From Bolinopsis microptera (taxonomy: Eukaryota > Ctenophora > Tentaculata > Lobata > Bolinopsidae): a stretch of DNA of 64,000 nt. The stretch lies in contig NC_087073.1 of the NCBI RefSeq assembly GCF_026151205.1, forward strand, positions 1,700,001 to 1,764,000, written 5' to 3'. The notes beneath the pieces are model-generated. The model was not told the DNA's origin. It ran no database searches and worked only from the letters and a program-made list of their open reading frames with translations. A program made the position numbers and the translations under genes. Shown piece after piece: positions 1-64,000 of the stretch (position 1 is its first letter; each line of letters begins with the position of its first letter).

Positions 1-521
1 TTTTCGTGGACTTACGTTTCAAGAATCAGCAGATTCTCATTTTTCGAGCAATATGTGATCGTTAACAAGTTGCTTTTATTTGTGAGACGTGTTTTCGACA
101 ATAAGTCGACTTATAAGCAGTGTCGTTACCACTTATAAGCAGTGTCGTTACCACTTATAAGCAGTGTCGTTACCACTTATAAGCAGTGTCGTTACCACTT
201 ATAAGCAGTGTCGTTACCATTTTCTTATAAGTCTTGTTATTACAGATATTCATCATATCAAGTTTACTGCCTCTACACTTTAACACTAATCAAGGTTTGT
301 CAAGACATTGACCCAAACTGTAACCAGATATGTAATTTACAACAAGTTCCAATCCATGATTAATATTTGCCCGGTTTTATTGCTATGACGATTACTGACG
401 GTAAAATATTGGCCCCTAATTAATTGAAGATTGTTCACACTTTATTCGTGTGATTCACGACGTCTAACTCGAGAGTCGAGATATTATGAAATTACTGATG
501 GTAGAAAGAATTACCATTTTA
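1..521. other. Intergenic start of window with a small 22-bp array
   Basis: No gene is supported. Five near-perfect copies of a 22-bp unit (ACTTATAAGCAGTGTCGTTA plus CC) lie at 109-218. The rest is unremarkable AT-rich sequence running into the 31-bp array. Confidence 0.6.
109..218. repeat. 22-bp tandem repeat, 5 copies
   Basis: Five head-to-tail copies of a 22-bp unit beginning ACTTATAAGCAG, with essentially no divergence, which suggests recent expansion. Confidence 0.95.
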
Positions 522-2395
522 GAGGAACATGCCCGATGGAGGGTTGCTTGCGGAGGAACATGCCTGAAGGAGGGTTGCTTGCGGAGGAACATGCCGAAGG
601 AGGGTTGCTTGCGGAGGAACATGCCTGAAGGAGGGTTGCTTGCGGAGGAACATGCCTGAAGGAGGGTTGCTTGCGGAGGAACATGCCTGAAGGAGGGTTG
701 CTTGCGGAGGAACATGCCTGAAGGAGGGTTGCTTGCGGAGGAACATGCCTGAAGGAGGGTTGCTTGCGGAGGAACATGCCTGAAGGAGGGTTGCTTGCGG
801 AGGAACATGCCGAAGGAGGGTTGCTTGCGGAGGAACATTCCTGAAGGAGGGTTGCTTGCGGAGGAACATGCCTGAAGGAGGGTTGCTTGCGGAGGAACAT
901 GCCTGAAGGAGGGTTGCTTGCGGAGGAACATGCCTGAAGGAGGGTTGCTTGCGGAGGAACATGCCTGAAGGAGGGTTGCTTGCGGAGGAACATGCCTGAA
1001 GGAGGGTTGCTTGCGGAGGAGCATGCCTGAAGGAGGGTTGCTTGCGGAGGAGCATACCTGAAGGAGGGTTGCTTGCGGAGGAACATGCCTGAAGGAGGGT
1101 TGCTTGCGGAGGAACATGCCTGAAGGAGGGTTGCTTGCGGAGGAACATGCCTGAAGGAGGGTTGCTTGCGGAGGAACATACCTGAAGGAGGGTTGCTTGC
1201 GGAGGAGCATGCCTGAAGGAGGGTTGCTTGCGGAGGAGCATGCCCGAAGGAGGGTTGCTTGCGGAGGAACATGCCCGAAGGAGGGTTGCTTGCGGAGGAA
1301 CATGCCTGAAGGAGGGTTGCTTGCGGAGGAACATGCCTGAAGGAGGGTTGCTTGCGGAGGAACATGCCTGAAGGAGGGTTGCTTGCGGAGGAACATGCCT
1401 GAAGGAGGGTTGCTTGCGGAGGAACATGCCGAAGGAGGGTTGCTTGCGGAGGAACATACCTGAAGGAGGGTTGCTTGCGGAGGAACATGCCTGAAGGAGG
1501 GTTGCTTGCGGAGGAACATGCCCGAAGGAGGGTTGCTTGCGGAGGAACATGCCTGAAGGAGGGTTGCTTGCGGAGGAGCATGCCTGAAGGAGGGTTGCTT
1601 GCGGAGGAACATGCCTGAAGGAGGGTTGCTTGCGGAGGAACATGCCTGAAGGAGGGTTGCTTGCGGAGGAACATGCCTGAAGGAGGGTTGCTTGCGGAGG
1701 AGCATGCCCGAAGGAGGGTTGCTTGCGGAGGAACATGCCCGAAGGAGGGTTGCTTGCGGAGGAACATGCCTGAAGGAGGGTTGCTTGCGGAGGAACATGC
1801 CTGAAGGAGGGTTGCTTGCGGAGGAACATGCCTGAAGGAGGGTTGCTTGCGGAGGAACATGCTGAAGGAGGGTTGCTTGCGGAGGAACATGCCTGAAGGA
1901 GGGTTGCTTGCGGAGGAACATGCCTGAAGGAGGGTTGCTTGCGGAGGAGCATGCCTGAAGGAGGGTTGCTTGCGGAGGAACATGCCTGAAGGAGGGTTGC
2001 TTGCGGAGGAACATACCTGAAGGAGGGTTGCTTGCGGAGGAACATACCTGAAGGAGGGTTGCTTGCGGAGGAACATGCCTGAAGGAGGGTTGCTTGCGGA
2101 GGAACATGCCTGAAGGAGGGTTGCTTGCGGAGGAACATACCTGAAGGAGGGTTGCTTGCGGAGGAACATGCCTGAAGGAGGGTTGCTTGCGGAGGAACAT
2201 GCCTGAAGGAGGGTTGCTTGCGGAGAAACATGCCCGATGGAGGGTTGCTTGCAGAGGAACATGCCTGAAGGAGGGTTGCTTGCGGAGGAACATTCCTGAA
2301 GGAGGGTTGCTTGCGGAGGAACATACCTGAAGGAGGGTTGCTTGCGGAGGAACATGCCTGAAGGAGGGTTGCTTGCGGAGGAACATGCCTGAAGG
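522..2395. repeat. 31-bp minisatellite, about 60 copies
   Basis: The unit is 31 bp and contains GAGGAACATGCCTGAAGGAG followed by GGTTGCTTGCG. Most copies differ only at the CCTGAA/CCCGAA/ACCTGAA position or at AACAT/AGCAT. Several 30-bp copies lack one C. The minus strand of the unit has no stop in any frame, so three overlapping minus ORFs of more than 600 codons run through the array. These follow from the unit's composition and are not evidence of genes. On the minus strand every unit reads CCCTCCTTCAG|G, which resembles a 3' splice site. Confidence 0.97.
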
Positions 2396-2493
2396 TTACA
2401 TAAAACCAGATCACACTATTTGTAGTAAGTCAGTGTGTACAGTGAGTATTGGGTGCTATAGTGCTAACTGTGTACAGTGTGTACTGAGTGCAA

Positions 2494-2531
2494 AGATCTT
2501 ACCTTTGGTCTTGGCCCCAAAGGTAAGATCT
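2494..2531. repeat. Perfect inverted repeat, 15-bp arms
   Basis: AGATCTTACCTTTGG at 2494-2508 is exactly complementary to 2517-2531 across an 8-bp loop. The right arm includes AAAGGTAAGATCT, which contains a strong 5' splice-site-like GGTAAG. Function unknown. Confidence 0.9.
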
Positions 2532-3372
2532 ATGATATGGATTTGGAATGAGAGGTGAGTAATACTGTGAGTAATACTGTGTGATACACAGTGTGTAGTG
2601 TGTATGTGACCACAATGATACGGTAACAGGAGGAGACACTTTGAACAGGGGTGTAGGAAGCGGGGGTATGTTGTTTACTCCTTCAGTTACCTTGTTTTAC
2701 AGAACAGTATCAAATTGTGTATCAAATATCACATGCTATCTAGTCTTTGAACAAATGTCTCATGTCTTTTTATGTACACTCAGTTTGTTTTATAAAGACG
2801 CCCTTTATAAAGACGACACTGCAGGTCTCAAAATAGATCGGATGTAATTAAGTTATTATGTAATTAAGCACATTTCACACACTGAGTTTAATTCTACCAG
2901 CAAATTTAAAGATGAGTTGCGATGAATTAAAGACGCTGAAGCCTTCGCCAAAATGAGCTGTCTTTATATAACAAACTAAGTATACATCATGAAGAATGAG
3001 AATGTTTCATTTCTCATATGTTTTTAATTTAAATTATCACTCTAAATCATTGTAGAAGTAGATGCACGAAAAAAGAGATTCAACAGTTTTGACAGTAGGT
3101 GGCGATTTAAACCCTACTTTTTAACTTCTGTTTTCGGCGACATTTCTTTCTCAGTCATATTAGTGGCAGAAAATTTGTGTAAATGAATTGGTAGAGTAAA
3201 ATATGTCTTGCGGAGGAGCTGTTATCTACAAGAAGATTCGTGTAGGAACTTCTCATTGATATCGTATGTTTCCCGAACAATCGAAAGTCTTTCTGTGACA
3301 GTGGAGGAAGTGTTCTAATTGTAAGCGAAATTGTAAGAATTTCGCCCGGTTTATTTCTCAGAATTGTAAGCA

Positions 3373-3440
3373 AATGTCTCCCCAGTGGCTTAAGATCGCC
3401 TCGCATGCTGAAGATCCGGGTTCGAATTAGGTCTCGAGCA
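3373..3440 (+). repeat. Possible tRNA-derived SINE fragment
   Basis: AGTGGCTTAAGATCG resembles an A box. CCGGGTTCGAAT about 35 bp downstream resembles a B box. No complete cloverleaf or 3' tail could be traced, so this is a tentative tRNA-like fragment rather than a tRNA gene. Confidence 0.35.
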
Positions 3441-4184
3441 CTATTTTTCATCCGAACTGTAAGAATGTATTGCAGAAATCTAATTACTCGTATTTGATCC
3501 ATGTCGGTAAATTGGTTGCCTGGACTATGAAAGTTTATTTGTTCAACACTTGGTTGTCGAAAATTTTTTATCAGCGCCAAAATCTTATTTAACTGCAGGT
3601 GAGAGGTGTTTTGGCGAGATCGCAACTGATGCGCCATCTTGTATCTGAACTGGGTCGACATTCGCTTACAATTCTTAGAAGATAACATCTATTGTGACAG
3701 TTTGCAACTGCCTCTGAAACGGAACGCGCGAAAGAAAAGTATCAACTAAACAACTATATTTTATATCGAGTGTGACCATTTGCGCGCGGCTCGGCTGCCT
3801 TTCACATGTGGATAGCTTGTAGACGATAAGCCGACAATCGTTCGAGACGAACACATGAATAAATGAGCTAATATTTCCGATTATTGATAATCGTTTGAAA
3901 ACGTCAATAACGAGGCATAAACTGTGCTTTGACCACTGATAATCCAGAGCGAGTGTAGTTATGAATATGATTGATCCATACATGAATGAAAAATCATAGT
4001 CTGGTATCAATTATCATGACTGGACCGTTTACACAATTCACGTCGAGACGACTGATAATGTTCGTATCTTTGTGTTTTGGTTGACTTTAAATCGACAAAT
4101 ATTTAATATTGAGTCATCTTTAATCCCGTCATGGACGCTTTTATGGTTTACTAGTGTAACCCGTGCCGGTAACACGACTCCTGT

Positions 4185-5116
4185 CCGACAGCGACATCTG
4201 TCCGACAGCGACATCTGTCCGACTCAGGGTACCAGAAAAAAACGACATCTGTCCGAAATTTTGATCTGATTTCAATACGTAACATTTCAAATTAGAGGCA
4301 TGATCCGAACTGTTACTTGCTAACTTTCCTATTTGAGATATGATCTGAGCCATAGTTTACTACCATAGTTTTTCTCTAGTTGTGTAATCAACTACAATTC
4401 TCTGAAGTTGTCGATTGTAAAATATTTAGTGTTCGCTCCCCACGTGTTGATTCCACATGTGGGGAGTGAAGTTAGGATTGGTGGTTGATGTCCCGATCCA
4501 AGTACGTTTTCGTAGTATGAAGCAAACTCTGTCCACCATTCTGTTGAGGGATGATAGCTGGCAACCAAACTTTAGCTTCGCTCTAGATTCGTAAGCTAAA
4601 CAACCAACTGCTTCAGATACGACGTATTTCGTCGGTTGATCTCCACCAGATTCCTTTCTTTTCAAGTTCTGTTTGCTGACGTGTAGTGGACGGTCGTTTC
4701 ACCACGGTAGGAAATCCGAACATTTCCAGTAGGTGGTGTCGTCTCTTCGTTTGTCGAAGACGCATCGGAAGCCATCCAGGACAGGGTTCTCCGAGCCTTG
4801 TTTGTGTCCAGGGATAAACTGATTGGTTGCCATTGTATTCCTTGTATTCCTTGTATTCCTTGTATTCCTTGTCCTCAACTAGTCAATCTCGTATCGAATG
4901 ATCAGATCTCAATGGATCACATCAGCATTAGAACAATGGGAGCAACGTCACGAGATTACCCGTGAGCTTGTGAAATACAAATGTGAACCGGAATTACAAT
5001 ATGATCCGAAATTCGGACAGATGTCGCCAAAAACGACTCCTGTCCGACAGCGACATCTGTCCGAAATCCCTAATTCGGCTGTCGGACAGATGTCGCTGTC
5101 GGACAGATGTCGCCCA
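4185..5116. repeat. CGACATCTGTCCGACAG direct and inverted copies
   Basis: Forward copies lie at 4192-4256 and at about 5014-5063. Reverse-complement copies (GGACAGATGTCGC) lie at 5015-5027 and 5083-5112. The arrangement at 5010-5115 forms potential hairpins directly beside the telomere-repeat foldback and may be part of the same element. Confidence 0.7.
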
Positions 5117-5135
5117 ATCACCCGTGCCTACGGCC

Positions 5136-5353
5136 GGGACTTCCGGGTCCGGGACTCTAGGGCGTAAGACTCTAGGGCGTGAGACTTTAGGGCGGCGCCC
5201 TAACCCTAACCATCACCCTAACCCTAACCCTAACCCTTATCCTAACCCTAACCCTAACCCTAACCCAAACCCAAACCCTAACCCTAACCCTAACCCTAAC
5301 CCTAACCCTAAGACCCTAGAGTCTTACGCCCTAGAGTCCGGACCCCGGGACTT
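5136..5353. repeat. Foldback element enclosing interstitial telomeric repeats
   Basis: About 19 CCCTAA repeats (about 5198-5313, a few variants such as CCCAAA) are flanked by inverted copies of GGACTCTAGGGCGTAAGACT. The left copy lies at about 5151-5178 and the right copy at about 5313-5341. CCCGGGACTTCC-type sequence occurs on both outer sides. The array is internal and oriented C-rich on the plus strand. Confidence 0.9.
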
Positions 5354-6503
5354 CCCTATCGCAGTTGAATTGCAAAAGTACAAACAGTACAAAGGTTAAA
5401 ATTGTGCAAAAGTATAAACTCGCTCAGTTTAAACCGACCGCATTAGAGTAAATTTAATTCTGAGCGCCCATCACGTATTATACGTATCCAAAATTAATAT
5501 TTAATAGGCTCCTATGCCAAATTACCTAATTATGTACAAAGCAGTAATTAGGGGAGCAGTAAATATGGAGAGAGAGACTGAGAGAGTGTGTGAGAGAGGG
5601 ACAAAAAGTGAGTTACTTTGATATCACATTTGCAGTACAAAACCATCAATTAAACCACTTACCACCTACCGATTTTGAAAAATCTGGCTTGAGTTTTGTC
5701 GGCACTATACCGAAAAAAACCAGCCCCGTTACTATTACCGTTTTCTTGATTAAGCCGTTGGGAAATTACCCACAGACAGATAGACAGACAGACAGACACA
5801 CATTTGGGATTATTTGTATTGATTTTTCTCAAATAAAACAAAATATCAAATTATATCATCACGTAATTAAGAAGGTAAAATTCTACTTTTGACACAGTTT
5901 TCAGTAAGTCGAACTGTAACACAGTTAGTCGCACTTTCGTGGAACTTATCCTTTAAAAATCTTTTAAAGAAGTCAGCAGGTTATGATCTAGGTACCCTGG
6001 TTTTCGGATCGCCATGCCTTCACAAGCAAGCTGTCTAATCTTCGTTGCCAGAGGAATATTTTCGTCAAACTAGGATTTAAATGAGGTTCTTGTTTCTTCA
6101 TAACTCGTCACTGATAGGATCAGCATCGATGAAGTCCAATAATTCCTTCATAGCTCGTCACTGACAGGGTCACCGATCACTTTTAATAAAGTCTGATGAT
6201 TTCTTCGTGACTAACGAGGTCCAGTAATCTCTTACTGATACGTCAAGACAGCGTATATATTTGGTTTGCTAATATATTGAATACGACAGTTTATGTTTGA
6301 GAATAAAATAAAATCAATAACAAACAACATTTACACATAAAATCTAATAAAGCTTCTTTATCTTAAGATCTTCCTTTGTTTCTAGTCCGTTCCGGTTGGA
6401 GTTGAAGCTTCAAAATTTTTTAAATAGTTATTTGGCCTAAGGAACAACAGATAAGCCTATTACCGCAATTATTGGATAATATTTTTCTTTTATGAACCGG
6501 GCT
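5354..6503. other. Gene-free AT-rich stretch
   Basis: It contains a short CAGACAGA microsatellite (5771-5802) and an isolated copy of the next array's unit at about 5915-5935. Two similar sentences near 6100-6180 (CATAACTCGTCACTGA and CATAGCTCGTCACTGA) form a degenerate direct repeat. No coding signal. Confidence 0.5.
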
Positions 6504-7886
6504 ATTACACAGTTAGTCGCACTGTTACACAGTTAGTCGCACTGTTACACAGTTAGTCGCACTGTTACACAGTTAGTCGCACTGTAACACAGTTAGTCGC
6601 ACTGTAACACAGTTAGTCGCACTGTTACACAGTTAGTCGCACTGTTACACAGTTAGTCGCACTGTTACACAGTTAGTCGCACTGTTACACAGTTAGTCGC
6701 ACTGTTACACAGTTAGTCGCACTGTTACACAGTTAGTCGCACTGTTACACAGTTAGTCGCACTGTTACACAGTTAGTCGCACTGTAACACAGTTAGTCGC
6801 ACTGTCACACAGTTAGTCGCACTGTCACACAGTTAGTCGCACTGTAACACAGTTAGTCGCACTGTAACACAGTTAGTCGCACTGTTACACAGTTAGTCGC
6901 ACTGTTACACAGTTAGTCGCACTGTTACACAGTTAGTCGCACTGTTACACAGTTAGTCGCACTGTTACACAGTTAGTCGCACTGTAACACAGTTAGTCGC
7001 ACTGTAACACAGTTAGTCGCACTGTTACACAGTTAGTCGCACTGTTACACAGTTAGTCGCACTGTTACACAGTTAGTCGCACTGTTACACAGTAAGTCGC
7101 ACTGTTACACAGTTAGTCGCACTGTTACACAGTTAGTCGCACTGTTACACAGTTAGTCGCACTGTTACACAGTTAGTCGCACTGTAACACAGTTAGTCGC
7201 ACTGTTACACAGTTAGTCGCACTGTTACACAGTTAGTCGCACTGTTACACAGTTAGTCGCACTGTTACACAGTTAGTCGCACTGTTACACAGTTAGTCGC
7301 ACTGTAACACAGTTAGTCGCACTGTTACACAGTTAGTCACACTGTTACACAGTTAGTCGCACTGTTACACAGTTAGTCGCACTGTAACACAGTTAGTCGC
7401 ACTGTTACACAGTTAGTCGCACTGTTACACAGTTAGTCGCACTGTTACACAGTTAGTCGCACTGTTACACAGTTAGTCGCACTGTTACACAGTTAGTCGC
7501 ACTGTTACACAGTTAGTCGCACTGTAACACAGTTAGTCGCACTGTTACACAGTTAGTCGCACTGTTACACAGTTAGTCGCACTGTTACACAGTTAGTCGC
7601 ACTGTAACACAGTTAGTCGCACTGTTACACAGTTAGTCGCAGTGTTACACAGTTAGTCGCAGTGTTACACAGTTAGTCGCACTGTTACACAGTTAGTCGC
7701 ACTGTTACACAGTTAGTCGCACTGTTACACAGTTAGTCGCACTGTTACACAGTTAGTCGCACTGTTACACAGTTAGTCGCACTGTAACACAGTTAGTCGC
7801 ACTGTTACACAGTTAGTCGCACTGTAACACAGTTAGTCGCACTGTAACACAGTTAGTCGCACTGTAACACAGTTAGTCGCACTGTT
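6504..7886. repeat. 20-bp minisatellite, about 69 copies
   Basis: The unit is TTACACAGTTAGTCGCACTG, repeated for about 1.38 kb without a single insertion or deletion. Almost all variation is at one base: GTTACAC in most units, GTAACAC in about 16, GTCACAC in 2. ACAGT and ACTGT within the unit can form a short stem. No coding potential. Confidence 0.97.
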
Positions 7887-8803
7887 AGGTTACCGCACTG
7901 TTACAATTACATGTAGAACATAGCGAATCTGTTTTGAAACTGTTTGTTATAAATAACGGTTCGTGTGGCTAACATAAGGCCAACTAACAAAAAAGGTGTA
8001 TTGTTTTATCAACAGAAGACGATTGTATTTGTTGAATTTTAAACTTCTATAAATAAAACCACCCTGCATAATATGTAGCATGTACACCATTTTATTACAA
8101 TCAACGAGTATAAATGTCCAAGTTGAATCTGCTCATCATATTATGTCGGCCCCAATGTTAGATATGCAGCAACGGAAACCCAATCAAATTCAGTCTGCGA
8201 TAATTTTCGTTACTGAATACTATCATTGTTCGTGCAGTTAAACTGTTACTACTGCTACACTCTGTTAGGGTCTGCCCACACTACGCCTCTATTCCCCGAA
8301 TGTCTGCCCATACAACGCCATGTTTTTACGGGCCACATGGCGTGGGTTAAAAAAACCGGATTCACACAACGAGGCGCGTAGTGTGGGCAGAGCTCCCGCC
8401 AGTTGTCGTGGAAACTCTCGGGGAATAGAGGCTCGGATTTTTACTTAGGCTCTCATCTCTGCAGAAACCACTCGCAAATAGGGTGCTACATTCTACACAT
8501 ATACATTGTATATATATTTCATTGGCTGGACTTCTACACAATAAAAGAAAGCGGTTGTGATTAGATCTTCGTTAGTCTTTGCACCATTTATTTACATCAA
8601 TTGTCAAATTATTTGTTGTATAGTAGTGTTGAAAGTATTAGAACTATATATATATATAATTTATATATCTACAACACATCTCTCATTATATCTGATCACT
8701 TTGACTTCGAGTCGGAATCCAAACTGTTACTACTAGTACAAAGCGTGTACCACATACTGAGTATAGGTACTTGTTTTAAGTTGTAACTAAATAATCGTGC
8801 GAC
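7887..8803. other. Gene-free stretch with a small MITE
   Basis: Apart from the inverted-repeat element at 8271-8391 it shows only AT-rich sequence with short TA runs (8645-8672). The 61-codon plus ORF at 8601 has no recognisable feature. Confidence 0.5.
8271..8391. mobile_element. Short MITE with complex inverted repeats
   Basis: TCTGCCCACACTACGCCTC at 8271-8289 is matched in reverse complement by GAGGCGCGTAGTGTGGGCAG at 8371-8390. A second inverted pair, GCCTCTATTCCCCGA (8285-8299) with TCGGGGAATAGAGGC just outside (8428-8442), and an inner ACGCCATG/CATGGCGT stem make it multiply palindromic. No clear target-site duplication was found, so the class is undetermined. Confidence 0.75.
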
Positions 8804-9900
8804 TTTACATGGTAGCATTACCATAGTTACATGGTAGCGTTACCATAGTTACATGGTAGGGTTACCATAGTTACATGGTAGCGTTACCATAGTTACATGG
8901 TAGCGTTACCATAGTTACATGGTAGCGTTACCATAGTTACATGGTAGCATTACCATAGTTACATGGTAGCGTTACCATAGTTACATGGTAGCGTTACCAT
9001 TGTTACATGTTAGCGTTACCATAGTTACATGGTAGCGTTACCATAGTTACATGGTAGCGTTACCATAGTTACATGGTAGCTTTACCATAGTTACATGGTA
9101 GCGTTACCGTAGTTACATGGTAGCGTTACGATAGTTACATGGTAGCGTTACCATAGTTACATGGTAGCGTTATCATAGTTGCATGGTAGCATTACGATAG
9201 TTACATGGTAGCGTTACCATAGTTACACTAGTAGCGTTACCATAGTTACATGGTAGCGTTACCATAGTTACATGGTAGCGTTACCATAGTTACATGGTAG
9301 CGTTACCATAGTTACATGGTAGCGTTATCATAGTTACCTGTTACATGGTAGCATTACGATAGTTACATGGTAGCGTTACCATAGTTACACTAGTAGCGTT
9401 ACGATAGTTACATGGTAGCGTTACCATAGTTACATGGTAGCGTTACCATAGTTACATGGTAGCGTTATCATAGTTACATGGTAGCATTACGATAGTTACA
9501 TGGTAGCGTTACCATAGTTACACTAGTAGCGTTACCATAGTTACATGGTAGCGTTACCATAGTTACATGGTAGCGTTACCATAGTTACATGGTAGCGTTA
9601 TCATAGTTACATGGTAGCATTACGATAGTTACATGGTAGCGTTACCATAGTTACACTAGTAGCGTTACCATAGTTACATGGTAGCGTTACCATAGTTACA
9701 TGGTAGCGTTACCATAGTTACATGGTAGCGTTACCATAGTTACATGGTAGCGTTACCATAGTTACATGGTAGCGTTACCATAGTTACATGGTAGCGTTAC
9801 CATAGTTACATGGTAGCGTTACCATAGTTACATGGTAGCGTTACCATAGTTACATGGTAGCGTTATCATAGTTACATGGTAGTGTTACCATAGTTACATG
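8804..9900. repeat. 22-bp minisatellite, copy 1, with 132-bp higher-order units
   Basis: The 22-bp unit reads GTTACATGGTAGCGTTACCA plus TA, about 49 copies. Each contains the perfect hairpin ATGGTA-GCGT-TACCAT. A variant unit carrying ACACTAGTAGCG recurs at about 9226, 9387, 9519 and 9651. The last three are 132 bp apart, that is six units, showing block amplification. Confidence 0.97.
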
Positions 9901-10004
9901 TGACATCTCGAGCATTATCTACAATTATATAGAGACACACTACTCGAACATGTGACATCTCGAGCAGTATCTACAATTATATAGAGACACACTACTCGAA
10001 CTTC
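9897..10004. repeat. 54-bp direct repeat, two copies
   Basis: The segment starting ACATGTGACATCTCGAGCA and ending ACACTACTCGAAC is present twice in tandem directly after the 22-bp array. Confidence 0.9.
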
Positions 10005-11188
10005 ATCTATAACTAACAGGTTAATTCTAGAGTAACATTGGTAGTATGGGCTTGCAAATTAGGAAATTACCGCAGTAGTATGGGTACGGGGGTGCGGGTA
10101 CCTGACAGAGTGAGCTGACCGCACAGTTCAACGTATTTACAGTTGTTACTCTTGTATTACCTACTCTATTAATGGTTCTTACATATTAGAACAATGGTAG
10201 TGATCAGTATTCAGTATTGAGTAGTATTCAATGGTTCATCAGATAGTGTACTACATGTTGTACTGCGGGTTGTTAATATAGCTCACAGACAGTGTAGAGA
10301 TTGTACAGCGGAGGATATCACAGTGCTTTCTATGTGAAACATTTCTGTGAGTAGATAGAAACAGGGATACCGTCACCTGATTACGTTTGTGGGAGGAGGG
10401 GAGTCAGTAATATCATACCCGTGTAAGAAACAGGGATACAGTCACCTGATGCTAATGTTCACGTTTACAGTGCGTTTAGAATGAAGAAAATTTATAACGA
10501 GATTCCAGAAGAGAACTCATTTTCAAGTTACTCTTTTTACTACCTACAAACCTTTGGTTTAATTCAGTTTGCCAGTTGTACTCGTTTCAGATGTTTTTAA
10601 GTAGATTTTGATTGTTTCCAATGACTACCATTGTAGGTTTATAACCTACCACTACCAGGACGCGCGCCGAGTTGGACTCAAATATTTTACGAATATCACC
10701 CGTTAATGACTACCACAGTGGTTACAGGTTTATAAATCAAGAGGCTTGCATATAATGAACATATTGACATGGGTGCAGAGTTGAGTCTGTACGGAACCTA
10801 GTAGTTTCAGTTCCTTGTTTAACTTGCCGTACAGCAAGGACATCCACTACTTTAGCCCGGCGAGGCACATAACTCACCCTACAACTCCATGTCAAATGTT
10901 TCATATATACTAGCCAAGTTCACAAGATATATCCTTGTGTTTGAGAAGCGCTCGTTAGAACTGCTTCCTTTCCCTTCAGCCGAGCGCTTATTTAGTTGTA
11001 ATATTATGATAGATACACGCTCTCTCGCACAATATTTAATTAGGGGTATCGTCCAGTTGAGTGGCTCACCGAGAAACTTTTACTGATCACCCACATTTAC
11101 TGCGTGGTATTCATTTTTATTTTAGAATGTCAGTAGTGATGGCATTGGTTGATCCTTAGTTGAATATATTAACCATCAGCAGGTGTTT

Positions 11189-11292
11189 ACTGCTGCTGCT
11201 GCTGTAGTTGCTGCTGCTGCTGTAGTTGCTGCTGCTGCTGCAGTTGCTGCTACTGCTGCTGCTGCTGCTGCAGTTGCTGCTGCTGCAGCTGC
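11189..11292. repeat. CTG/TGC triplet microsatellite
   Basis: About 100 bp of TGC triplets interrupted by TGTAGT and TGCAGT. No surrounding open exon with splice borders was found, so a polyglutamine or polyleucine coding role is not supported. Confidence 0.9.
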
Positions 11293-11532
11293 AATCTGCA
11301 TGAAACGAATACCACGCTAACACTGTACAATGCAGGCAATCTTTACATTACACAAAAGTGTTCATTATTCTTTCTACAAAACTGATTCCAACTACTATAC
11401 CAGCCATACCAAATAGTTTATATTTCCTGTTCAGACTTTCGAGGAAGTGGAAATTAAATGAGGTTACCAAGGTTACCAAGGAAATGAGGTTAAGGATCAG
11501 CCTGTCTCTGTCTATTACTAGCTTCATTTAAC

Positions 11533-11765
11533 AGAAGTGTAACTAGAACATTCTCTCTGAACATTCTCTCTGAGTTACTATGGTAACAGAAGTGTAACTA
11601 AAACATTCTCTCTGAGTTACTATGGTAACAGAAGTGTAACTAGAACATTCTCTCTGAGTTACTATGGTAACAGAAGTGTAACTAGAACATTCTCTCTAAA
11701 CATTCTCTCTGAGTTACTATGGTAACAGAAGTGTAACTAGAAGTGTGCCGAACATTCTCTCTGAG
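11533..11765. repeat. About 42-bp repeat containing GTTACTATGGTAAC
   Basis: Four to five units of AGAAGTGTAACTAGAACATT, CTCTCTGA, then GTTACTATGGTAACAG. The 14-mer is the reverse complement of GTTACCATAGTAAC, which fits the RFX X-box consensus. Confidence 0.85.
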
Positions 11766-13232
11766 CTTTGAAATATACACCATTGTCAACAAATTAGTTT
11801 TAGGGGTTTTACCGACTTTTTGACTATATTAAATGTAGAGAACCCCCCCCCCATATTACTGAACAAAGCGTCGGATAATCTTCATGATCTAAAAGAGTAC
11901 GGAATTCAGAATAGTGTAATGAAAGGTGATATAGAAAAGTTTGATATAGAATAGTGTGATATAGAGTAGTGTGATATAACTTTTCGTTTCACTTATATGT
12001 TTTAAATAATCCCTCTCCAGGCTAGTGTGATACCATTGTTTCATCAACTTCTACTTTTAGACCCATCTGGAACACGGCTAGTTTTAACCACTTTTCTTTA
12101 AATAATACAACGTTACGCCACCCGTAATGGTTTATATTTCACATCATCGTGTTATGTGTTATCCATAATGAGATGTTGTCATTGTTCATCTCCACTATAA
12201 TATTACCAAGGCACACTTTTCATCTGGTACATTTAAATAAAACTGAGTACTTTTGTATATGGGGTTTTGCTTTTGATTTAAACTTAAAACGGATCGTTAT
12301 GTGATAATTATTCACTGGGAACTTTTGACACTATCGAAATATTTGTATAAAGTTACTACAACTAACGCTATGTTATCAGACATATGTATTTCATTCATTA
12401 ACAACATTCTAATGTTAGTTACTAGATAACAACATTCTAATGTTGACCAAAAAGTCCACTTAGAGTTTGTAGATGACACCAGTAGGTATATATTTGTTTT
12501 TACAGGCTCTAATGATGTAGTTTTATGAAGCTACGTTGTGTGTTTCCCTTCGTGTCCAAAAGCATTATATAAGTATATATTTGTGATGATTGTTCTAGAT
12601 TGATATATACTAGCTTTATTTGTACTATACCATTACTAGCGTTTGTGCACCCAGATCAACAATAAAATTGTCTTGGAATACCTCAGGAACTAAATAATCA
12701 TATTTCTAAGGTAGATCTAGATTGCTCGTCCTTGTTGTACTTGTAGGTACGTATAAATTTACTGGACGGCGCCTGGTGGAGTTTGTGCATTGATAACCTT
12801 TAATTTGTAGCGTAACTATGGTAACACTACCATATAAGGTAATTTTTGTCAATTGTCTTTTCCAGTGTTTGCACTGCCAATCACCCGGTAGGACTAACAG
12901 TATTGGTCCGCAAGGCTTGATGATGGATGACCCTGTTGGTGGTGATGTGTATACTACTACTACTACTATGTAGGATGAACATATTGGTGGTGATGATGGA
13001 TTTTTTTATTTTTATTTTTTTTAAGAGAGGCTGGGCCAAGATAGCCCACGAGAGGATAGCATTGAGATGATCTGCCTACCTCTGGGGTGTGGCAACCCTG
13101 GGGAAGGTTGCAGGTGAAATCAGAGTGAATAGTGGAGGATGGTGTAAGAAGTGATATGAGTCAAAATGATACGCATAAATGTCAGCTGGGTTTGGAAGTA
13201 AAACGAGACGAGACAGCATATGAGATAATACT

Positions 13233-13533
13233 TTAAGTCACCCCGGTCTGATCCAGCTCTTCCGGCACAATTAAGCGTTTGGTGCGGTTTGCGAAATTGA
13301 CAATCGTGGTGATGTGTCGGTTGTCGAATATGTCATTGACAGAGAGGTAGTAGTCCTGGAAATATTGACCTCTAATTTGGGCAATAGCCGGACACTGTCC
13401 AAGGAAGTGTGAGACAGTTTCCTCTCCGTCGCCGCACATAGGACAAGCACTGGTGTTTGATTTGCAAATGGTGTGAAGGTGTTTGTTTAAGCCAATGTGA
13501 TGATGGATGAACAGATGTGTTGTCCAAATATCG
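13233..13533 (-). pseudogene. Non-LTR retrotransposon C-terminal fragment
   Basis: Reading the minus strand from about 13533 to the stop at 13233 gives about 95 residues. They include the motifs HHIGLNKHLH and CPMCGDGEETVSHFLGQCP. The Cys-x2-Cys...His...Cys pattern and preceding His/Leu stretch match the tail found after the reverse transcriptase or RNase H region of jockey/I-type LINEs. An in-frame TAG lies just upstream, and no reverse transcriptase remains, so it is a 5'-truncated dead copy. It directly precedes the second 22-bp array. Confidence 0.7.
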
Positions 13534-13624
13534 CCGATCTAGAGGTCTGAAGCAATATTCGTGGTTTTTGCTCCTCAGTGGTTTGTTCCACTATGTTCCT
13601 CTCGGTAGAGTTGATTGGGTGTGA

Positions 13625-15095
13625 CTTTACATGGTAGCGTTACCATAGTTACATGGTAGCGTTACGATAGTTACATGGTAGCGTTACCATAGTTACATGG
13701 TAGCGTTACGATAGTTACATGGTAGCGTTACGATAGTTACATGGTAGCGTTACCATAGTTACATGGTAGCGTTACCATAGTTACATGGTAGCGTTACCAT
13801 AGTTAAATGGTAGCATTACGATAGTTACATGGTAGCATTACCATAGTTACATGGTAATTGGTAGCGTTACGAAAGTTACATGGTAGCGTTACCATAGTTA
13901 CATGGTAGCGTTACCATAGTTACATGGTAGCGTTACCATAGTTACATGGTAGCGTTACCATAGTTACATGGTAGCGTTACCATAGTTACATGGTAGCGTT
14001 ACCATAGTTACATGGTAATTGGTAGCGTTACGATAGTTACATGGTAGCGTTACCATAGTTACATGGTAGCGTTACGATAGTTACATGGTAGCGTTACCAT
14101 AGTTACATGGTAGCGTTACGATAGTTACATGGTAGCGTTACCATAGTTACATGGTAGCGTTACGATAGTTACATGGTAGCGTTACCATAGTTACATGGTA
14201 GCGTTACGATAGTTACATGGTAGCGTTACCATAGTTACATGGTAGCGTTACCATAGTTACATGGTAGCGTTACCATAGTTACATGGTAGCGTTACCATAG
14301 TTACATGGTAGCGTTACCATAGTTACATGGTAGCGTTACCATAGTTACATGGTAGCGTTACCATAGTTACATGGTAGCGTTACCATAGTTACATGGTAGC
14401 GTTACCATAGTTACATGGTAGCGTTACCATAGTTAAATGGTAGCATTACGATAGTTACATGGTAATTGGTAGCGTTACGATAATTACATGGTAGCGTTAC
14501 GATAGTTACATGGTAGCGTTACCATAGTTAAATGGTAGCGTTACCATAGTTACATGGTAATTGGTAGCGTTACGATAATTACATGGTAGCGTTACCATAG
14601 TTACATGGTAGCGTTACCATAGTTACATGGTAGCGTTACCATAGTTACATGGTAGCATTACGATAGTTACATGGTAGCGTTACCATAGTTACATGGTAAT
14701 TGGTAGCGTTACGATAGTTACATGGTAGCGTTACCATAGTTACATGGTAATTGGTAGCGTTACGATAGTTACATGGTAGCGTTACGATAGTTACATGGTA
14801 GCGTTACGATATTTACATGGTAGCGTTACCATAGTTACATGGTAGCATTACGATAGTTACATGGTAGCGTTACGATAGTTACATGGTAGCGTTACGATAG
14901 TTACATGGTAGCGTTACCATAGTTACATGGTAGCGTTACGATAGTTACATGGTAGCGTTACCATAGTTACATGGTAGCGTTACGATAGTTACATGGTAGC
15001 GTTACCATAGTTACATGGTAGCGTTACCATAGTTACATGGTAGCGTTACCATAGTTACATGGTAGCGCTACCATAGTTACATGGTAACGCTACCA
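13625..15095. repeat. 22-bp minisatellite, copy 2
   Basis: Same family as the array at 8804-9900, about 66 units, with CCATAG and CGATAG alternating in places and several units extended by ATTG (GGTAATTGGTAGCG). The entry junction GACTTTACATGGTAGC is shared with the first array. Confidence 0.97.
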
Positions 15096-15924
15096 AAATT
15101 GTGTGAATTACGTAAGAATAACCACAGTAGAAAATAAGCTGTATAGAGGAGTAAAGCTTTACTTCCATTCATTCGATAAAAAATATTTTCCTTTTAATAT
15201 AAATAAAGTTCAAGTTTCTAAAATCTACCATTTCTTAAATCATTCATATCCTGAAATTTGCAGTTACAAATGACACTTATTTTACATATTCTTCGGTTAT
15301 TTCTCGTATCAGCTCAAAGCTATTCTATTCTATATCGCGTTATGTTGCGGTTTAACACACGCTTAATATTGTTGCAAATCTATCTCAGGCCATATCTACT
15401 ATATATAATACTCTATTATCATTGGCTGATTGATCAGCACATGACTGAGTGTCGACTGAATAGAAGGAGAACGTAATATAACCTTATATGGTAATGTTAC
15501 CATGTTTACACTGACTGAAGGAGCACAGTCACGTGGTGTGTCATTATCTGCGTTACAATGTCATAGTCTTATTACTCCTCCCTGTTACTAGAGTATTCAG
15601 TATGATATTGTTCAGATTATTTGAAGCAGTTGACTCATTGTTTGTTGTAGTACTAGTACAGTATCCAGTAGTACTAGTACAGTGTCCACTTACTAACTAC
15701 TTACTAGAATCCAACAGAGTATAGTGTAACTATGGTAACATTACTAGTGTAACTATGGTAACACTAATAGTGTAACTATGGTAACACTACTAGTGAGTAA
15801 CTATGGTAACATTACTAGTGAGTAACTATGATAACACTAATAGTGTAACTATGGTAACACTACTAGTGAGTAACTATGGTAACACTACCATATAAGGTAA
15901 TGTCAACACACAACCTAGAGCCCA
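15096..15924. other. Gene-free stretch with a related short array
   Basis: Seven or eight 23-25 bp units of GTAACTATGGTAACACTACT lie at 15722-15899, immediately upstream of gene A's first exon. Two small ORFs (15258-15476 and 15533-15724) show no domain or splice context. Confidence 0.55.
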
Positions 15925-17128
15925 ATGTCGCTGAATCATATTGAAGCACTGTCGGATGCCTTGGCTTCAGCTAAGGAGGGTGAACTGTCCGCTGCTGAGT
16001 TCCAGGTCATTGTTCTGCAGAGTCTTATCTCACTTAAGGTTAGATTTAAATTTAAAGTTTATTTTCTGTTTCTTATCTCACTCAAGGTTAGATTTAAATT
16101 TAATGTTTATTTTCTGTTTCTTATCTCACTCAGGGTAAGATTTAAATTTAATGTTTATTTTCTGTTTCTTATTTCACTCAAGGTTAGATTTAAATTTAAT
16201 GTTTATTTTCTGTTTCTTATCTCACTCAAGGTTAGATTTAAATTTAAAGTTTATTTTCTGTTTCTTATTTCACTCAAGGTTAGATTTAAATTTAAAGTTT
16301 ATTTTCTGTTTCTTATCTCACTCAAGGTTAGATTTAAATTTAAAGTTTATTTTCTGTTTCTTATCTCACTCAAGGTTAGATTTAAATTTAATGTTTATTT
16401 TCTGTTTCTTATCTCACTCAAGGTTAGATTTAAATTTAAAGTTTATTTTCTGTTTCTTATCTCACTCAAGGTTAGATTTAAATTTAAAGTTTATTTTCTG
16501 TTTCTTATCTCACTCAAGGTTAGATTTAAATTTAAAGTTTATTTTCTGTTTCTTATCTCCCTCAAGGTTAGATTTAAATTTAAAGTTTATTTTCTGTTTC
16601 TTATCTCACTCAAGGTAAGATTTAAATTTAAAGTTTATTTTTCTTATCTCACTCAAGGTTAGATTTAAATTTAAAGTTTATTTTCTGTTTATTATCTCAC
16701 TCAAGGTTAGATTTAAATTTAAAGTTTATTTTCTGTTTCTTATCTCAATCAAGGTTAGATTTAAATTTAAAGTTTATTTTCTGTTTCTTATCTCACTCAA
16801 GGTTAGATTTAAATTTAAAGTTTATTTTCTGTTTAGCTAAAAAAGTTATATTGTTTAATTCCACTTTCTAAATGTTTCAACAATTTCAATATTGAGAAAA
16901 CAAATGAGACGACCGTATGCAGATAAAATCATCAAACTATATGACCATAGTTACTGATTCAAGTCTCAAACAATATGCTGTGTTTAATTCCTTTTTAGTT
17001 TCTGTTTAATTCCTGTTTAATCCTAGTTTTCTCTTCAGGAGAGTCACGTGTCACTCAGATCCAGATTGTTTAACCTAGAGGGGAGGGGTTTTTTCAACGC
17101 CGGGGACGACGTTCCCTCTGTTTTAAAG
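15925..17128 (+). CDS. Gene A: unidentified protein, first two exons
   Basis: Exon 1 (15925-16038) starts at ATG and encodes 38 residues, beginning MSLNHIEALSDALASA and ending SLISLK at AAG|GTTAGA. Exon 2 (17039-17128) follows a pyrimidine-rich TTTTCTCTTCAG acceptor and encodes 30 residues (ESHVSLRSRLFNLEGRGFFN, then AGDDVPSVLK), ending at AAG|GTCAGT. Both exons are whole codons, so the join is phase 0 and open. Later exons were not found. I do not recognise the protein. The exon 1 donor is tandemly duplicated about 17 times inside the intron. The unit is 48 bp, so the frame stays open through most of the array, and some copies carry the better donor GGTAAGA. Use of a downstream donor would insert 16-residue repeats. 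The start is the first ATG in the open frame; an upstream exon is possible. Confidence 0.6.
16022..16834 (+). repeat. 48-bp donor-anchored minisatellite, about 17 copies
   Basis: The unit contains CTTATCTCACTCAAG|GTTAGA, then an AT-rich part ending TTTTCTGTTT. Copy 1 begins inside exon 1 of gene A (CTTATCTCACTTAAG), so exon end and 5' splice site are both amplified. Copies at about 16136 and 16615 read GGTAAGA instead of GGTTAGA, a closer match to U1. The unit is a multiple of three and stop-free in the coding frame. Confidence 0.93.
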
Positions 17129-17211
17129 GTCAGTAACATTTTTATACATACATGTTACCATAGTAACACTACCATATTACATGTTACATTTTTACAAAAC
17201 ATTTTTACAAC

Positions 17212-17384
17212 ACACATAACCCCGGCATGCGCAGGGATTATATTTCAATTTTTCCCGCGACGCGCGGGAAAAATTTATAATAATTTCGAGTGCGAAGCAC
17301 GAGGGATTATTATGAAAATAACCCCGACGTGCTTTAGCACGAGGGGTTATTTTAATATAACTTAAGCGTGCCGGTGTTATGTGT
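17212..17384. mobile_element. Small MITE with ACACATAACCCCGGCATGC ends
   Basis: Imperfect terminal repeats pair 17212-17230 with 17366-17384 (GCGTGCCGGTGTTATGTGT). Internal palindromes include CCCGCGACGCGCGGG and ATAACCCC/GGGGTTAT. The sequence just downstream (TATAAACCCCTCCGGGTTAG) recurs in reverse complement at about 50353-50373, so a related repeat lies there. No target-site duplication was resolved. Confidence 0.6.
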
Positions 17385-17748
17385 TATAAACCCCTCCGGG
17401 TTAGTGCTAGGACCAACAAATTTCATAATTCTAGCTATATGAGATCAGTATGGAAATATGAAATGGAATTGGGGAGTATATTATACTACCAAATAAATAC
17501 AACTAAGGTACTATGACATTTGAAATTGGCGTTATATCTAAACATTATTCCTCAGTCAGAACGTTGAATGAATATCGATAAGGGGCGTCGAGTTAAGCCT
17601 CGCCAGCGATAAAAGGTGGAGCTTATAATGATATCGTGTCATGGACATGAAGTTCATCAAAGTAGACGACTATAATATTTTCAATCATTTTTACTTTACA
17701 TTACGCATCAACATTTTTGCTCTCTAATCTTTTCACAAGTGCACTGAC

Positions 17749-18528
17749 TTGCTGATAAGAAACTGCTTGATTTTATCATGTCCGGCCGATAACAAACTGA
17801 ACTGGTCGCAACATATTTCTGCCATGAAAATGAAAATGGCCAGATACATTGGAGTCATGTACAAACTTAAAAAATATTTGCCTCTGGAAGCACGTTTACA
17901 AATATATCACAGCTTTGTGCAGTCTCACCTTAATTACTGCTCCCTCGTCTGGGGTTTTGCTGCCAAATCCCATATAGAAACACTATTTGTTAAACAGAAA
18001 ATGGGTCTTAGAGCAATACTACCAGGTTTTGTTAATTACTGGTACAAAGATGGTACACCACCAGCAAGTACCAAGTCTGGTTTCTATGTACACAAAATAT
18101 TGACAGTTCAAAGTATCATCGTGAAGAACGCATTAGTTTTTATACATAAGCTAAAAAACTTCCCAAGTCTAGTGCCTCCCTCTATAAAGAAAACAATACC
18201 TAACAGTGCACCAATATTTAACGTCGCCGATCCGGATTCGAGTCATACAACTTTATGGTCAGATGAATACGGTAAACACCCTTACAATAATTCAGTATTC
18301 TACAAAGGTCCACTATTAGCAATAAACAGATATAGTGACGCAGCAACTTCCTTGCCAAGTCTATTCAACCTTAACATCTACAAAAGGTGCATAAAAAACA
18401 TGCTCATTGATCAACAAAACGAGGGCATTGCAGACGAATGGCCTAACTTTATGTTATACAATATAACGGGACTAAGGAAATCAGAGCGCAACATCAACCG
18501 TAATGCTAATAATAACTCTGTCCCATAA
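17749..18528 (+). pseudogene. Truncated non-LTR retrotransposon reverse transcriptase C-terminus
   Basis: A 259-codon open frame carries motifs typical of the thumb and connection region just after the reverse transcriptase of CR1/jockey-type LINEs: DNKLNWSQHI, QIYHSFVQSHLNYCSLVWG and a following QKMGLRAI. The catalytic palm with its YADD-type motif is absent upstream, so this is a 5'-truncated insertion, as usual for LINEs. The open frame ends at TAA with no frameshift, which suggests it is fairly young. The first ATG is incidental. Confidence 0.75.
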
Positions 18529-21500
18529 GCACGCCATCACAGAATCAATTTCACTGCATACCATCTCAGTTACACTGCCATCAATTCGCCAGCAAAAACG
18601 GCATGACGCTATGCGACTGATAACAGTCGTTAAATTTTAAAAATTTTGGAATAGCTAGCTAGCAGTAGCTATGCGCCTGTTTCCACTCTAACAACTCTAA
18701 AAGCATATTAATATGATAATTTCAACTAAAGGCAACTTTATATGTGCTCAGCTATGTTTTGTTTCGACAAGCTCTATTATATACATTTTAATCGTTTTAA
18801 TGACCCACTGCGAGCTCTTCACTTGTGACGTCACATGCGCGTCTACTAAAACATTCTCGCGCGATACATTTTGATGACGAGTTATTTCCTTCTGTTTGTC
18901 ACAATTTCGGCCGCGCGCTGCACAACATTACCCGAAACCGCGCATCAAGTTATGAATTAATTCATATCGTTTAATAAATTAAAGATAACAGCTAATGAAT
19001 AAAATAGTCTAAACGCTTTTCAGGTTCAAATTATACTAAAATTCGAGTAAAATGTTGATTGTTTTGTGTCCCATTGAAAATACTATTTTGAAATTTAAAA
19101 TTATTGTAACTTTCTCACTGCTGAGCGGTGTTTAGCCTTTTGTTCCGCCATACCTCTATTTTTAATGTTGAATGTGTTTATAATTTTTGACAACTAAAGG
19201 CTTACTACCGAGGTCTTTAGGTAATAATTAACAAATACTGAATATCGAAGAGTTTATTTTTTATATTACTTTTCGACCCGCCAATAATCGTTTAAAAAAT
19301 AAAAACTGTTTATATATTATAAGGAATTTTGACCATTATATATTAACGTGGGTCATCGCCATTTTAAAAGTGTTTTAAATTGTAAATTAAAGTTACCTGG
19401 TTTAAAATTTTTTTGACATTCAAATGGTTCGATGGATCTCAATTTTAAATGCTTATTTTTCTTTCACATTTCAAGGTTTCAGGCAATTTCGGCAAGTAAA
19501 TATGAAGAAAAGCCTCACATATAATGCATTTTAATACATTACAATTTGTAAAACTTTTTATAATCAAAATCTTTTTATAATAATATCATAAGAAATCACT
19601 AACCATTTCTAAAAATTTTCTCAGTATACATTTAAAAAATTTACAAACAATAGATTTTCGCGCGCAAACATTTAAAGGTATTTTATGGTCGCATTTGGAA
19701 ATATTTTTACCCAAAAATACTGTTCGATAAAATTTATTAGCATTTTCAGTGAGAAGAAAGTTTTGAATTTAACAAGAGTAGCACATTTTGGTGGTGAAAA
19801 ACACTCTGACAATTGTCGTGTGCAGTGCGCGCGGTTAAAGGCATAACAGATCGAGCGCTACCATTAGCATAGCATTTCATTACACAAATGTGAGAGACCA
19901 TGTTCCGATAACCTTTCTGTTTTGTTCGTAATTTACTTTTGTCTCCCGTAATGTTATTTAAAGTAGCTATCTAACCATGTAATTTAACAGGTCTCATCAA
20001 TGTTTAATTTGATACAGCAGTTTTTTCATGGGATCTTGTTATCCTAACTATTTTGTTTTCCTACTCGTTTTTTACTTTCAGTATTGGTTTTCCGATTTGG
20101 AACTGCACAACTGACCACTTAACTCATCATCCAATGGAAGTGTAAACACATTTACCCACTACGGATAATTAATTTATGGTTCAAACATATTTATGGTTTA
20201 TGCACTATTTAACGTGTCCTAAGGGTACTCATTTTAGATAACAGTCATTTCAGTACCTCCGCCAAAAAAAAGTTGTGTTTAATATCTTGCTTGATATATA
20301 CATGCCTTTTTATCGCTCTACCCTTTATTATTTTCCTGAACTATTAATTCCGAACTATATATTTCAGCTTGTAAAGAGGATGTTATTGCCCACGTTAAGG
20401 GGCCTGTTAATAATTAACTAAATTATTAGATATTTTAGATTAGACAATAATAATAATATTATAACTTTACTATCACCACAAGAAGCTGACATGTTTATAG
20501 ATCCAGACTATGCTTAGAAAGAGTTGCCAAGATCACCCCAAAGATCTTCTAATCAAAGATGCTCTCACAGGATGCAGATGGTTTGTCTAGCGAGACTTAA
20601 TTTTGGATTATAACATATACAAGCTTTTCACATGATTTTGATTGGTACAATTATAGATAAGCGTAAATATAATGACAATCAAATTCAGCCTGAAACGAAA
20701 TGAATGAGAAAGAACGCCCTGTTCACCGAAACAACATTAATGAACTTGTCAACTATGCAGGTAACTGTGCTATTTTTACTATTTATTGACAATCTCTCAA
20801 TCGAACAAAAAATTCAATTTAACAATTATTTAAATGTCAATTGGGAGTCCTATGACTTAATGCACCTATTTAGAAGGTGAATAAATTATTGTTTGTGGTT
20901 TTTGATACAGCCTACTAAGGACATGTTTTTTAAATGACACTAAAATGACGTGTCCTGACACTTGACAGTGAAAGTGAAATGACTAGTAAGTAGAAAGTTT
21001 TGCACAGCAATGTTAACTGCTTTTGTTAGGAAAATCCTCTGCGCTTAGGAAAAACGCTTATCTTTGTCATCAGAACGGTCAGAATCATTGAAGGCAGGAC
21101 CTTTGCCAGATTCTCGAGTATTAACTAAGCCCTCTAAGATTTATATCTGCAACAGGAACAACTCGGTGGTTAGAATCTTAGATGATTGGTAATGCTGATA
21201 TTGACATAAAAAAGTTAGTAGCTCTTATGTTGGGTGCGGTGTGGCAGTCACAACAGCTCCATTAGTAGCACTCCAATATTATTATTTGTTTTGACCCTTA
21301 TATGAACGTAAATAAATGCTTAAACTAAGGCTAACATTCCCATGGATAAAGAAATAGACGCTTAAATTGCTCACAACCATTTAAATTGCTTAAAATTTAA
21401 ATGGTTGTTAACTTGGATATTTTGTGCAGTTGAGAAGTTATCCCGAAGTTAATTTCGTAAGCTTTTAAATTCTCCAATTAACTAAACCTTTAATTTAAAT

Positions 21501-22775
21501 TATCTTAACCGCAGGGTTTTAAAAGAAACAAGACGTAGAAATCTTTCAAGCGAAGATCAACTATGCTAAAATGAAGCACAAATCCAGTGTGGTGGAATTG
21601 GATCGTTTGAAGGAAAAATATCTTATGCCTGGTAATTATTATAATTGATAGCCAATTAAATCGATTTTTAATTCATATATGCACCTTCTTCGCTTTATCT
21701 GAATCTAGATCACTACATCTGGTCTCAGTGGTAAATTACCCTAATGTATTGTCTCAATAACGTTTATAATTTCGGACGAGAAATTTGGGGCAGTTTTTTG
21801 CTTGTACTGATTTTATCGAATTGTAACCACCAGACTTTACATCATGCCGTATGTACCTTGAAGAACTTATAGAAATCACGTATCTAAAAGAGAATGATGT
21901 AGAGGGGGATGATTAGTAGTTAGAAATCGGATCGCTGTAGCGGAAAAAAGCTAACCCTAGCAAAGAGTGATTTTATAACCAAATTCAGACAATTGTCTCG
22001 CCCATCTCCTGACATTTTAGGGTTCTTAACCCCTATCACCCATGAACCGGGTGCTTCCGGATTTATACCGAAACCCATATTGGAAGAAAACACCCGATCT
22101 ACAACTGCAAAGCACATTTTAATAACTTGAGCACAAAACTTGTTAAAAAAGACCAACAATTGTTCCCCAATTTGGTATTTTTCCTCACGCGTGCAACCAA
22201 AATGACCGATTTTTGTCAATATCTTAACGAATAAGCATTAAAAGGCTTATATTGCTTTATAAGTTGTATATAAATATGATGTTTGCGGTCATTTTAAGCT
22301 AGAATTCAAGTCTCTACGACCTTCCTAGTTCAAGTTACCAAAATTCAGTGCCATTTTTGGTTCGCTGAGCCAAAAAATAGTTTTTTGCCAATGTCTATAA
22401 AATGAAGCACTGGAGACCTTATGTTGCTTTATAACTTGTGTCCATTAGTACAAATGACCCTCTACCATACCAGATCGATTTCAAGTCAGTCAAGGCAATA
22501 GGCATAAATACGGCTACAAGGGCATGTTTCCAAATCGGACACAAATGTTTCCACGAGCTCAACTACTCTGACACCAAAATGGAAACATTGCCCAGAGCCC
22601 TTTCTGAACATGCTAGACCCACCAAACTTCTCAGGGACACTCGTGGTATCAATATAAATCGATCCCAATCGGTTTCAGTCCATTTTAGGCGATTCTAGGA
22701 GAATGTTCATTTTTTGTTCATTTCGTTCATTCTATGAACCATAGAAATATTTCACAGGAAGCTTAAAATGTTAGT
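18529..22775. other. Long AT-rich gene-free stretch
   Basis: No exon with coherent borders and no named repeat could be supported. A palindromic TGACGTCA-type CRE occurs at about 18826. Two short ORFs near 21920-22219 and 22438-22698 overlap on opposite strands without domains. The phrase CATGTTTCCAAATCGGACAC at about 22523 recurs at about 25636, so both are pieces of a dispersed repeat. Confidence 0.45.
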
Positions 22776-23173
22776 GGGGGGGAGCCAAGTGGATATTTGT
22801 AGATATTTGGATAATGTCATCCACTTTTTTCGTGAATTATCCATAATATCCATTGACAATAATCTACAAATATCTACATTTATCTACAAAAAATGTATAT
22901 CTCAAATATGTGCCCAGAAATTCTACTGAATTTTTGGAGATAGATGTATAAATTTGTAGAATTTGTAGAATTTTCGTGAATTATCCATTGACAATAATCT
23001 ACAAATATCTATATTTATCTACAAAAAATGTAATCTCAAATATGTGCCCAGAAATTCTACTGAATTTTTGGAGATAAATGTATAAATTTGTAGAATGTCA
23101 TCCACTTTTTTCGTGGATTATCCATTCTACATTAATCTACAAATATCTACAAATATCCACTTGGCTCCCCCCC
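22776..23173. mobile_element. 398-bp MITE with G-run termini and 7-bp TSD
   Basis: The terminal repeats start GGGGGGGAGCCAAGTGGATA and extend about 34 bp; the right end is the exact reverse complement. TGTTAGT flanks both sides (22769-22775 and 23174-23180). The interior is a tandem duplication of about 125 bp containing GTGCCCAGAAATTCTACTGA. It has no coding capacity, so it is non-autonomous. Confidence 0.9.
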
Positions 23174-23236
23174 TGTTAGTACTCAAGCCACTGTATCATA
23201 CCAGGGCAAATCCAACTCTGTTTACGGACATATACG

Positions 23237-25497
23237 GGTAAACCCCCCCCCCCACCCCTAAAATGTCACCCACCCCTTAGACGCCACTCTTGATTGATTG
23301 GATCCCATCTTCTTAGAAAGTATCTTACCTAATCATTTGTAACTCCTAAACATAAAAAAATATCATTCAGACCCTGCCACATCCTGAAATTGAATCTAAA
23401 TGATGCCATAAGGGCATTTTTTTCACTTTGTACGAATTTTTTACTTTTGAAAAAAAGCGCACAATTTTATAACTCTGGAATTCATTAATATTAACTCAGT
23501 TTTGGTCTAGGATAGTGATATTTACATATTTTAGCAACTTTGTACATATGACTGGAGATATGGAAAGTTATACATTACTCAATATTACTACCCTCCCCTA
23601 AAATGTCAACTGGCCGCCCCCTAAAATGTCATTTTATCAGATTCTGGCTTTGAGACTACAAGCACCATAAAATGGAGGTACCAGCCTATTAAACATCATA
23701 TTTAGCATCTAATATAATGGTAATATTGGAAAGCTTTGGCAGCTCAATGAATTAGTTTTATTTTATTAATCGCAATAAAAATCCCCTTATAAAATGTCTA
23801 ATTATCCCCCCCTAAAATGTCATTTTAACCTGATCAAATTACTCAGGCTTTTCCTAAGATGCAATGCATACTCACATTTCGTTAATAGTTGATGTTAATA
23901 ATTAACAAGTGCCAAAACAAGAGCTATTATCGCACACCATGCGAACAAAATATAAATTTGACATTTTAGGGGAGAAAAAAAAGACATTTTAGGGGGCATA
24001 TCATAGGTTTACCATAAACTAGTAAGTACCAAAAACCAGGAGGTGACCGGGAATCCCGGTACCGGGATTGGCAATTTTGAGCTATCCCGGTCCCGGTCAA
24101 CAGGGTCAAGTCACATTTTTCATCCCGTTCGCGGTCCCGGTCCCGGTCAAATGCTGATTTATGATCCCGGTCCCGGTTAATTCAGGATTCTTGGTCCCGG
24201 TCCCAGTCCCGGTCCCGGTCAATCACTCAAATTTGCCGGGATTTTGACCGGGATCTTTTACATAATTTCATTCACTGTGATTTTAAGTTTTTACTTGATT
24301 CATTGTGAATTTCATCTTTAAACAACCTCTGAGCCAAATAAAACAATGTTTAAAATTGCTAAACAAGTTTAGGTAACTAATATCGTTACATAACTCATAA
24401 GTGCAAACTAACATCAAGTTTTCAACTCGGGCTACGCCCAATTGTCAATTGGAATTGGAGAATGAAACTGTTGAATAATTTGAGGGATCATTGATTGAGG
24501 AATGAGGAATGAGGGTGAACTTGAGTAATCAGTACATGAACATTATTGGTGTAGTACATTAGGCCCATGCCCCATATTGACGGTTTTTTATAGTTTTTTC
24601 TAATTTAATATTCTAGTTATTACTTATTCAAATTGTTCAATTATAATGTAAATGAAATTTGCAGCTCTCAATATGAGAAAACCAGTTTTGGTCCCGGTCA
24701 TCCCGGTAAAATTGAATTGTTGGTCCCGGTCCCGGTCCCGGTAAGATAGAAATCCCAGAAATTATTGGTCCCGGTCCCGGTCACGGTAAATTGATAATCC
24801 CGGTCCCGGTCAAGTCACATTTTGTATCCCGGTCCCGGTCCCGGTCAGGCCTAAAATCATGTCCCGGTCACCTCCTGCCAAAAACCGTAGTTTTTGACAT
24901 TCAATTTTGCTAAAAGCAGTCAAATCTAGTCTATAGAGGTCAGATCGATTACTGGGTTGGCTTAGTTAACTACAGGTCACTAAAATTGCCAAAATGCAGG
25001 ATGATGTTAAAAATCCCAAAAAATGCAATTAAAACCTGCAATTTGCACAAGGTTAAAATCACATTGAATCCATTTCTTTTGTGCCAATTGTTAGTTTATA
25101 ACTAGATAATCTAACTCTAGATATCTACAGGTGTTAATTTTGTTGACTGAGTTACTGTTTTGCCGAAAGTTCTGGGTATTCAAAAAAAAGTCCCCAAAAT
25201 GTCACAAAAAGTAAATTGACTAAATTCCACCATTTTTTTCAACAGAGAGAAATTCTAGTCTACACAACCTGTTTTACCTGACGTTTTAGGGGTGGTGCAC
25301 GTGACATTTTAGGGGGTGATTACGGTTTTGAGGTACTTCCTTTAGTGAGTGAATGTTTTCAAGTAGCTTAATGTTTTAATAAGACAAAACAAATAGTTCT
25401 AGTGACAAAAGATAAATCAGGCCTCCTGTACATTTTGTAATTATCACACATATAGAAATGACATTTTAGGGGTGGTGTTTTAAAACGAACTCCATTT
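23237..25497. mobile_element. About 2.3-kb element with repeated CCCCTAAAATGTCA
   Basis: ACCCCTAAAATGTCA or its reverse complement occurs about ten times: mainly forward on the left (about 23256, 23592, 23617, 23809) and mainly reverse on the right (about 25279, 25302, 25459), with two reverse copies at about 23961 and 23983. The outermost copies are extended to CCACCCCTAAAATGTCA, consistent with termini. No transposase frame is visible. A clean target-site duplication was not found, so the exact ends are approximate. Confidence 0.6.
24037..24877. mobile_element. 841-bp hAT-like element rich in TCCCGGTCCCGGT
   Basis: Terminal repeats CAGGAGGTGACCGGGA (left) and TCCCGGTCACCTCCTG (right) are flanked by a perfect 8-bp duplication CCAAAAAC (24029-24036 and 24878-24885). 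An 8-bp duplication and a CAGG start fit the hAT superfamily. The subterminal 200 bp on each side are packed with GGTCCCGGTC motifs in one orientation. No transposase. It is nested inside the CCCCTAAAATGTCA element. Confidence 0.88.
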
Positions 25498-26007
25498 CAA
25501 CGTCAAAAAAATTGTACCTTATTCTATTTTCAAATTTCCAAATCTTGGCAGGCTAGAAAAAGGTTTAAATATTATTCCTAGACACTTCAGAACCCTGTAA
25601 ATTTAGCCCTAACTAGGCAATCTGGGCCCCAAAAACATGTTTCCAAATCGGACACAAATGTTTCCACGAACACGGATTAATCTTCTGCGGCGAGCGCGAT
25701 CTGTTTATACTGATAAAACCCCTAAGTGTCAACAACTTTGAAAGATTTTTAGCGCCGCGCGGTAATACACGCATTTACAAATTTTTACCCCCCTTCCGTA
25801 ATCAACCGTTATCAAGACCCAACCCCCCCTCCTGACAGCAAAAGTACGTAATCATGGCCTGACCCCCCCCCCCCCCCCCCCCCCCCCCCTTGACTATTTT
25901 CCTAGAAAACACTTTATCTACGTTTCATGCTACCCTGATCATGCTATGATGATGAGCCGAAATCATTGTTATGATATCCGGCCAAGCAACTTCTAAACTA
26001 CTTACTA
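25498..26007. other. Gene-free stretch with a 29-bp C run
   Basis: Includes ACGTAATCA and AACCCCCC phrases at about 25795-25890 that match the interior of the Harbinger-type MITE at 51150. A matching right-hand piece lies at about 26811-26835, so a related element was probably split by the mariner-like insertion between them. Confidence 0.5.
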
Positions 26008-26684
26008 CTGCAGGGTGTCAGAATTATTGGCGTGTTTGAAATTTTATGTGTATTTTATGATGAAATCAATACTTTTTCGCCGGGTCATAACTTTACTTCT
26101 GAATATCTAAATTACCAAATTCAAAAACTGTTCTGTAGATAATCGTCTGAACTTTTTCTTAATTTCAGAATTTTGTGTTGATGTACCTCAAAACCCATAA
26201 TTTAGGCCGTTATTTAAAGGGTCGATTCCATACTTGGTTAGATTTACGAAAGAGTAAGAGATTTTGTGTAATTTTTTTTCGGTGAATTTTTTCTGAAATT
26301 ATTCTTTAGGCTAAAGTGCACAGCTCTTCAGGCGATAGCGAAACATATAGAAAACTATAGATTTTATAAAAGCTTTCTTTCTCCTCTAACTGACGCAATA
26401 AAATATAGTCAGGCGGACTCATCCTGGAATTTAGGGTAAGCAGCCGAAGGCTTTAAGTCCAGTAATCCAAATTTTTCTCTTTCGTCGTGATTATCGACAA
26501 AATTTAACTTCTTTCGGACTTCATTTTTAGACTAAACTGTAGTATGAAGGATTATTTCTTGAATGATCAAGACTCCATAGGAAACTGACACTCAGAAGTC
26601 AAGTAATGATCGTTTCTAAAAGCTTGGGTGGGCTAAAATTTTACGCAAAATTGTCTACACGCCAATAATTATGACACCCTGCTG
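26008..26684. mobile_element. 677-bp Tc1/mariner-like MITE
   Basis: Termini C(T/A)GCAGGGTGTCA, AATTATTGGCGTGT match over about 28 bp with two mismatches and are flanked by TA (26006-26007 and 26685-26686), the duplication made by Tc1/mariner transposases. No transposase frame is inside, so it is non-autonomous. Confidence 0.85.
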
Positions 26685-26959
26685 TATTATAGCCGGATAT
26701 TCGATCAATTTCTAAATTTTATCACTATCAGAGTGAAATTGAGTGGAATTTGAATTAAAATATTGTCAAATTGTTATTATTCTAGAGGGTAAAAAAGAAA
26801 ATGTTGATAACGTAATCAACGACCAAACCCCCCTCTATGTGTTATGATTCATGTTTGACTATTAATAATAATTATTTTCCTCAGGAGACGTACGTGCGAA
26901 AGACAAAATTTGCCTAGCTAAAGAAATTCTAGCTAAGAAAGCAGAGTTCAGAGCAGAAT

Positions 26960-27817
26960 TGAAGCAGAAAGCTGCCGACCAACATAAACACCTCTCAGCG
27001 CAGCAACACAAAACAAAAAAAGGTGGCACCCAATCTATTCACCCAACTCCTGACAGTACATGGAATCACCCCAGACAATTACAGACTTCCTCTGGCGTTT
27101 GGTCTTCTCCCTGGAAAGCGGCAAGAACACTACATAAACCTACTAGAAGAACTGGATCGCTTTGGACCTTTCCATCCAGACACCGCCCTTTGCGATTATG
27201 AAGCTGGGCTACGGAACAGTGTCACTGCTGTCTGGCCCGGGACTACTCTACGTGGCTGCTACTTCCACTTCAAACAGGCTCTATGGAGGAACTTCGCTCG
27301 CTCCGACCTTGTTCCGGAGTATCAGGTGGTTGGATCCTTCCAACGGATCGGAGCTCTACCTTTCATCCCTCCTGGTGACGTCCACTACGCATGGCAGACC
27401 CTTAGAGTTAGACCTATCCTCTCCGCAGATATGGATGTCTTTACATTATACTTTAAGTCCACGTGGATGGGAACACCAAACAGACCTGCTCGCTTCGATC
27501 ACCTGTCCTGGAACCAGTACGATTGCTGTCTAACTGGTCTCCCACGCTCTTTGAACCTTGCAGAAGGATGACATAATGGTTTCCGCAGCCTCGTCCAGTG
27601 TTCAAATCCTACCATCTGGAAATTCCTTGAAGCCCTCAAACTAGAGCAAGGACTAACAGACCAGAAGATCACGGATAGGCTGATGAGAAGACCTCCACCC
27701 CAGAGAGCTGCCAAGTGGATAAGGTACGACTCCCTTCTGGAATCCTTCATGCAAGCCTACAATAACCAGGAGTACGAAGTCATTGATTATCTCTCTGCTG
27801 TTTTTGCTGCACTATGA
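26960..27817 (+). pseudogene. MULE (Mutator-like) transposase fragment
   Basis: The open frame from about 26963 to 27568 contains the MULE-domain hallmarks ALCDYEAGLRNSV (the acidic DYE) and RGCYFHFKQALWRNF (the conserved Cys/His-x-x-x-Gln helix). The frame meets TGA at 27569, exactly where this family has the tryptophan of its EGWHN motif. It then continues open as HNGFRSL and about 74 more residues to a final TGA at 27815-27817. One nonsense change is therefore the only visible lesion in the C-terminal half. Upstream DNA-binding regions are missing or in other frames. TCTAG/TTCCTCAG before 26885 could be an acceptor of an older exon. Confidence 0.78.
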
Positions 27818-28780
27818 ATTCGACATTTGATTATTGATATTAACGGTTTTATGATATTGGTATTTAGTTATACTTTCGATTGTACTATATTTCAACCTTA
27901 CTGCTAGGTTATTTGATCATTGTTGAACTGTGTTTCAACGATCAATGCTTAAATTATTAGAATCTTCAATTATGTTAGGCTTGAACTACTGTGAACACAA
28001 TAGAGAATTAGATAGTCAGCCAGGTCTGTAATGATTCCATTTTATCTGCATCATCCGAAAGTATTTTGTACCTTTTATTTGTGATCTTCATTGACACAAT
28101 ATTTGTATATCCATAACCCTGTAACACGAACAGTTTTAATATCAAAACCGAGTCTTAACTGTTAGGTTATTTAAAATAGCTGACATCGCTTTCGTAATTG
28201 GTGAATCGTGTGACCACCCAGACCACGGAGAGGAGATCTCTGTCATTCCTCTAGCAAAGCAGCCAGTTTAAATTGAGAAGAGTAGCCCCTGATGGGTGGT
28301 TACAGGTTATCAGGAAGAGAGAGCATTGCATGAACTGGACGAGTTTTGATTTAAGATGGTGTAATTCAGATATTATAGGCTAGGGCATTGCATTCAACAA
28401 TTTTGGGCCTGCACTTGCAGATGAATCTCCGTACAGCGACGGATTCGCTGCCAAGCTGTGTCTGCAGATCGAATGACTGCAAGGTTTCTAAAACATGGCC
28501 AGGAGACGAACTGCAATGTTGACAACCGTTTACTTAAAGATTTTAGAGTAAGCATTTCATGGAATGTTTCGACTGTAATCTTGAATATGACTGAAATGAA
28601 TTATTGATAGAATAAAATGTGTTTGAATTCTTGTCTTGCTGTAACAAGGAACCCACTCAATTTGACCGAGATTATTCAATAAATCTAAAGAACTTTATCA
28701 ATCTAACTATTAATTAATAGACATTTTGTAGAACTGATAATCGCATGTCATACTCATAGTAACCTTTGAGCAGTACTCTA
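27818..28780. other. Gene-free stretch
   Basis: AT-rich DNA without supported exons. It should contain the continuation of gene B on the minus strand if that gene is intact, but no exon with consistent borders could be identified. Confidence 0.4.
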
Positions 28781-30205
28781 ACACTGGTGTGCCCACCTAC
28801 GAGTGAAATTGAAACGTAGCGCGCCTGAAACGTCGCGCGCCTGAAACGTCGCGCGCCTGAAAGCATGACAATGTCAGCCGCGCCGAAAGCTTTCATAAGG
28901 TTTCAGTAATCGCGTCTGCGGCAAATTAGAAAATTTTTAAAAATTTGCCAGTATTTGTCACAATTTGGCGGGACTGGAATATGATGCATTGGTTCGGTTA
29001 AAAAACCACCAGATATAATGATAACAAGATTAACGGTGACTGAAATATGGCGAAAACTTGTTTAGCCCACAGCTATTGAAAATGTCGAGTTTACGAAGCT
29101 TGATGACTTAATGATAACACAATTCTTTTAGGCAGATAAAGATATTAAATCAAATACGTGAAAACATAGCACAGTATGATAAATAAATGAACATTATTCT
29201 TAGTTTATTCCTTTTGTGTGAATAAGATCACCGTAGCAGACAGCAGTTCACGCAACATTGGCCGTGTGGACTGCTTGTCACTTGCGGAGGACATTTAAAA
29301 AACACGTTCTAGAAAAGTACACGTGTTAGTCAAAACAATACATGCACGTATTACAAAAATAATTACAAGTGTTAAATTACCAATTCTTAAAAATACACGT
29401 GTTACAAATACAAATACACGTGTAACAAAATACTGAGCACATATCAGGCCATATATTTGCTTAAATTTGAAGTGAGTTAAGTTTTAGAACCCTTTAAAAG
29501 CAACTCTAAAACTCAAATTCTTACCATTCTGAAAGGATTGGATGCTAAAACGATGAGTATCGTTGATCAGGAGCTCTATTTATCAGGTTTTATAAAAACG
29601 CCAATAGAAAAATGCGAAGATTTTTTATAGGGTCTCCCAGGAGATTCTATGTACTTCCAAAAGTATACATCCATTTTTTTTCCAGGTGTATTCGAGGAAA
29701 TGTCTAAGCTTGTTATGTATGCAGTTTCATTGACCTAATACAAATGATGGAATTTAAGTGAATTTAATCTGGCGGGTGGTGTTTCTTTTATGCAGATAAA
29801 GAGCTGAGTTGTGGTCTAAGATGGGAAGCCATAACTTATCTCTGGATCTCAATCGGGTTGACATAATTAAAATAATAATGCAATCTTGTCCTTGTCCTCT
29901 CCCCAGAATCCACAAGATGGTTAGGAGAATCGTCGAGGGACAAGCTGCGTCCGAAGAGCTCCGAAGGAGGCTTTTCAATCAGTTCCAGCCTGAAATGAAC
30001 AGTTTTCACAGACTCTGCATAATATACAATTAATAATAAAGCTGGACCTGTTCTTATGATAAAATTAATTAAAAATAAACCATGTTCCCCACTTGGAAAC
30101 GATGTCACAGACAACACAGCCACACAATTTAACGGTAAAAATTTTTCATTAAATAACTGACCCAACAAATTCGAGTAATGAGGAGGAGACTGAATCTTAC
30201 TTACT
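28781..30205 (-). mobile_element. Inverted partial copy of the Harbinger element 3' end
   Basis: The reverse complement of this stretch matches 47257-48690 closely over about 1.4 kb. It carries the last intron, the intact final exon (29836-29989, same 154-bp length and stop) and the terminus CACTGGTGTGCCC flanked by TAA. The match stops at 30205, which is also the last base of a gene B exon; the GTAAGTAAGATTCAG donor region is common to both. Everything 5' of the final transposase intron is absent, so this copy cannot encode a transposase. Confidence 0.88.
29836..29989 (-). pseudogene. Second copy of the Harbinger final exon
   Basis: Identical in structure to exon 10 at 47484-47637: TTTCAG acceptor, 154 bp, and LHYYFNYVNPIEIQR before the stop. 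Spliced to the preceding gene B exon (phase 0) it would be read in another frame and give only AGTD before a stop, so it could act as a short terminal exon for gene B. Confidence 0.7.
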
Positions 30206-33200
30206 GTCTTCGCGTCTGCCGCGATCTTGAGTAGGATCTTTCCTGCGTGCTCCATGAGCTCCAGTTCGTCTGAAAGAGTTCTAAACATTAGTGGGGGGGG
30301 GGGGGTCAATTTCATTTTACCTCATTCGGGCAGCCAAAATTGGGATGAGGTAAAATGAGGTAAAGTGAGGTAAATGAATCTAGTTTTCTGAGCCTTTTTA
30401 GAGACAAATGTTTTTGCCGAAATTTACTTTATTTTACCTCATTCGGGCAGCCAAAAAAGGGAAAAATGAGGCAAAATGAGTCAAAATAGGGTTTACCCCC
30501 CCCCCCCCACATTAGTCGCCAAAGATTCAATGATCCTACATTTCTTGTTGTTGTACGGATAGTATTATATGGAGACAGGTTGCTTTGACCACACATCATA
30601 TCAACAAAACGAATTCAGTTTTTTTCCTGTGCAAACTTATTGGATTGGAAAGCAGATTGTGGCAGATTGTTTTGTCTAGGTAGTTAAATCTCGCGGCTTT
30701 CGACCGGTGCAAGATTTTGTTGGGGAGACCCTAGTATTTGGACGTGATCAAGGATTTTTTGTTGCAAAAAAAGAGTAGCAAATATTTTGGCTGGGCCGCG
30801 CCGGTGAGCCAATTTTTTCCGGGACTGTTTGATCGAATACCTATAAATAAGTTACCTTGATATGCGACAGCCGACAGCTGGGCAATACTCTTGCCGAACA
30901 CATCCCATCTATCCTCCTGGAGGATCTGTCTCGCCTGTTCGGCCACGGCTCCTGATAAAAGACTGAGGTTCAAACAGACATGAAATTTGCTAAAAGTAAA
31001 GAGATGGATTTCTGAGATAACCTGCAGAAGTGGGTTAGTTTTAACTTTAGAACTGAGTTATATACACATACCAAGTGAAACGTGACTTATAGTGACCTAA
31101 AACTGTAGTGGTTTCGATTGCATATCTACTAACCCCCATTTCGACCGTGAATGGGTATTATATCGCTTAAAATAGACTTGATGTGCGTCAAACCAGCTAC
31201 CTTTGTGTGGAAACGGCGATGCAATCTTCGACTTGAAGAAAAATTAATGTCCGAAAGTTTAAAAACGATATGTTGCACTTGAATTATTACCTATCACCGG
31301 ATTGATCTTCAAAGCCTCCTCAACCATTGTCGCCGAAGTATCTCGGAGGCCCTTGGGGTGAAGATGTCGTCTCTCTGAAATGATAAAGGCGTGACTAAGT
31401 TATTTTCGACGTTGCACAGAGGGAAACCTTACGCCTTAAGGTTAGGGAGTTTTGTATTATGGCGAACGCGTCAGTTATCACACAAAAGTCTGATTAAATA
31501 ATGCGGTTTCCAATTTTTACTCGTCACAAAGATCGTACAAAAAAATGGTCAAAGATGAAAGTATCAACTTTAATTGACCAAAGATGAATTCTTCCTGCGC
31601 CTGGTGAGTGGTGACCCATCCATATTACAGGCGATAATTCTAAATGATGTTTAGAAATAGCTGTAACTCACTCAGGCGACTCTCGGACTCTTTCTGAAGT
31701 CTGGATATGTGGTCTTTTCGGACCTTGCCGGTTGGAGGCGCAGGCCCGGCTGCTGGTGTGGTGTCCGGTTGAACGGGGGGTTTTGCGACGGGGGCCCGGG
31801 GCTCGCTCCGGATGGCCAAAGCTATTCTCTGAACAGCACCTGGAAACGTCACAGCGGATTAGTGTATGAAAACGAAGTTTATTGCAGGATGTTCCTACTT
31901 GAAGAATCGTATTGTAAACCCATAAAATTTCAAACTGGGAGTCCGCTCTGACGATGACACAAAACTGTTTCTACGATCAGTAGATAGTACAAAAAATGAC
32001 TAAACAAATATTAGCATATTCAGCACAGGTAGCGCCTAGTGACCCATCCGGATGACTTTTAAAATAGCTATAACTCACTCTGTTCACTCTCGGGGGCTGT
32101 CAATGATCCAGGTTTCGTGACGGGAACCGGGGGCATCTTCTTTATCACTCTCTGAATAGCACCTGGGAATCGCCTACGATTAACCATAATGCAGCAATTC
32201 ATTTTAAAGCCCAAGATAGGCTATACTGATACAGACGATCAGAGAAGGTAGGGCAAATTTATCGTCGGTCATGAGTTACAGCGAAATTCTCATACAGTGA
32301 TATGAGTGAGCTTCACTATGGTATAATTATAATGTAACAATATGTATACCTATGTCGCATCTCTCGAAAATATTAGAGACCCTGATCGGAGCCTCGTTAA
32401 CAGTTGTTGCCAATTGTTCTCCTCCATCAACACTGTCTTCTCCGGGTTGCTAAAGGTCAATGGTAGGTAAAATTAATAGCTAATGTAATATCTAATACAC
32501 CACGTGAAAGCGATTCATAATCAATACCTATCAGGACTCAGGGGGGAATGATCAATTTATGTTCAATCAGTGAGAATATTAACTGTTAAGTTGAAGAACT
32601 ATATTCAAACCTTGTCGTCTTTAGCTGTAAAGAAGTTCCAAAAAACTTTCTTGATGTCTTCGTCTAACTTTGTCAGACTTCCACTCTGTCCATCACCACT
32701 CCTACCTCCCTGTTCAGGAAATTGTTTATACTGTATGCCACAGCATGTTTTTGAAGCATAGGCAATTATAAACACTGCAAACATTCCACCCGACTGAACT
32801 AAGGTGATGTTGCAGTCGGTAATTATCAACTGGAACCTAGTAAAGTAAAAAACGGGAAACTTGTTTAAACTTGTACAAAGCAAAATGCCTGCTTATCATG
32901 TACAGCTCAATCTGATTACGGATGTTCTAATTGATCCCACTGCCAGGACCTTATTTCGGAAGATCTGTGACATCAAGTATAATTACTTACCTTTATCTTT
33001 TTGAGGGCGGTGATCAGCTCACAGATTGTAGATATTAGCAACTTCCTATTTGCCGAAGTCTTGTCTTTTTTCTCATCAATGTGCACTGTAATTACAGCCG
33101 AATGAGTAAGTGGAGTAGATACCTGATCAGTGATCACATAGTACCTTACCCATACGTGACTTCATTGGTCGATAAAAGAGTGGTCGAAAGGAAGCATAGT

Positions 33201-34009
33201 TCATCAATAAGATGCGGATTTTCTCTCCTGGTATATTAATGACTTAAAACGTATCTACATATATCTACACGTCTTAGAGGAGAATCATTAACTTTCAACG
33301 ATCAAGTACGGTCTTTTAAATCGTCCTTTCGACCACTTTTTTAAACAATCCATCACATGGAATTAAACGGGTTTTCACCCCTCGACATTTCACCTCACGA
33401 TCGTTGGCCCCCTGGTTTTAAATCTCAAACGTTGTCTTACACCTAAACCTGGCCTAGCTCCGAGCTATGATAGCTCGATCCCCGACTCTAACCCTTACCG
33501 TTACACAACATTAACCCAGACCACAACCCAAGCCCTTTAAACTACCGTTTTGCGCAACCACTTGTTCAAAGAATCCATGACAATGCTTCCAATTTATGAA
33601 CAAATAAAAAGAAGTGTGGAGGAGAGGCTAACAGAGGATACTTACAATCTAGATCGCACTGCAGGCTTTTTACCAACTTGTCAATGTTCGTAGGTGTGAA
33701 CGTCTTTCTGAAAATATGAACAGTTGAAATATCTTCTAATCATTGTAGGCTATTATTCTTATTCTGCAAGGCTGATAGTGTAGTTTCAGCTCATCATATA
33801 ATTTATGTATCAGTAAAAATTGTCTTGGCAGCTGCGCTATGGTTGTTAGCTCTCAAAACGTGATCGTTACACATCTACTAACATGTGGAGAAAGTCCAGC
33901 TTATCCTTCACTTCGGTTAGCAAAAAAATATTAAGGTACTTCAACATGTTCCTCTTCTTGTCATCATTTTGAATCTTGGTAACCGACGTTTCCCTTTCGA
34001 ACATGTTTC
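30205..34009 (-). CDS. Gene B: unidentified ten-exon (partial) helical protein
   Basis: Ten consecutive minus-strand exons agree in border and phase: 34009-33883, 33707-33646, 33085-32991, 32709-32611, 32449-32350, 32162-32079, 31839-31672, 31374-31291, 30951-30856 and 30269-30205 (980 nt, about 326 residues, no stop). The product is charged and mostly helix-like. Recognisable stretches are KNIDKLVKSL-like helices at the start (TNIDKLVKSLQCDLD), a Pro/Ala-rich linker in the seventh exon (PVQPDTTPAAGPAPPTGK) and amphipathic helices at the end (AVAEQARQILQEDRWDVFG). I know no family with this pattern; weak resemblance to the vinculin/catenin helical style is only an impression. Exons six and seven look like a tandem duplication. 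The 5' end was not found. Downstream the intron runs straight into transposon sequence. The exon ending at 32611 could start further upstream, but only the 32709 acceptor keeps phase. Confidence 0.72.
30293..30508. mobile_element. 216-bp MITE with G-run termini and 8-bp TSD in a gene B intron
   Basis: Left end G13-TCAATTTCATTTTACC, right end GGGTTTAC13; ACATTAGT flanks both sides (30285-30292 and 30509-30516). TTTTACCTCATTCGGGCAGC occurs twice inside in the same orientation. It lies between gene B exons and does not touch their borders. Confidence 0.88.
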
Positions 34010-35038
34010 CTACAAATAAGTAAGTCGAGATAACAGAATTATTTGCAGTTAGCAGTAGATACATTATGCAGTACATTATACGAAAAGGAAAATCAACCAA
34101 AATATTGACCTACAATGCTATATATCTACTTGATGAAGGTTTCAAAAAAAAACAATGCAAAACCCAGTATGACAACGCAGTGAAACACACCATATTACTG
34201 TGGCTGTTAGGTAATAAAAGCTGTTTCTGAAATAGAAAGAAACCTTTACAGAACGGATTCCATTCCAGCATAAAATTATTAGTTTGGTGAAGAATTCCTT
34301 CGTGAAAATACAAAGTAAACCCGGCATATCAAAATCTGCACACAGAACCATATTAGTTATTACTACTATAATAAACAATTTATTAACAATTTTTATATCA
34401 ATATGATGAGAAGAGTAATACCAGCAACAAAATCAGGGTTTGATACTCTTGATAATAAACTTTCCTAACAATCTCGATCAAATATGATGTAATTAAAATA
34501 TCAAGGCTGAAGGCTGGGACGGAAGCAGTGGCTGTTAGGAAATAAAAGCTGTTTCTGAAATATAAAGAAACCTTTACACTTTTACAGAACGGATTCCATT
34601 CCAGCATAAAATTATTAGTTTGGTGAAGAATTCCTTCGTGAAAATACAAAGTAAACCCGGCATATCAAAATCTGCACACAGAACCATATTAGACAGTTCA
34701 TCTAAATTTGTATGTACAATTGATACAATTGCTTTGTAGTGGTTATTGGCTGATCAAATCTCCAGATAAAATTTAAATAAGATCATGATATTATTGCTGT
34801 ACACAACAAACATGAGACCATTTTTTAAAAACCTCAGCTCTACCCTCATCAACGGAATGAAATGCAGACCGGCAGTTGAACTCATCACAGGTCAAATACT
34901 GCATCTACGAACATATGTCTGTCAATGACGCTCATCTCAGGGATGTTGGTGTATCATTAGTCCCTGAGGGATTATTATGTAATCTGCACCAAACGCTTCA
35001 TTGAACCCAAACACCTGGATGACTTAGGAGTCACCTAA
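34010..35038. other. Region with an approximately 160-bp tandem duplication
   Basis: The segment 34199-34354 (TGGCTGTTAGGTAATAAAAG onward) is repeated at 34531-34692. On the minus strand each copy has an exon-like block (for example 34335-34244: GTGTGCAG acceptor, residues FDMPGLLCIFTKEFF, AAG|GTTTCT donor). Its phase does not fit the next gene B exon, so I leave it as a possible duplicated exon only. A hairpin-like pair of ATCATTAGTCCCTGAGG phrases (34955, 35055) leads into a SINE. Confidence 0.55.
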
Positions 35039-35042
35039 CTCC

Positions 35043-35206
35043 TCCTGCTGGTGCATCATTAGTCCCTGAGGTGAGCGTCATTGACGCTCAGCTAAGGACT
35101 CCGTCGGGTCTATGCAGCCTCCTTAGTGTATGAGAAACCACATGCAAGGGTTAAATGAGTGACCCTATTAAAGATCTAGAATCTTGTAAGGGTCCCCTTT
35201 AAAAGA
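35043..35206 (+). mobile_element. SINE fragment, tail region
   Basis: Contains GCTGGTGCATCATTAGTCCC, then AGCGTCATTGACGCTCAGCT and GGGTTAAATGAGTGACCCT, the body shared with the copies at 41.6 and 42.0 kb. The tRNA-like head is missing. Confidence 0.8.
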
Positions 35207-35287
35207 CAAAGAGAAAGAGAGAACTCCTGGCTTCTGTACAGTCTATTTTCCATCCCAGGGCTCAAGTCACCTCCACCCTCCTTTATT

Positions 35288-37058
35288 GGGGGGGTGTCAT
35301 GTCCGTCTATGTCCGCCTATGTCCTGTCCTTTTTGGATTCTATGAGACAACGGACGTGTTTTTTGGGACATAGGCGGACACGGACGGACATTGGCGGACT
35401 CGGACGGACATTGGCGGACTCGGACGGACATTGGCGGACTCGGACGGACATTGGCGGACCCGGACGGACATTGGCGGACTTGGATGGACATTGGTGGACA
35501 TTAGCGGACATTGGTGGACATTAGCGGACAAACATTTTTAGGACTGAAGAGTACTGAAGAGTACTGAGGAGGATGGCTGAGAAGGATGGCTGAGGAGGAT
35601 GGCTGAGGAGGATGACTGAGGAGGATGACTGAGAGGGAGGAGAAGGATCAGGAAGACCCAGGAGGAGGAGGAGGAGGAGGACCCAGAAGGATGACTCAGG
35701 AGGAGGAGGACTCAGGAGGAGGACTGAGAAGGAGGAGGACTGAGGAGGATGGCTGAAGAGGATGGCTGAGGAGGATGACTGAGAGGGAGGAGGAGGAGGA
35801 AGAGGAGGAAGAGGACTGAGGAGGAGGAGGAGAAGGACTGAGGAGGAGAAGGAGGACCCAGGAGGAGGAGGACCCAGGAGGAGGAGGACCCAGGAGGAGG
35901 ACCCAGGAAAAGGCCCCAGAAGGGGGAGGAGGACTAGGGAGGAGGAGAACTGTTGAGGACTGATGAGGAGGACTGAGGACGAGGAGGAAGAGTAGGAGGA
36001 GGACTGAGGAGGGGAGGAGGAAGAGGACTGGGGAGGATCAGGAAGACCCAGGAGGACCCAGGAGGAGGAGGAGGAGGACCCAGGAGGAGGAGGACTGAGG
36101 AGGACTGAGGTGGAGGACTGACGATGACTGAGAAGGAGGAGGACTGAGGAGTACTGAGGAGGATGGCTGAGGAGGATGGCTGGGGAGGATGGCTGAGGAG
36201 GATGACTGAGGAGGATGACTGAGAGGGAGGAGGAGGAGGACTCAGGAGGAGGACTCAGAAGGAAGAGGAGGAGGACTCAGGAGGAGGACTCAGGAGGAGG
36301 ACTTAGAAGAAATGAGAAGGAGGACTGAGGAGAACTGAGGAGGAGGAGGAGGAGGAGGACTGGGGAGGAGGAGAACTGTTGAGGACTGATGAGGACTGAA
36401 GACGAGGAGGAAGAGTATGAGGAGGACTGAAGAGGGGAGGAGGAGGAGGACTGAGGAGGACTGAGGAGGAGGACTGACGATGACTGAGAAGGAGGTGGAC
36501 TGAGGAGGACTGAGAAGGAGGAGGAGGAGGAGGACTGAATAGGAGGAGGAGGAGGGGGACTGGGGGAGGACTGAGGAGGAGGATGGAGGACTGAGAAGAA
36601 GGATGAGGAGGAGGACTGATGAGGAGGACTGAGGACGAGGAGGAGGAGTAGGAGGAGGACTGAGGAGGGGAGGAGGAAGAGGACTGAGGAAGATCAGGAA
36701 GACCCAGGGGGAGGAGGAGGAAGAGTAGGAGGAGGAAGCATCTAAATGTTATTTCCATTTTTGTCCGTTTTTGTCCATTTTTGTCCGTTTTTGTCCGCTC
36801 TATTTTTGAAAATATAGGGTACCGAACGGACAAAAAACATGATCCCCTATAACAGCAAAAATTGAACATTATATTTAGCAATTTAGGTGTCCATTAATGT
36901 CCGCCTATGTCCGCCTATGTCCGTCTATGTCCGCCTATGTCCGCCTATGTCCGCCTATGTCCGCCTATGTCCGTCTATGTCCGCCTATGTCCACCTATGT
37001 CCTGTCCTTTTTGGATTCTATGAGACAAGCGGACATAGACGGACGTGACACCCCCCCC
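35288..37058. mobile_element. 1.77-kb inverted-repeat element filled with tandem repeats
   Basis: Left end GGGGGGGTGTCATGTCCGTC and right end GACGGACGTGACACCCCCCC are complementary over about 30 bp with one mismatch. The probable target duplication is CCTTTATT/CCTTCATT. Inside, both ends hold a CTTTTTGGATTCTATGAGAC block in the same orientation, GGACATTGGCGGACTCGGAC repeats (about 35375-35530), a 1.2 kb purine tract (35531-36738) and ATGTCCGCCT repeats (36895-37000). There is no transposase; the ORF at 36303-36881 is a purine-tract artefact. Confidence 0.8.
35531..36738 (+). repeat. 1.2-kb polypurine tract (GAGGAGGACTGAG repeats)
   Basis: Almost all bases are A or G on the plus strand, broken by single CT or CC. 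Units such as GAGGAGGACTGAGGAGGA are irregular. Long mirror-like purine runs of this kind can form triplex (H-) DNA. Confidence 0.95.
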
Positions 37059-37190
37059 CCTTCATTTTACCCCTTTCATCCCTTATCCCTAGGGCAACTG
37101 TCTCCTTTCATTGTCCACCCCTCCCCCATTTCCATTTCGATATCACCAGCCATATATATTCGAAATATTCATATTTACCCTTCTGTACTG

Positions 37191-37237
37191 ACTGAAGGGG
37201 ACCCTTACAAGATTCTAGATCTTTTAGCAGGGTCGCT
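37191..37237 (-). mobile_element. SINE tail fragment, inverted relative to 35.1 kb
   Basis: GGGGACCCTTACAAGATTCT is the reverse complement of the tail at about 35183-35203, placing matching SINE ends in inverted orientation on both sides of the 35288-37058 element. It is followed directly by CAGTGGCGTAACG. Confidence 0.75.
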
Positions 37238-37480
37238 TGCAGTGGCGTAACGTTGCCTGTTGGCGCCCCAGCCGAAAAAAGCGCCCCCCTATTGGCGCCC
37301 CCTCCCCTTTTGGTGCCCCTCCTTAAAATTGAACAAGGCGATTTAAGAGGATACACCGGTAAAATCTCTAAAAAAGTGTGTGTATCTAGAGCAAAACGCG
37401 CAGTTTTGCTAGTACTTAAGTTAAGTTTTCAAAATTGTCCCACATTCAAACGACGATTTGGAAACTCAAATCCTGCCCAT
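37234..37480. mobile_element. Partial hAT-like MITE (CAGTGGCGTAACG family)
   Basis: Left terminus CAGTGGCGTAACGTTGCCTG and the body phrases GCGCCCCCT and ATTGAACAA match the element at 42337-42585. The right terminus is not found, so this copy is truncated. Confidence 0.7.
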
Positions 37481-37842
37481 ACACCACCAAGCCTAAAATA
37501 AGTGTGTATTTATTTCAGCATATATGTGTTTTGTCAAAAAAGGAGTGTTTAAGCATGAAAATTACTGAACCAAATGTCCCCAGGCCAATCCATTTAGCCA
37601 ATGTGCAGCAGCATCACATCTGATAAAGTAAAAGTAAAGTAAAAAGTCGGTTGAGCTGAGGGCAAACCAGTTAATAACCCATTTTAAAATCTGCCCAAAC
37701 AGTAGTCAGGAATGACTTGCTGGGGAAAACATTTTATAATTTTTTTATAAAATTATTCAAACAATATACACATAATATAGCAATGACCCTATATAAAAAC
37801 AAACCTTTAAGAGTATAAAAAATTCCCTAAACACTCAAAAAA
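37481..37842. other. Gene-free stretch
   Basis: AT-rich sequence leading into the 3' end of the LINE on the minus strand. No supported feature. Confidence 0.4.
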
Positions 37843-39500
37843 TTACCCTTGGCCTTGTGGCTCCAAGTTAAGATCTAGACTGTTTATATTAACAATGTTT
37901 TTTCTCGCACCTCTGTCTCCACGAAGAGAAATCACTGTTGTTCTTAGGATTTCAAAGCGAAGGCGCTTTCTGATGTAACCTACAGCATCCGAGTACCTCT
38001 GGCCAGTGTGGTACTCCATCTTACTGGCCAGCTTTTTTACCAGTCTTTCAGCCTCACTACCCATTCCACCAGAAGTCGAGAACACTAAAGGTGTGAAGCT
38101 TCCTTTCTCCACTTCAAGAACCCTTGCGTTGTAACATCGCTTTTTCTCATTTTCATGGGACTGGTACATTGCTGGGATCGATTTGCTTGCATTGGAGGGG
38201 GCTGGGGCATGAAATACCCTTACATCAAAATATGCCCTCTCTGAAGCATTCCAAATCGATCTTGCAGAAATGTCCAGCCTAGCTTGGTCTCCAAGTACTG
38301 TTCCCTTAGGCAACTTCAGACCATCAACTGGAAGAAGAACTGGCTCAGTCTGCACATCCTTGCATTTCACAGTTCTCATTAGTTCAGCAAAGGTGTCTCT
38401 CAGCGAGTTGTGCCGCAGTGACACATATCCACCGAGTTTGCAGATGAGCGCATGGTTTGCTGAGTACTTTTGGCCACACGTACATGTCTTAGGGCTGTCC
38501 TTTAAGTTTAGGTTATATCTGAGTGCTATTGCGTCTGAGAACTGTTGTTTGTTCATCAGATATCCATACTCTTTCAAAGGTAGTGCTGTTAACCAAGCAC
38601 TTGCCCCTTTCTCAGCAGCTAGTTGGAACATCAACTTTGCCAGTGGTGTTGACTTGAGCTCCTGGCGTATTTCCGCTTGTTTTTGTCGATAGAAGAGATT
38701 TCGTTCAGTTGTTATCTCAGTTTTCACTCCTTTGCTTACTCTCCAGTCCTCTGTGTAGTTGTCTACCTGCTTGAGAATAGCTTCTTTAAGGGGTTTTGTG
38801 GCTCTACATGAGAATTTGTACTCTCGGTCTGCCATGTCCATCATAACTGGTATACCCAATCCTCCATATCTTGGTGGTAGAGCCATTATGTTCCTTAGTT
38901 CATCAGTGCAGCTAAACAGCCTGTTGATGATAGCTGGGATAAACTCATCGCGTGTTACTTGTTCCAGAGGAGTGAGCCTATCTGCAACTCCTGGGGTAGT
39001 TCTGCACACATAGTTCCATCTTTTACTAAGCCCATACATGTATGCACTGTATGCTATTTGAGGTTCTCTTGATGCTATATCACTTAATTGTTTAAGATCA
39101 CGACACCATTCTTGAACTTTTTCCTCGATGAAAGCCCCTTTTCCTTCATCAGTTCCGATAAAGCTGCCCATATATCGTCGACCAATACTTGTCACATTGA
39201 CATCTGGGAACAAGTTTCTTGCCTTCTCTTCGTGCTCAGGCTTGACTATCACCCATGTCTTGGAAGATTTAGGGTTGTAACCAAAAAGTGGTCCTTTAAT
39301 GCAGAGGTTATCCCACCACTTCCTCATTTCTTCCAGTTTTCCCCCAGCAGCAGAGTCATCAGCATACCAGATCTGAGTCACTTTTCTCTCAATGTTTCCT
39401 GCATCAATCAATGGTATTGTACCACATGCATAAAATCCCATAGCAGGTGGATCACCTTGTGTTGTCCCTTCTTCACTAAAACATTTTATAATTCTGCAAA
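37843..39500 (-). pseudogene. RLE-type non-LTR retrotransposon, 5'-truncated ORF
   Basis: A long open frame (532 codons from the first ATG, extending upstream through EEGTTQGDPPAM, a reverse transcriptase fingers/palm motif) carries WYADDSAAGG, the catalytic YADD. Further on come a zinc-knuckle-like CTCGQKYSANHALIC (C-x-C-x7-H-x3-C) and RLDISARS...YFDVRVFHAPAP, the layout of the restriction-like endonuclease that follows the reverse transcriptase in R2/CRE/NeSL-group LINEs. The stop is at 37843. The N-terminal DNA-binding region and earlier reverse transcriptase motifs are missing; the frame is lost upstream of about 39500. The remaining part has no internal stop over about 1.6 kb, so the insertion is recent. 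Confidence 0.85.
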
Positions 39501-41598
39501 TACATGTGAAGAGAAGGACTCAGCATCGCATGTCATATTTTTTCTGGCGCTGGTAAAGTAATGTACAAAATTATGACATAACATCATCACAAATATCTCC
39601 AAAATGTCAAAAACTCTATATAATAGAAAAAATAATAATACTGGTGGTTACAAGACGAACAATTTTGTACATATATAAATGACCGGAAACCCTACTAAAC
39701 ATATGCATAGAAACACTAGTGCATGGTTTCAGGACATAACATTGTTGTGCCTGATATAGGAGAAACACATTTTTGTTGAGTGTAGAAAGTCAGGAAACAG
39801 CGATTAATTGATATATAATATCAAAAAACATATTATATATGTTCAAAACCATACGTGCTATTTTGTAGCCAAAGGAGCTAATTTCCTTATGAGAACCGCA
39901 TTCCAAGCTTGTGCAATTTCATTTAGCTACACACAATTTATAGTCTTACTTCAAAGCTGTAGCTGTTTGGCCGACGTCCGTCATCCAACCAAACATCATC
40001 CACCAATACATATGAAAGTAAGAAATTAGTCCAAATACATGCAAACGTCGCTCAAGGGGCATTGAACAACAAAGCACCACTTTTTATATTAGCAAATGGT
40101 GTTTTTTCACCATGAAGTAAAGTAATAAATCTGCTAAGTCAATTTTGAAGAAATTCGACAAATGTTGTCAAAGCGTTCGATTTTTATAGTTCGAGGTAAA
40201 ACGTCTTTAAATGCGCGGCTCAATTTTTTTTCTTCCTTAATTTTGTTCAGTACCAGTTTTTGATGTAACAAATCTACATGAATTTTTGAAAGATTGAAAT
40301 ACATATTTAAACACATGTTTTTTGTTTTAAGTTTATGTATTTGGTGTAAACATTTTTTCCTTTATATTTTTCAATTTAAACAATTTTTAATAATGCATTT
40401 TTTACATTTTGAACATTAGATATATTTTTAAAATCTTTTATAATCAAAATTCAATATTAGATTAAAGTTCATTTTGTAGCGCGATGCACTACTGGGTCGC
40501 GCCGCGCATCAAATAATTCTTCTCGCAACCTTAGGTAGATCGGCAAACTGCACCTTTGTGCCTCACCAAGCGGCGAAGGTTTGACATCGAGATAAGAATC
40601 AAAGTTCATTTAAAGTTTTTAATTCAAGTTTTCAACCGAAGTTTTCAATTAAAGTTTTCAATTAAAGTTTTCAATTAAAGTTTCATTTAAATATAATAAA
40701 CTTAACAGCCACGCTGAAAATACATAAAAGCGAAAATCAGAGGCGCGCCGCGCACATTCGCTCCATCATATATCCTAATTCAAAAATCGAGCGCTTACTC
40801 AAAATTTCTCAGATTTGCACATTAGTGAGTTAGTAGCTTACTGAAGTTACTGCATGACGACAAACGATTCTACGGTGTCGTTTTCTTGATAAATGCAAAT
40901 CAAACAATATTTGCACAAATTTCAAGTATCGCTGCTCAATCTGCCATCTATTGCTGTTTCCTGAGGTTTTGATATATTTTTCATAATAGCATAAATAAAA
41001 CTCAAGAAAACAACAATTTTTTCAAGAAAACAACAATTTTATTTAGTATCAGTTAAAGCAGACAAAAACATATTTTATGAATATAACTAGCGCAAACTTT
41101 AGACCATATATCTTCTAAAGGGGACTTGGAGTAGCAAGAGAGTGACCAGAAAGTATATATACTTTTACCAAAAATACGTCGAAATGAATCCAGGGTGATA
41201 CAGGATCTGAGAGTGCAGACCATAAAGTTTACGCACCCACCCTTGCCTCCTGAATTCTTGGTTAGATAGACAATTATGCAAAATTGGTCGTTTATACTCC
41301 AAGTCCCTTTGTTAATAGAAGTAGTATTATTTATGTCTGGAGTTAGCTTCATTCAATAATAAAAATATCAATATAATCAATATTAATATCAATATCAGAC
41401 TAAACTATCAAATAAATAAATTATCAAATATCAATTATTAATTCACTCTGATTAAAAGTTATAAATTAGGATATCTAATATTTAAGAATTTCAACTACAA
41501 GTGGTCGAAAACGCCCAAAATCGATCTGAGATATTTTCAGCGAAAGACTCTGTTGGGTATGTGCACCCAACGGAATTTTGAAAGATTAAATTGCAGGT
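39501..41598. other. Gene-free AT-rich stretch
   Basis: Holds a short GTTTTCAATTAAA repeat (about 40628-40681), ACAACAATTTTTTCAAGAAA repeats near 41008-41040, and ATCAATATTAAT runs near 41360-41440. Small ORFs (for example 41053-41352 minus) have no domains. Confidence 0.45.
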
Positions 41599-41800
41599 CT
41601 TTGGTGGTGTAGGGGCGGGAGTTAGATTTCACGATCGAAAGGCTATTGGTTCGGTTCCCCGCTGGTGCATCATTAGTCCCTGAGGTGAGCGTCATTGACG
41701 CTCAGCTAAGGACTCTATCGGGTCTATGCAGCTTCCCGGTCTGATCAGCCGAATGGAAACCATGTGTGAGGGTTAAATGAGTGTAAAAGGGTCCCCTTCA
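41599..41800 (+). mobile_element. tRNA-derived SINE, full body
   Basis: The head has an A-box-like TGGTGTAGGGG and a B-box-like GGTTCGGTTCC about 45 bp downstream. The body holds CCCTGAGGTGAGCGTCATTG and TCGGGTCTATGCAGC. The tail is GAGGGTTAAATGAG then GGGTCCCCTTC. Transcribed by RNA polymerase III if active. Confidence 0.82.
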
Positions 41801-41988
41801 GTATACGACGGAGTCCGTAGTTTCGTATCCCCCCAGGCTGCTGACATCATGTGTGAACGATCCCTTAGGGCAGGTTTTTAGGTGAAACATTGGTAAAAAC
41901 ACACATGTTGCATCAGTTGTGGTGCTGCAGTGGCTAAAAAATTGGCCTGGGGATATTCGGTTCAGTCATTTTCATGCATTAACATTCC

Positions 41989-42200
41989 TTTGGTGTAGGG
42001 GCGGTATTCAGATTTCACTATCGAAAGATTAGTGGTTAGACTCCCCGCTGGTGCATGATTAGTCCCTGAGGTGAGCGACAGTGACACTCAGCTAAGGACT
42101 CTGTCGGGCCTATGCAGCCTCTCGGTCTGCTCAGCCGAATGTTTGGAAACCATATGCGAGGGTTAAATGAGTGACCCTGCCAAGGGTCCCCTTCAGTACA
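41989..42200 (+). mobile_element. tRNA-derived SINE, second copy
   Basis: Same family and orientation as 41599-41800, with A-box TGGTGTAGGGG, B-box-like GGTTAGACTCC and the same body and tail. About 10-15 per cent diverged by eye. Confidence 0.82.
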
Positions 42201-42336
42201 GAAGGGTAAATATGAATATTTTTGAATATTTCCTTGTAAATAATTTAGTAGTACAAATAAGTGAATTGTTGGGACTGAGTGGGGCCGAGATAACTTAAAG
42301 CATCCAAGCGTTCATTGGGAGATTGTGGATTCAAGT

Positions 42337-42585
42337 CAGTGGCGTAACGTCGCCTGTTGGCGCCCCCTTGCCGAAAAGGTGCCCCCTGTTGGCGCCCCCT
42401 CTCCTTTTGGTGCCCCTCCCTAAAATTGAACAAATTAGGCAATATAAGAGGATACGCCGGTAATTCAAAATTTTTTCAAAATTGTCCCACATTCAAACGA
42501 CGATTTGGCCCCCCCCCCCCCCCCCCCCCATAAGACAGCGCCCCCCTGCACAGCAGGGTCAGCAGGGCCCTTCGTTACGCCACTG
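42337..42585. mobile_element. 249-bp hAT-like MITE
   Basis: Termini CAGTGGCGTAACG and CGTTACGCCACTG. The flanking 8-mers ATTCAAGT and GTTCAAGT match at seven of eight bases, the size expected for hAT. The interior is GCGCCCCCTG-rich and includes a run of about 22 C. Confidence 0.85.
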
Positions 42586-42877
42586 GTTCAAGTCCTGTTC
42601 TCAGCAACTAACTTTTCATGGAATGTACTACGGTTACTGCTGTTAATTCAGTGCAGCTGCAGGATTCTTACTTCGAAACGACCACCTACCTTATTTTGAT
42701 ATTCATAACTCAGTCATAATGATTTAAAATTTAACTTGATGCTAGGCATCTTTTTACCTCAGTTTCAATTTATGTTGGAACAGCTTCGGACTACTAAAAT
42801 GCTTTTTGTAGCCAGTATGTTTAAAAGATTTTCATCATAATCTAATCTAATTATCATGTTCTATGTATTCACATCGA

Positions 42878-42985
42878 AAATTTTGACTTTAGGATGTTGA
42901 TGGCGAAAAGGAGATTTTGACTTTAGGATGGTAATGACAAAAAGGAGATTTTGACGTTAGGATGGTGATGACGAAAAGGAGATGT
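42878..42985 (+). repeat. About 35-bp repeat, 3 copies, at the Harbinger start codon
   Basis: Three units of TTTTGACTTTAGGATG followed by GACGAAAAGGAGA. The third unit contains the predicted start ATG of the transposase. Equivalent ATGs in the first two units are out of frame or end early. Confidence 0.85.
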
Positions 42986-45900
42986 GGGCTGCTGCTTGGG
43001 AAGCTGATTCATCTAGCTCGGTTAATATCAAGAAAAGCAGTTTACAGTACAATAAGTTATCGCTGTGCAAAAAGGCGAGTATTGTGATTTACAAACTTTT
43101 TATTTTGAATTGTCTGACTTTTCCATAATTTAAAGGGCCAAGGTTCGCTTGATCGTGTTTCCTTGTGACAATTTTTAAAAAAAGCTGTTGACATTCTATA
43201 TTGTATTATAGAGCACCTGTAAAGTACTACTACCAAGGACGTAAGGAATTCGGAGCCTATAATACTCAGATCAACCGTCTCTTAAAATATGGGACAACAG
43301 AAATGTACAAGTAAGTAAATTCTGGCAATATATATTATATTCAATTCAATTTAATTCAATATTTTGTTTAAAGGGTTTAAATAACTAAATAATTAAATTA
43401 AGTCCAATTTTACACAGCAGACTTACACAATATTTAGGCAACATAACCGGTAACCTACATGATTAGCAACGCTCTCATGCTTAAGAAATGAGTTGTGTAT
43501 TTGCGGATTAATTTACCATCTTACAATACGAAATGCCTAGTCGAAATGAGTTTATGCCACATCATGTTTTCATCGCTCAACCTAGTATGATTGGGGGTGT
43601 CCTGTCCATTTTCGAATCCATGAGCTATTGGAATATTAGTGGACATAGTTTTTGGAAAATTAGTGGCAAGGAGAAGACATGCCTTATTATATATATATAT
43701 CTATGATATTAGCGAGCCTTAATATTTACATAATTCTTGGAGATATCTAGAGAAATACAAATTGTGGAATAATGATTGTGCCACCACGTCATAGTTAGGG
43801 TAAAATATTATTCTTAAAAATTTTAAAATTAAGAAGATTGCTCTATGACTTAAAATTTAAAATTAAGCTAAAGATAACTAATTTTTAATAGTTGGTTACA
43901 GTTTATGACAGTACTGGCATGACCAATGTTATTGTGGCTGGTAAAAGGACCCAGGTCCCAGTTGCCTGTTACCGAACCCCTGGGGACTACAATGTGATAG
44001 GATCAGGCCAGAATAACCAGATGTTTCTATGTAGAGCAATTTATTTCTTTCGGAGCTATGGTTACGTGGTATAGCTGGTGGTCATGTTTATCCTTGTGTG
44101 CTAATAATCCATCCAGATGCTTAGTGATGTGAGTAAATCATGCCCTTCTACGATATATAACGTTTAACTATAAATTTGTTTTTACCACAGAAACTGTGGC
44201 ACTAAGGTCAAGAATTAAAAATGTTTACTCTCATTGATCATAGTTAAAGCGTGTTTTTTCCCCAGCACTACTACACAACAAAAACCTGTCGGCCCACCAA
44301 GGAAACACGGTCGCAGAACAAAGAGCCCAATTGTGCTCCTCTATTCTGCGATCGTGTGTATTTACTATAAACTAGCTAAATGCAGTTAGTAAAATTTATA
44401 CTATGTATAATGTAGTATAATGATATTATACAAGGATCAGTGATCTCATAACTTGATTAAATAGTAATATCCGCTAATTTCCTTGTCCATTTTTAAATCG
44501 ATAAGCCAGAGATTTTGATCCATCGATAGATTTTAATGATGATGCCCGGCAGGAGTCAATTTGGTATGACGAGATCAGAGTATCATTCACTTTTCATGAA
44601 AGTTCGACCGCTTCTAGAACCAAAGAAGTTCAACCGGAAAAGTACGTCAATCTCAGCTAGAGAGCAGCTCATTTTAACCCTAAGGTTGGACAGGACAATA
44701 TAGGGTAGAATCTTGGATGAATATTTATAAATGACGGAATTATCTCTGTCGTCAATCGTTATGAGAAATTTCTCAACTTTTCAGTTGTTTGAACTTTAAA
44801 TTTCTGTAGAGAGATGAAAAGTCGAATTATTTCTTATCTACATTCAATACTACATTATATATATATATATATATATATAAGAGTTATAATGTAAATGTGG
44901 AATATCACTTTTTACATCACTAATTGAAGTTAACACCACAGCTACCTGAAGTCTGGGTGTGCGCAAGGGTATCTGGCGAACCAGTTTGTACTATCCCGGT
45001 GCAGAGTGTGTAGGATAATAAAGAAGGTTGGTGCGCTTAGTTGCTTATTCTATAGATTCATTGAGCCACTGACACTTTGAGTTTACTTATCATCAGGTAT
45101 ACCTCAGGAACAGAAGTCTATTATATCAAGTAAAAATTGTATTTCAGGTGACAACGGCCATCTCTGTCTGCCTGGCTGAACACGCAGATTTTCGTCCACG
45201 GTCGACTGAATGTTGGAAAAAAATTGCTCAGAGATTCCATGAAAGATGGCAGCTGCCGCACTGCATTGGTAATGAAAAAGTCTGACTGAACGGTGGGGAG
45301 GCATCTTGGGATGGGGAGGGGGGAGGCGATCTATTGACGTTGATATATATATATATAATTATCTTTGATTGGACGCCGGGAGCTGAGGGTCTCGAGTTGG
45401 TGAATCATGGAAATTGATGCTATAGCGTTTCCTTAAAGAAGAGAGGAATAGAGTGAGATCAAACGATATTTGTTGCAGTTTGAAGATCATTGCTCATATT
45501 ATGCAATTCTACAGTAACTATGGGAAGTTTTCAATCTTGACTTCCCGAAACGACCATTTTTCAAACTTCAAATGCTCTCCTCGTACAGTTTTTATTGGAT
45601 CATTCTGAAAGCAGGCAAAAACTATACGCCACAGGGTGGCATTTCACACACAGAAATCCGAAACTTAGCCTAGTTAAGGTTCGCCACAGTTTCAAAAATT
45701 CACGAATTAAATTTCGATGTTTTTGAGTAGCATAAATTTTAGGAGTATGATTTAAACATTCAGAGCCGACCAATTTTATTATCCTCGTCTGTCCTGAGAC
45801 AGAAGAGGCATTTACACATGTCATTTCAGGGGCAGTGGACGGCAAGCATTGCTTCATTACAAAATTTGGGAAAACTGGAAGTTACACGATTAATTATCAC

Positions 45901-47637
45901 GGATGGCCGTCTGTTATTCTCCTCGCAGTGTGTGACGCTGATTATATGTAAGTGCTATTTTCACATGTCATCTTTAAAAAAATGGTTCAACTTAAATGCT
46001 AGTGTAGTGAAGAACATTGTCACTTCTCCTCTTCAACCAAGATTATGTAGCCAGATTCCTACTAACTTATTGAAATGAGATATGTAATCTTAAAACAATA
46101 TCATATGTACCGCTCATGAATATCGTTTTTTGCATGCTTTCAATAAAAATTGCTGCATTCTGCAAAAAACAGGAATGGGTAGATTGGAGTTAAAACTTGC
46201 GAGGATTGCGGGCGATCTATGAGAGATGTAAGTTAAATGCTAACATCATTCTCTAACTTCTTTACTACAATTACTTATTCAGAATCCGTCATTTTAACGT
46301 TGGAAGCTTTGGCGGTCGATCAGACGGAGGAATCTGGTCAGAGGACAGACTGGGACGAGGACTGGCCTCCGGAGAATTCCTAGAACGGGGTTTTATACCT
46401 GCTGCTGAGATTCTGCCGAATGATGATCAGGTAAGAACTGATGATAATATGCGAACACTCGTGAATACCAAATGCTCGAGGCTTCATTAACTCAGTAAAT
46501 ACTTTACCCGGAATCCCAGCCCTTGAACATGATTACCGTTTTAACAATGGAACAGGGTGTGTTCATAGAAAGATTTAATTTAACCCCGCTTTCGGACTTT
46601 GATGGGGGGCCTTGATTGGAGAGTGGTTCTGGGCGCTAAAAACAGCGCCATTGGTCTGCATCCTTTAGGACATAAAAATATGAGCTTATATGTTATCTAG
46701 GCTGTAAGATACTTAATTAATATAATGTTTACGTCTTCTTTTCAGGAGCGACTTGGTAGAGTCAATTACTACATTGTCGGTGACGATGCCTTTCCCCTTC
46801 ATGCTCATTGTATGAAGCCGTACAGGGGGAAGGTGTCAAAATCTCAGCGGATGACAAACTATAGGTTATCCAGGTACTGGAACGTCACGAATTAAATAAA
46901 TAAATAAATTGTAGCCTCGACAATTCAGAAAACTACATCTAATTAGATTAGACAGTCATGATTGTTTTTGTATGAATTGATCAAGAATTACCGTTTGTGC
47001 TCTTTGAGCTGTTTTCCTGTATTTTCCTGTAAAGTGATCATCGCAAAACTGAAAACTTTTGTAGAACCTTATGTAGATTGAATTGTACACTGTTTCAGAG
47101 GCAGGATGGTCATAGAGTGCGTCTTCGGACACCTATCAAGGAAATGGAAGATCCTGAGTCACCTGACCACAAATGAGGAGGTGACTAGGCTGATTCTGAA
47201 AAGCTGTGTGCATCTGCACAATTTCTTGCGGATATCACGCTTGGACGACGCAGACGAGTAAGTAAGATTCAGTCTCCTCCTCATGACTCGAATTTGTTAA
47301 AACTGGGTCAGTTATTTAGTGAAGAATGTTTACCGTTAAATTGTGGCTGTTGTCTGTGACATCGTTTCCAAGTGGGGAACATGGTTTATTTTTAATTAAT
47401 TTTATCATAAGAACAGGTCCAGCTAGTCCAGCTTTATTATTAATTGTATATGATGCAGAGTCTGTGAAAACTGTTCATTTCAGGCTGGAACTGATTGAAA
47501 ACCCTCCTTCGGAGCTCTTCGGACGCAGCTTGTCCCTCGACGATTCTCCTAACCATCTTGTGGATTCTGGGGAGAGGACAAGGACAAGATTGCACTATTA
47601 TTTTAATTATGTCAACCCGATTGAGATCCAGAGATAA
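42962..47637 (+). CDS. PIF/Harbinger-type (HARBI1-like) transposase, ten exons
   Basis: Exons 42962-43074, 43212-43310, 44553-44684, 44942-45026, 45148-45268, 45830-45947, 46283-46430, 46746-46873, 47099-47257 and 47484-47637 join in phase to a 418-residue open frame. DDE_Tnp_4 landmarks appear in order: Arg-rich N-terminus and RKEFGAYN; FGMTRSEYHSLF; the helix-turn-helix-like YLKSGCAQGYLANQFVLSR; PRSTECWKKIAQRFHERW; AVDGKHCF (D187); NVGSFGGRSDGGIW (D237); YYIVGDDAFPLHAHCMKPY (D285); RMVIECVFGHLSRKW (E321); LHNFL; LHYYFNYV. D187, D285 and E321 are the likely catalytic triad, with 35 residues between the last two. All borders are GT-AG except the first intron, where only a GC donor (AAG|GCGAGT) fits. 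The start is one of two in-frame ATGs six bases apart. No Myb-like partner protein was found. It may be a transposase or a domesticated one. Confidence 0.87.
43311..44552 (+). other. Intron 2 of the transposase with an unexplained open block
   Basis: Inside this 1.2-kb intron, 43892-44074 encodes a protein-like stretch (VYDSTGMTNVIVAGKRTQVP and following) after a TTGGTTACAG. It does not match the transposase family and breaks phase if inserted, so it may be a fragment of another gene. A 14-bp inverted pair ACACGGTCGCAGAA/TTCTGCGATCGTGT lies at about 44306-44359. GGGGGTGTCCTGTCC at 43589 recalls the 35.3-kb element ends. Confidence 0.4.
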
Positions 47638-48690
47638 GTTATGGCTTCCCATCTTAGACCACAACTCAGCTCTTTATCTGCATAAAAGAAACACCACCCG
47701 CCAGATTAAATTCACTTAAATTCCATCATTTGTATTAGGTCAATGAAACTGCATACATAACAAGCTTAGACATTTCCTCGAATACACCTGGAAAAAAAAT
47801 GGATGTATACTTTTGGAAGTACATAGAATCTCCTGGGAGACCCTATAAAAAATCTTCGCATTTTTCTATTGGCGTTTTTATAAAACCTGATAAATAGAGC
47901 TCCTGATCAACGATACTCATCGTTTTAGCATCCAATCCTCTCAGAATGGTAAGAATTTGAATTTTAGAGTTGCTTTTAAAGGGTTCTAAAACTTAACTCA
48001 CTTCAAATTTAAGCAAATATATGGCCTGATATGTGCTCAGTATTTTGTTACACGTGTAATTGTATTTGTAACACGTGTATTTTTAAAGATTGGTAATTTT
48101 ACACTTGTAATTATTTTTGTAATACGTGCATGTATTGTTTTGACTAACACGTGTACTTTTCTAGAACGTGTTTTTTAAATGTCCTCCGCAAGTGACAAGC
48201 AGTCCACACGGCCAATGTTGCGTGAACTGCTGTCTGCTACGGTGATCTTATTCACACAAAAGGAATAAACTAAGAATAATGTTCATTTATTTATCATACT
48301 GTGCTATGTTTTCACGTATTTGGTTTAATATCTTTATCTGCCTAAAAGAATTGTGTTATCATTAAGTCATCAAGCTTCGTAAACTCTACATTTTCAATAG
48401 CTGTGGGTTAAACAAGTTTCGCCATATTTCAGTCACCGTTAATCTTGTTATCATTATATCTGGTGTTTTTTTAACCGAACCAATGCATCATATTCCAGTC
48501 CCGCCAAATTGTGGCAAATACTGGCAAATTTTTAAAAATTTTCTAATTTGCCGCAGACGCGATTACTGAAACCTTATGAAAGCTTTCGGCGCGGCTGACA
48601 TTGTCATGCTTTCAGGCGCGCGACGTTTCAGGCGCGCGACGTTTCAGGCGCGCTACGTTTCAATTTCACTCGTAGGTGGGCACACCACTG
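47638..48690 (+). mobile_element. 3' flank and right terminus of the Harbinger element
   Basis: Non-coding sequence from the transposase stop to the terminus GGGCACACCACTG, followed by TAA (a TWA target, as in PIF/Harbinger). Three tandem copies of CAGGCGCGCGACGTTT-like sequence lie just inside the end (48614-48660). Repeats of ACACGTGTATTT occur at about 48050-48155. No matching left terminus was found 5' of the gene, so the element looks one-ended here. Confidence 0.72.
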
Positions 48691-49270
48691 TAATTATAGT
48701 CTAAAACAATTTATTGCGCTGGTCTGTGAATTGTACTGGTTGGTAAAATAGCCAAGAGCTTGCTGAAACCATGCAAACGCCCCCGTAGGTATAGTGGTTG
48801 TATGTGAAGACATGTACCACGAGATCAAGTTCAACAATAATCTCACGAAAAGAGAGATAAAACATACCAATACCATTATCAATGACACTGGCTGAATCAA
48901 ATTATTATATGGCCATTTGTATGTCAAACAATACGAAAAAATAAAAGTTTGGCAAGGAATAAGTTTTGGGCCAGCAAGTTGCAAGTGCGAATTGGTAATC
49001 AGAACTAATGGTGCAAATAATCATACGATAATTGATATGGTATAGTCGGTTAAATTGATCGACTACAGTATATATGATATAGTACATGACAGTAATTTTG
49101 TATCAAGACACTTATACATATTACTTCGAAGTATTCCAACAGCTACATTGTTACACACGTGCAACCAGCCAATTGCAGGAAGCCGAAGGATTTATTTTGG
49201 CCAGTGACTGTTAAACTTAAAGTAGTGTGTACCATACTTACTTCGCCCGAGACTGCTGCAATGTGCAGCT
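48691..49270. other. Gene-free stretch
   Basis: AT-rich; small minus-strand ORFs without domains. Nothing supported. Confidence 0.4.
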
Positions 49271-49462
49271 CCTCATTTAACCCTCACACCCGATTTCCCG
49301 AGTATTCGGCTGAGTATACCGGGGGGCTGCATAGACCACTCAGGATCCTTAGCTGAACGTCAACGACGCTTACCCCACAACCAGGCAGACAGTGGGATTC
49401 GAACTCGCAACCTCGCGGTTGCAAAGCTGGTGTTCTAACCAACTGCGCTACCTCTCCGTTGC
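49271..49462 (-). mobile_element. tRNA-derived SINE with a different head
   Basis: On the minus strand the head reads GAGGTAGCGCAGTTGG (A box) and GCGAGTTCGAATCCCACTG (B box), far more tRNA-like than the 41.6-kb copies. The body (AGCGTCGTTGACGTTCAGCT, GGTCTATGCAGCC) and tail (GTGAGGGTTAAATGAG) are the same as in those copies. This points to head exchange between SINE families that share a central domain. Confidence 0.88.
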
Positions 49463-51149
49463 GAGAAAGGAGCCTTCCCCTCATTTCCAAATATAGTCAT
49501 TTGTGACGTCATAACCATAGTAACGCCATAACCATAGTAACGCCTAGCGATACATAATAGCGACGCGCATGTTATTTTGATATTCGTTTGTTTTATTTGC
49601 TGCGCGGTGTAAATATTTATTTTGACCAGTTATTTAGTCATAACTTTTTATAGGAACCTGCGCTAGGTTTCGCTTTTCTTGCGACATCCGATTTGGCGTT
49701 TTTCCTATCGGATGGTATATAATTTGGCCACAGCGCAAATATCGCACGATAATCTTATTCCTATGAACAGCTTGAGCCGGGGAGATCTAATCTTGTATGA
49801 GTTTTGAGTTTGAATTGATAACACTTATTATATATATTATTTTTTGAGTAAACATTGGCTGGTACTTCGGGCCGGTCCCCAACAAAAAAAAAAAAAAAAA
49901 TACATGGCTTATATCAAACAGGGCAATTGCTACGACAAAATTAACCGGACAAATGTAACCGTCGAGACAATTTCTGGAACTGGTCCAAGTAATGTAAGAG
50001 TTTAAGTAATGTAAGCAGTGTGCTGGAGTTTTGCCAGCGCCTGCAGTAAGACCGATACGTAGATCAAGTGTATTTACAGTTCTTACGTTAAGCCATAGGT
50101 CACGTGACATTTTTTACCAATGCGCGTCGTAGTAGTTAGTCACGTGATACACGTCATCAAAACACGTGACAGTGCGCGGTTGAAATTCTCATGGAATATC
50201 AAAACAAAACAAATCTTGTTGAGCCAAATTAGCGGGGCGGGATTATAGAAGCTGTGCCGGGGTTATCTATTCAGCGGGAAAAAACTAACAGCGGGAGCCG
50301 GGATTATCAGAATCTATCTAGCGGGAGCCGGGATTATCAGAATCTTATTCTAACCCGGAGGGGTTTATAAAACAGCTTTTAGTCTTACTAATACTATACT
50401 TTGAGTGTTTTGTTTTCACATTTAATGTGCAGCTGTGACTTGCTTTCAGTTGATTCGCATTGTACTCAAAAGCCAATTTCATCAAACAACATTGGCGACA
50501 TACATTTTGTGCTTCAACTTCAAGTTTGACATAAACAGAAATATTTGTTGTTTGAATTCTGAATGTCTCGCATAGTCGCATTGTCTATTTGTTATCAGCG
50601 GTGAGGAACGTTGTTTGCAGTCGAGCAGTCGTGTGGTGTCTGGACATGCTGCTGGTGTCACTGTCACCCTCCAACACGTGCCACTATAACCACTCACTAC
50701 TGAATCAACCACCGGCTTTACGCAAAAATACTTTTTAAAAGATTTTAAATATAAACGTGCTGCATGTTGTCACTAGTGACATGACAACCACTGTCATCTG
50801 TCATCATTACCACAACTAAGAACATTTTATGGTGGACACTAAAACTCAAATAACTAACAGGATGTTGAAACGAGAATCAAAATAATAAGAAGTCTAAAAA
50901 AGTGAGAAAGACTTCAGTAGTGAGTGGTTACTACGGCTTAAAGTCGTAATAACCACTCACTACTGAAGTAGCTATGCAAAATGGTGTTAATGTTATTATT
51001 TGAGCGATCAAAAGGCCAAAGAGAGGCCGCCAAAAGGCCACCTAAAGCTATTTCGTTTGCAAAACATATTTTGTTTTAGAAAGGTAGTGATAAATGTCAA
51101 CGAACGTCAGTCCTACCCAGACTCTTAGTACACGCTTCAGTCCTACTAA
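49463..51149. other. Gene-free stretch with E-boxes and palindromes
   Basis: Contains a TGACGTCA CRE followed by two TAACCATAGTAACGCC units (49503-49545), an A17 run (49885), three CACGTGA E-boxes (50100-50168, one as GTCACGTGAC), two GCGGGAGCCGGGATTATC units (50290-50340) and a 59-bp inverted repeat (50911-50969). Confidence 0.5.
50911..50969. repeat. Inverted repeat with 25-bp arms
   Basis: ACTTCAGTAGTGAGTGGTTA and five more bases pair with AACCACTCACTACTGAAGT across a short loop. A third, unpaired copy of AACCACTCACTACTGA lies at about 50688, making this a fold-back derived from a dispersed unit. Confidence 0.85.
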
Positions 51150-51575
51150 GGGGTCGTTCACATATTACGTAATCAATATTTCGGCAATTTTTACCCCCCT
51201 CTCCGTAATCAACCTTTATCAAGACCGAACCCCCCCTATATTACGTAATCAAGGTTTGACCCCCCCCCCCCCGTAATCAAGACCCAACCCCCCTCCTATA
51301 TTACGTAATCAAGATTAGACACCCCCCCCCCCCATTTTTGAGTTAAACTTTGATGTATAGATACAAGAAATACACATTATTCATTGCTGTCTGAGACTTG
51401 AGAAAATTTTGATTACATAATTAACGAAAATTGTCCAATCGGTATTTCGAAAATCGGTAAAAAATTAAAATTTTGATTACGTAATCAACGACCAAAACCC
51501 CCCCCCCCCCCCCGTAATCAACCGTAAGCATTTGAAACCCCCCCTCGGCTGATTACGTATTATGTGAACGACCCC
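51150..51575. mobile_element. 426-bp Harbinger-type MITE with TAA target duplication
   Basis: Termini GGGGTCGTTCACATATTACG and TACGTATTATGTGAACGACC then CC; TAA flanks each side (51147-51149 and 51576-51578). The interior holds several C runs and TACGTAATCAA phrases. Its termini differ from those of the transposase-bearing element at 43-48.7 kb, so that element is not its obvious parent. Confidence 0.85.
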
Positions 51576-51578
51576 TAA

Positions 51579-53450
51579 GACTCTTAGTACACGCTTCTTT
51601 TCTTCGTCATTCCTTTTACTGGGCAGTTTCTTTTGTTTGAAATTTATTTAAAAGTTAAACAATTCAAATGTCTGCGTATTGTATTAATATATCAAAACAC
51701 ATATTGAAGACGTAGGTCCACTAAAAACATCTCAGCAGATACACTCTCGCGATCTTGCGGCATTCTATCTATTTTTACACCCCCACTCCCAGGGCGTTGT
51801 CTAATATTCACAGTGTTCTGGTTGTGTTGTTTAGTTTAACACATGACTTTTCACCTCTAGTCTTAGTTTTTTGAAATTCACTCAGTTTTACCCAACACCT
51901 CATAATATTAATTAATACCTCATAATTGTTCCATTTAATTATTCCACAACACCTCATAATATGCCGACAGTTTATCCTCCCGGCGACCTCGTATCCTCGA
52001 TTTGATTAATGATCTTTTATTTATTTAATTAAGTATCAGCTGTTGTAGATTTTTGAGACAACTTGATTAATGACTAGGGACATTCTGAGATATTCACTAG
52101 AAATATACACATACTTTATGAGATATTTACTAGAAATATACACATACTTTATGAGATATTCACTAGAAATATACACATACTTTATGAGATATTAGCTAGG
52201 ACTGAATAATTAGCCTGCTTGTTCTATAACCGTGAGATAGATGGGCGTTGCTCGTCATTGTTACCATGGTTACCCATGTCATTGTTACAATTCTTAAGAT
52301 ATTTGGTAGCGATCTGTAAGGAGAAGATATCAAAGTATTAGTATCACCTCAGATCAGCTTAATTTAAATACTACTACTACTACTACTAGTAGTGGTAAAT
52401 AGTACTTATCACAAATATATACCAGTGGGTAGTTTGTTCCTTTGTAAAATCTCTTGTTTAACCATGGTAGCGGATTTTTTGTTTGCACACCTCCATTCTG
52501 CATTCGTTCGATTTCTTGAGCTTTCTAAGTAAGCTCGATATAGGAAGATATAATGTAAATAAGTGGCTCTCAGGCTCAACAAGTAGTAATAGCTCCGCGA
52601 CGTTTGATGAACATATTGGTGGTCAATGGTGATGTGAATTGGGGTGGAGGGGGGGGGGGGTCTGTATGACTAGGATTTGTAGTTAGAACCTCCGTCTGGT
52701 CACTGTAAAGATAATACCACTAGTAACTAGTAACTAGTAACTAGTAACTAGTAACTAGTAACTAGTAACTAGTAACTAGTAACTAGTAACTAGTAACTAG
52801 TAACTAGTAACTAGTAACTAGTAACTAGTAACAAGTAGCTAGTAACTACTACTCTACCACTACTAATCAAGCACGGAATTTACTTTTATGAGCATTTCAA
52901 GCAGTCCATCACTAGATTAAAAGTTAACATGCAATGGTTGTGTTTGTCAGTGTTGAGACTTGAGTCTATGTAAGATATGGTATGAGTTTAGAATTCGTCC
53001 GTTCGAACACGCCAGTTTTACGATTCTTTATTCTATTATCAGACTATATATTATACTATCTTGTTTAATTCCATTGAATATTCATTATTAAATATAATAA
53101 ATAGCAAGCACACTTTTGATAACAAGACACAAGTACTTGTTAAGTAGAAGCTACTGTACTTTTAATGTAAACTAATGTCACAGCAGCACATGGCATTGAA
53201 TTATTGTGTTTGATTATTGGTTGCTAACGTACTGATCAGCAGAAATATAGCAGCTTTACACTATTTTACACAATACACATCCCAGGTCCTAGTCACACAA
53301 ACACCATTTATTTGGAAGTTGTAATCTAATGACACTCGTTATCGTATTATGAGTGACGTTAAATGCTAATAACCCTCGTCGCTAAATACACAGAGCTCTT
53401 ACTAGGGTCATTACAATTGCCATCAACATTTCTCGGATAAATAGCGAAAG
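51579..53450. other. Gene-free stretch with short arrays
   Basis: Includes three units of GAGATATTCACTAGAAATAT (52087-52190), a CTAGTAAC 8-mer repeated about 15 times (52719-52845), an ACT run (52371-52387) and a G run (52651-52661). No exon supported. Confidence 0.55.
52719..52845. repeat. CTAGTAAC octamer microsatellite
   Basis: About 15 perfect copies of the 8-bp unit, decaying at the right edge. Confidence 0.95.
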
Positions 53451-54979
53451 CAGCTCCCCCTCCTCCTACTCTACCTCCTCCTTCTCCCCCCTCCTCCTAC
53501 TCCCCCTCCTCCTACTCCCCATCCTCCTACTCCCCTCCTCATACTCTACCTCCTCCAACTCCCCCTCCTCCTACTCCCCCTCCTCCTACTCCCCCTCCTC
53601 CTCCTCCTCCTCCTCCTTCTCCCATCTCCTCCTACTCCCCCTCCTCCTACTCCTCCTAATCCCACTCCACATCCTCCTACTCCCCCTCCTCCAACTCCCA
53701 TCTCATCCTAATTCCACCTCCTACTCCCCCTCCTCCTAATCCCCCCTCCTCCTACTCCCCCTCCTCCTACTCCCCCTCCTCCTACTCCCCTCTCCTACCC
53801 CACCTCCTCCTACTCCCCCCTCCTCCTACTCCCCTCTCCTACCCCCACCTCCTCCTACTCCCCCCTCCTCCTCCTCCTCCTCCTCCTCCTACTCCCCCTC
53901 CTCCTACTCCCCTCTCCTACCCCACCTCCTCCTACTCCCCCTCCTCCTCCTCCTCCTCCTCCTACTCCCCCTCCTCCTACTCCCCTCTCCTACCCCACCT
54001 CCTCCTACTCCCCCCTCCTCCTCCTCCTCCTACTCCCCCTCCTCTTACTCCCCTCTCCTACCCCCACCTCCTACTCCCCCCTCCTCCTCCTCCTCCTCCT
54101 CCTACTCCCCCTCCTCCTACTCCCCTCTCCTACTCCCACCTCCTCCTCCTCCTCCTCCTCCTACTCCCCCTCCTCCTACTCCCCTCTCCTACTCCCCCCT
54201 CCTCCTACTCCCCCCCCTCCTCCTACTCCCCCTCCTCCTACTCCCTCTCCTCCTACTCCCCTCTCCTACCCCACCTCCTCCTACTCCCCCCTCCTCCTAC
54301 TCCCCTCTCCTACCCCCACCTCCTCCTACTCCCCCCTCCTCCTCCTCCTCCTCCTCCTCCTACTCCCCCTCCTCCTACTCCCCTCTCCTACCCCACCTCC
54401 TCCTACTCCCCCTCCTCCTCCTCCTCCTCCTCCTACTCCCCCTCCTCCTACTCCCCTCTCCTACCCCACCTCCTCCTACTCCCCCCTCCTCCTCCTCCTC
54501 CTACTCCCCCTCCTCTTACTCCCCTCTCCTACCCCCACCTCCTACTCCCCCCTCCTCCTCCTCCTCCTCCTCCTACTCCCCCTCCTCCTACTCCCCTCTC
54601 CTACTCCCACCTCCTCCTCCTCCTCCTCCTCCTACTCCCCCTCCTCCTACTCCCCTCTCCTACTCCCCCCTCCTCCTACTCCCCCTCCTCCTCCTCCTCC
54701 TCCTCCTCCTACTCCCCCTCCTCCTACTCCCCTCTCCTACCCCCCATCCTCATACTCTCCCCTCCTCCTACTCCTCCTCCTCCTACTCCCCCTCCTTCTA
54801 CTCCCCTCTCCTACCCCCACCTTCTCCTACTCCCCCTCCTCCTACTCCCACCTCCTCCTACTCCCCCTCCTCCTCCTCCTCCTCCTCCTACTCCCCCTCC
54901 TCCTACTCCCCTCTCCTACCCCCCATCCTCATACTCTCCCTTCCTCCTACTCCCCCCTCCTCCTACTCCCACCTCCCCC
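53451..54979 (-). repeat. 1.5-kb polypyrimidine minisatellite
   Basis: CTCCTCCTACTCCCC-type units with no G across about 1.5 kb. A block of about 370 bp at about 53813 is repeated at about 54288, so a higher-order unit of about 475 bp was duplicated. It ends about 40 bp before the first EF-hand exon. The complementary strand is a polypurine tract capable of triplex formation. Confidence 0.95.
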
Positions 54980-55022
54980 ACATGATATTATATTGTAATA
55001 CACCTCAATATCCCAGGAGAAT

Positions 55023-58000
55023 ATGACTCTACAGAAGAGTTCATCAAATAACGGGGTGGACGACAACAGCCGGGCTCTAGCTGCCGAGATCAGGTTTGTT
55101 CTGCCGAGATCAGATTTGTTTAAATTTCCAGAACAACTATAACCAAACTGCTGCAAATCTGCCTCAAGGGAATCGTTAAAGCTTATCTACCATTGAAACA
55201 AACTTCAAACGATCTCTATTCACAGGAAAGCACAGGACCCCTTCAATTTCGAGTCAGTGCGACTGTTCCAGCGAGTGTTCGACAGCGAGTGCCTGGACGA
55301 TGAGCGAGTGCTGACATTTAACGCTGCTGTTGCACTCCTCACCAAGCTGGACTTCAAGTTTTACGGAGACGCCAAGTACCCGCTGTCTCATTACCTCCGG
55401 GAAATTGTGGGATCATGTGCTACTGTTACCTTCCCTAACTTCGTTCAGGTAAACATGTGCTACTGTTACCTTCCCTAACTTTGTTCAGGTAAACATGTGC
55501 TACTGTTACCTTCCCTAACTTCGTTCAGGTAAACATGTGCTACTGTTACCTTCCCTAACTTCGTTCAGGTAAACATGTGCTACTGTTACCTTCCCTAACT
55601 TCGTTCAGGTAAACATATGTTAATGTTACCTTCCCTAACTTTGTTCAGGTAAACATGTGCTACTGTTACCTTCCCTAACTTCGTTCAGGTAAACATGTGC
55701 TACTGTTACCTTCCCTAACTTCGTTCAGGTAAACATGTGCTACTGTTACCTTCCCTAACTTCGTTCAGGTAAACATGTGCTACTGTTACCTTCCCTAACT
55801 TCGTTCAGGTAAACATGTGCTACTGTTACCTTCCCTAACTTCGTTCAGGTAAACATGTGCTACTGTTACCTTCCCTAACTTCGTTCAGGTAAACATATAC
55901 AACTGTTACCTTCCCTAACTTCGTTCAGGTAAACATGTGCTACTGTTACCTTCCCTAACTTCGTTCAGGTAAACATATACAACTGTTACCTTCCCTAACT
56001 TCGTTCAGGTAAACATGTACAACTGTTACCTTCCCTAACTTTGTTCAGGTAAACATGTGCTACTGTTACCTTCCCTAACTTTGTTCAGGTAAACATGTAC
56101 AACTGTTACCTTCCCTAACTTCGTTCAGGTAAACATGTACAACTGTTACCTTCCCTAACTTCGTTCAGGTAAACATGTGCTACTGTTACCTTCCCTAACT
56201 TTGTTCAGGTAAACATGTGCTACTGTTACCTTCCCTAACTTTGTTCAGGTAAACATGTACTACTGTTACCTTCCCTAACTTCGTTCAGGTAAACATGTGC
56301 TACTGTTACCTTCCCTAACTTCGTTCAGGTAAACATGTGCTACTGTTACCTTCCCTAACTTTGTTCAGGTAAACATGTACTACTGTTACCTTCCCTAACT
56401 TCGTTCAGGTAAACATATACAACTGTTACCTTCCCTAACTTCGTTCAGGTAAACATGTACTACTGTTACCTTCCCTAACTTCGTTCAGGTAAACATATAC
56501 AACTGTTACCTTCCCTAACTTTGTTCAGGTAAACATGTGCAACTGTTACCTTCCCTAACTTTGTTCAGGTAAACATGTATTACTGTTACCTTCCCTAACT
56601 TTGTTCAGGTAAACATGTACAACTGTTACCTTCCCTAACTTCGTTCAGGTAAACATATGCGCATGTGAACGTAAACATCATTGTGGTTGTACTGAGTAAT
56701 ATGACTCTGCTAAATAATAATATGACTATGCTAAATAATAATATGAGTATGACTATGCTAGATAATAATATGACTAATGACTATGCTAGATAATAATATG
56801 ACTAATGACTATGCTAGATAATAATATGACTATGCTAGATAATAATATGACTAATGACTATGCTAGATAATAATATGACTAATGACTATGCTAGATAATA
56901 ATATGACTATGCTAGATAATAATATGACTATGCTAGATAATAATATGACTAATGACTATGCTAGATAATAATATGACTATGCTAGATAATAATATGACTA
57001 ATGACTATGCTAGATAATAATATGACTATGCTAGATAATAATATGACTAATGACTATGCTAGATAATAATATGACTAATGACTATGCTAGATAATAATAT
57101 GACTAATGACTATGCTAGATAATAATATGACTATGCTAGATAATAATATGACTAATGACTATGCTAGATAATAATATGACTATGCTAGATAATAATATGA
57201 CTAATGACTATGCTAGCTAATAATATGACTAATGACTATGCTAGATAATAATATGACTAATGACTATGCTAGATAATAATATGACTAATGACTATGCAAG
57301 ATAATAATATGACTAATGACTATGCTAAATAATAATATGACTAATGACTATGCTAGATAATAATATGACTAATGACTATGCTAGATAATAATATGACTAA
57401 TGACTATGCTAGATAATAATATGATTAATGACTAGGCTAGATAATAATATGACTAATGACTATGCTAGATAATAATATGACTAATGACTATGCTAGATAA
57501 TAATATGACTAATGACTATGCTAGATAATAATATGACTGATGACTATGCTAGATAATAATATGACTAATGACTATGCTAGATAATAATATGACTAATGAC
57601 TATGCTAGATAATAATATGACTATGCTAGATAATAATATGACTAATGACTATGCTAGATAATAATATGACTGATGACTATGCTAGATAATAATATGACTA
57701 ATGACTATGCTAGATAATAATATGACTAATGACTATGCTAGATAATAATATGACTATGCTAGATAATAATATGACTAATGACTATGCTAAATAATAATAT
57801 GACTAATGACTATGCTAGATAATAATATGACTAATGACTATGCTAGATAACAATATGACTAATGACTATGCTAGATAATAATATGACTAATGACTATGCT
57901 AGTTAATAATATGACTAATGACCATGCAAGATAATAATATGACTAATGACTATGCTAGATAATAATATGACTAATGACTATGCTAGATAATAATATGGCT

Positions 58001-58569
58001 AATGACTATGCTAGATAATAATATGACTAAGTACCTTCCATCAGGCTGTATCAATTTCAATAAGTAAACCAATCCCTCTCGGTTACAAAGAAGGATTTGA
58101 AGACATGGATTTGGATCACAATGGAAAGCTTGATGCCAAAGAAGTCTTCAATATGATGAAAAAGGTAAGCAGGTCTTGGAAAGCAGATTTTATTGTGTTG
58201 TACGAAATTTGTCAAATGAAGCTTGTTGTTTTGGCAATATTATGAATATGCGTTTATCTAGAGATAATATTTATAATAATTATAATATTAAGATAATATT
58301 TATTATTGTTTAGTCCTGTGCCCTGACCAAGAAGTTAAATTGCCTGTTTCTCCGGGCCAGCTACTCATTATTAACGGCTTGGTGAACCCCGGTAGTTTCA
58401 CGTTTACGTAACCATGGTGACAAAACATATTTACCAGATATCGGACAGCTGTTACTCGTGGGCAGATGTGGAGGATTTCCTAGAGAGTACAGACATGGAC
58501 CACGATGGCAAGATGGACTACGCGGAAATGCTCAAAGCTTTCTACTTTTCCCAGACAATTTCTTTCTGA
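55023..58569 (+). CDS. Small EF-hand calcium-binding protein, four exons
   Basis: Exons 55023-55093, 55226-55448, 58045-58164 and 58438-58569 give 181 residues. The N-terminal half (exons 1-2) is helical with no intact calcium loop. Two canonical EF loops follow: DLDHNGKLDAKE at about 120-131 (exon 3) and DMDHDGKMDYAE at about 157-168 (exon 4), each with acidic positions 1, 3, 9 and 12 and Gly at 6. It ends FSQTISF. The layout suggests a cytosolic calcium sensor or buffer with degenerate first hands; the exact family is not recognised. The start is the first ATG after an in-frame TAA; TCCCAG just before it could instead be an acceptor, making this an internal exon. Intron 2 (2.6 kb) consists mostly of two tandem arrays, one starting inside exon 2. 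Confidence 0.88.
55081..55120 (+). repeat. Two-copy duplication across the exon 1 donor
   Basis: CTGCCGAGATCAGGTTTGTT (55081-55100) is followed immediately by CTGCCGAGATCAGATTTGTT. The first copy spans the exon 1 end and its GT donor; in the second the donor GT has become AT, leaving only the first usable. Confidence 0.92.
55414..56657 (+). repeat. 40-bp donor-anchored minisatellite, about 31 copies
   Basis: The unit contains CATGTGCTACTGTTACCTTC, then CCTAACTTCGTTCAG|GTAAA. Copy 1 starts inside exon 2 of the EF-hand gene, so each unit repeats 35 bp of coding sequence and the CAG|GTAAA donor. Copies differ only at TTCGTT/TTTGTT and TGC/TAC/ATAC-type positions. The unit is not a multiple of three and reads into TAA in the coding frame. 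Confidence 0.97.
56690..58030 (+). repeat. 27/18-bp array beside the exon 3 acceptor
   Basis: Units ATATGACTAATGACTATGCT plus AGATAAT (27 bp) alternate with an 18-bp form lacking ACTAATG-type sequence. It ends 15 bp before the exon 3 acceptor. GACTAATGAC in each unit resembles a branch point. Confidence 0.95.
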
Positions 58570-59552
58570 GCCACGGACGAGCTAATGACAGTGTGATTTT
58601 AGCGTGTGAACAGTACAGTGCAGGTGACTTGGCAGATTGCCATGCCAGGTGACTTGTCCTACTTGACGTATAAGTACAGGGCACATTGCCAAGAGAATAG
58701 TTATTCAAAGACACGGTCAAAGGGGGCGCTGCAATTCAGTGAATTATACTTTTGGACAAAACTTGAAATTATTGACCTAAATATTTTTGGGAAGTGAAAC
58801 ATTTTTTAGAAGTATGGCTTGGAAAGCTGTAGAGATATCAACTTGCTGGTTGCTAAGAGTCGTTATGGTGGTTACTAAGGGTCGTTATGGCGATATTGAT
58901 TGAGTACAATATGCTCTTAAATATGTTACCTCCAAGTCTCTGCTGAATATACATTTATTTTCTTTTACATTTGAATTTTGTGTTTTGAAACGCTGAGTTC
59001 TATGGTCTCACTTTTATTAAATATAATGTAACTTATCAGTCTAATTTAGTAGGCACTAAAATCTCTTCTATGGTTGCAATGAAAATTCGAAGAAATTCCG
59101 GTTGCCCTTTTTCGAATATGAAAATGTGTGCTGACCTAAAGTTTTGCAGTTATTCGTTCTAACGCGGGGTCATTAATATTTTCAAATACTTTAGCCAGAT
59201 GAGTTCTATAATCTTGGTTGCCCCACTAAACGAACTTGGTCTATGAAAACAGAAAACTCATAAAGTACTGTTTGAACAATTTCAAATAAGTTCAGAATAA
59301 CAAAACAAAGATTTCTAGAAATATCAAGTCATTAGTCGTGTAGGAGCAACAGTAACATTTTAGTCATTTTACTTTCACTATTTCAGTAATGAAAGAATTT
59401 TCAGTCTTTGAAAAAATATCAGCTAAAATCTATTAATATAGAGAATTGGTACAATACTTTTGTAAAACTGTACAAGTTACAAGTAAAGTTATTTTAAAGC
59501 GCTTTTACGAAATTAACACCGTTTGTAAAACAGGGTTTGTTTACGTCTAAAC
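58570..59552. other. Intergenic space between convergent genes
   Basis: Downstream of the EF-hand stop and upstream (in plus coordinates) of the coiled-coil gene's 3' end. It has two GGTTACTAAGGGTCGTTATG-like lines (58848-58890) and is otherwise AT-rich without exons. AATATAATG-type signals are too weak to call a poly(A) site. Confidence 0.45.
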
Positions 59553-59985
59553 AGTTATCATAGTAACCACTGCAGACCGGCTGTAACCATAGTTACCTCT
59601 GCAGACCGGCTGTAACCATAGTAACCACTGCAGGCCAGCTGTAACCATAGTAACCACTGCAGATCGGCTGTAACCATAGTAACCACTGCAGATCGGCTGT
59701 AACCATAGTAACCACTGCAGACCGGCTGTAACCATAGTAACCACTGCAGGCCAGCTGTAACCATAGTAACCACTGCAGATCGGCTGTAACCATAGTAACC
59801 ACTGCAGATCGGCTGTAACCATAGTTACCTCTGCAGACCGGCTGTAACCATAGTAACCACTGCAGACCGGCTGTTACCATAGTAACCACTGCAGGCCAGC
59901 TGTTACCATAGTAACCACTGCAGATCGGCTGTAACCATAGTAACCACTGCAGATCGGCTGTAACCATAGTTACCTCTGTGGGATC
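59553..59985. repeat. 29-bp array carrying X-box-like GTAACCATAGTAAC
   Basis: About 15 units of AACCATAGTAACCACTGCAG followed by ACCGGCTGT. It ends 10 bp from the stop codon of the coiled-coil gene, in what should be its 3' untranslated region. Single diverged copies occur in that gene's intron (60186-60205 and 60374-60416). Confidence 0.95.
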
Positions 59986-59994
59986 TGGCCGCTA

Positions 59995-60569
59995 CTATTT
60001 CACAATCTTAGTAGTACTAAGATTGTGAAACATGGCCATGAGTTTTGAGTACTTCTCAATCTCCTCCTTTTGCTTGGTGACCTCGCTGTTCAGTGCTTCT
60101 ATGGCTTTCTCTTTTTCAACTACCTTACAACCCTGCATCTTCTCCTGAGAATTATCATGAAATTAGAAACTGCGGACAAATGGGTACACTGCAGACCGAC
60201 TGTTAGAGGACTATTGCTCCTAATTCATATTTATCGAAAATGCGTAAATGTTTTGATAAATTTGACATTTGACTTCAAGTTTTCAATTTCACATGAAATA
60301 TTGTCAAACACTAATACATAATAATAATTTAAGACAAGAAATAGATTGGGCTGAAAAGATTGAATCCAATAAATGTGGACCGGGTGTAACCATAGTAACC
60401 ACTGCAAACTGGCTGTGTGTAAACTGTACCTTCTCTACGAGCTCCTTGTACTTTGAGTCAATTTTGGAAAATTCTGATTTAGCTTTAGAAAGCTGAGAGT
60501 CCAAATCAATCTTCTCTTTATCTTTCTTCCTGTTTTTCTCCTCTGATTGTCGTAGCGATTGTTTTGTCT
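59995..60569 (-). CDS. C-terminal two exons of a coiled-coil protein
   Basis: Exon 60569-60430 (acceptor TTTCAG, donor AAG|GTACAG) and terminal exon 60144-59995 join in phase 0. They encode about 95 residues of Lys/Glu-rich heptad sequence (for example KIDLDSQLSKAKSEFSKIDS and NSEVTKQKEEIEKYSKLM), ending MFHNLSTTKIVK and TAG. This is a long coiled coil with no other domain. Upstream exons should lie beyond 60569 but were not found. The last 33 coding bases, including the end of the reading frame, form a perfect palindrome. The gene converges on the EF-hand gene and diverges from the Ig-domain gene. The family is not identified. Confidence 0.8.
59998..60030. repeat. Perfect 16-bp-arm palindrome at the coiled-coil stop
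   Basis: TTTCACAATCTTAGTA, one G, then TACTAAGATTGTGAAA. It covers the last codons of the gene on the minus strand and would form a strong hairpin in the transcript. Confidence 0.93.
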
Positions 60570-61533
60570 CTGAAACACACATATTTAGATCGTCTTACTA
60601 CAGTAAAACATTTCATTTCCCCTAATAGGACTTAACATACATACGTTGAACAAACAAAACCCCGATTTACCGCAATCCCCGATTTACCCCCAAAACTCAG
60701 AGGTTATTCGGGGTTTTACTGTACCATAGCTGCTATCTTGCTGTGTTGTGTGGGCTCAAGTGTCTACAGCGAAGTTGGGGAGTAGTTATCTTTAATCATT
60801 AAGTTAGAACGAAAGTAATTTATCTTTCAGACAGGACCGAGATGGTAGCATCTTAATGTAAAATATAATTTCATCAGAGCTCAAAAAGGGGGAATCTAGT
60901 GGTTACTAGGTGGTAACTAGGTGGTAACTAGGTGGTAACTAGGTGGTAACTAGGTAGTTCCCCGTATATCAGAGCTCAAAAAGGAGGAATCTAGGAAATT
61001 AAAGAATGGCGGTCATTTCCAAATTTACCTTCAAGTGATAGTTAAGCCACCTGTAACAGTGTTACAGTGTTAACAAGGTAACTCTGCTCTGCAGACTAGT
61101 TTGCAGTGATTAGATTGCTGTGATTGCATCGCTTACAACGTAGTAGTAGTAGTTACAACTCGCAAGGAACAAATATAGTGATTCATATTTGAAAAACCAA
61201 CAACAGAAATACCAGAAACTGTGAGTCAATATTAGATGAATTCAAATATTAGAGAAGTATAGCCTGACAAAAGATCAATTTTTTTGGAAAGAGATACCGA
61301 TTGAAAATAACACGGGAATAGTTTTAATAAATATCAGAATCAATTCTGCAGTGATTATATCATTCAACTGTTGCAAGCCTGAACTAACGTTAAATGTTTT
61401 TTCGAAGAAACACAAACTGCCCGAATAACATTGAAACATCTATGATTGAGTTCAGAAAATGAATTAAATTTAAACTACGTTAAAAACTGCGACTAACAAA
61501 AGGGCTCGATGAAACGGCCAGATTATTTACAAG
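60570..61533. other. Space between divergent genes
   Basis: Contains five GGTGGTAACTA units (60908-60955), a repeated AGAGCTCAAAAAGG(G/A)GGAATCTAG phrase (60877 and 60970) and a GTAGTAGTAGT run (61141). A minus-strand donor-like AAG|GTAAAT at about 61030 follows only 22 bp of possible exon, too little to call. Confidence 0.4.
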
Positions 61534-64000
61534 ATGAGCTTTCTTTGGTTGATTGTTTGTTTGTCTCCCGTATTGTTTGCGGAGGGCCAATTGTACGGTA
61601 ACATTTACACGTGCGACCTACAATACGTTAAGCCTGGCTCCGACTTTCAGATACCTTGCAAATCAGATTATGCAGCAGCTACCAGGGTATGTAATAGTAA
61701 GTAGTGTCCACAGCTACCAGGGTATGTAATAGTAAGTAGTGTCCACAGCTACCAGGGTATGTAATAGTAAGTAGTGTCCACAGCTACCAGGGTATGTTAT
61801 AGTAAGTAGTGTCCACAGCTACCAGGGTATGTAATAGTAAGTAGTGTCCACAGCTACCAGGGTATGTAATAGTAAGTAGTGTCCACAGCTACCAGGGTAT
61901 GTAATAGTAAGTAGTGTCCACAGCTACCAGGGTATGTAATAGTAAGTAGTGTCCACAGCTACCAGGGTATGTAATAGTAAGTAGTGTCCTCAGCTACCAG
62001 GGTATGTAATAGTAAGTAGTGTACACAGCTACCAGGGTATGTAATAGTAAGTAGTGTCCACAGCTACCAGGGTATGTAATAGTAGTGTCCACAGCTACCA
62101 GGGTATGTAATAGTAAGTAGTGTCCACAGCTACCAGGGTATGTAATAGTAAGTAGTGTCCACAGCTACCAGGGTATGTAATAGTAAGTAGTGTCCACAGC
62201 TACCAGGGTATGTAATAGTAAGTAGTGTCCACAGCTACCAGGGTATGTAATAGTAAGTAGTGTACACAGCTACCAGGGTATGTAATAGTAAGTAGTGTCC
62301 ACAGCTACCAGGGTATGTAATAGTAAGTAGTGTCCACAGCTACCAGGGTATGTAATAGTAAGTAGTGTCCACAGCTACCAGGGTATGTAATAGTAAGTAG
62401 TGTCCACAGCTACCAGGGTATGTAATAGTAAGTAGTGTCCACAGCTACCAGGGTATGTAATAGTAAGTAGTGTCCTCAGCTACCAGGGTATGTAATAGTA
62501 AGTAGTGTCCACAGCTACCAGGGTATGTAATAGTAAGTAGTGTCCACAGCTACCAGGGTATGTAATAGTAAGTAGTGTCCACAGCTACCAGGGTATGTAA
62601 TAGTAAGTAGTGTCCACAGCTACCAGGGTATGTAATAGTAAGTAGTGTCCACAGCTACCAGGGTATGTAATAGTAAGTAGTGTCCACAGCTACCAGGGTA
62701 TGTAATAGTAAGTAGTGTCCACAGCTACCAGGGTATGTAATAGTAAGTAGTGTCCACAGCTACCAGGGTATGTAATAGTAAGTAGTGTCCACAGCTACCA
62801 GGGTATGTAATAGTTAGTAGTGTCCACAGCTACCAGGGTATGTAATAGTAAGTAGTGTCCACAGCTACCAGGGTATGTAATAGTAAGTAGTGTCCACAGC
62901 TACCAGGGTATGTAATAGTAAGTAGTGTCCACAGCTACCAGGGTATGTAATAGTAAGTAGTGTCCACACTCCACAGCTACCAGGGTATTTCCCGTGTTTC
63001 AAATTCATGAAGAATATTCCTGATTGTCATAAAGTGATAATTAGCAAGTGACTGATAATTAACAAGTGACTGATAACTAACAAGTGACTGATAATCAACA
63101 AGTGACTGATAATCAACAAGTGACTGGTAATCAACAAGTGACTGATAACTAACAATGTCTCAGATCTACCAGCCCGGCGAAGCAGTGCCCTCGGATGAAC
63201 AGCTAGCTGCTGATTCCTTGTTCAAATCACGTGCTGAAAGAACTACAACTATAAACGAGTATGAAGACGCAACTAAAGGGGTGGATGACGGTTTCTACAC
63301 GTGTGTTATCCAGCACGGTCCTCGCCATGAACTACTTTACTCTCTAGATACCTGTCAGGTGATCATAGTGGACCTGTGTGAGGACTCCGGGTGCGGAGAC
63401 AAGGAGATCTGTGAACCTGACTACAGTACAGGAACTGTGGAATGTACCTGTGATTATAAGTGCCCCTTTGCTTTTGATGCCCTCTGTACTGATACGTGTG
63501 AGGTGTTCTGGCATGAATGTGCTATGGAAGAGAGGGTGTGTGAGGATGGGAAGGATAGGCAGATCGCTCATCGGGGGTTCTGTGCAAATCGAGTGGAGCC
63601 AACAATCAGGGACATTGACCAGGAAATTGAAGCAGAGTTAGGCGAGTTTGTTACATTAGCGTCCGGACTGATAAAAGACGGAACACCCATGGCAACAGTT
63701 CACTGGGTATTCTACCCTGACAATGGAGAACCCTCTTACTTGTCTGTAAGGGAGAATTACAGGTTCCAAGTGACTGAGGACTCGGTGGGGACCTACAGAA
63801 TCACCCTGACTCACTGCATGAACACGGAGACCGCTGTTCGTAACGAGTATAGGTTTGGAATCAAGAGAGTGACAACCTCTCCTCCAGTGGACACCACCTC
63901 CCCCACACCTGCCTATGATCTGCCTGGACAACTGAAGGCAGGAGGACCACCTGGTTACACTTGTAGTGCTTTCTCCGGCGGAGTCCTGGAAGACTTCAAC
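61534..64000 (+). CDS. Secreted Ig plus follistatin/Kazal-like domain protein, 5' part
   Basis: Exon 1 (61534-61686, 51 residues) encodes a signal peptide (MSFLWLIVCLSPVLFA) and the first strands of an Ig-like domain with GSDFQIPCKS. Exon 2 (63151 or shortly after, acceptor ATGTCTCAG with exon at about 63160) stays open to the window end. It completes the Ig domain with DDGFYTCVI, then has a Cys-rich follistatin/Kazal-like module (DLCEDSGCGDKEICEPD to HRGFC), a second Ig-like segment (VHWVFYP to YRITLTHCMN), a Thr/Pro linker (VTTSPPVDTTSPTPAYD) and the start of another Cys-containing domain. The two halves of the Ig disulphide lie on different exons, which independently supports the splice in phase 0. 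The role is likely extracellular adhesion or matrix. Intron 1 consists almost wholly of a donor-anchored array. It runs off the window. Confidence 0.85.
61674..62990 (+). repeat. 35-bp donor-anchored minisatellite, about 37 copies
   Basis: The unit contains CAGCTACCAGG|GTATGTAA, then TAGTAAGTAGTGTCCA. Copy 1 starts inside exon 1 of the Ig gene. Each unit has the native GTATGT donor, a second perfect-consensus GTAAGT and an acceptor-like TGTCCACAG. It is nearly invariant (occasional TCCT or GTACAC). Not a multiple of three; the coding frame meets TAG within the first unit. Confidence 0.97.
63033..63155 (+). repeat. 18-bp array beside the Ig exon 2 acceptor
   Basis: About seven units of AACAAGTGACTGATAATC. 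The last reads CTGATAACTAACAATGTCTCAG, where ACTAAC is a good branch-point match a few bases from the acceptor. Confidence 0.9.

What the first reader, a model, noticed from the sequence alone, without database searches (positions are those of the whole stretch)
15925..62990. Minisatellites seeded on 5' splice sites in three unrelated genes
Three of the largest arrays (16022, 55414, 61674) each begin inside the last coding bases of an exon and repeat exon end plus GT donor. Units are 48, 40 and 35 bp, with no shared sequence except that each straddles a donor. Chance placement of three arrays on exact exon borders is unlikely, so the donor region may promote tandem duplication (for example through R-loops or replication slippage at U1-bound sites) or its expansion may be tolerated or selected. 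From memory, exon-intron-boundary minisatellites have been reported in amphioxus; whether this is the same class is unverified.
Basis: partly seen in the sequence, partly recalled or inferred. Interest (0 to 1): 0.88.

Follow-up and report, generated by a model that had tools for sequence, protein, structure and literature searches.

The report
Tandem repeats grown on splice donors
In what is very probably a comb-jelly genome, short DNA blocks that straddle the point where a gene's coding piece ends and its intron begins have been copied in tandem dozens of times, a pattern known from some amphioxus genes, and such repeats appear to favour these exon-end signals.

Summary
Three minisatellites (48 bp x 17, 40 bp x 31, 35 bp x 37) each begin 11-35 bases before the end of a coding exon and repeat exon end plus 5' splice site. 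In all three genes a later exon continues in the same phase. The genome is very probably the ctenophore Bolinopsis microptera. In 240 kb sampled elsewhere, at least 2 of 21 filtered arrays sit on donors that homology supports: GMP synthase and a papain-like protease. A further array found by motif search lies at a Sushi-like exon end. Genome-wide, four donor 9-mers occur in tandem triplets more often than eight permuted words (mean 370 versus 22 matches). Counted as distinct arrays the excess is about 3.6-fold (worst case 2.1-fold), and an acceptor 9-mer shows no excess. These are 'mirages', the exon-intron-boundary minisatellites of amphioxus. Most likely, microhomology-mediated duplications across donors expanded as minisatellites do and are tolerated because the first donor still abuts the intact exon. 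Why donors are favoured is open: tolerance alone does not explain an excess over controls, and selection on the donor copies is not shown.

The parts
15925..16038 (+). coding exon 1 of gene A (MSLNHIEALSDALASAKEGELSAAEFQVIVLQSLISLK), ending in AAG|GTTAG
   Evidence: ORF and donor read from sequence; kept at 112 of 114 bases in the paralogue L002
16023..16834 (+). minisatellite 1, 48 bp x 17.0, unit = 16 exon + 32 intron bases, one donor per unit
   Evidence: TRF; unit table
17039..17128 (+). exon 2 of gene A (ESHVSLRSRLFNLEGRGFFNAGDDVPSVLK), phase 0 as required
   Evidence: read by eye; paralogue compared
55226..55448 (+). coding exon of gene B (EF-hand protein), ending ...FPNFVQ|GTAAAC
55414..56660 (+). 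minisatellite 2, 40 bp x 31.2, unit = 35 exon + 5 intron bases
   Evidence: TRF; unit table
58045..58164 (+). next exon of gene B (AVSISISKPIPLGYKEGFEDMDLDHNGKLDAKEVFNMMKK), phase 0
   Evidence: joined protein hits Pfam EF-hand_1, E 1e-8, downstream of the junction
61534..61686 (+). exon 1 of gene C (signal-peptide-like start by eye, first part of an Ig-like domain), ending ...AAATR|GTATGT
61676..62968 (+). minisatellite 3, 35 bp x 37.1, unit = 11 exon + 24 intron bases
   Evidence: TRF; unit table
63164..63999 (+). next exon of gene C (IYQPGEAV...DDGFYTCVIQ...), phase 0, open to the window end
   Evidence: weak Pfam ig match across the junction, E 0.031, below the cut-off

Best explanation
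These are exon-intron-boundary minisatellites ('mirages') at 5' splice sites of ordinary protein-coding genes in a ctenophore, very probably Bolinopsis microptera. Step 1, inferred: a short tandem duplication arises across a donor between brief direct repeats, one in the exon end and one just inside the intron. Step 2, partly shown: the duplicate expands and homogenises as other minisatellites do; paralogous copies carry about 17 and 12 units. Step 3, inferred from anatomy: the gene tolerates it because the first donor still abuts the complete exon, so splicing from donor 1 to the distant true acceptor removes the whole array; using a later donor would insert exon copies, in 4 of 6 cases with a stop or frameshift. 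Step 4, shown statistically, cause unknown: arrays form or persist at donor words more often than at control words, and not at an acceptor word.
For: Gene structure: 5 of 5 arrays with both exons visible join in a matching phase (window arrays 1-3; L028 and L017, read). The GMP synthase exons align with human GMP synthase 2vxo with no gap at the junction GVQ|GD. The L017 exons match Peptidase_C1 only when joined, E 1.6e-4; neither half alone does. A sixth array, C1:428573, ends a Sushi-like exon, E 0.002, slightly below Pfam's cut-off. Genome-wide triplets: AAGGTAAGT 479 versus 1 reversed, CAGGTAAGT 450 versus 0, GAGGTAAGT 371 versus 5, AAGGTGAGT 181 versus 36; 32 distinct arrays in 466 motif-Mb against 10 in 529 for two fully listed permuted 9-mers, ratio 3.6, P 1e-4. 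Acceptor TTTTTCAGG: 4 arrays in the whole genome despite a higher background (8, against 3 for the four donor 9-mers together, in 304 kb). Seeds: short repeats at both array edges, one exact and two with a mismatch, in 3 of the 5 arrays inspected. Instability: 812 versus 579 bp in paralogues.
Against: Unit-level donor score shows no clear enrichment over shuffles across 37 arrays. Exon partners were picked by eye, partly by phase, so the phase agreement is not fully independent. Only 1 of the 32 motif-found arrays had its flank read; the rest are presumed, not shown, to be at exon ends, and for three of the four motifs no letters were shown, so some may be copies of one another. The five donors in the sample carry none of the four tested 9-mers. 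Control words vary widely (0 to 6 arrays where known; AAGGTGAGT's own reverse has 36 matches). Arrays 1 and 3 show no clear microhomology. No transcript data. Units of array 1 and of GMP synthase are in frame without stops, so use of later donors is not excluded there.
Confidence: 0.6

Rival explanations
1. Pure tolerance: tandem duplications fall at random in genes; those inside exons or over acceptors are purged, those over donors or inside introns survive. No donor-specific process exists.
For: Explains why the arrays spare the exon and why acceptor arrays are fewer. Unit-level shuffles show no clear excess.
Against: Survival cannot raise donors above freely tolerated intronic and intergenic sequence, yet donor 9-mers exceed permuted 9-mers in arrays although they are no commoner in the 304-kb sample (3 for four donor motifs versus 14 for eight controls). 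If arrays form mostly in genes, part of the excess could still come from that.
Confidence: 0.22
2. Self-removing duplicates: because a donor core reads AG|GT, a repeat unit is a potential GT...AG micro-intron, so units reaching the mRNA by use of a late donor can be spliced out again. Donor-containing duplications therefore survive where others are purged, as in the Rogers/Hellsten model of intron gain.
For: 5 of the 6 units read (arrays 1 and 2, GMP synthase, Sushi, L017; not array 3) run exactly GT...AG; arrays 1 and 2 also have a pyrimidine-rich stretch before that AG, and array 2 a CTAAC. PMC4974935 (abstract and passages) cites multiple 24-bp AGGT duplications lying within an intron in fission yeast.
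Against: Units of 32-54 bp are short for introns; by eye the AG sites in array 3, GMP synthase and Sushi lack a pyrimidine tract. Unique intron sequence and a separate acceptor follow the array in the genes where this was read, so these are not introns made wholly from exon.
Confidence: 0.2
3. Selection for many donors, for example to load U1 snRNP on the intron and strengthen splicing or block early polyadenylation.
For: Donor columns vary in 3 of 45 against 23 of 186 elsewhere, in the expected direction.
Against: Not significant (P 0.28); array lengths differ between paralogues.
Confidence: 0.08
4. Donor-targeted mutation: transcription-linked R-loops or stalled forks at donors promote duplication.
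For: Donor-specific excess over the acceptor word and controls.
Against: No direct evidence; R-loop and fork data were not available.
Confidence: 0.2

Closest known systems
Amphioxus 'mirages' (Adh3; globins BflGb6 and BflGb9; PGBD5; troponin C)
   Same: Tandem repeats that span an exon-intron boundary, many with repeated AG/GT signals, variable between haplotypes, and reported not to disturb regular splicing (abstract and passages of PMC3087553; one passage of PMC3902484). Adh3 units are given as 10-72 bp, like the 32-54 bp here.
   Different: Different phylum (ctenophore by inference); the window arrays reach 31-37 units; an acceptor 9-mer shows no excess here, while amphioxus has both 5' and 3' boundary cases; splicing was looked at by RT-PCR there and not here.
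Intron gain by tandem duplication of AGGT (Rogers model; Hellsten 2011 ATP2A1; fission yeast SPOG_01682)
   Same: Tandem duplication that includes AG|GT; units are potential GT...AG introns (abstract and passages of PMC4974935; the primary papers were not read).
   Different: Here the donor appears pre-existing: a unique intron tail and a separate acceptor follow the array, and the GMP synthase exons join with no gap at the junction against the human protein.

Membership tests
Mirages (exon-intron-boundary minisatellites) | tandem repeat unit contains both exon and intron sequence across a boundary | tested here: met
   Exon/intron bases per unit 16/32, 35/5, 11/24 in the window; also in L028 and L017 and in C1:428573
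Mirages (exon-intron-boundary minisatellites) | splice signals repeated in the copies | tested here: met
   3 of 45 donor columns vary in 5 arrays tabulated
Mirages (exon-intron-boundary minisatellites) | copy number unstable | tested here: met
   812 versus 579 bp (about 17 versus 12 units) in two paralogues; alleles or somatic variation not testable
Mirages (exon-intron-boundary minisatellites) | mRNA spliced normally despite the extra sites | not testable with these tools
   No RNA data; reading frames fit use of the first donor
Intron gain by AGGT duplication | intron consists of duplicated exon, flanked directly by exon on both sides | tested here: not met
   Unique intron tail and separate acceptor after the array in the three window genes and in L028
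Bolinopsis microptera genome | 265 Mb, 13 chromosomes, largest 26.2 Mb (Table 1 of PMC11797021, passage) | tested here: met
   264,652,675 bases; C1 26,206,493; C1-C13 are 15.2-26.2 Mb, then C14 198,114, C15 167,500, C16 124,311; the table gives 346 scaffolds, here 232 contigs

The most novel reading that the evidence does not exclude
Donor sites are a genuine hotspot for birth of minisatellites in ctenophores, through a process acting on splice donors themselves (co-transcriptional, or because AG|GT units can splice themselves out), so that hundreds of genes carry hypervariable donor arrays and the lineage has a standing source of new introns and splice variants.
Probability: 0.3. Interest if true: 0.85.

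Novelty: new member of a known kind. Interest (0 to 1): 0.6.

Why it matters
In the papers seen here, mirages are described gene by gene in amphioxus. Finding them in what is very probably a ctenophore, with a genome-wide excess at donor words over permuted words and over an acceptor word, suggests either independent origin in two distant animal lineages or a general animal process, and makes the link between tandem duplication, splicing and intron gain directly testable with ctenophore RNA-seq and genomes.

Tried and rejected
1) Donor PWM (textbook frequencies, recalled) of the unit against dinucleotide shuffles: no clear enrichment among 37 arrays. Short units keep AG-GG-GT dinucleotides when shuffled, so the test is weak; it is still reported as negative. 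2) CAGGTAAG 8-mer triplets, 1080 versus 12: not used for array counts, because one 6-kb array fills the listed places. One search covered the reversed word, which one search already counted, and added only the places of those 12. 3) Selection on donor columns: not significant. 4) A PDB search with the L017 exon alone gave only hits to designed repeat proteins (SAKe), which I take as spurious; replaced by the joined Pfam test. 5) L020 6601 (AAGGTAAGG in the unit) has no convincing open frame upstream and is not counted; L009 5690 (third copy GAG|GTAAAG after a short ATG frame) is a possible further case, not counted; window 30345 and 42880 gave no clear exon model. 6) Acceptor 8-mer TTTTCAGG, 362 versus 91, was only partly listed and its words are common (30 versus 12 in 304 kb), so the fully listed 9-mer was used. 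7) One AAGGTGAGT place, C1:4182788, was merged with the neighbouring C1:4181600 array before counting, giving 10 and not 11; two blocks at C2:21866316-21873721 were counted as one. 8) Array counts come from the first listed places (about 100) per donor motif, so per-genome figures are extrapolations. C1:36576 and C1:761375 share a 32-bp step and could be copies of one array. Six of the eight control words are known only as match counts; taking each match as its own array still leaves a ratio of 2.1.
Full report
What is there. TRF on the window gives arrays at 16023-16834 (48 bp x 17.0, 95% matches), 55414-56660 (40 bp x 31.2) and 61676-62968 (35 bp x 37.1). Read against the sequence, each array starts inside an open coding exon and each unit carries that exon's end plus the donor: AAG|GTTAGA, CAG|GTAAAC and AGG|GTATGT. 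Units hold 16, 35 and 11 exon bases. In each gene a later exon with a plausible acceptor continues the frame in the same phase (17039, 58045, 63164); these exons were picked by eye. Gene B is an EF-hand protein (Pfam EF-hand_1 E 1e-8; the match lies downstream of the junction). Gene C looks like an Ig-domain protein (PF00047 E 0.031, across the junction, under the Pfam cut-off). Gene A has no Pfam match up to E 1.

Where it is from. The window lies at C2:1700001-1764000 of a 264,652,675-base genome in 232 contigs. C1 is 26,206,493 bases; C1-C13 are 15.2-26.2 Mb and C14-C16, the next read, 124-198 kb. Table 1 of PMC11797021 (passages seen) gives Bolinopsis microptera 265 Mb, 13 chromosomes, largest chromosome 26.2 Mb and 346 scaffolds. 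The match in size makes this ctenophore the very probable source; no tool named it.

Not confined to the window. Twenty-four 10-kb stretches from C1-C8 were fetched. With the window, 304 kb hold 37 arrays after filtering (period 20 or more, 2.8 copies or more, 85% matches or more, overlaps removed): 16 in the window, 21 outside. Two of the 21 lie on donors that can be checked by homology. L028 2292-2887 (54 bp x 11) ends an exon of GMP synthase; the joined exons align with human GMP synthase with no gap at the junction GVQ|GD (one two-residue gap lies further on), and match Pfam PF00958 across it at E 5.3e-6, 26.8 bits against a cut-off of 27. L017 9782-9916, minus strand (32 bp x 4.2), ends an exon of a papain-like protease: neither exon alone matches Pfam, and joined in phase they match PF00112 at E 1.6e-4, above the cut-off, across the junction. 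Of the 37, five are thus placed on donors; the other 32 were not all assigned to exons or introns, so acceptor or further donor cases among them are not excluded. A further array, C1:428573-430927 (54 bp), came from a donor-motif search and ends an exon with a Sushi-like match, E 0.002, below the cut-off; its downstream exon was not read.

Genome-wide test. I searched the whole genome for three exact copies of a 9-mer with 15-45 bases between them. Both strands, against the same word read backwards: AAGGTAAGT 479 versus 1, CAGGTAAGT 450 versus 0, GAGGTAAGT 371 versus 5, AAGGTGAGT 181 versus 36. Two permuted words: AGATAGTGA 62, its reverse 17; GATCAGTAG 53, its reverse 0. Acceptor word TTTTTCAGG: 31, its reverse 9. 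Donor mean 370 per motif, permuted mean 21.75 over eight words. Matches overcount long arrays, so I counted distinct arrays in the listed places: donors 5, 9, 8 and 10, or 32 arrays in 466 motif-Mb; fully listed controls 6 and 4 in 529 motif-Mb; acceptor 4 in 265. Ratios are 3.6 against the permuted words (P 1e-4), 4.5 against the acceptor (P 7e-4), and 2.1 in the worst case where each match of the six count-only control words is its own array (P 6.5e-4). Background does not explain this: in 304 kb the four donor words occur 3 times in all, the eight control words 14 times, the acceptor word 8 times. The P values treat arrays as independent; control words differ among themselves; for CAGGTAAGT, GAGGTAAGT and AAGGTGAGT no letters were shown, so arrays were told apart by place only. 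The size of the effect is therefore rough. The five donors of the 304-kb sample carry none of the four words, so the two lines of evidence meet only in the Sushi array.

Tests that did not favour the finding. Donor score of the unit against dinucleotide-preserving shuffles showed 19 versus 14.6 at threshold 5, 9 versus 11 at 6 and 7 versus 7.1 at 7. Variable columns within five arrays: 3 of 45 in the donor, 23 of 186 elsewhere; random 9-column windows do as well in 28% of draws. So nothing shows that donors in the copies are kept by selection.

Anatomy and mechanism. Of the 5 arrays whose two edges were inspected, three show short repeats flanking the donor, one in the exon and one in the intron: ATTTTCT in L017 (exact), CATRTGC in array 2 and ATYCTA in GMP synthase (one mismatch each); arrays 1 and 3 do not clearly. 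That fits slippage or microhomology-mediated duplication as the seed. Gene A has an inverted paralogue about 173 kb away with exon 1 at 112 of 114 identical bases and the same array at 579 in place of 812 bp; 9 of its 10 full-length units are identical. Copy number thus differs while the flanks are close, and copies look homogenised. If a second donor were used, array 2, array 3, the Sushi array and L017 meet a stop or frameshift; array 1 and GMP synthase units are in frame and open. The simplest reading is that donor 1 is used and the array is spliced out with the intron. This is inferred; RNA is needed.

Known relatives. [quoted passage not shown] Adh3 and RT-PCR data were taken to suggest regular splicing. 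PMC3902484 (one passage) adds PGBD5 and troponin C. The original Adh paper (PMC117041) is not held and was not read. The present arrays meet the defining features that could be tested. Paper searches (listed of found: 20 of 346, 14 of 14, 15 of 459, 2 of 2, 4 of 4, 12 of 15, 12 of 56) listed amphioxus papers, the AGGT intron-gain paper PMC4974935 (passages) and one ctenophore genome paper, PMC11797021, in whose main text the words satellite and intron do not occur. I saw no title or abstract start describing such arrays in ctenophores, but the lists were capped and the library lacks most subscription papers. I therefore call this a new member of a known kind, in a new host phylum as far as these searches show, with a rough genome-wide measure of donor preference.

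Noticed in passing
window 13627-17130 and G000:C2:1541474-1544773 (L002): Inverted segmental duplicate of gene A with its array about 173 kb away on the same chromosome; a flanking array of the 22-bp TTACATGGTAGCGTTACCATAG type is present beside both (seen by eye).
   Followed up: partly
window 5198-5311: Internal array of about 19 CCCTAA telomere-type repeats.
   Followed up: no
window 522-2395: 31-bp array of 60.6 copies that leaves long open frames (643, 634 and 636 aa) in three frames of the minus strand.
   Followed up: no
G000:C1:6658097-6664165: Array of at least 6 kb with two CAGGTAAG donors per unit of about 57 bp, spaced about 41 and 16 bases.
   Followed up: no
window 37843-39519 (-): 558-aa open frame with a reverse-transcriptase-like YADD, perhaps a retroelement remnant; judged by eye only.
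   Followed up: no
window 16023-16662: Array 1 is open in the exon's frame through about 13 units, so retention would add repeated 16-residue blocks to the protein.
   Followed up: partly
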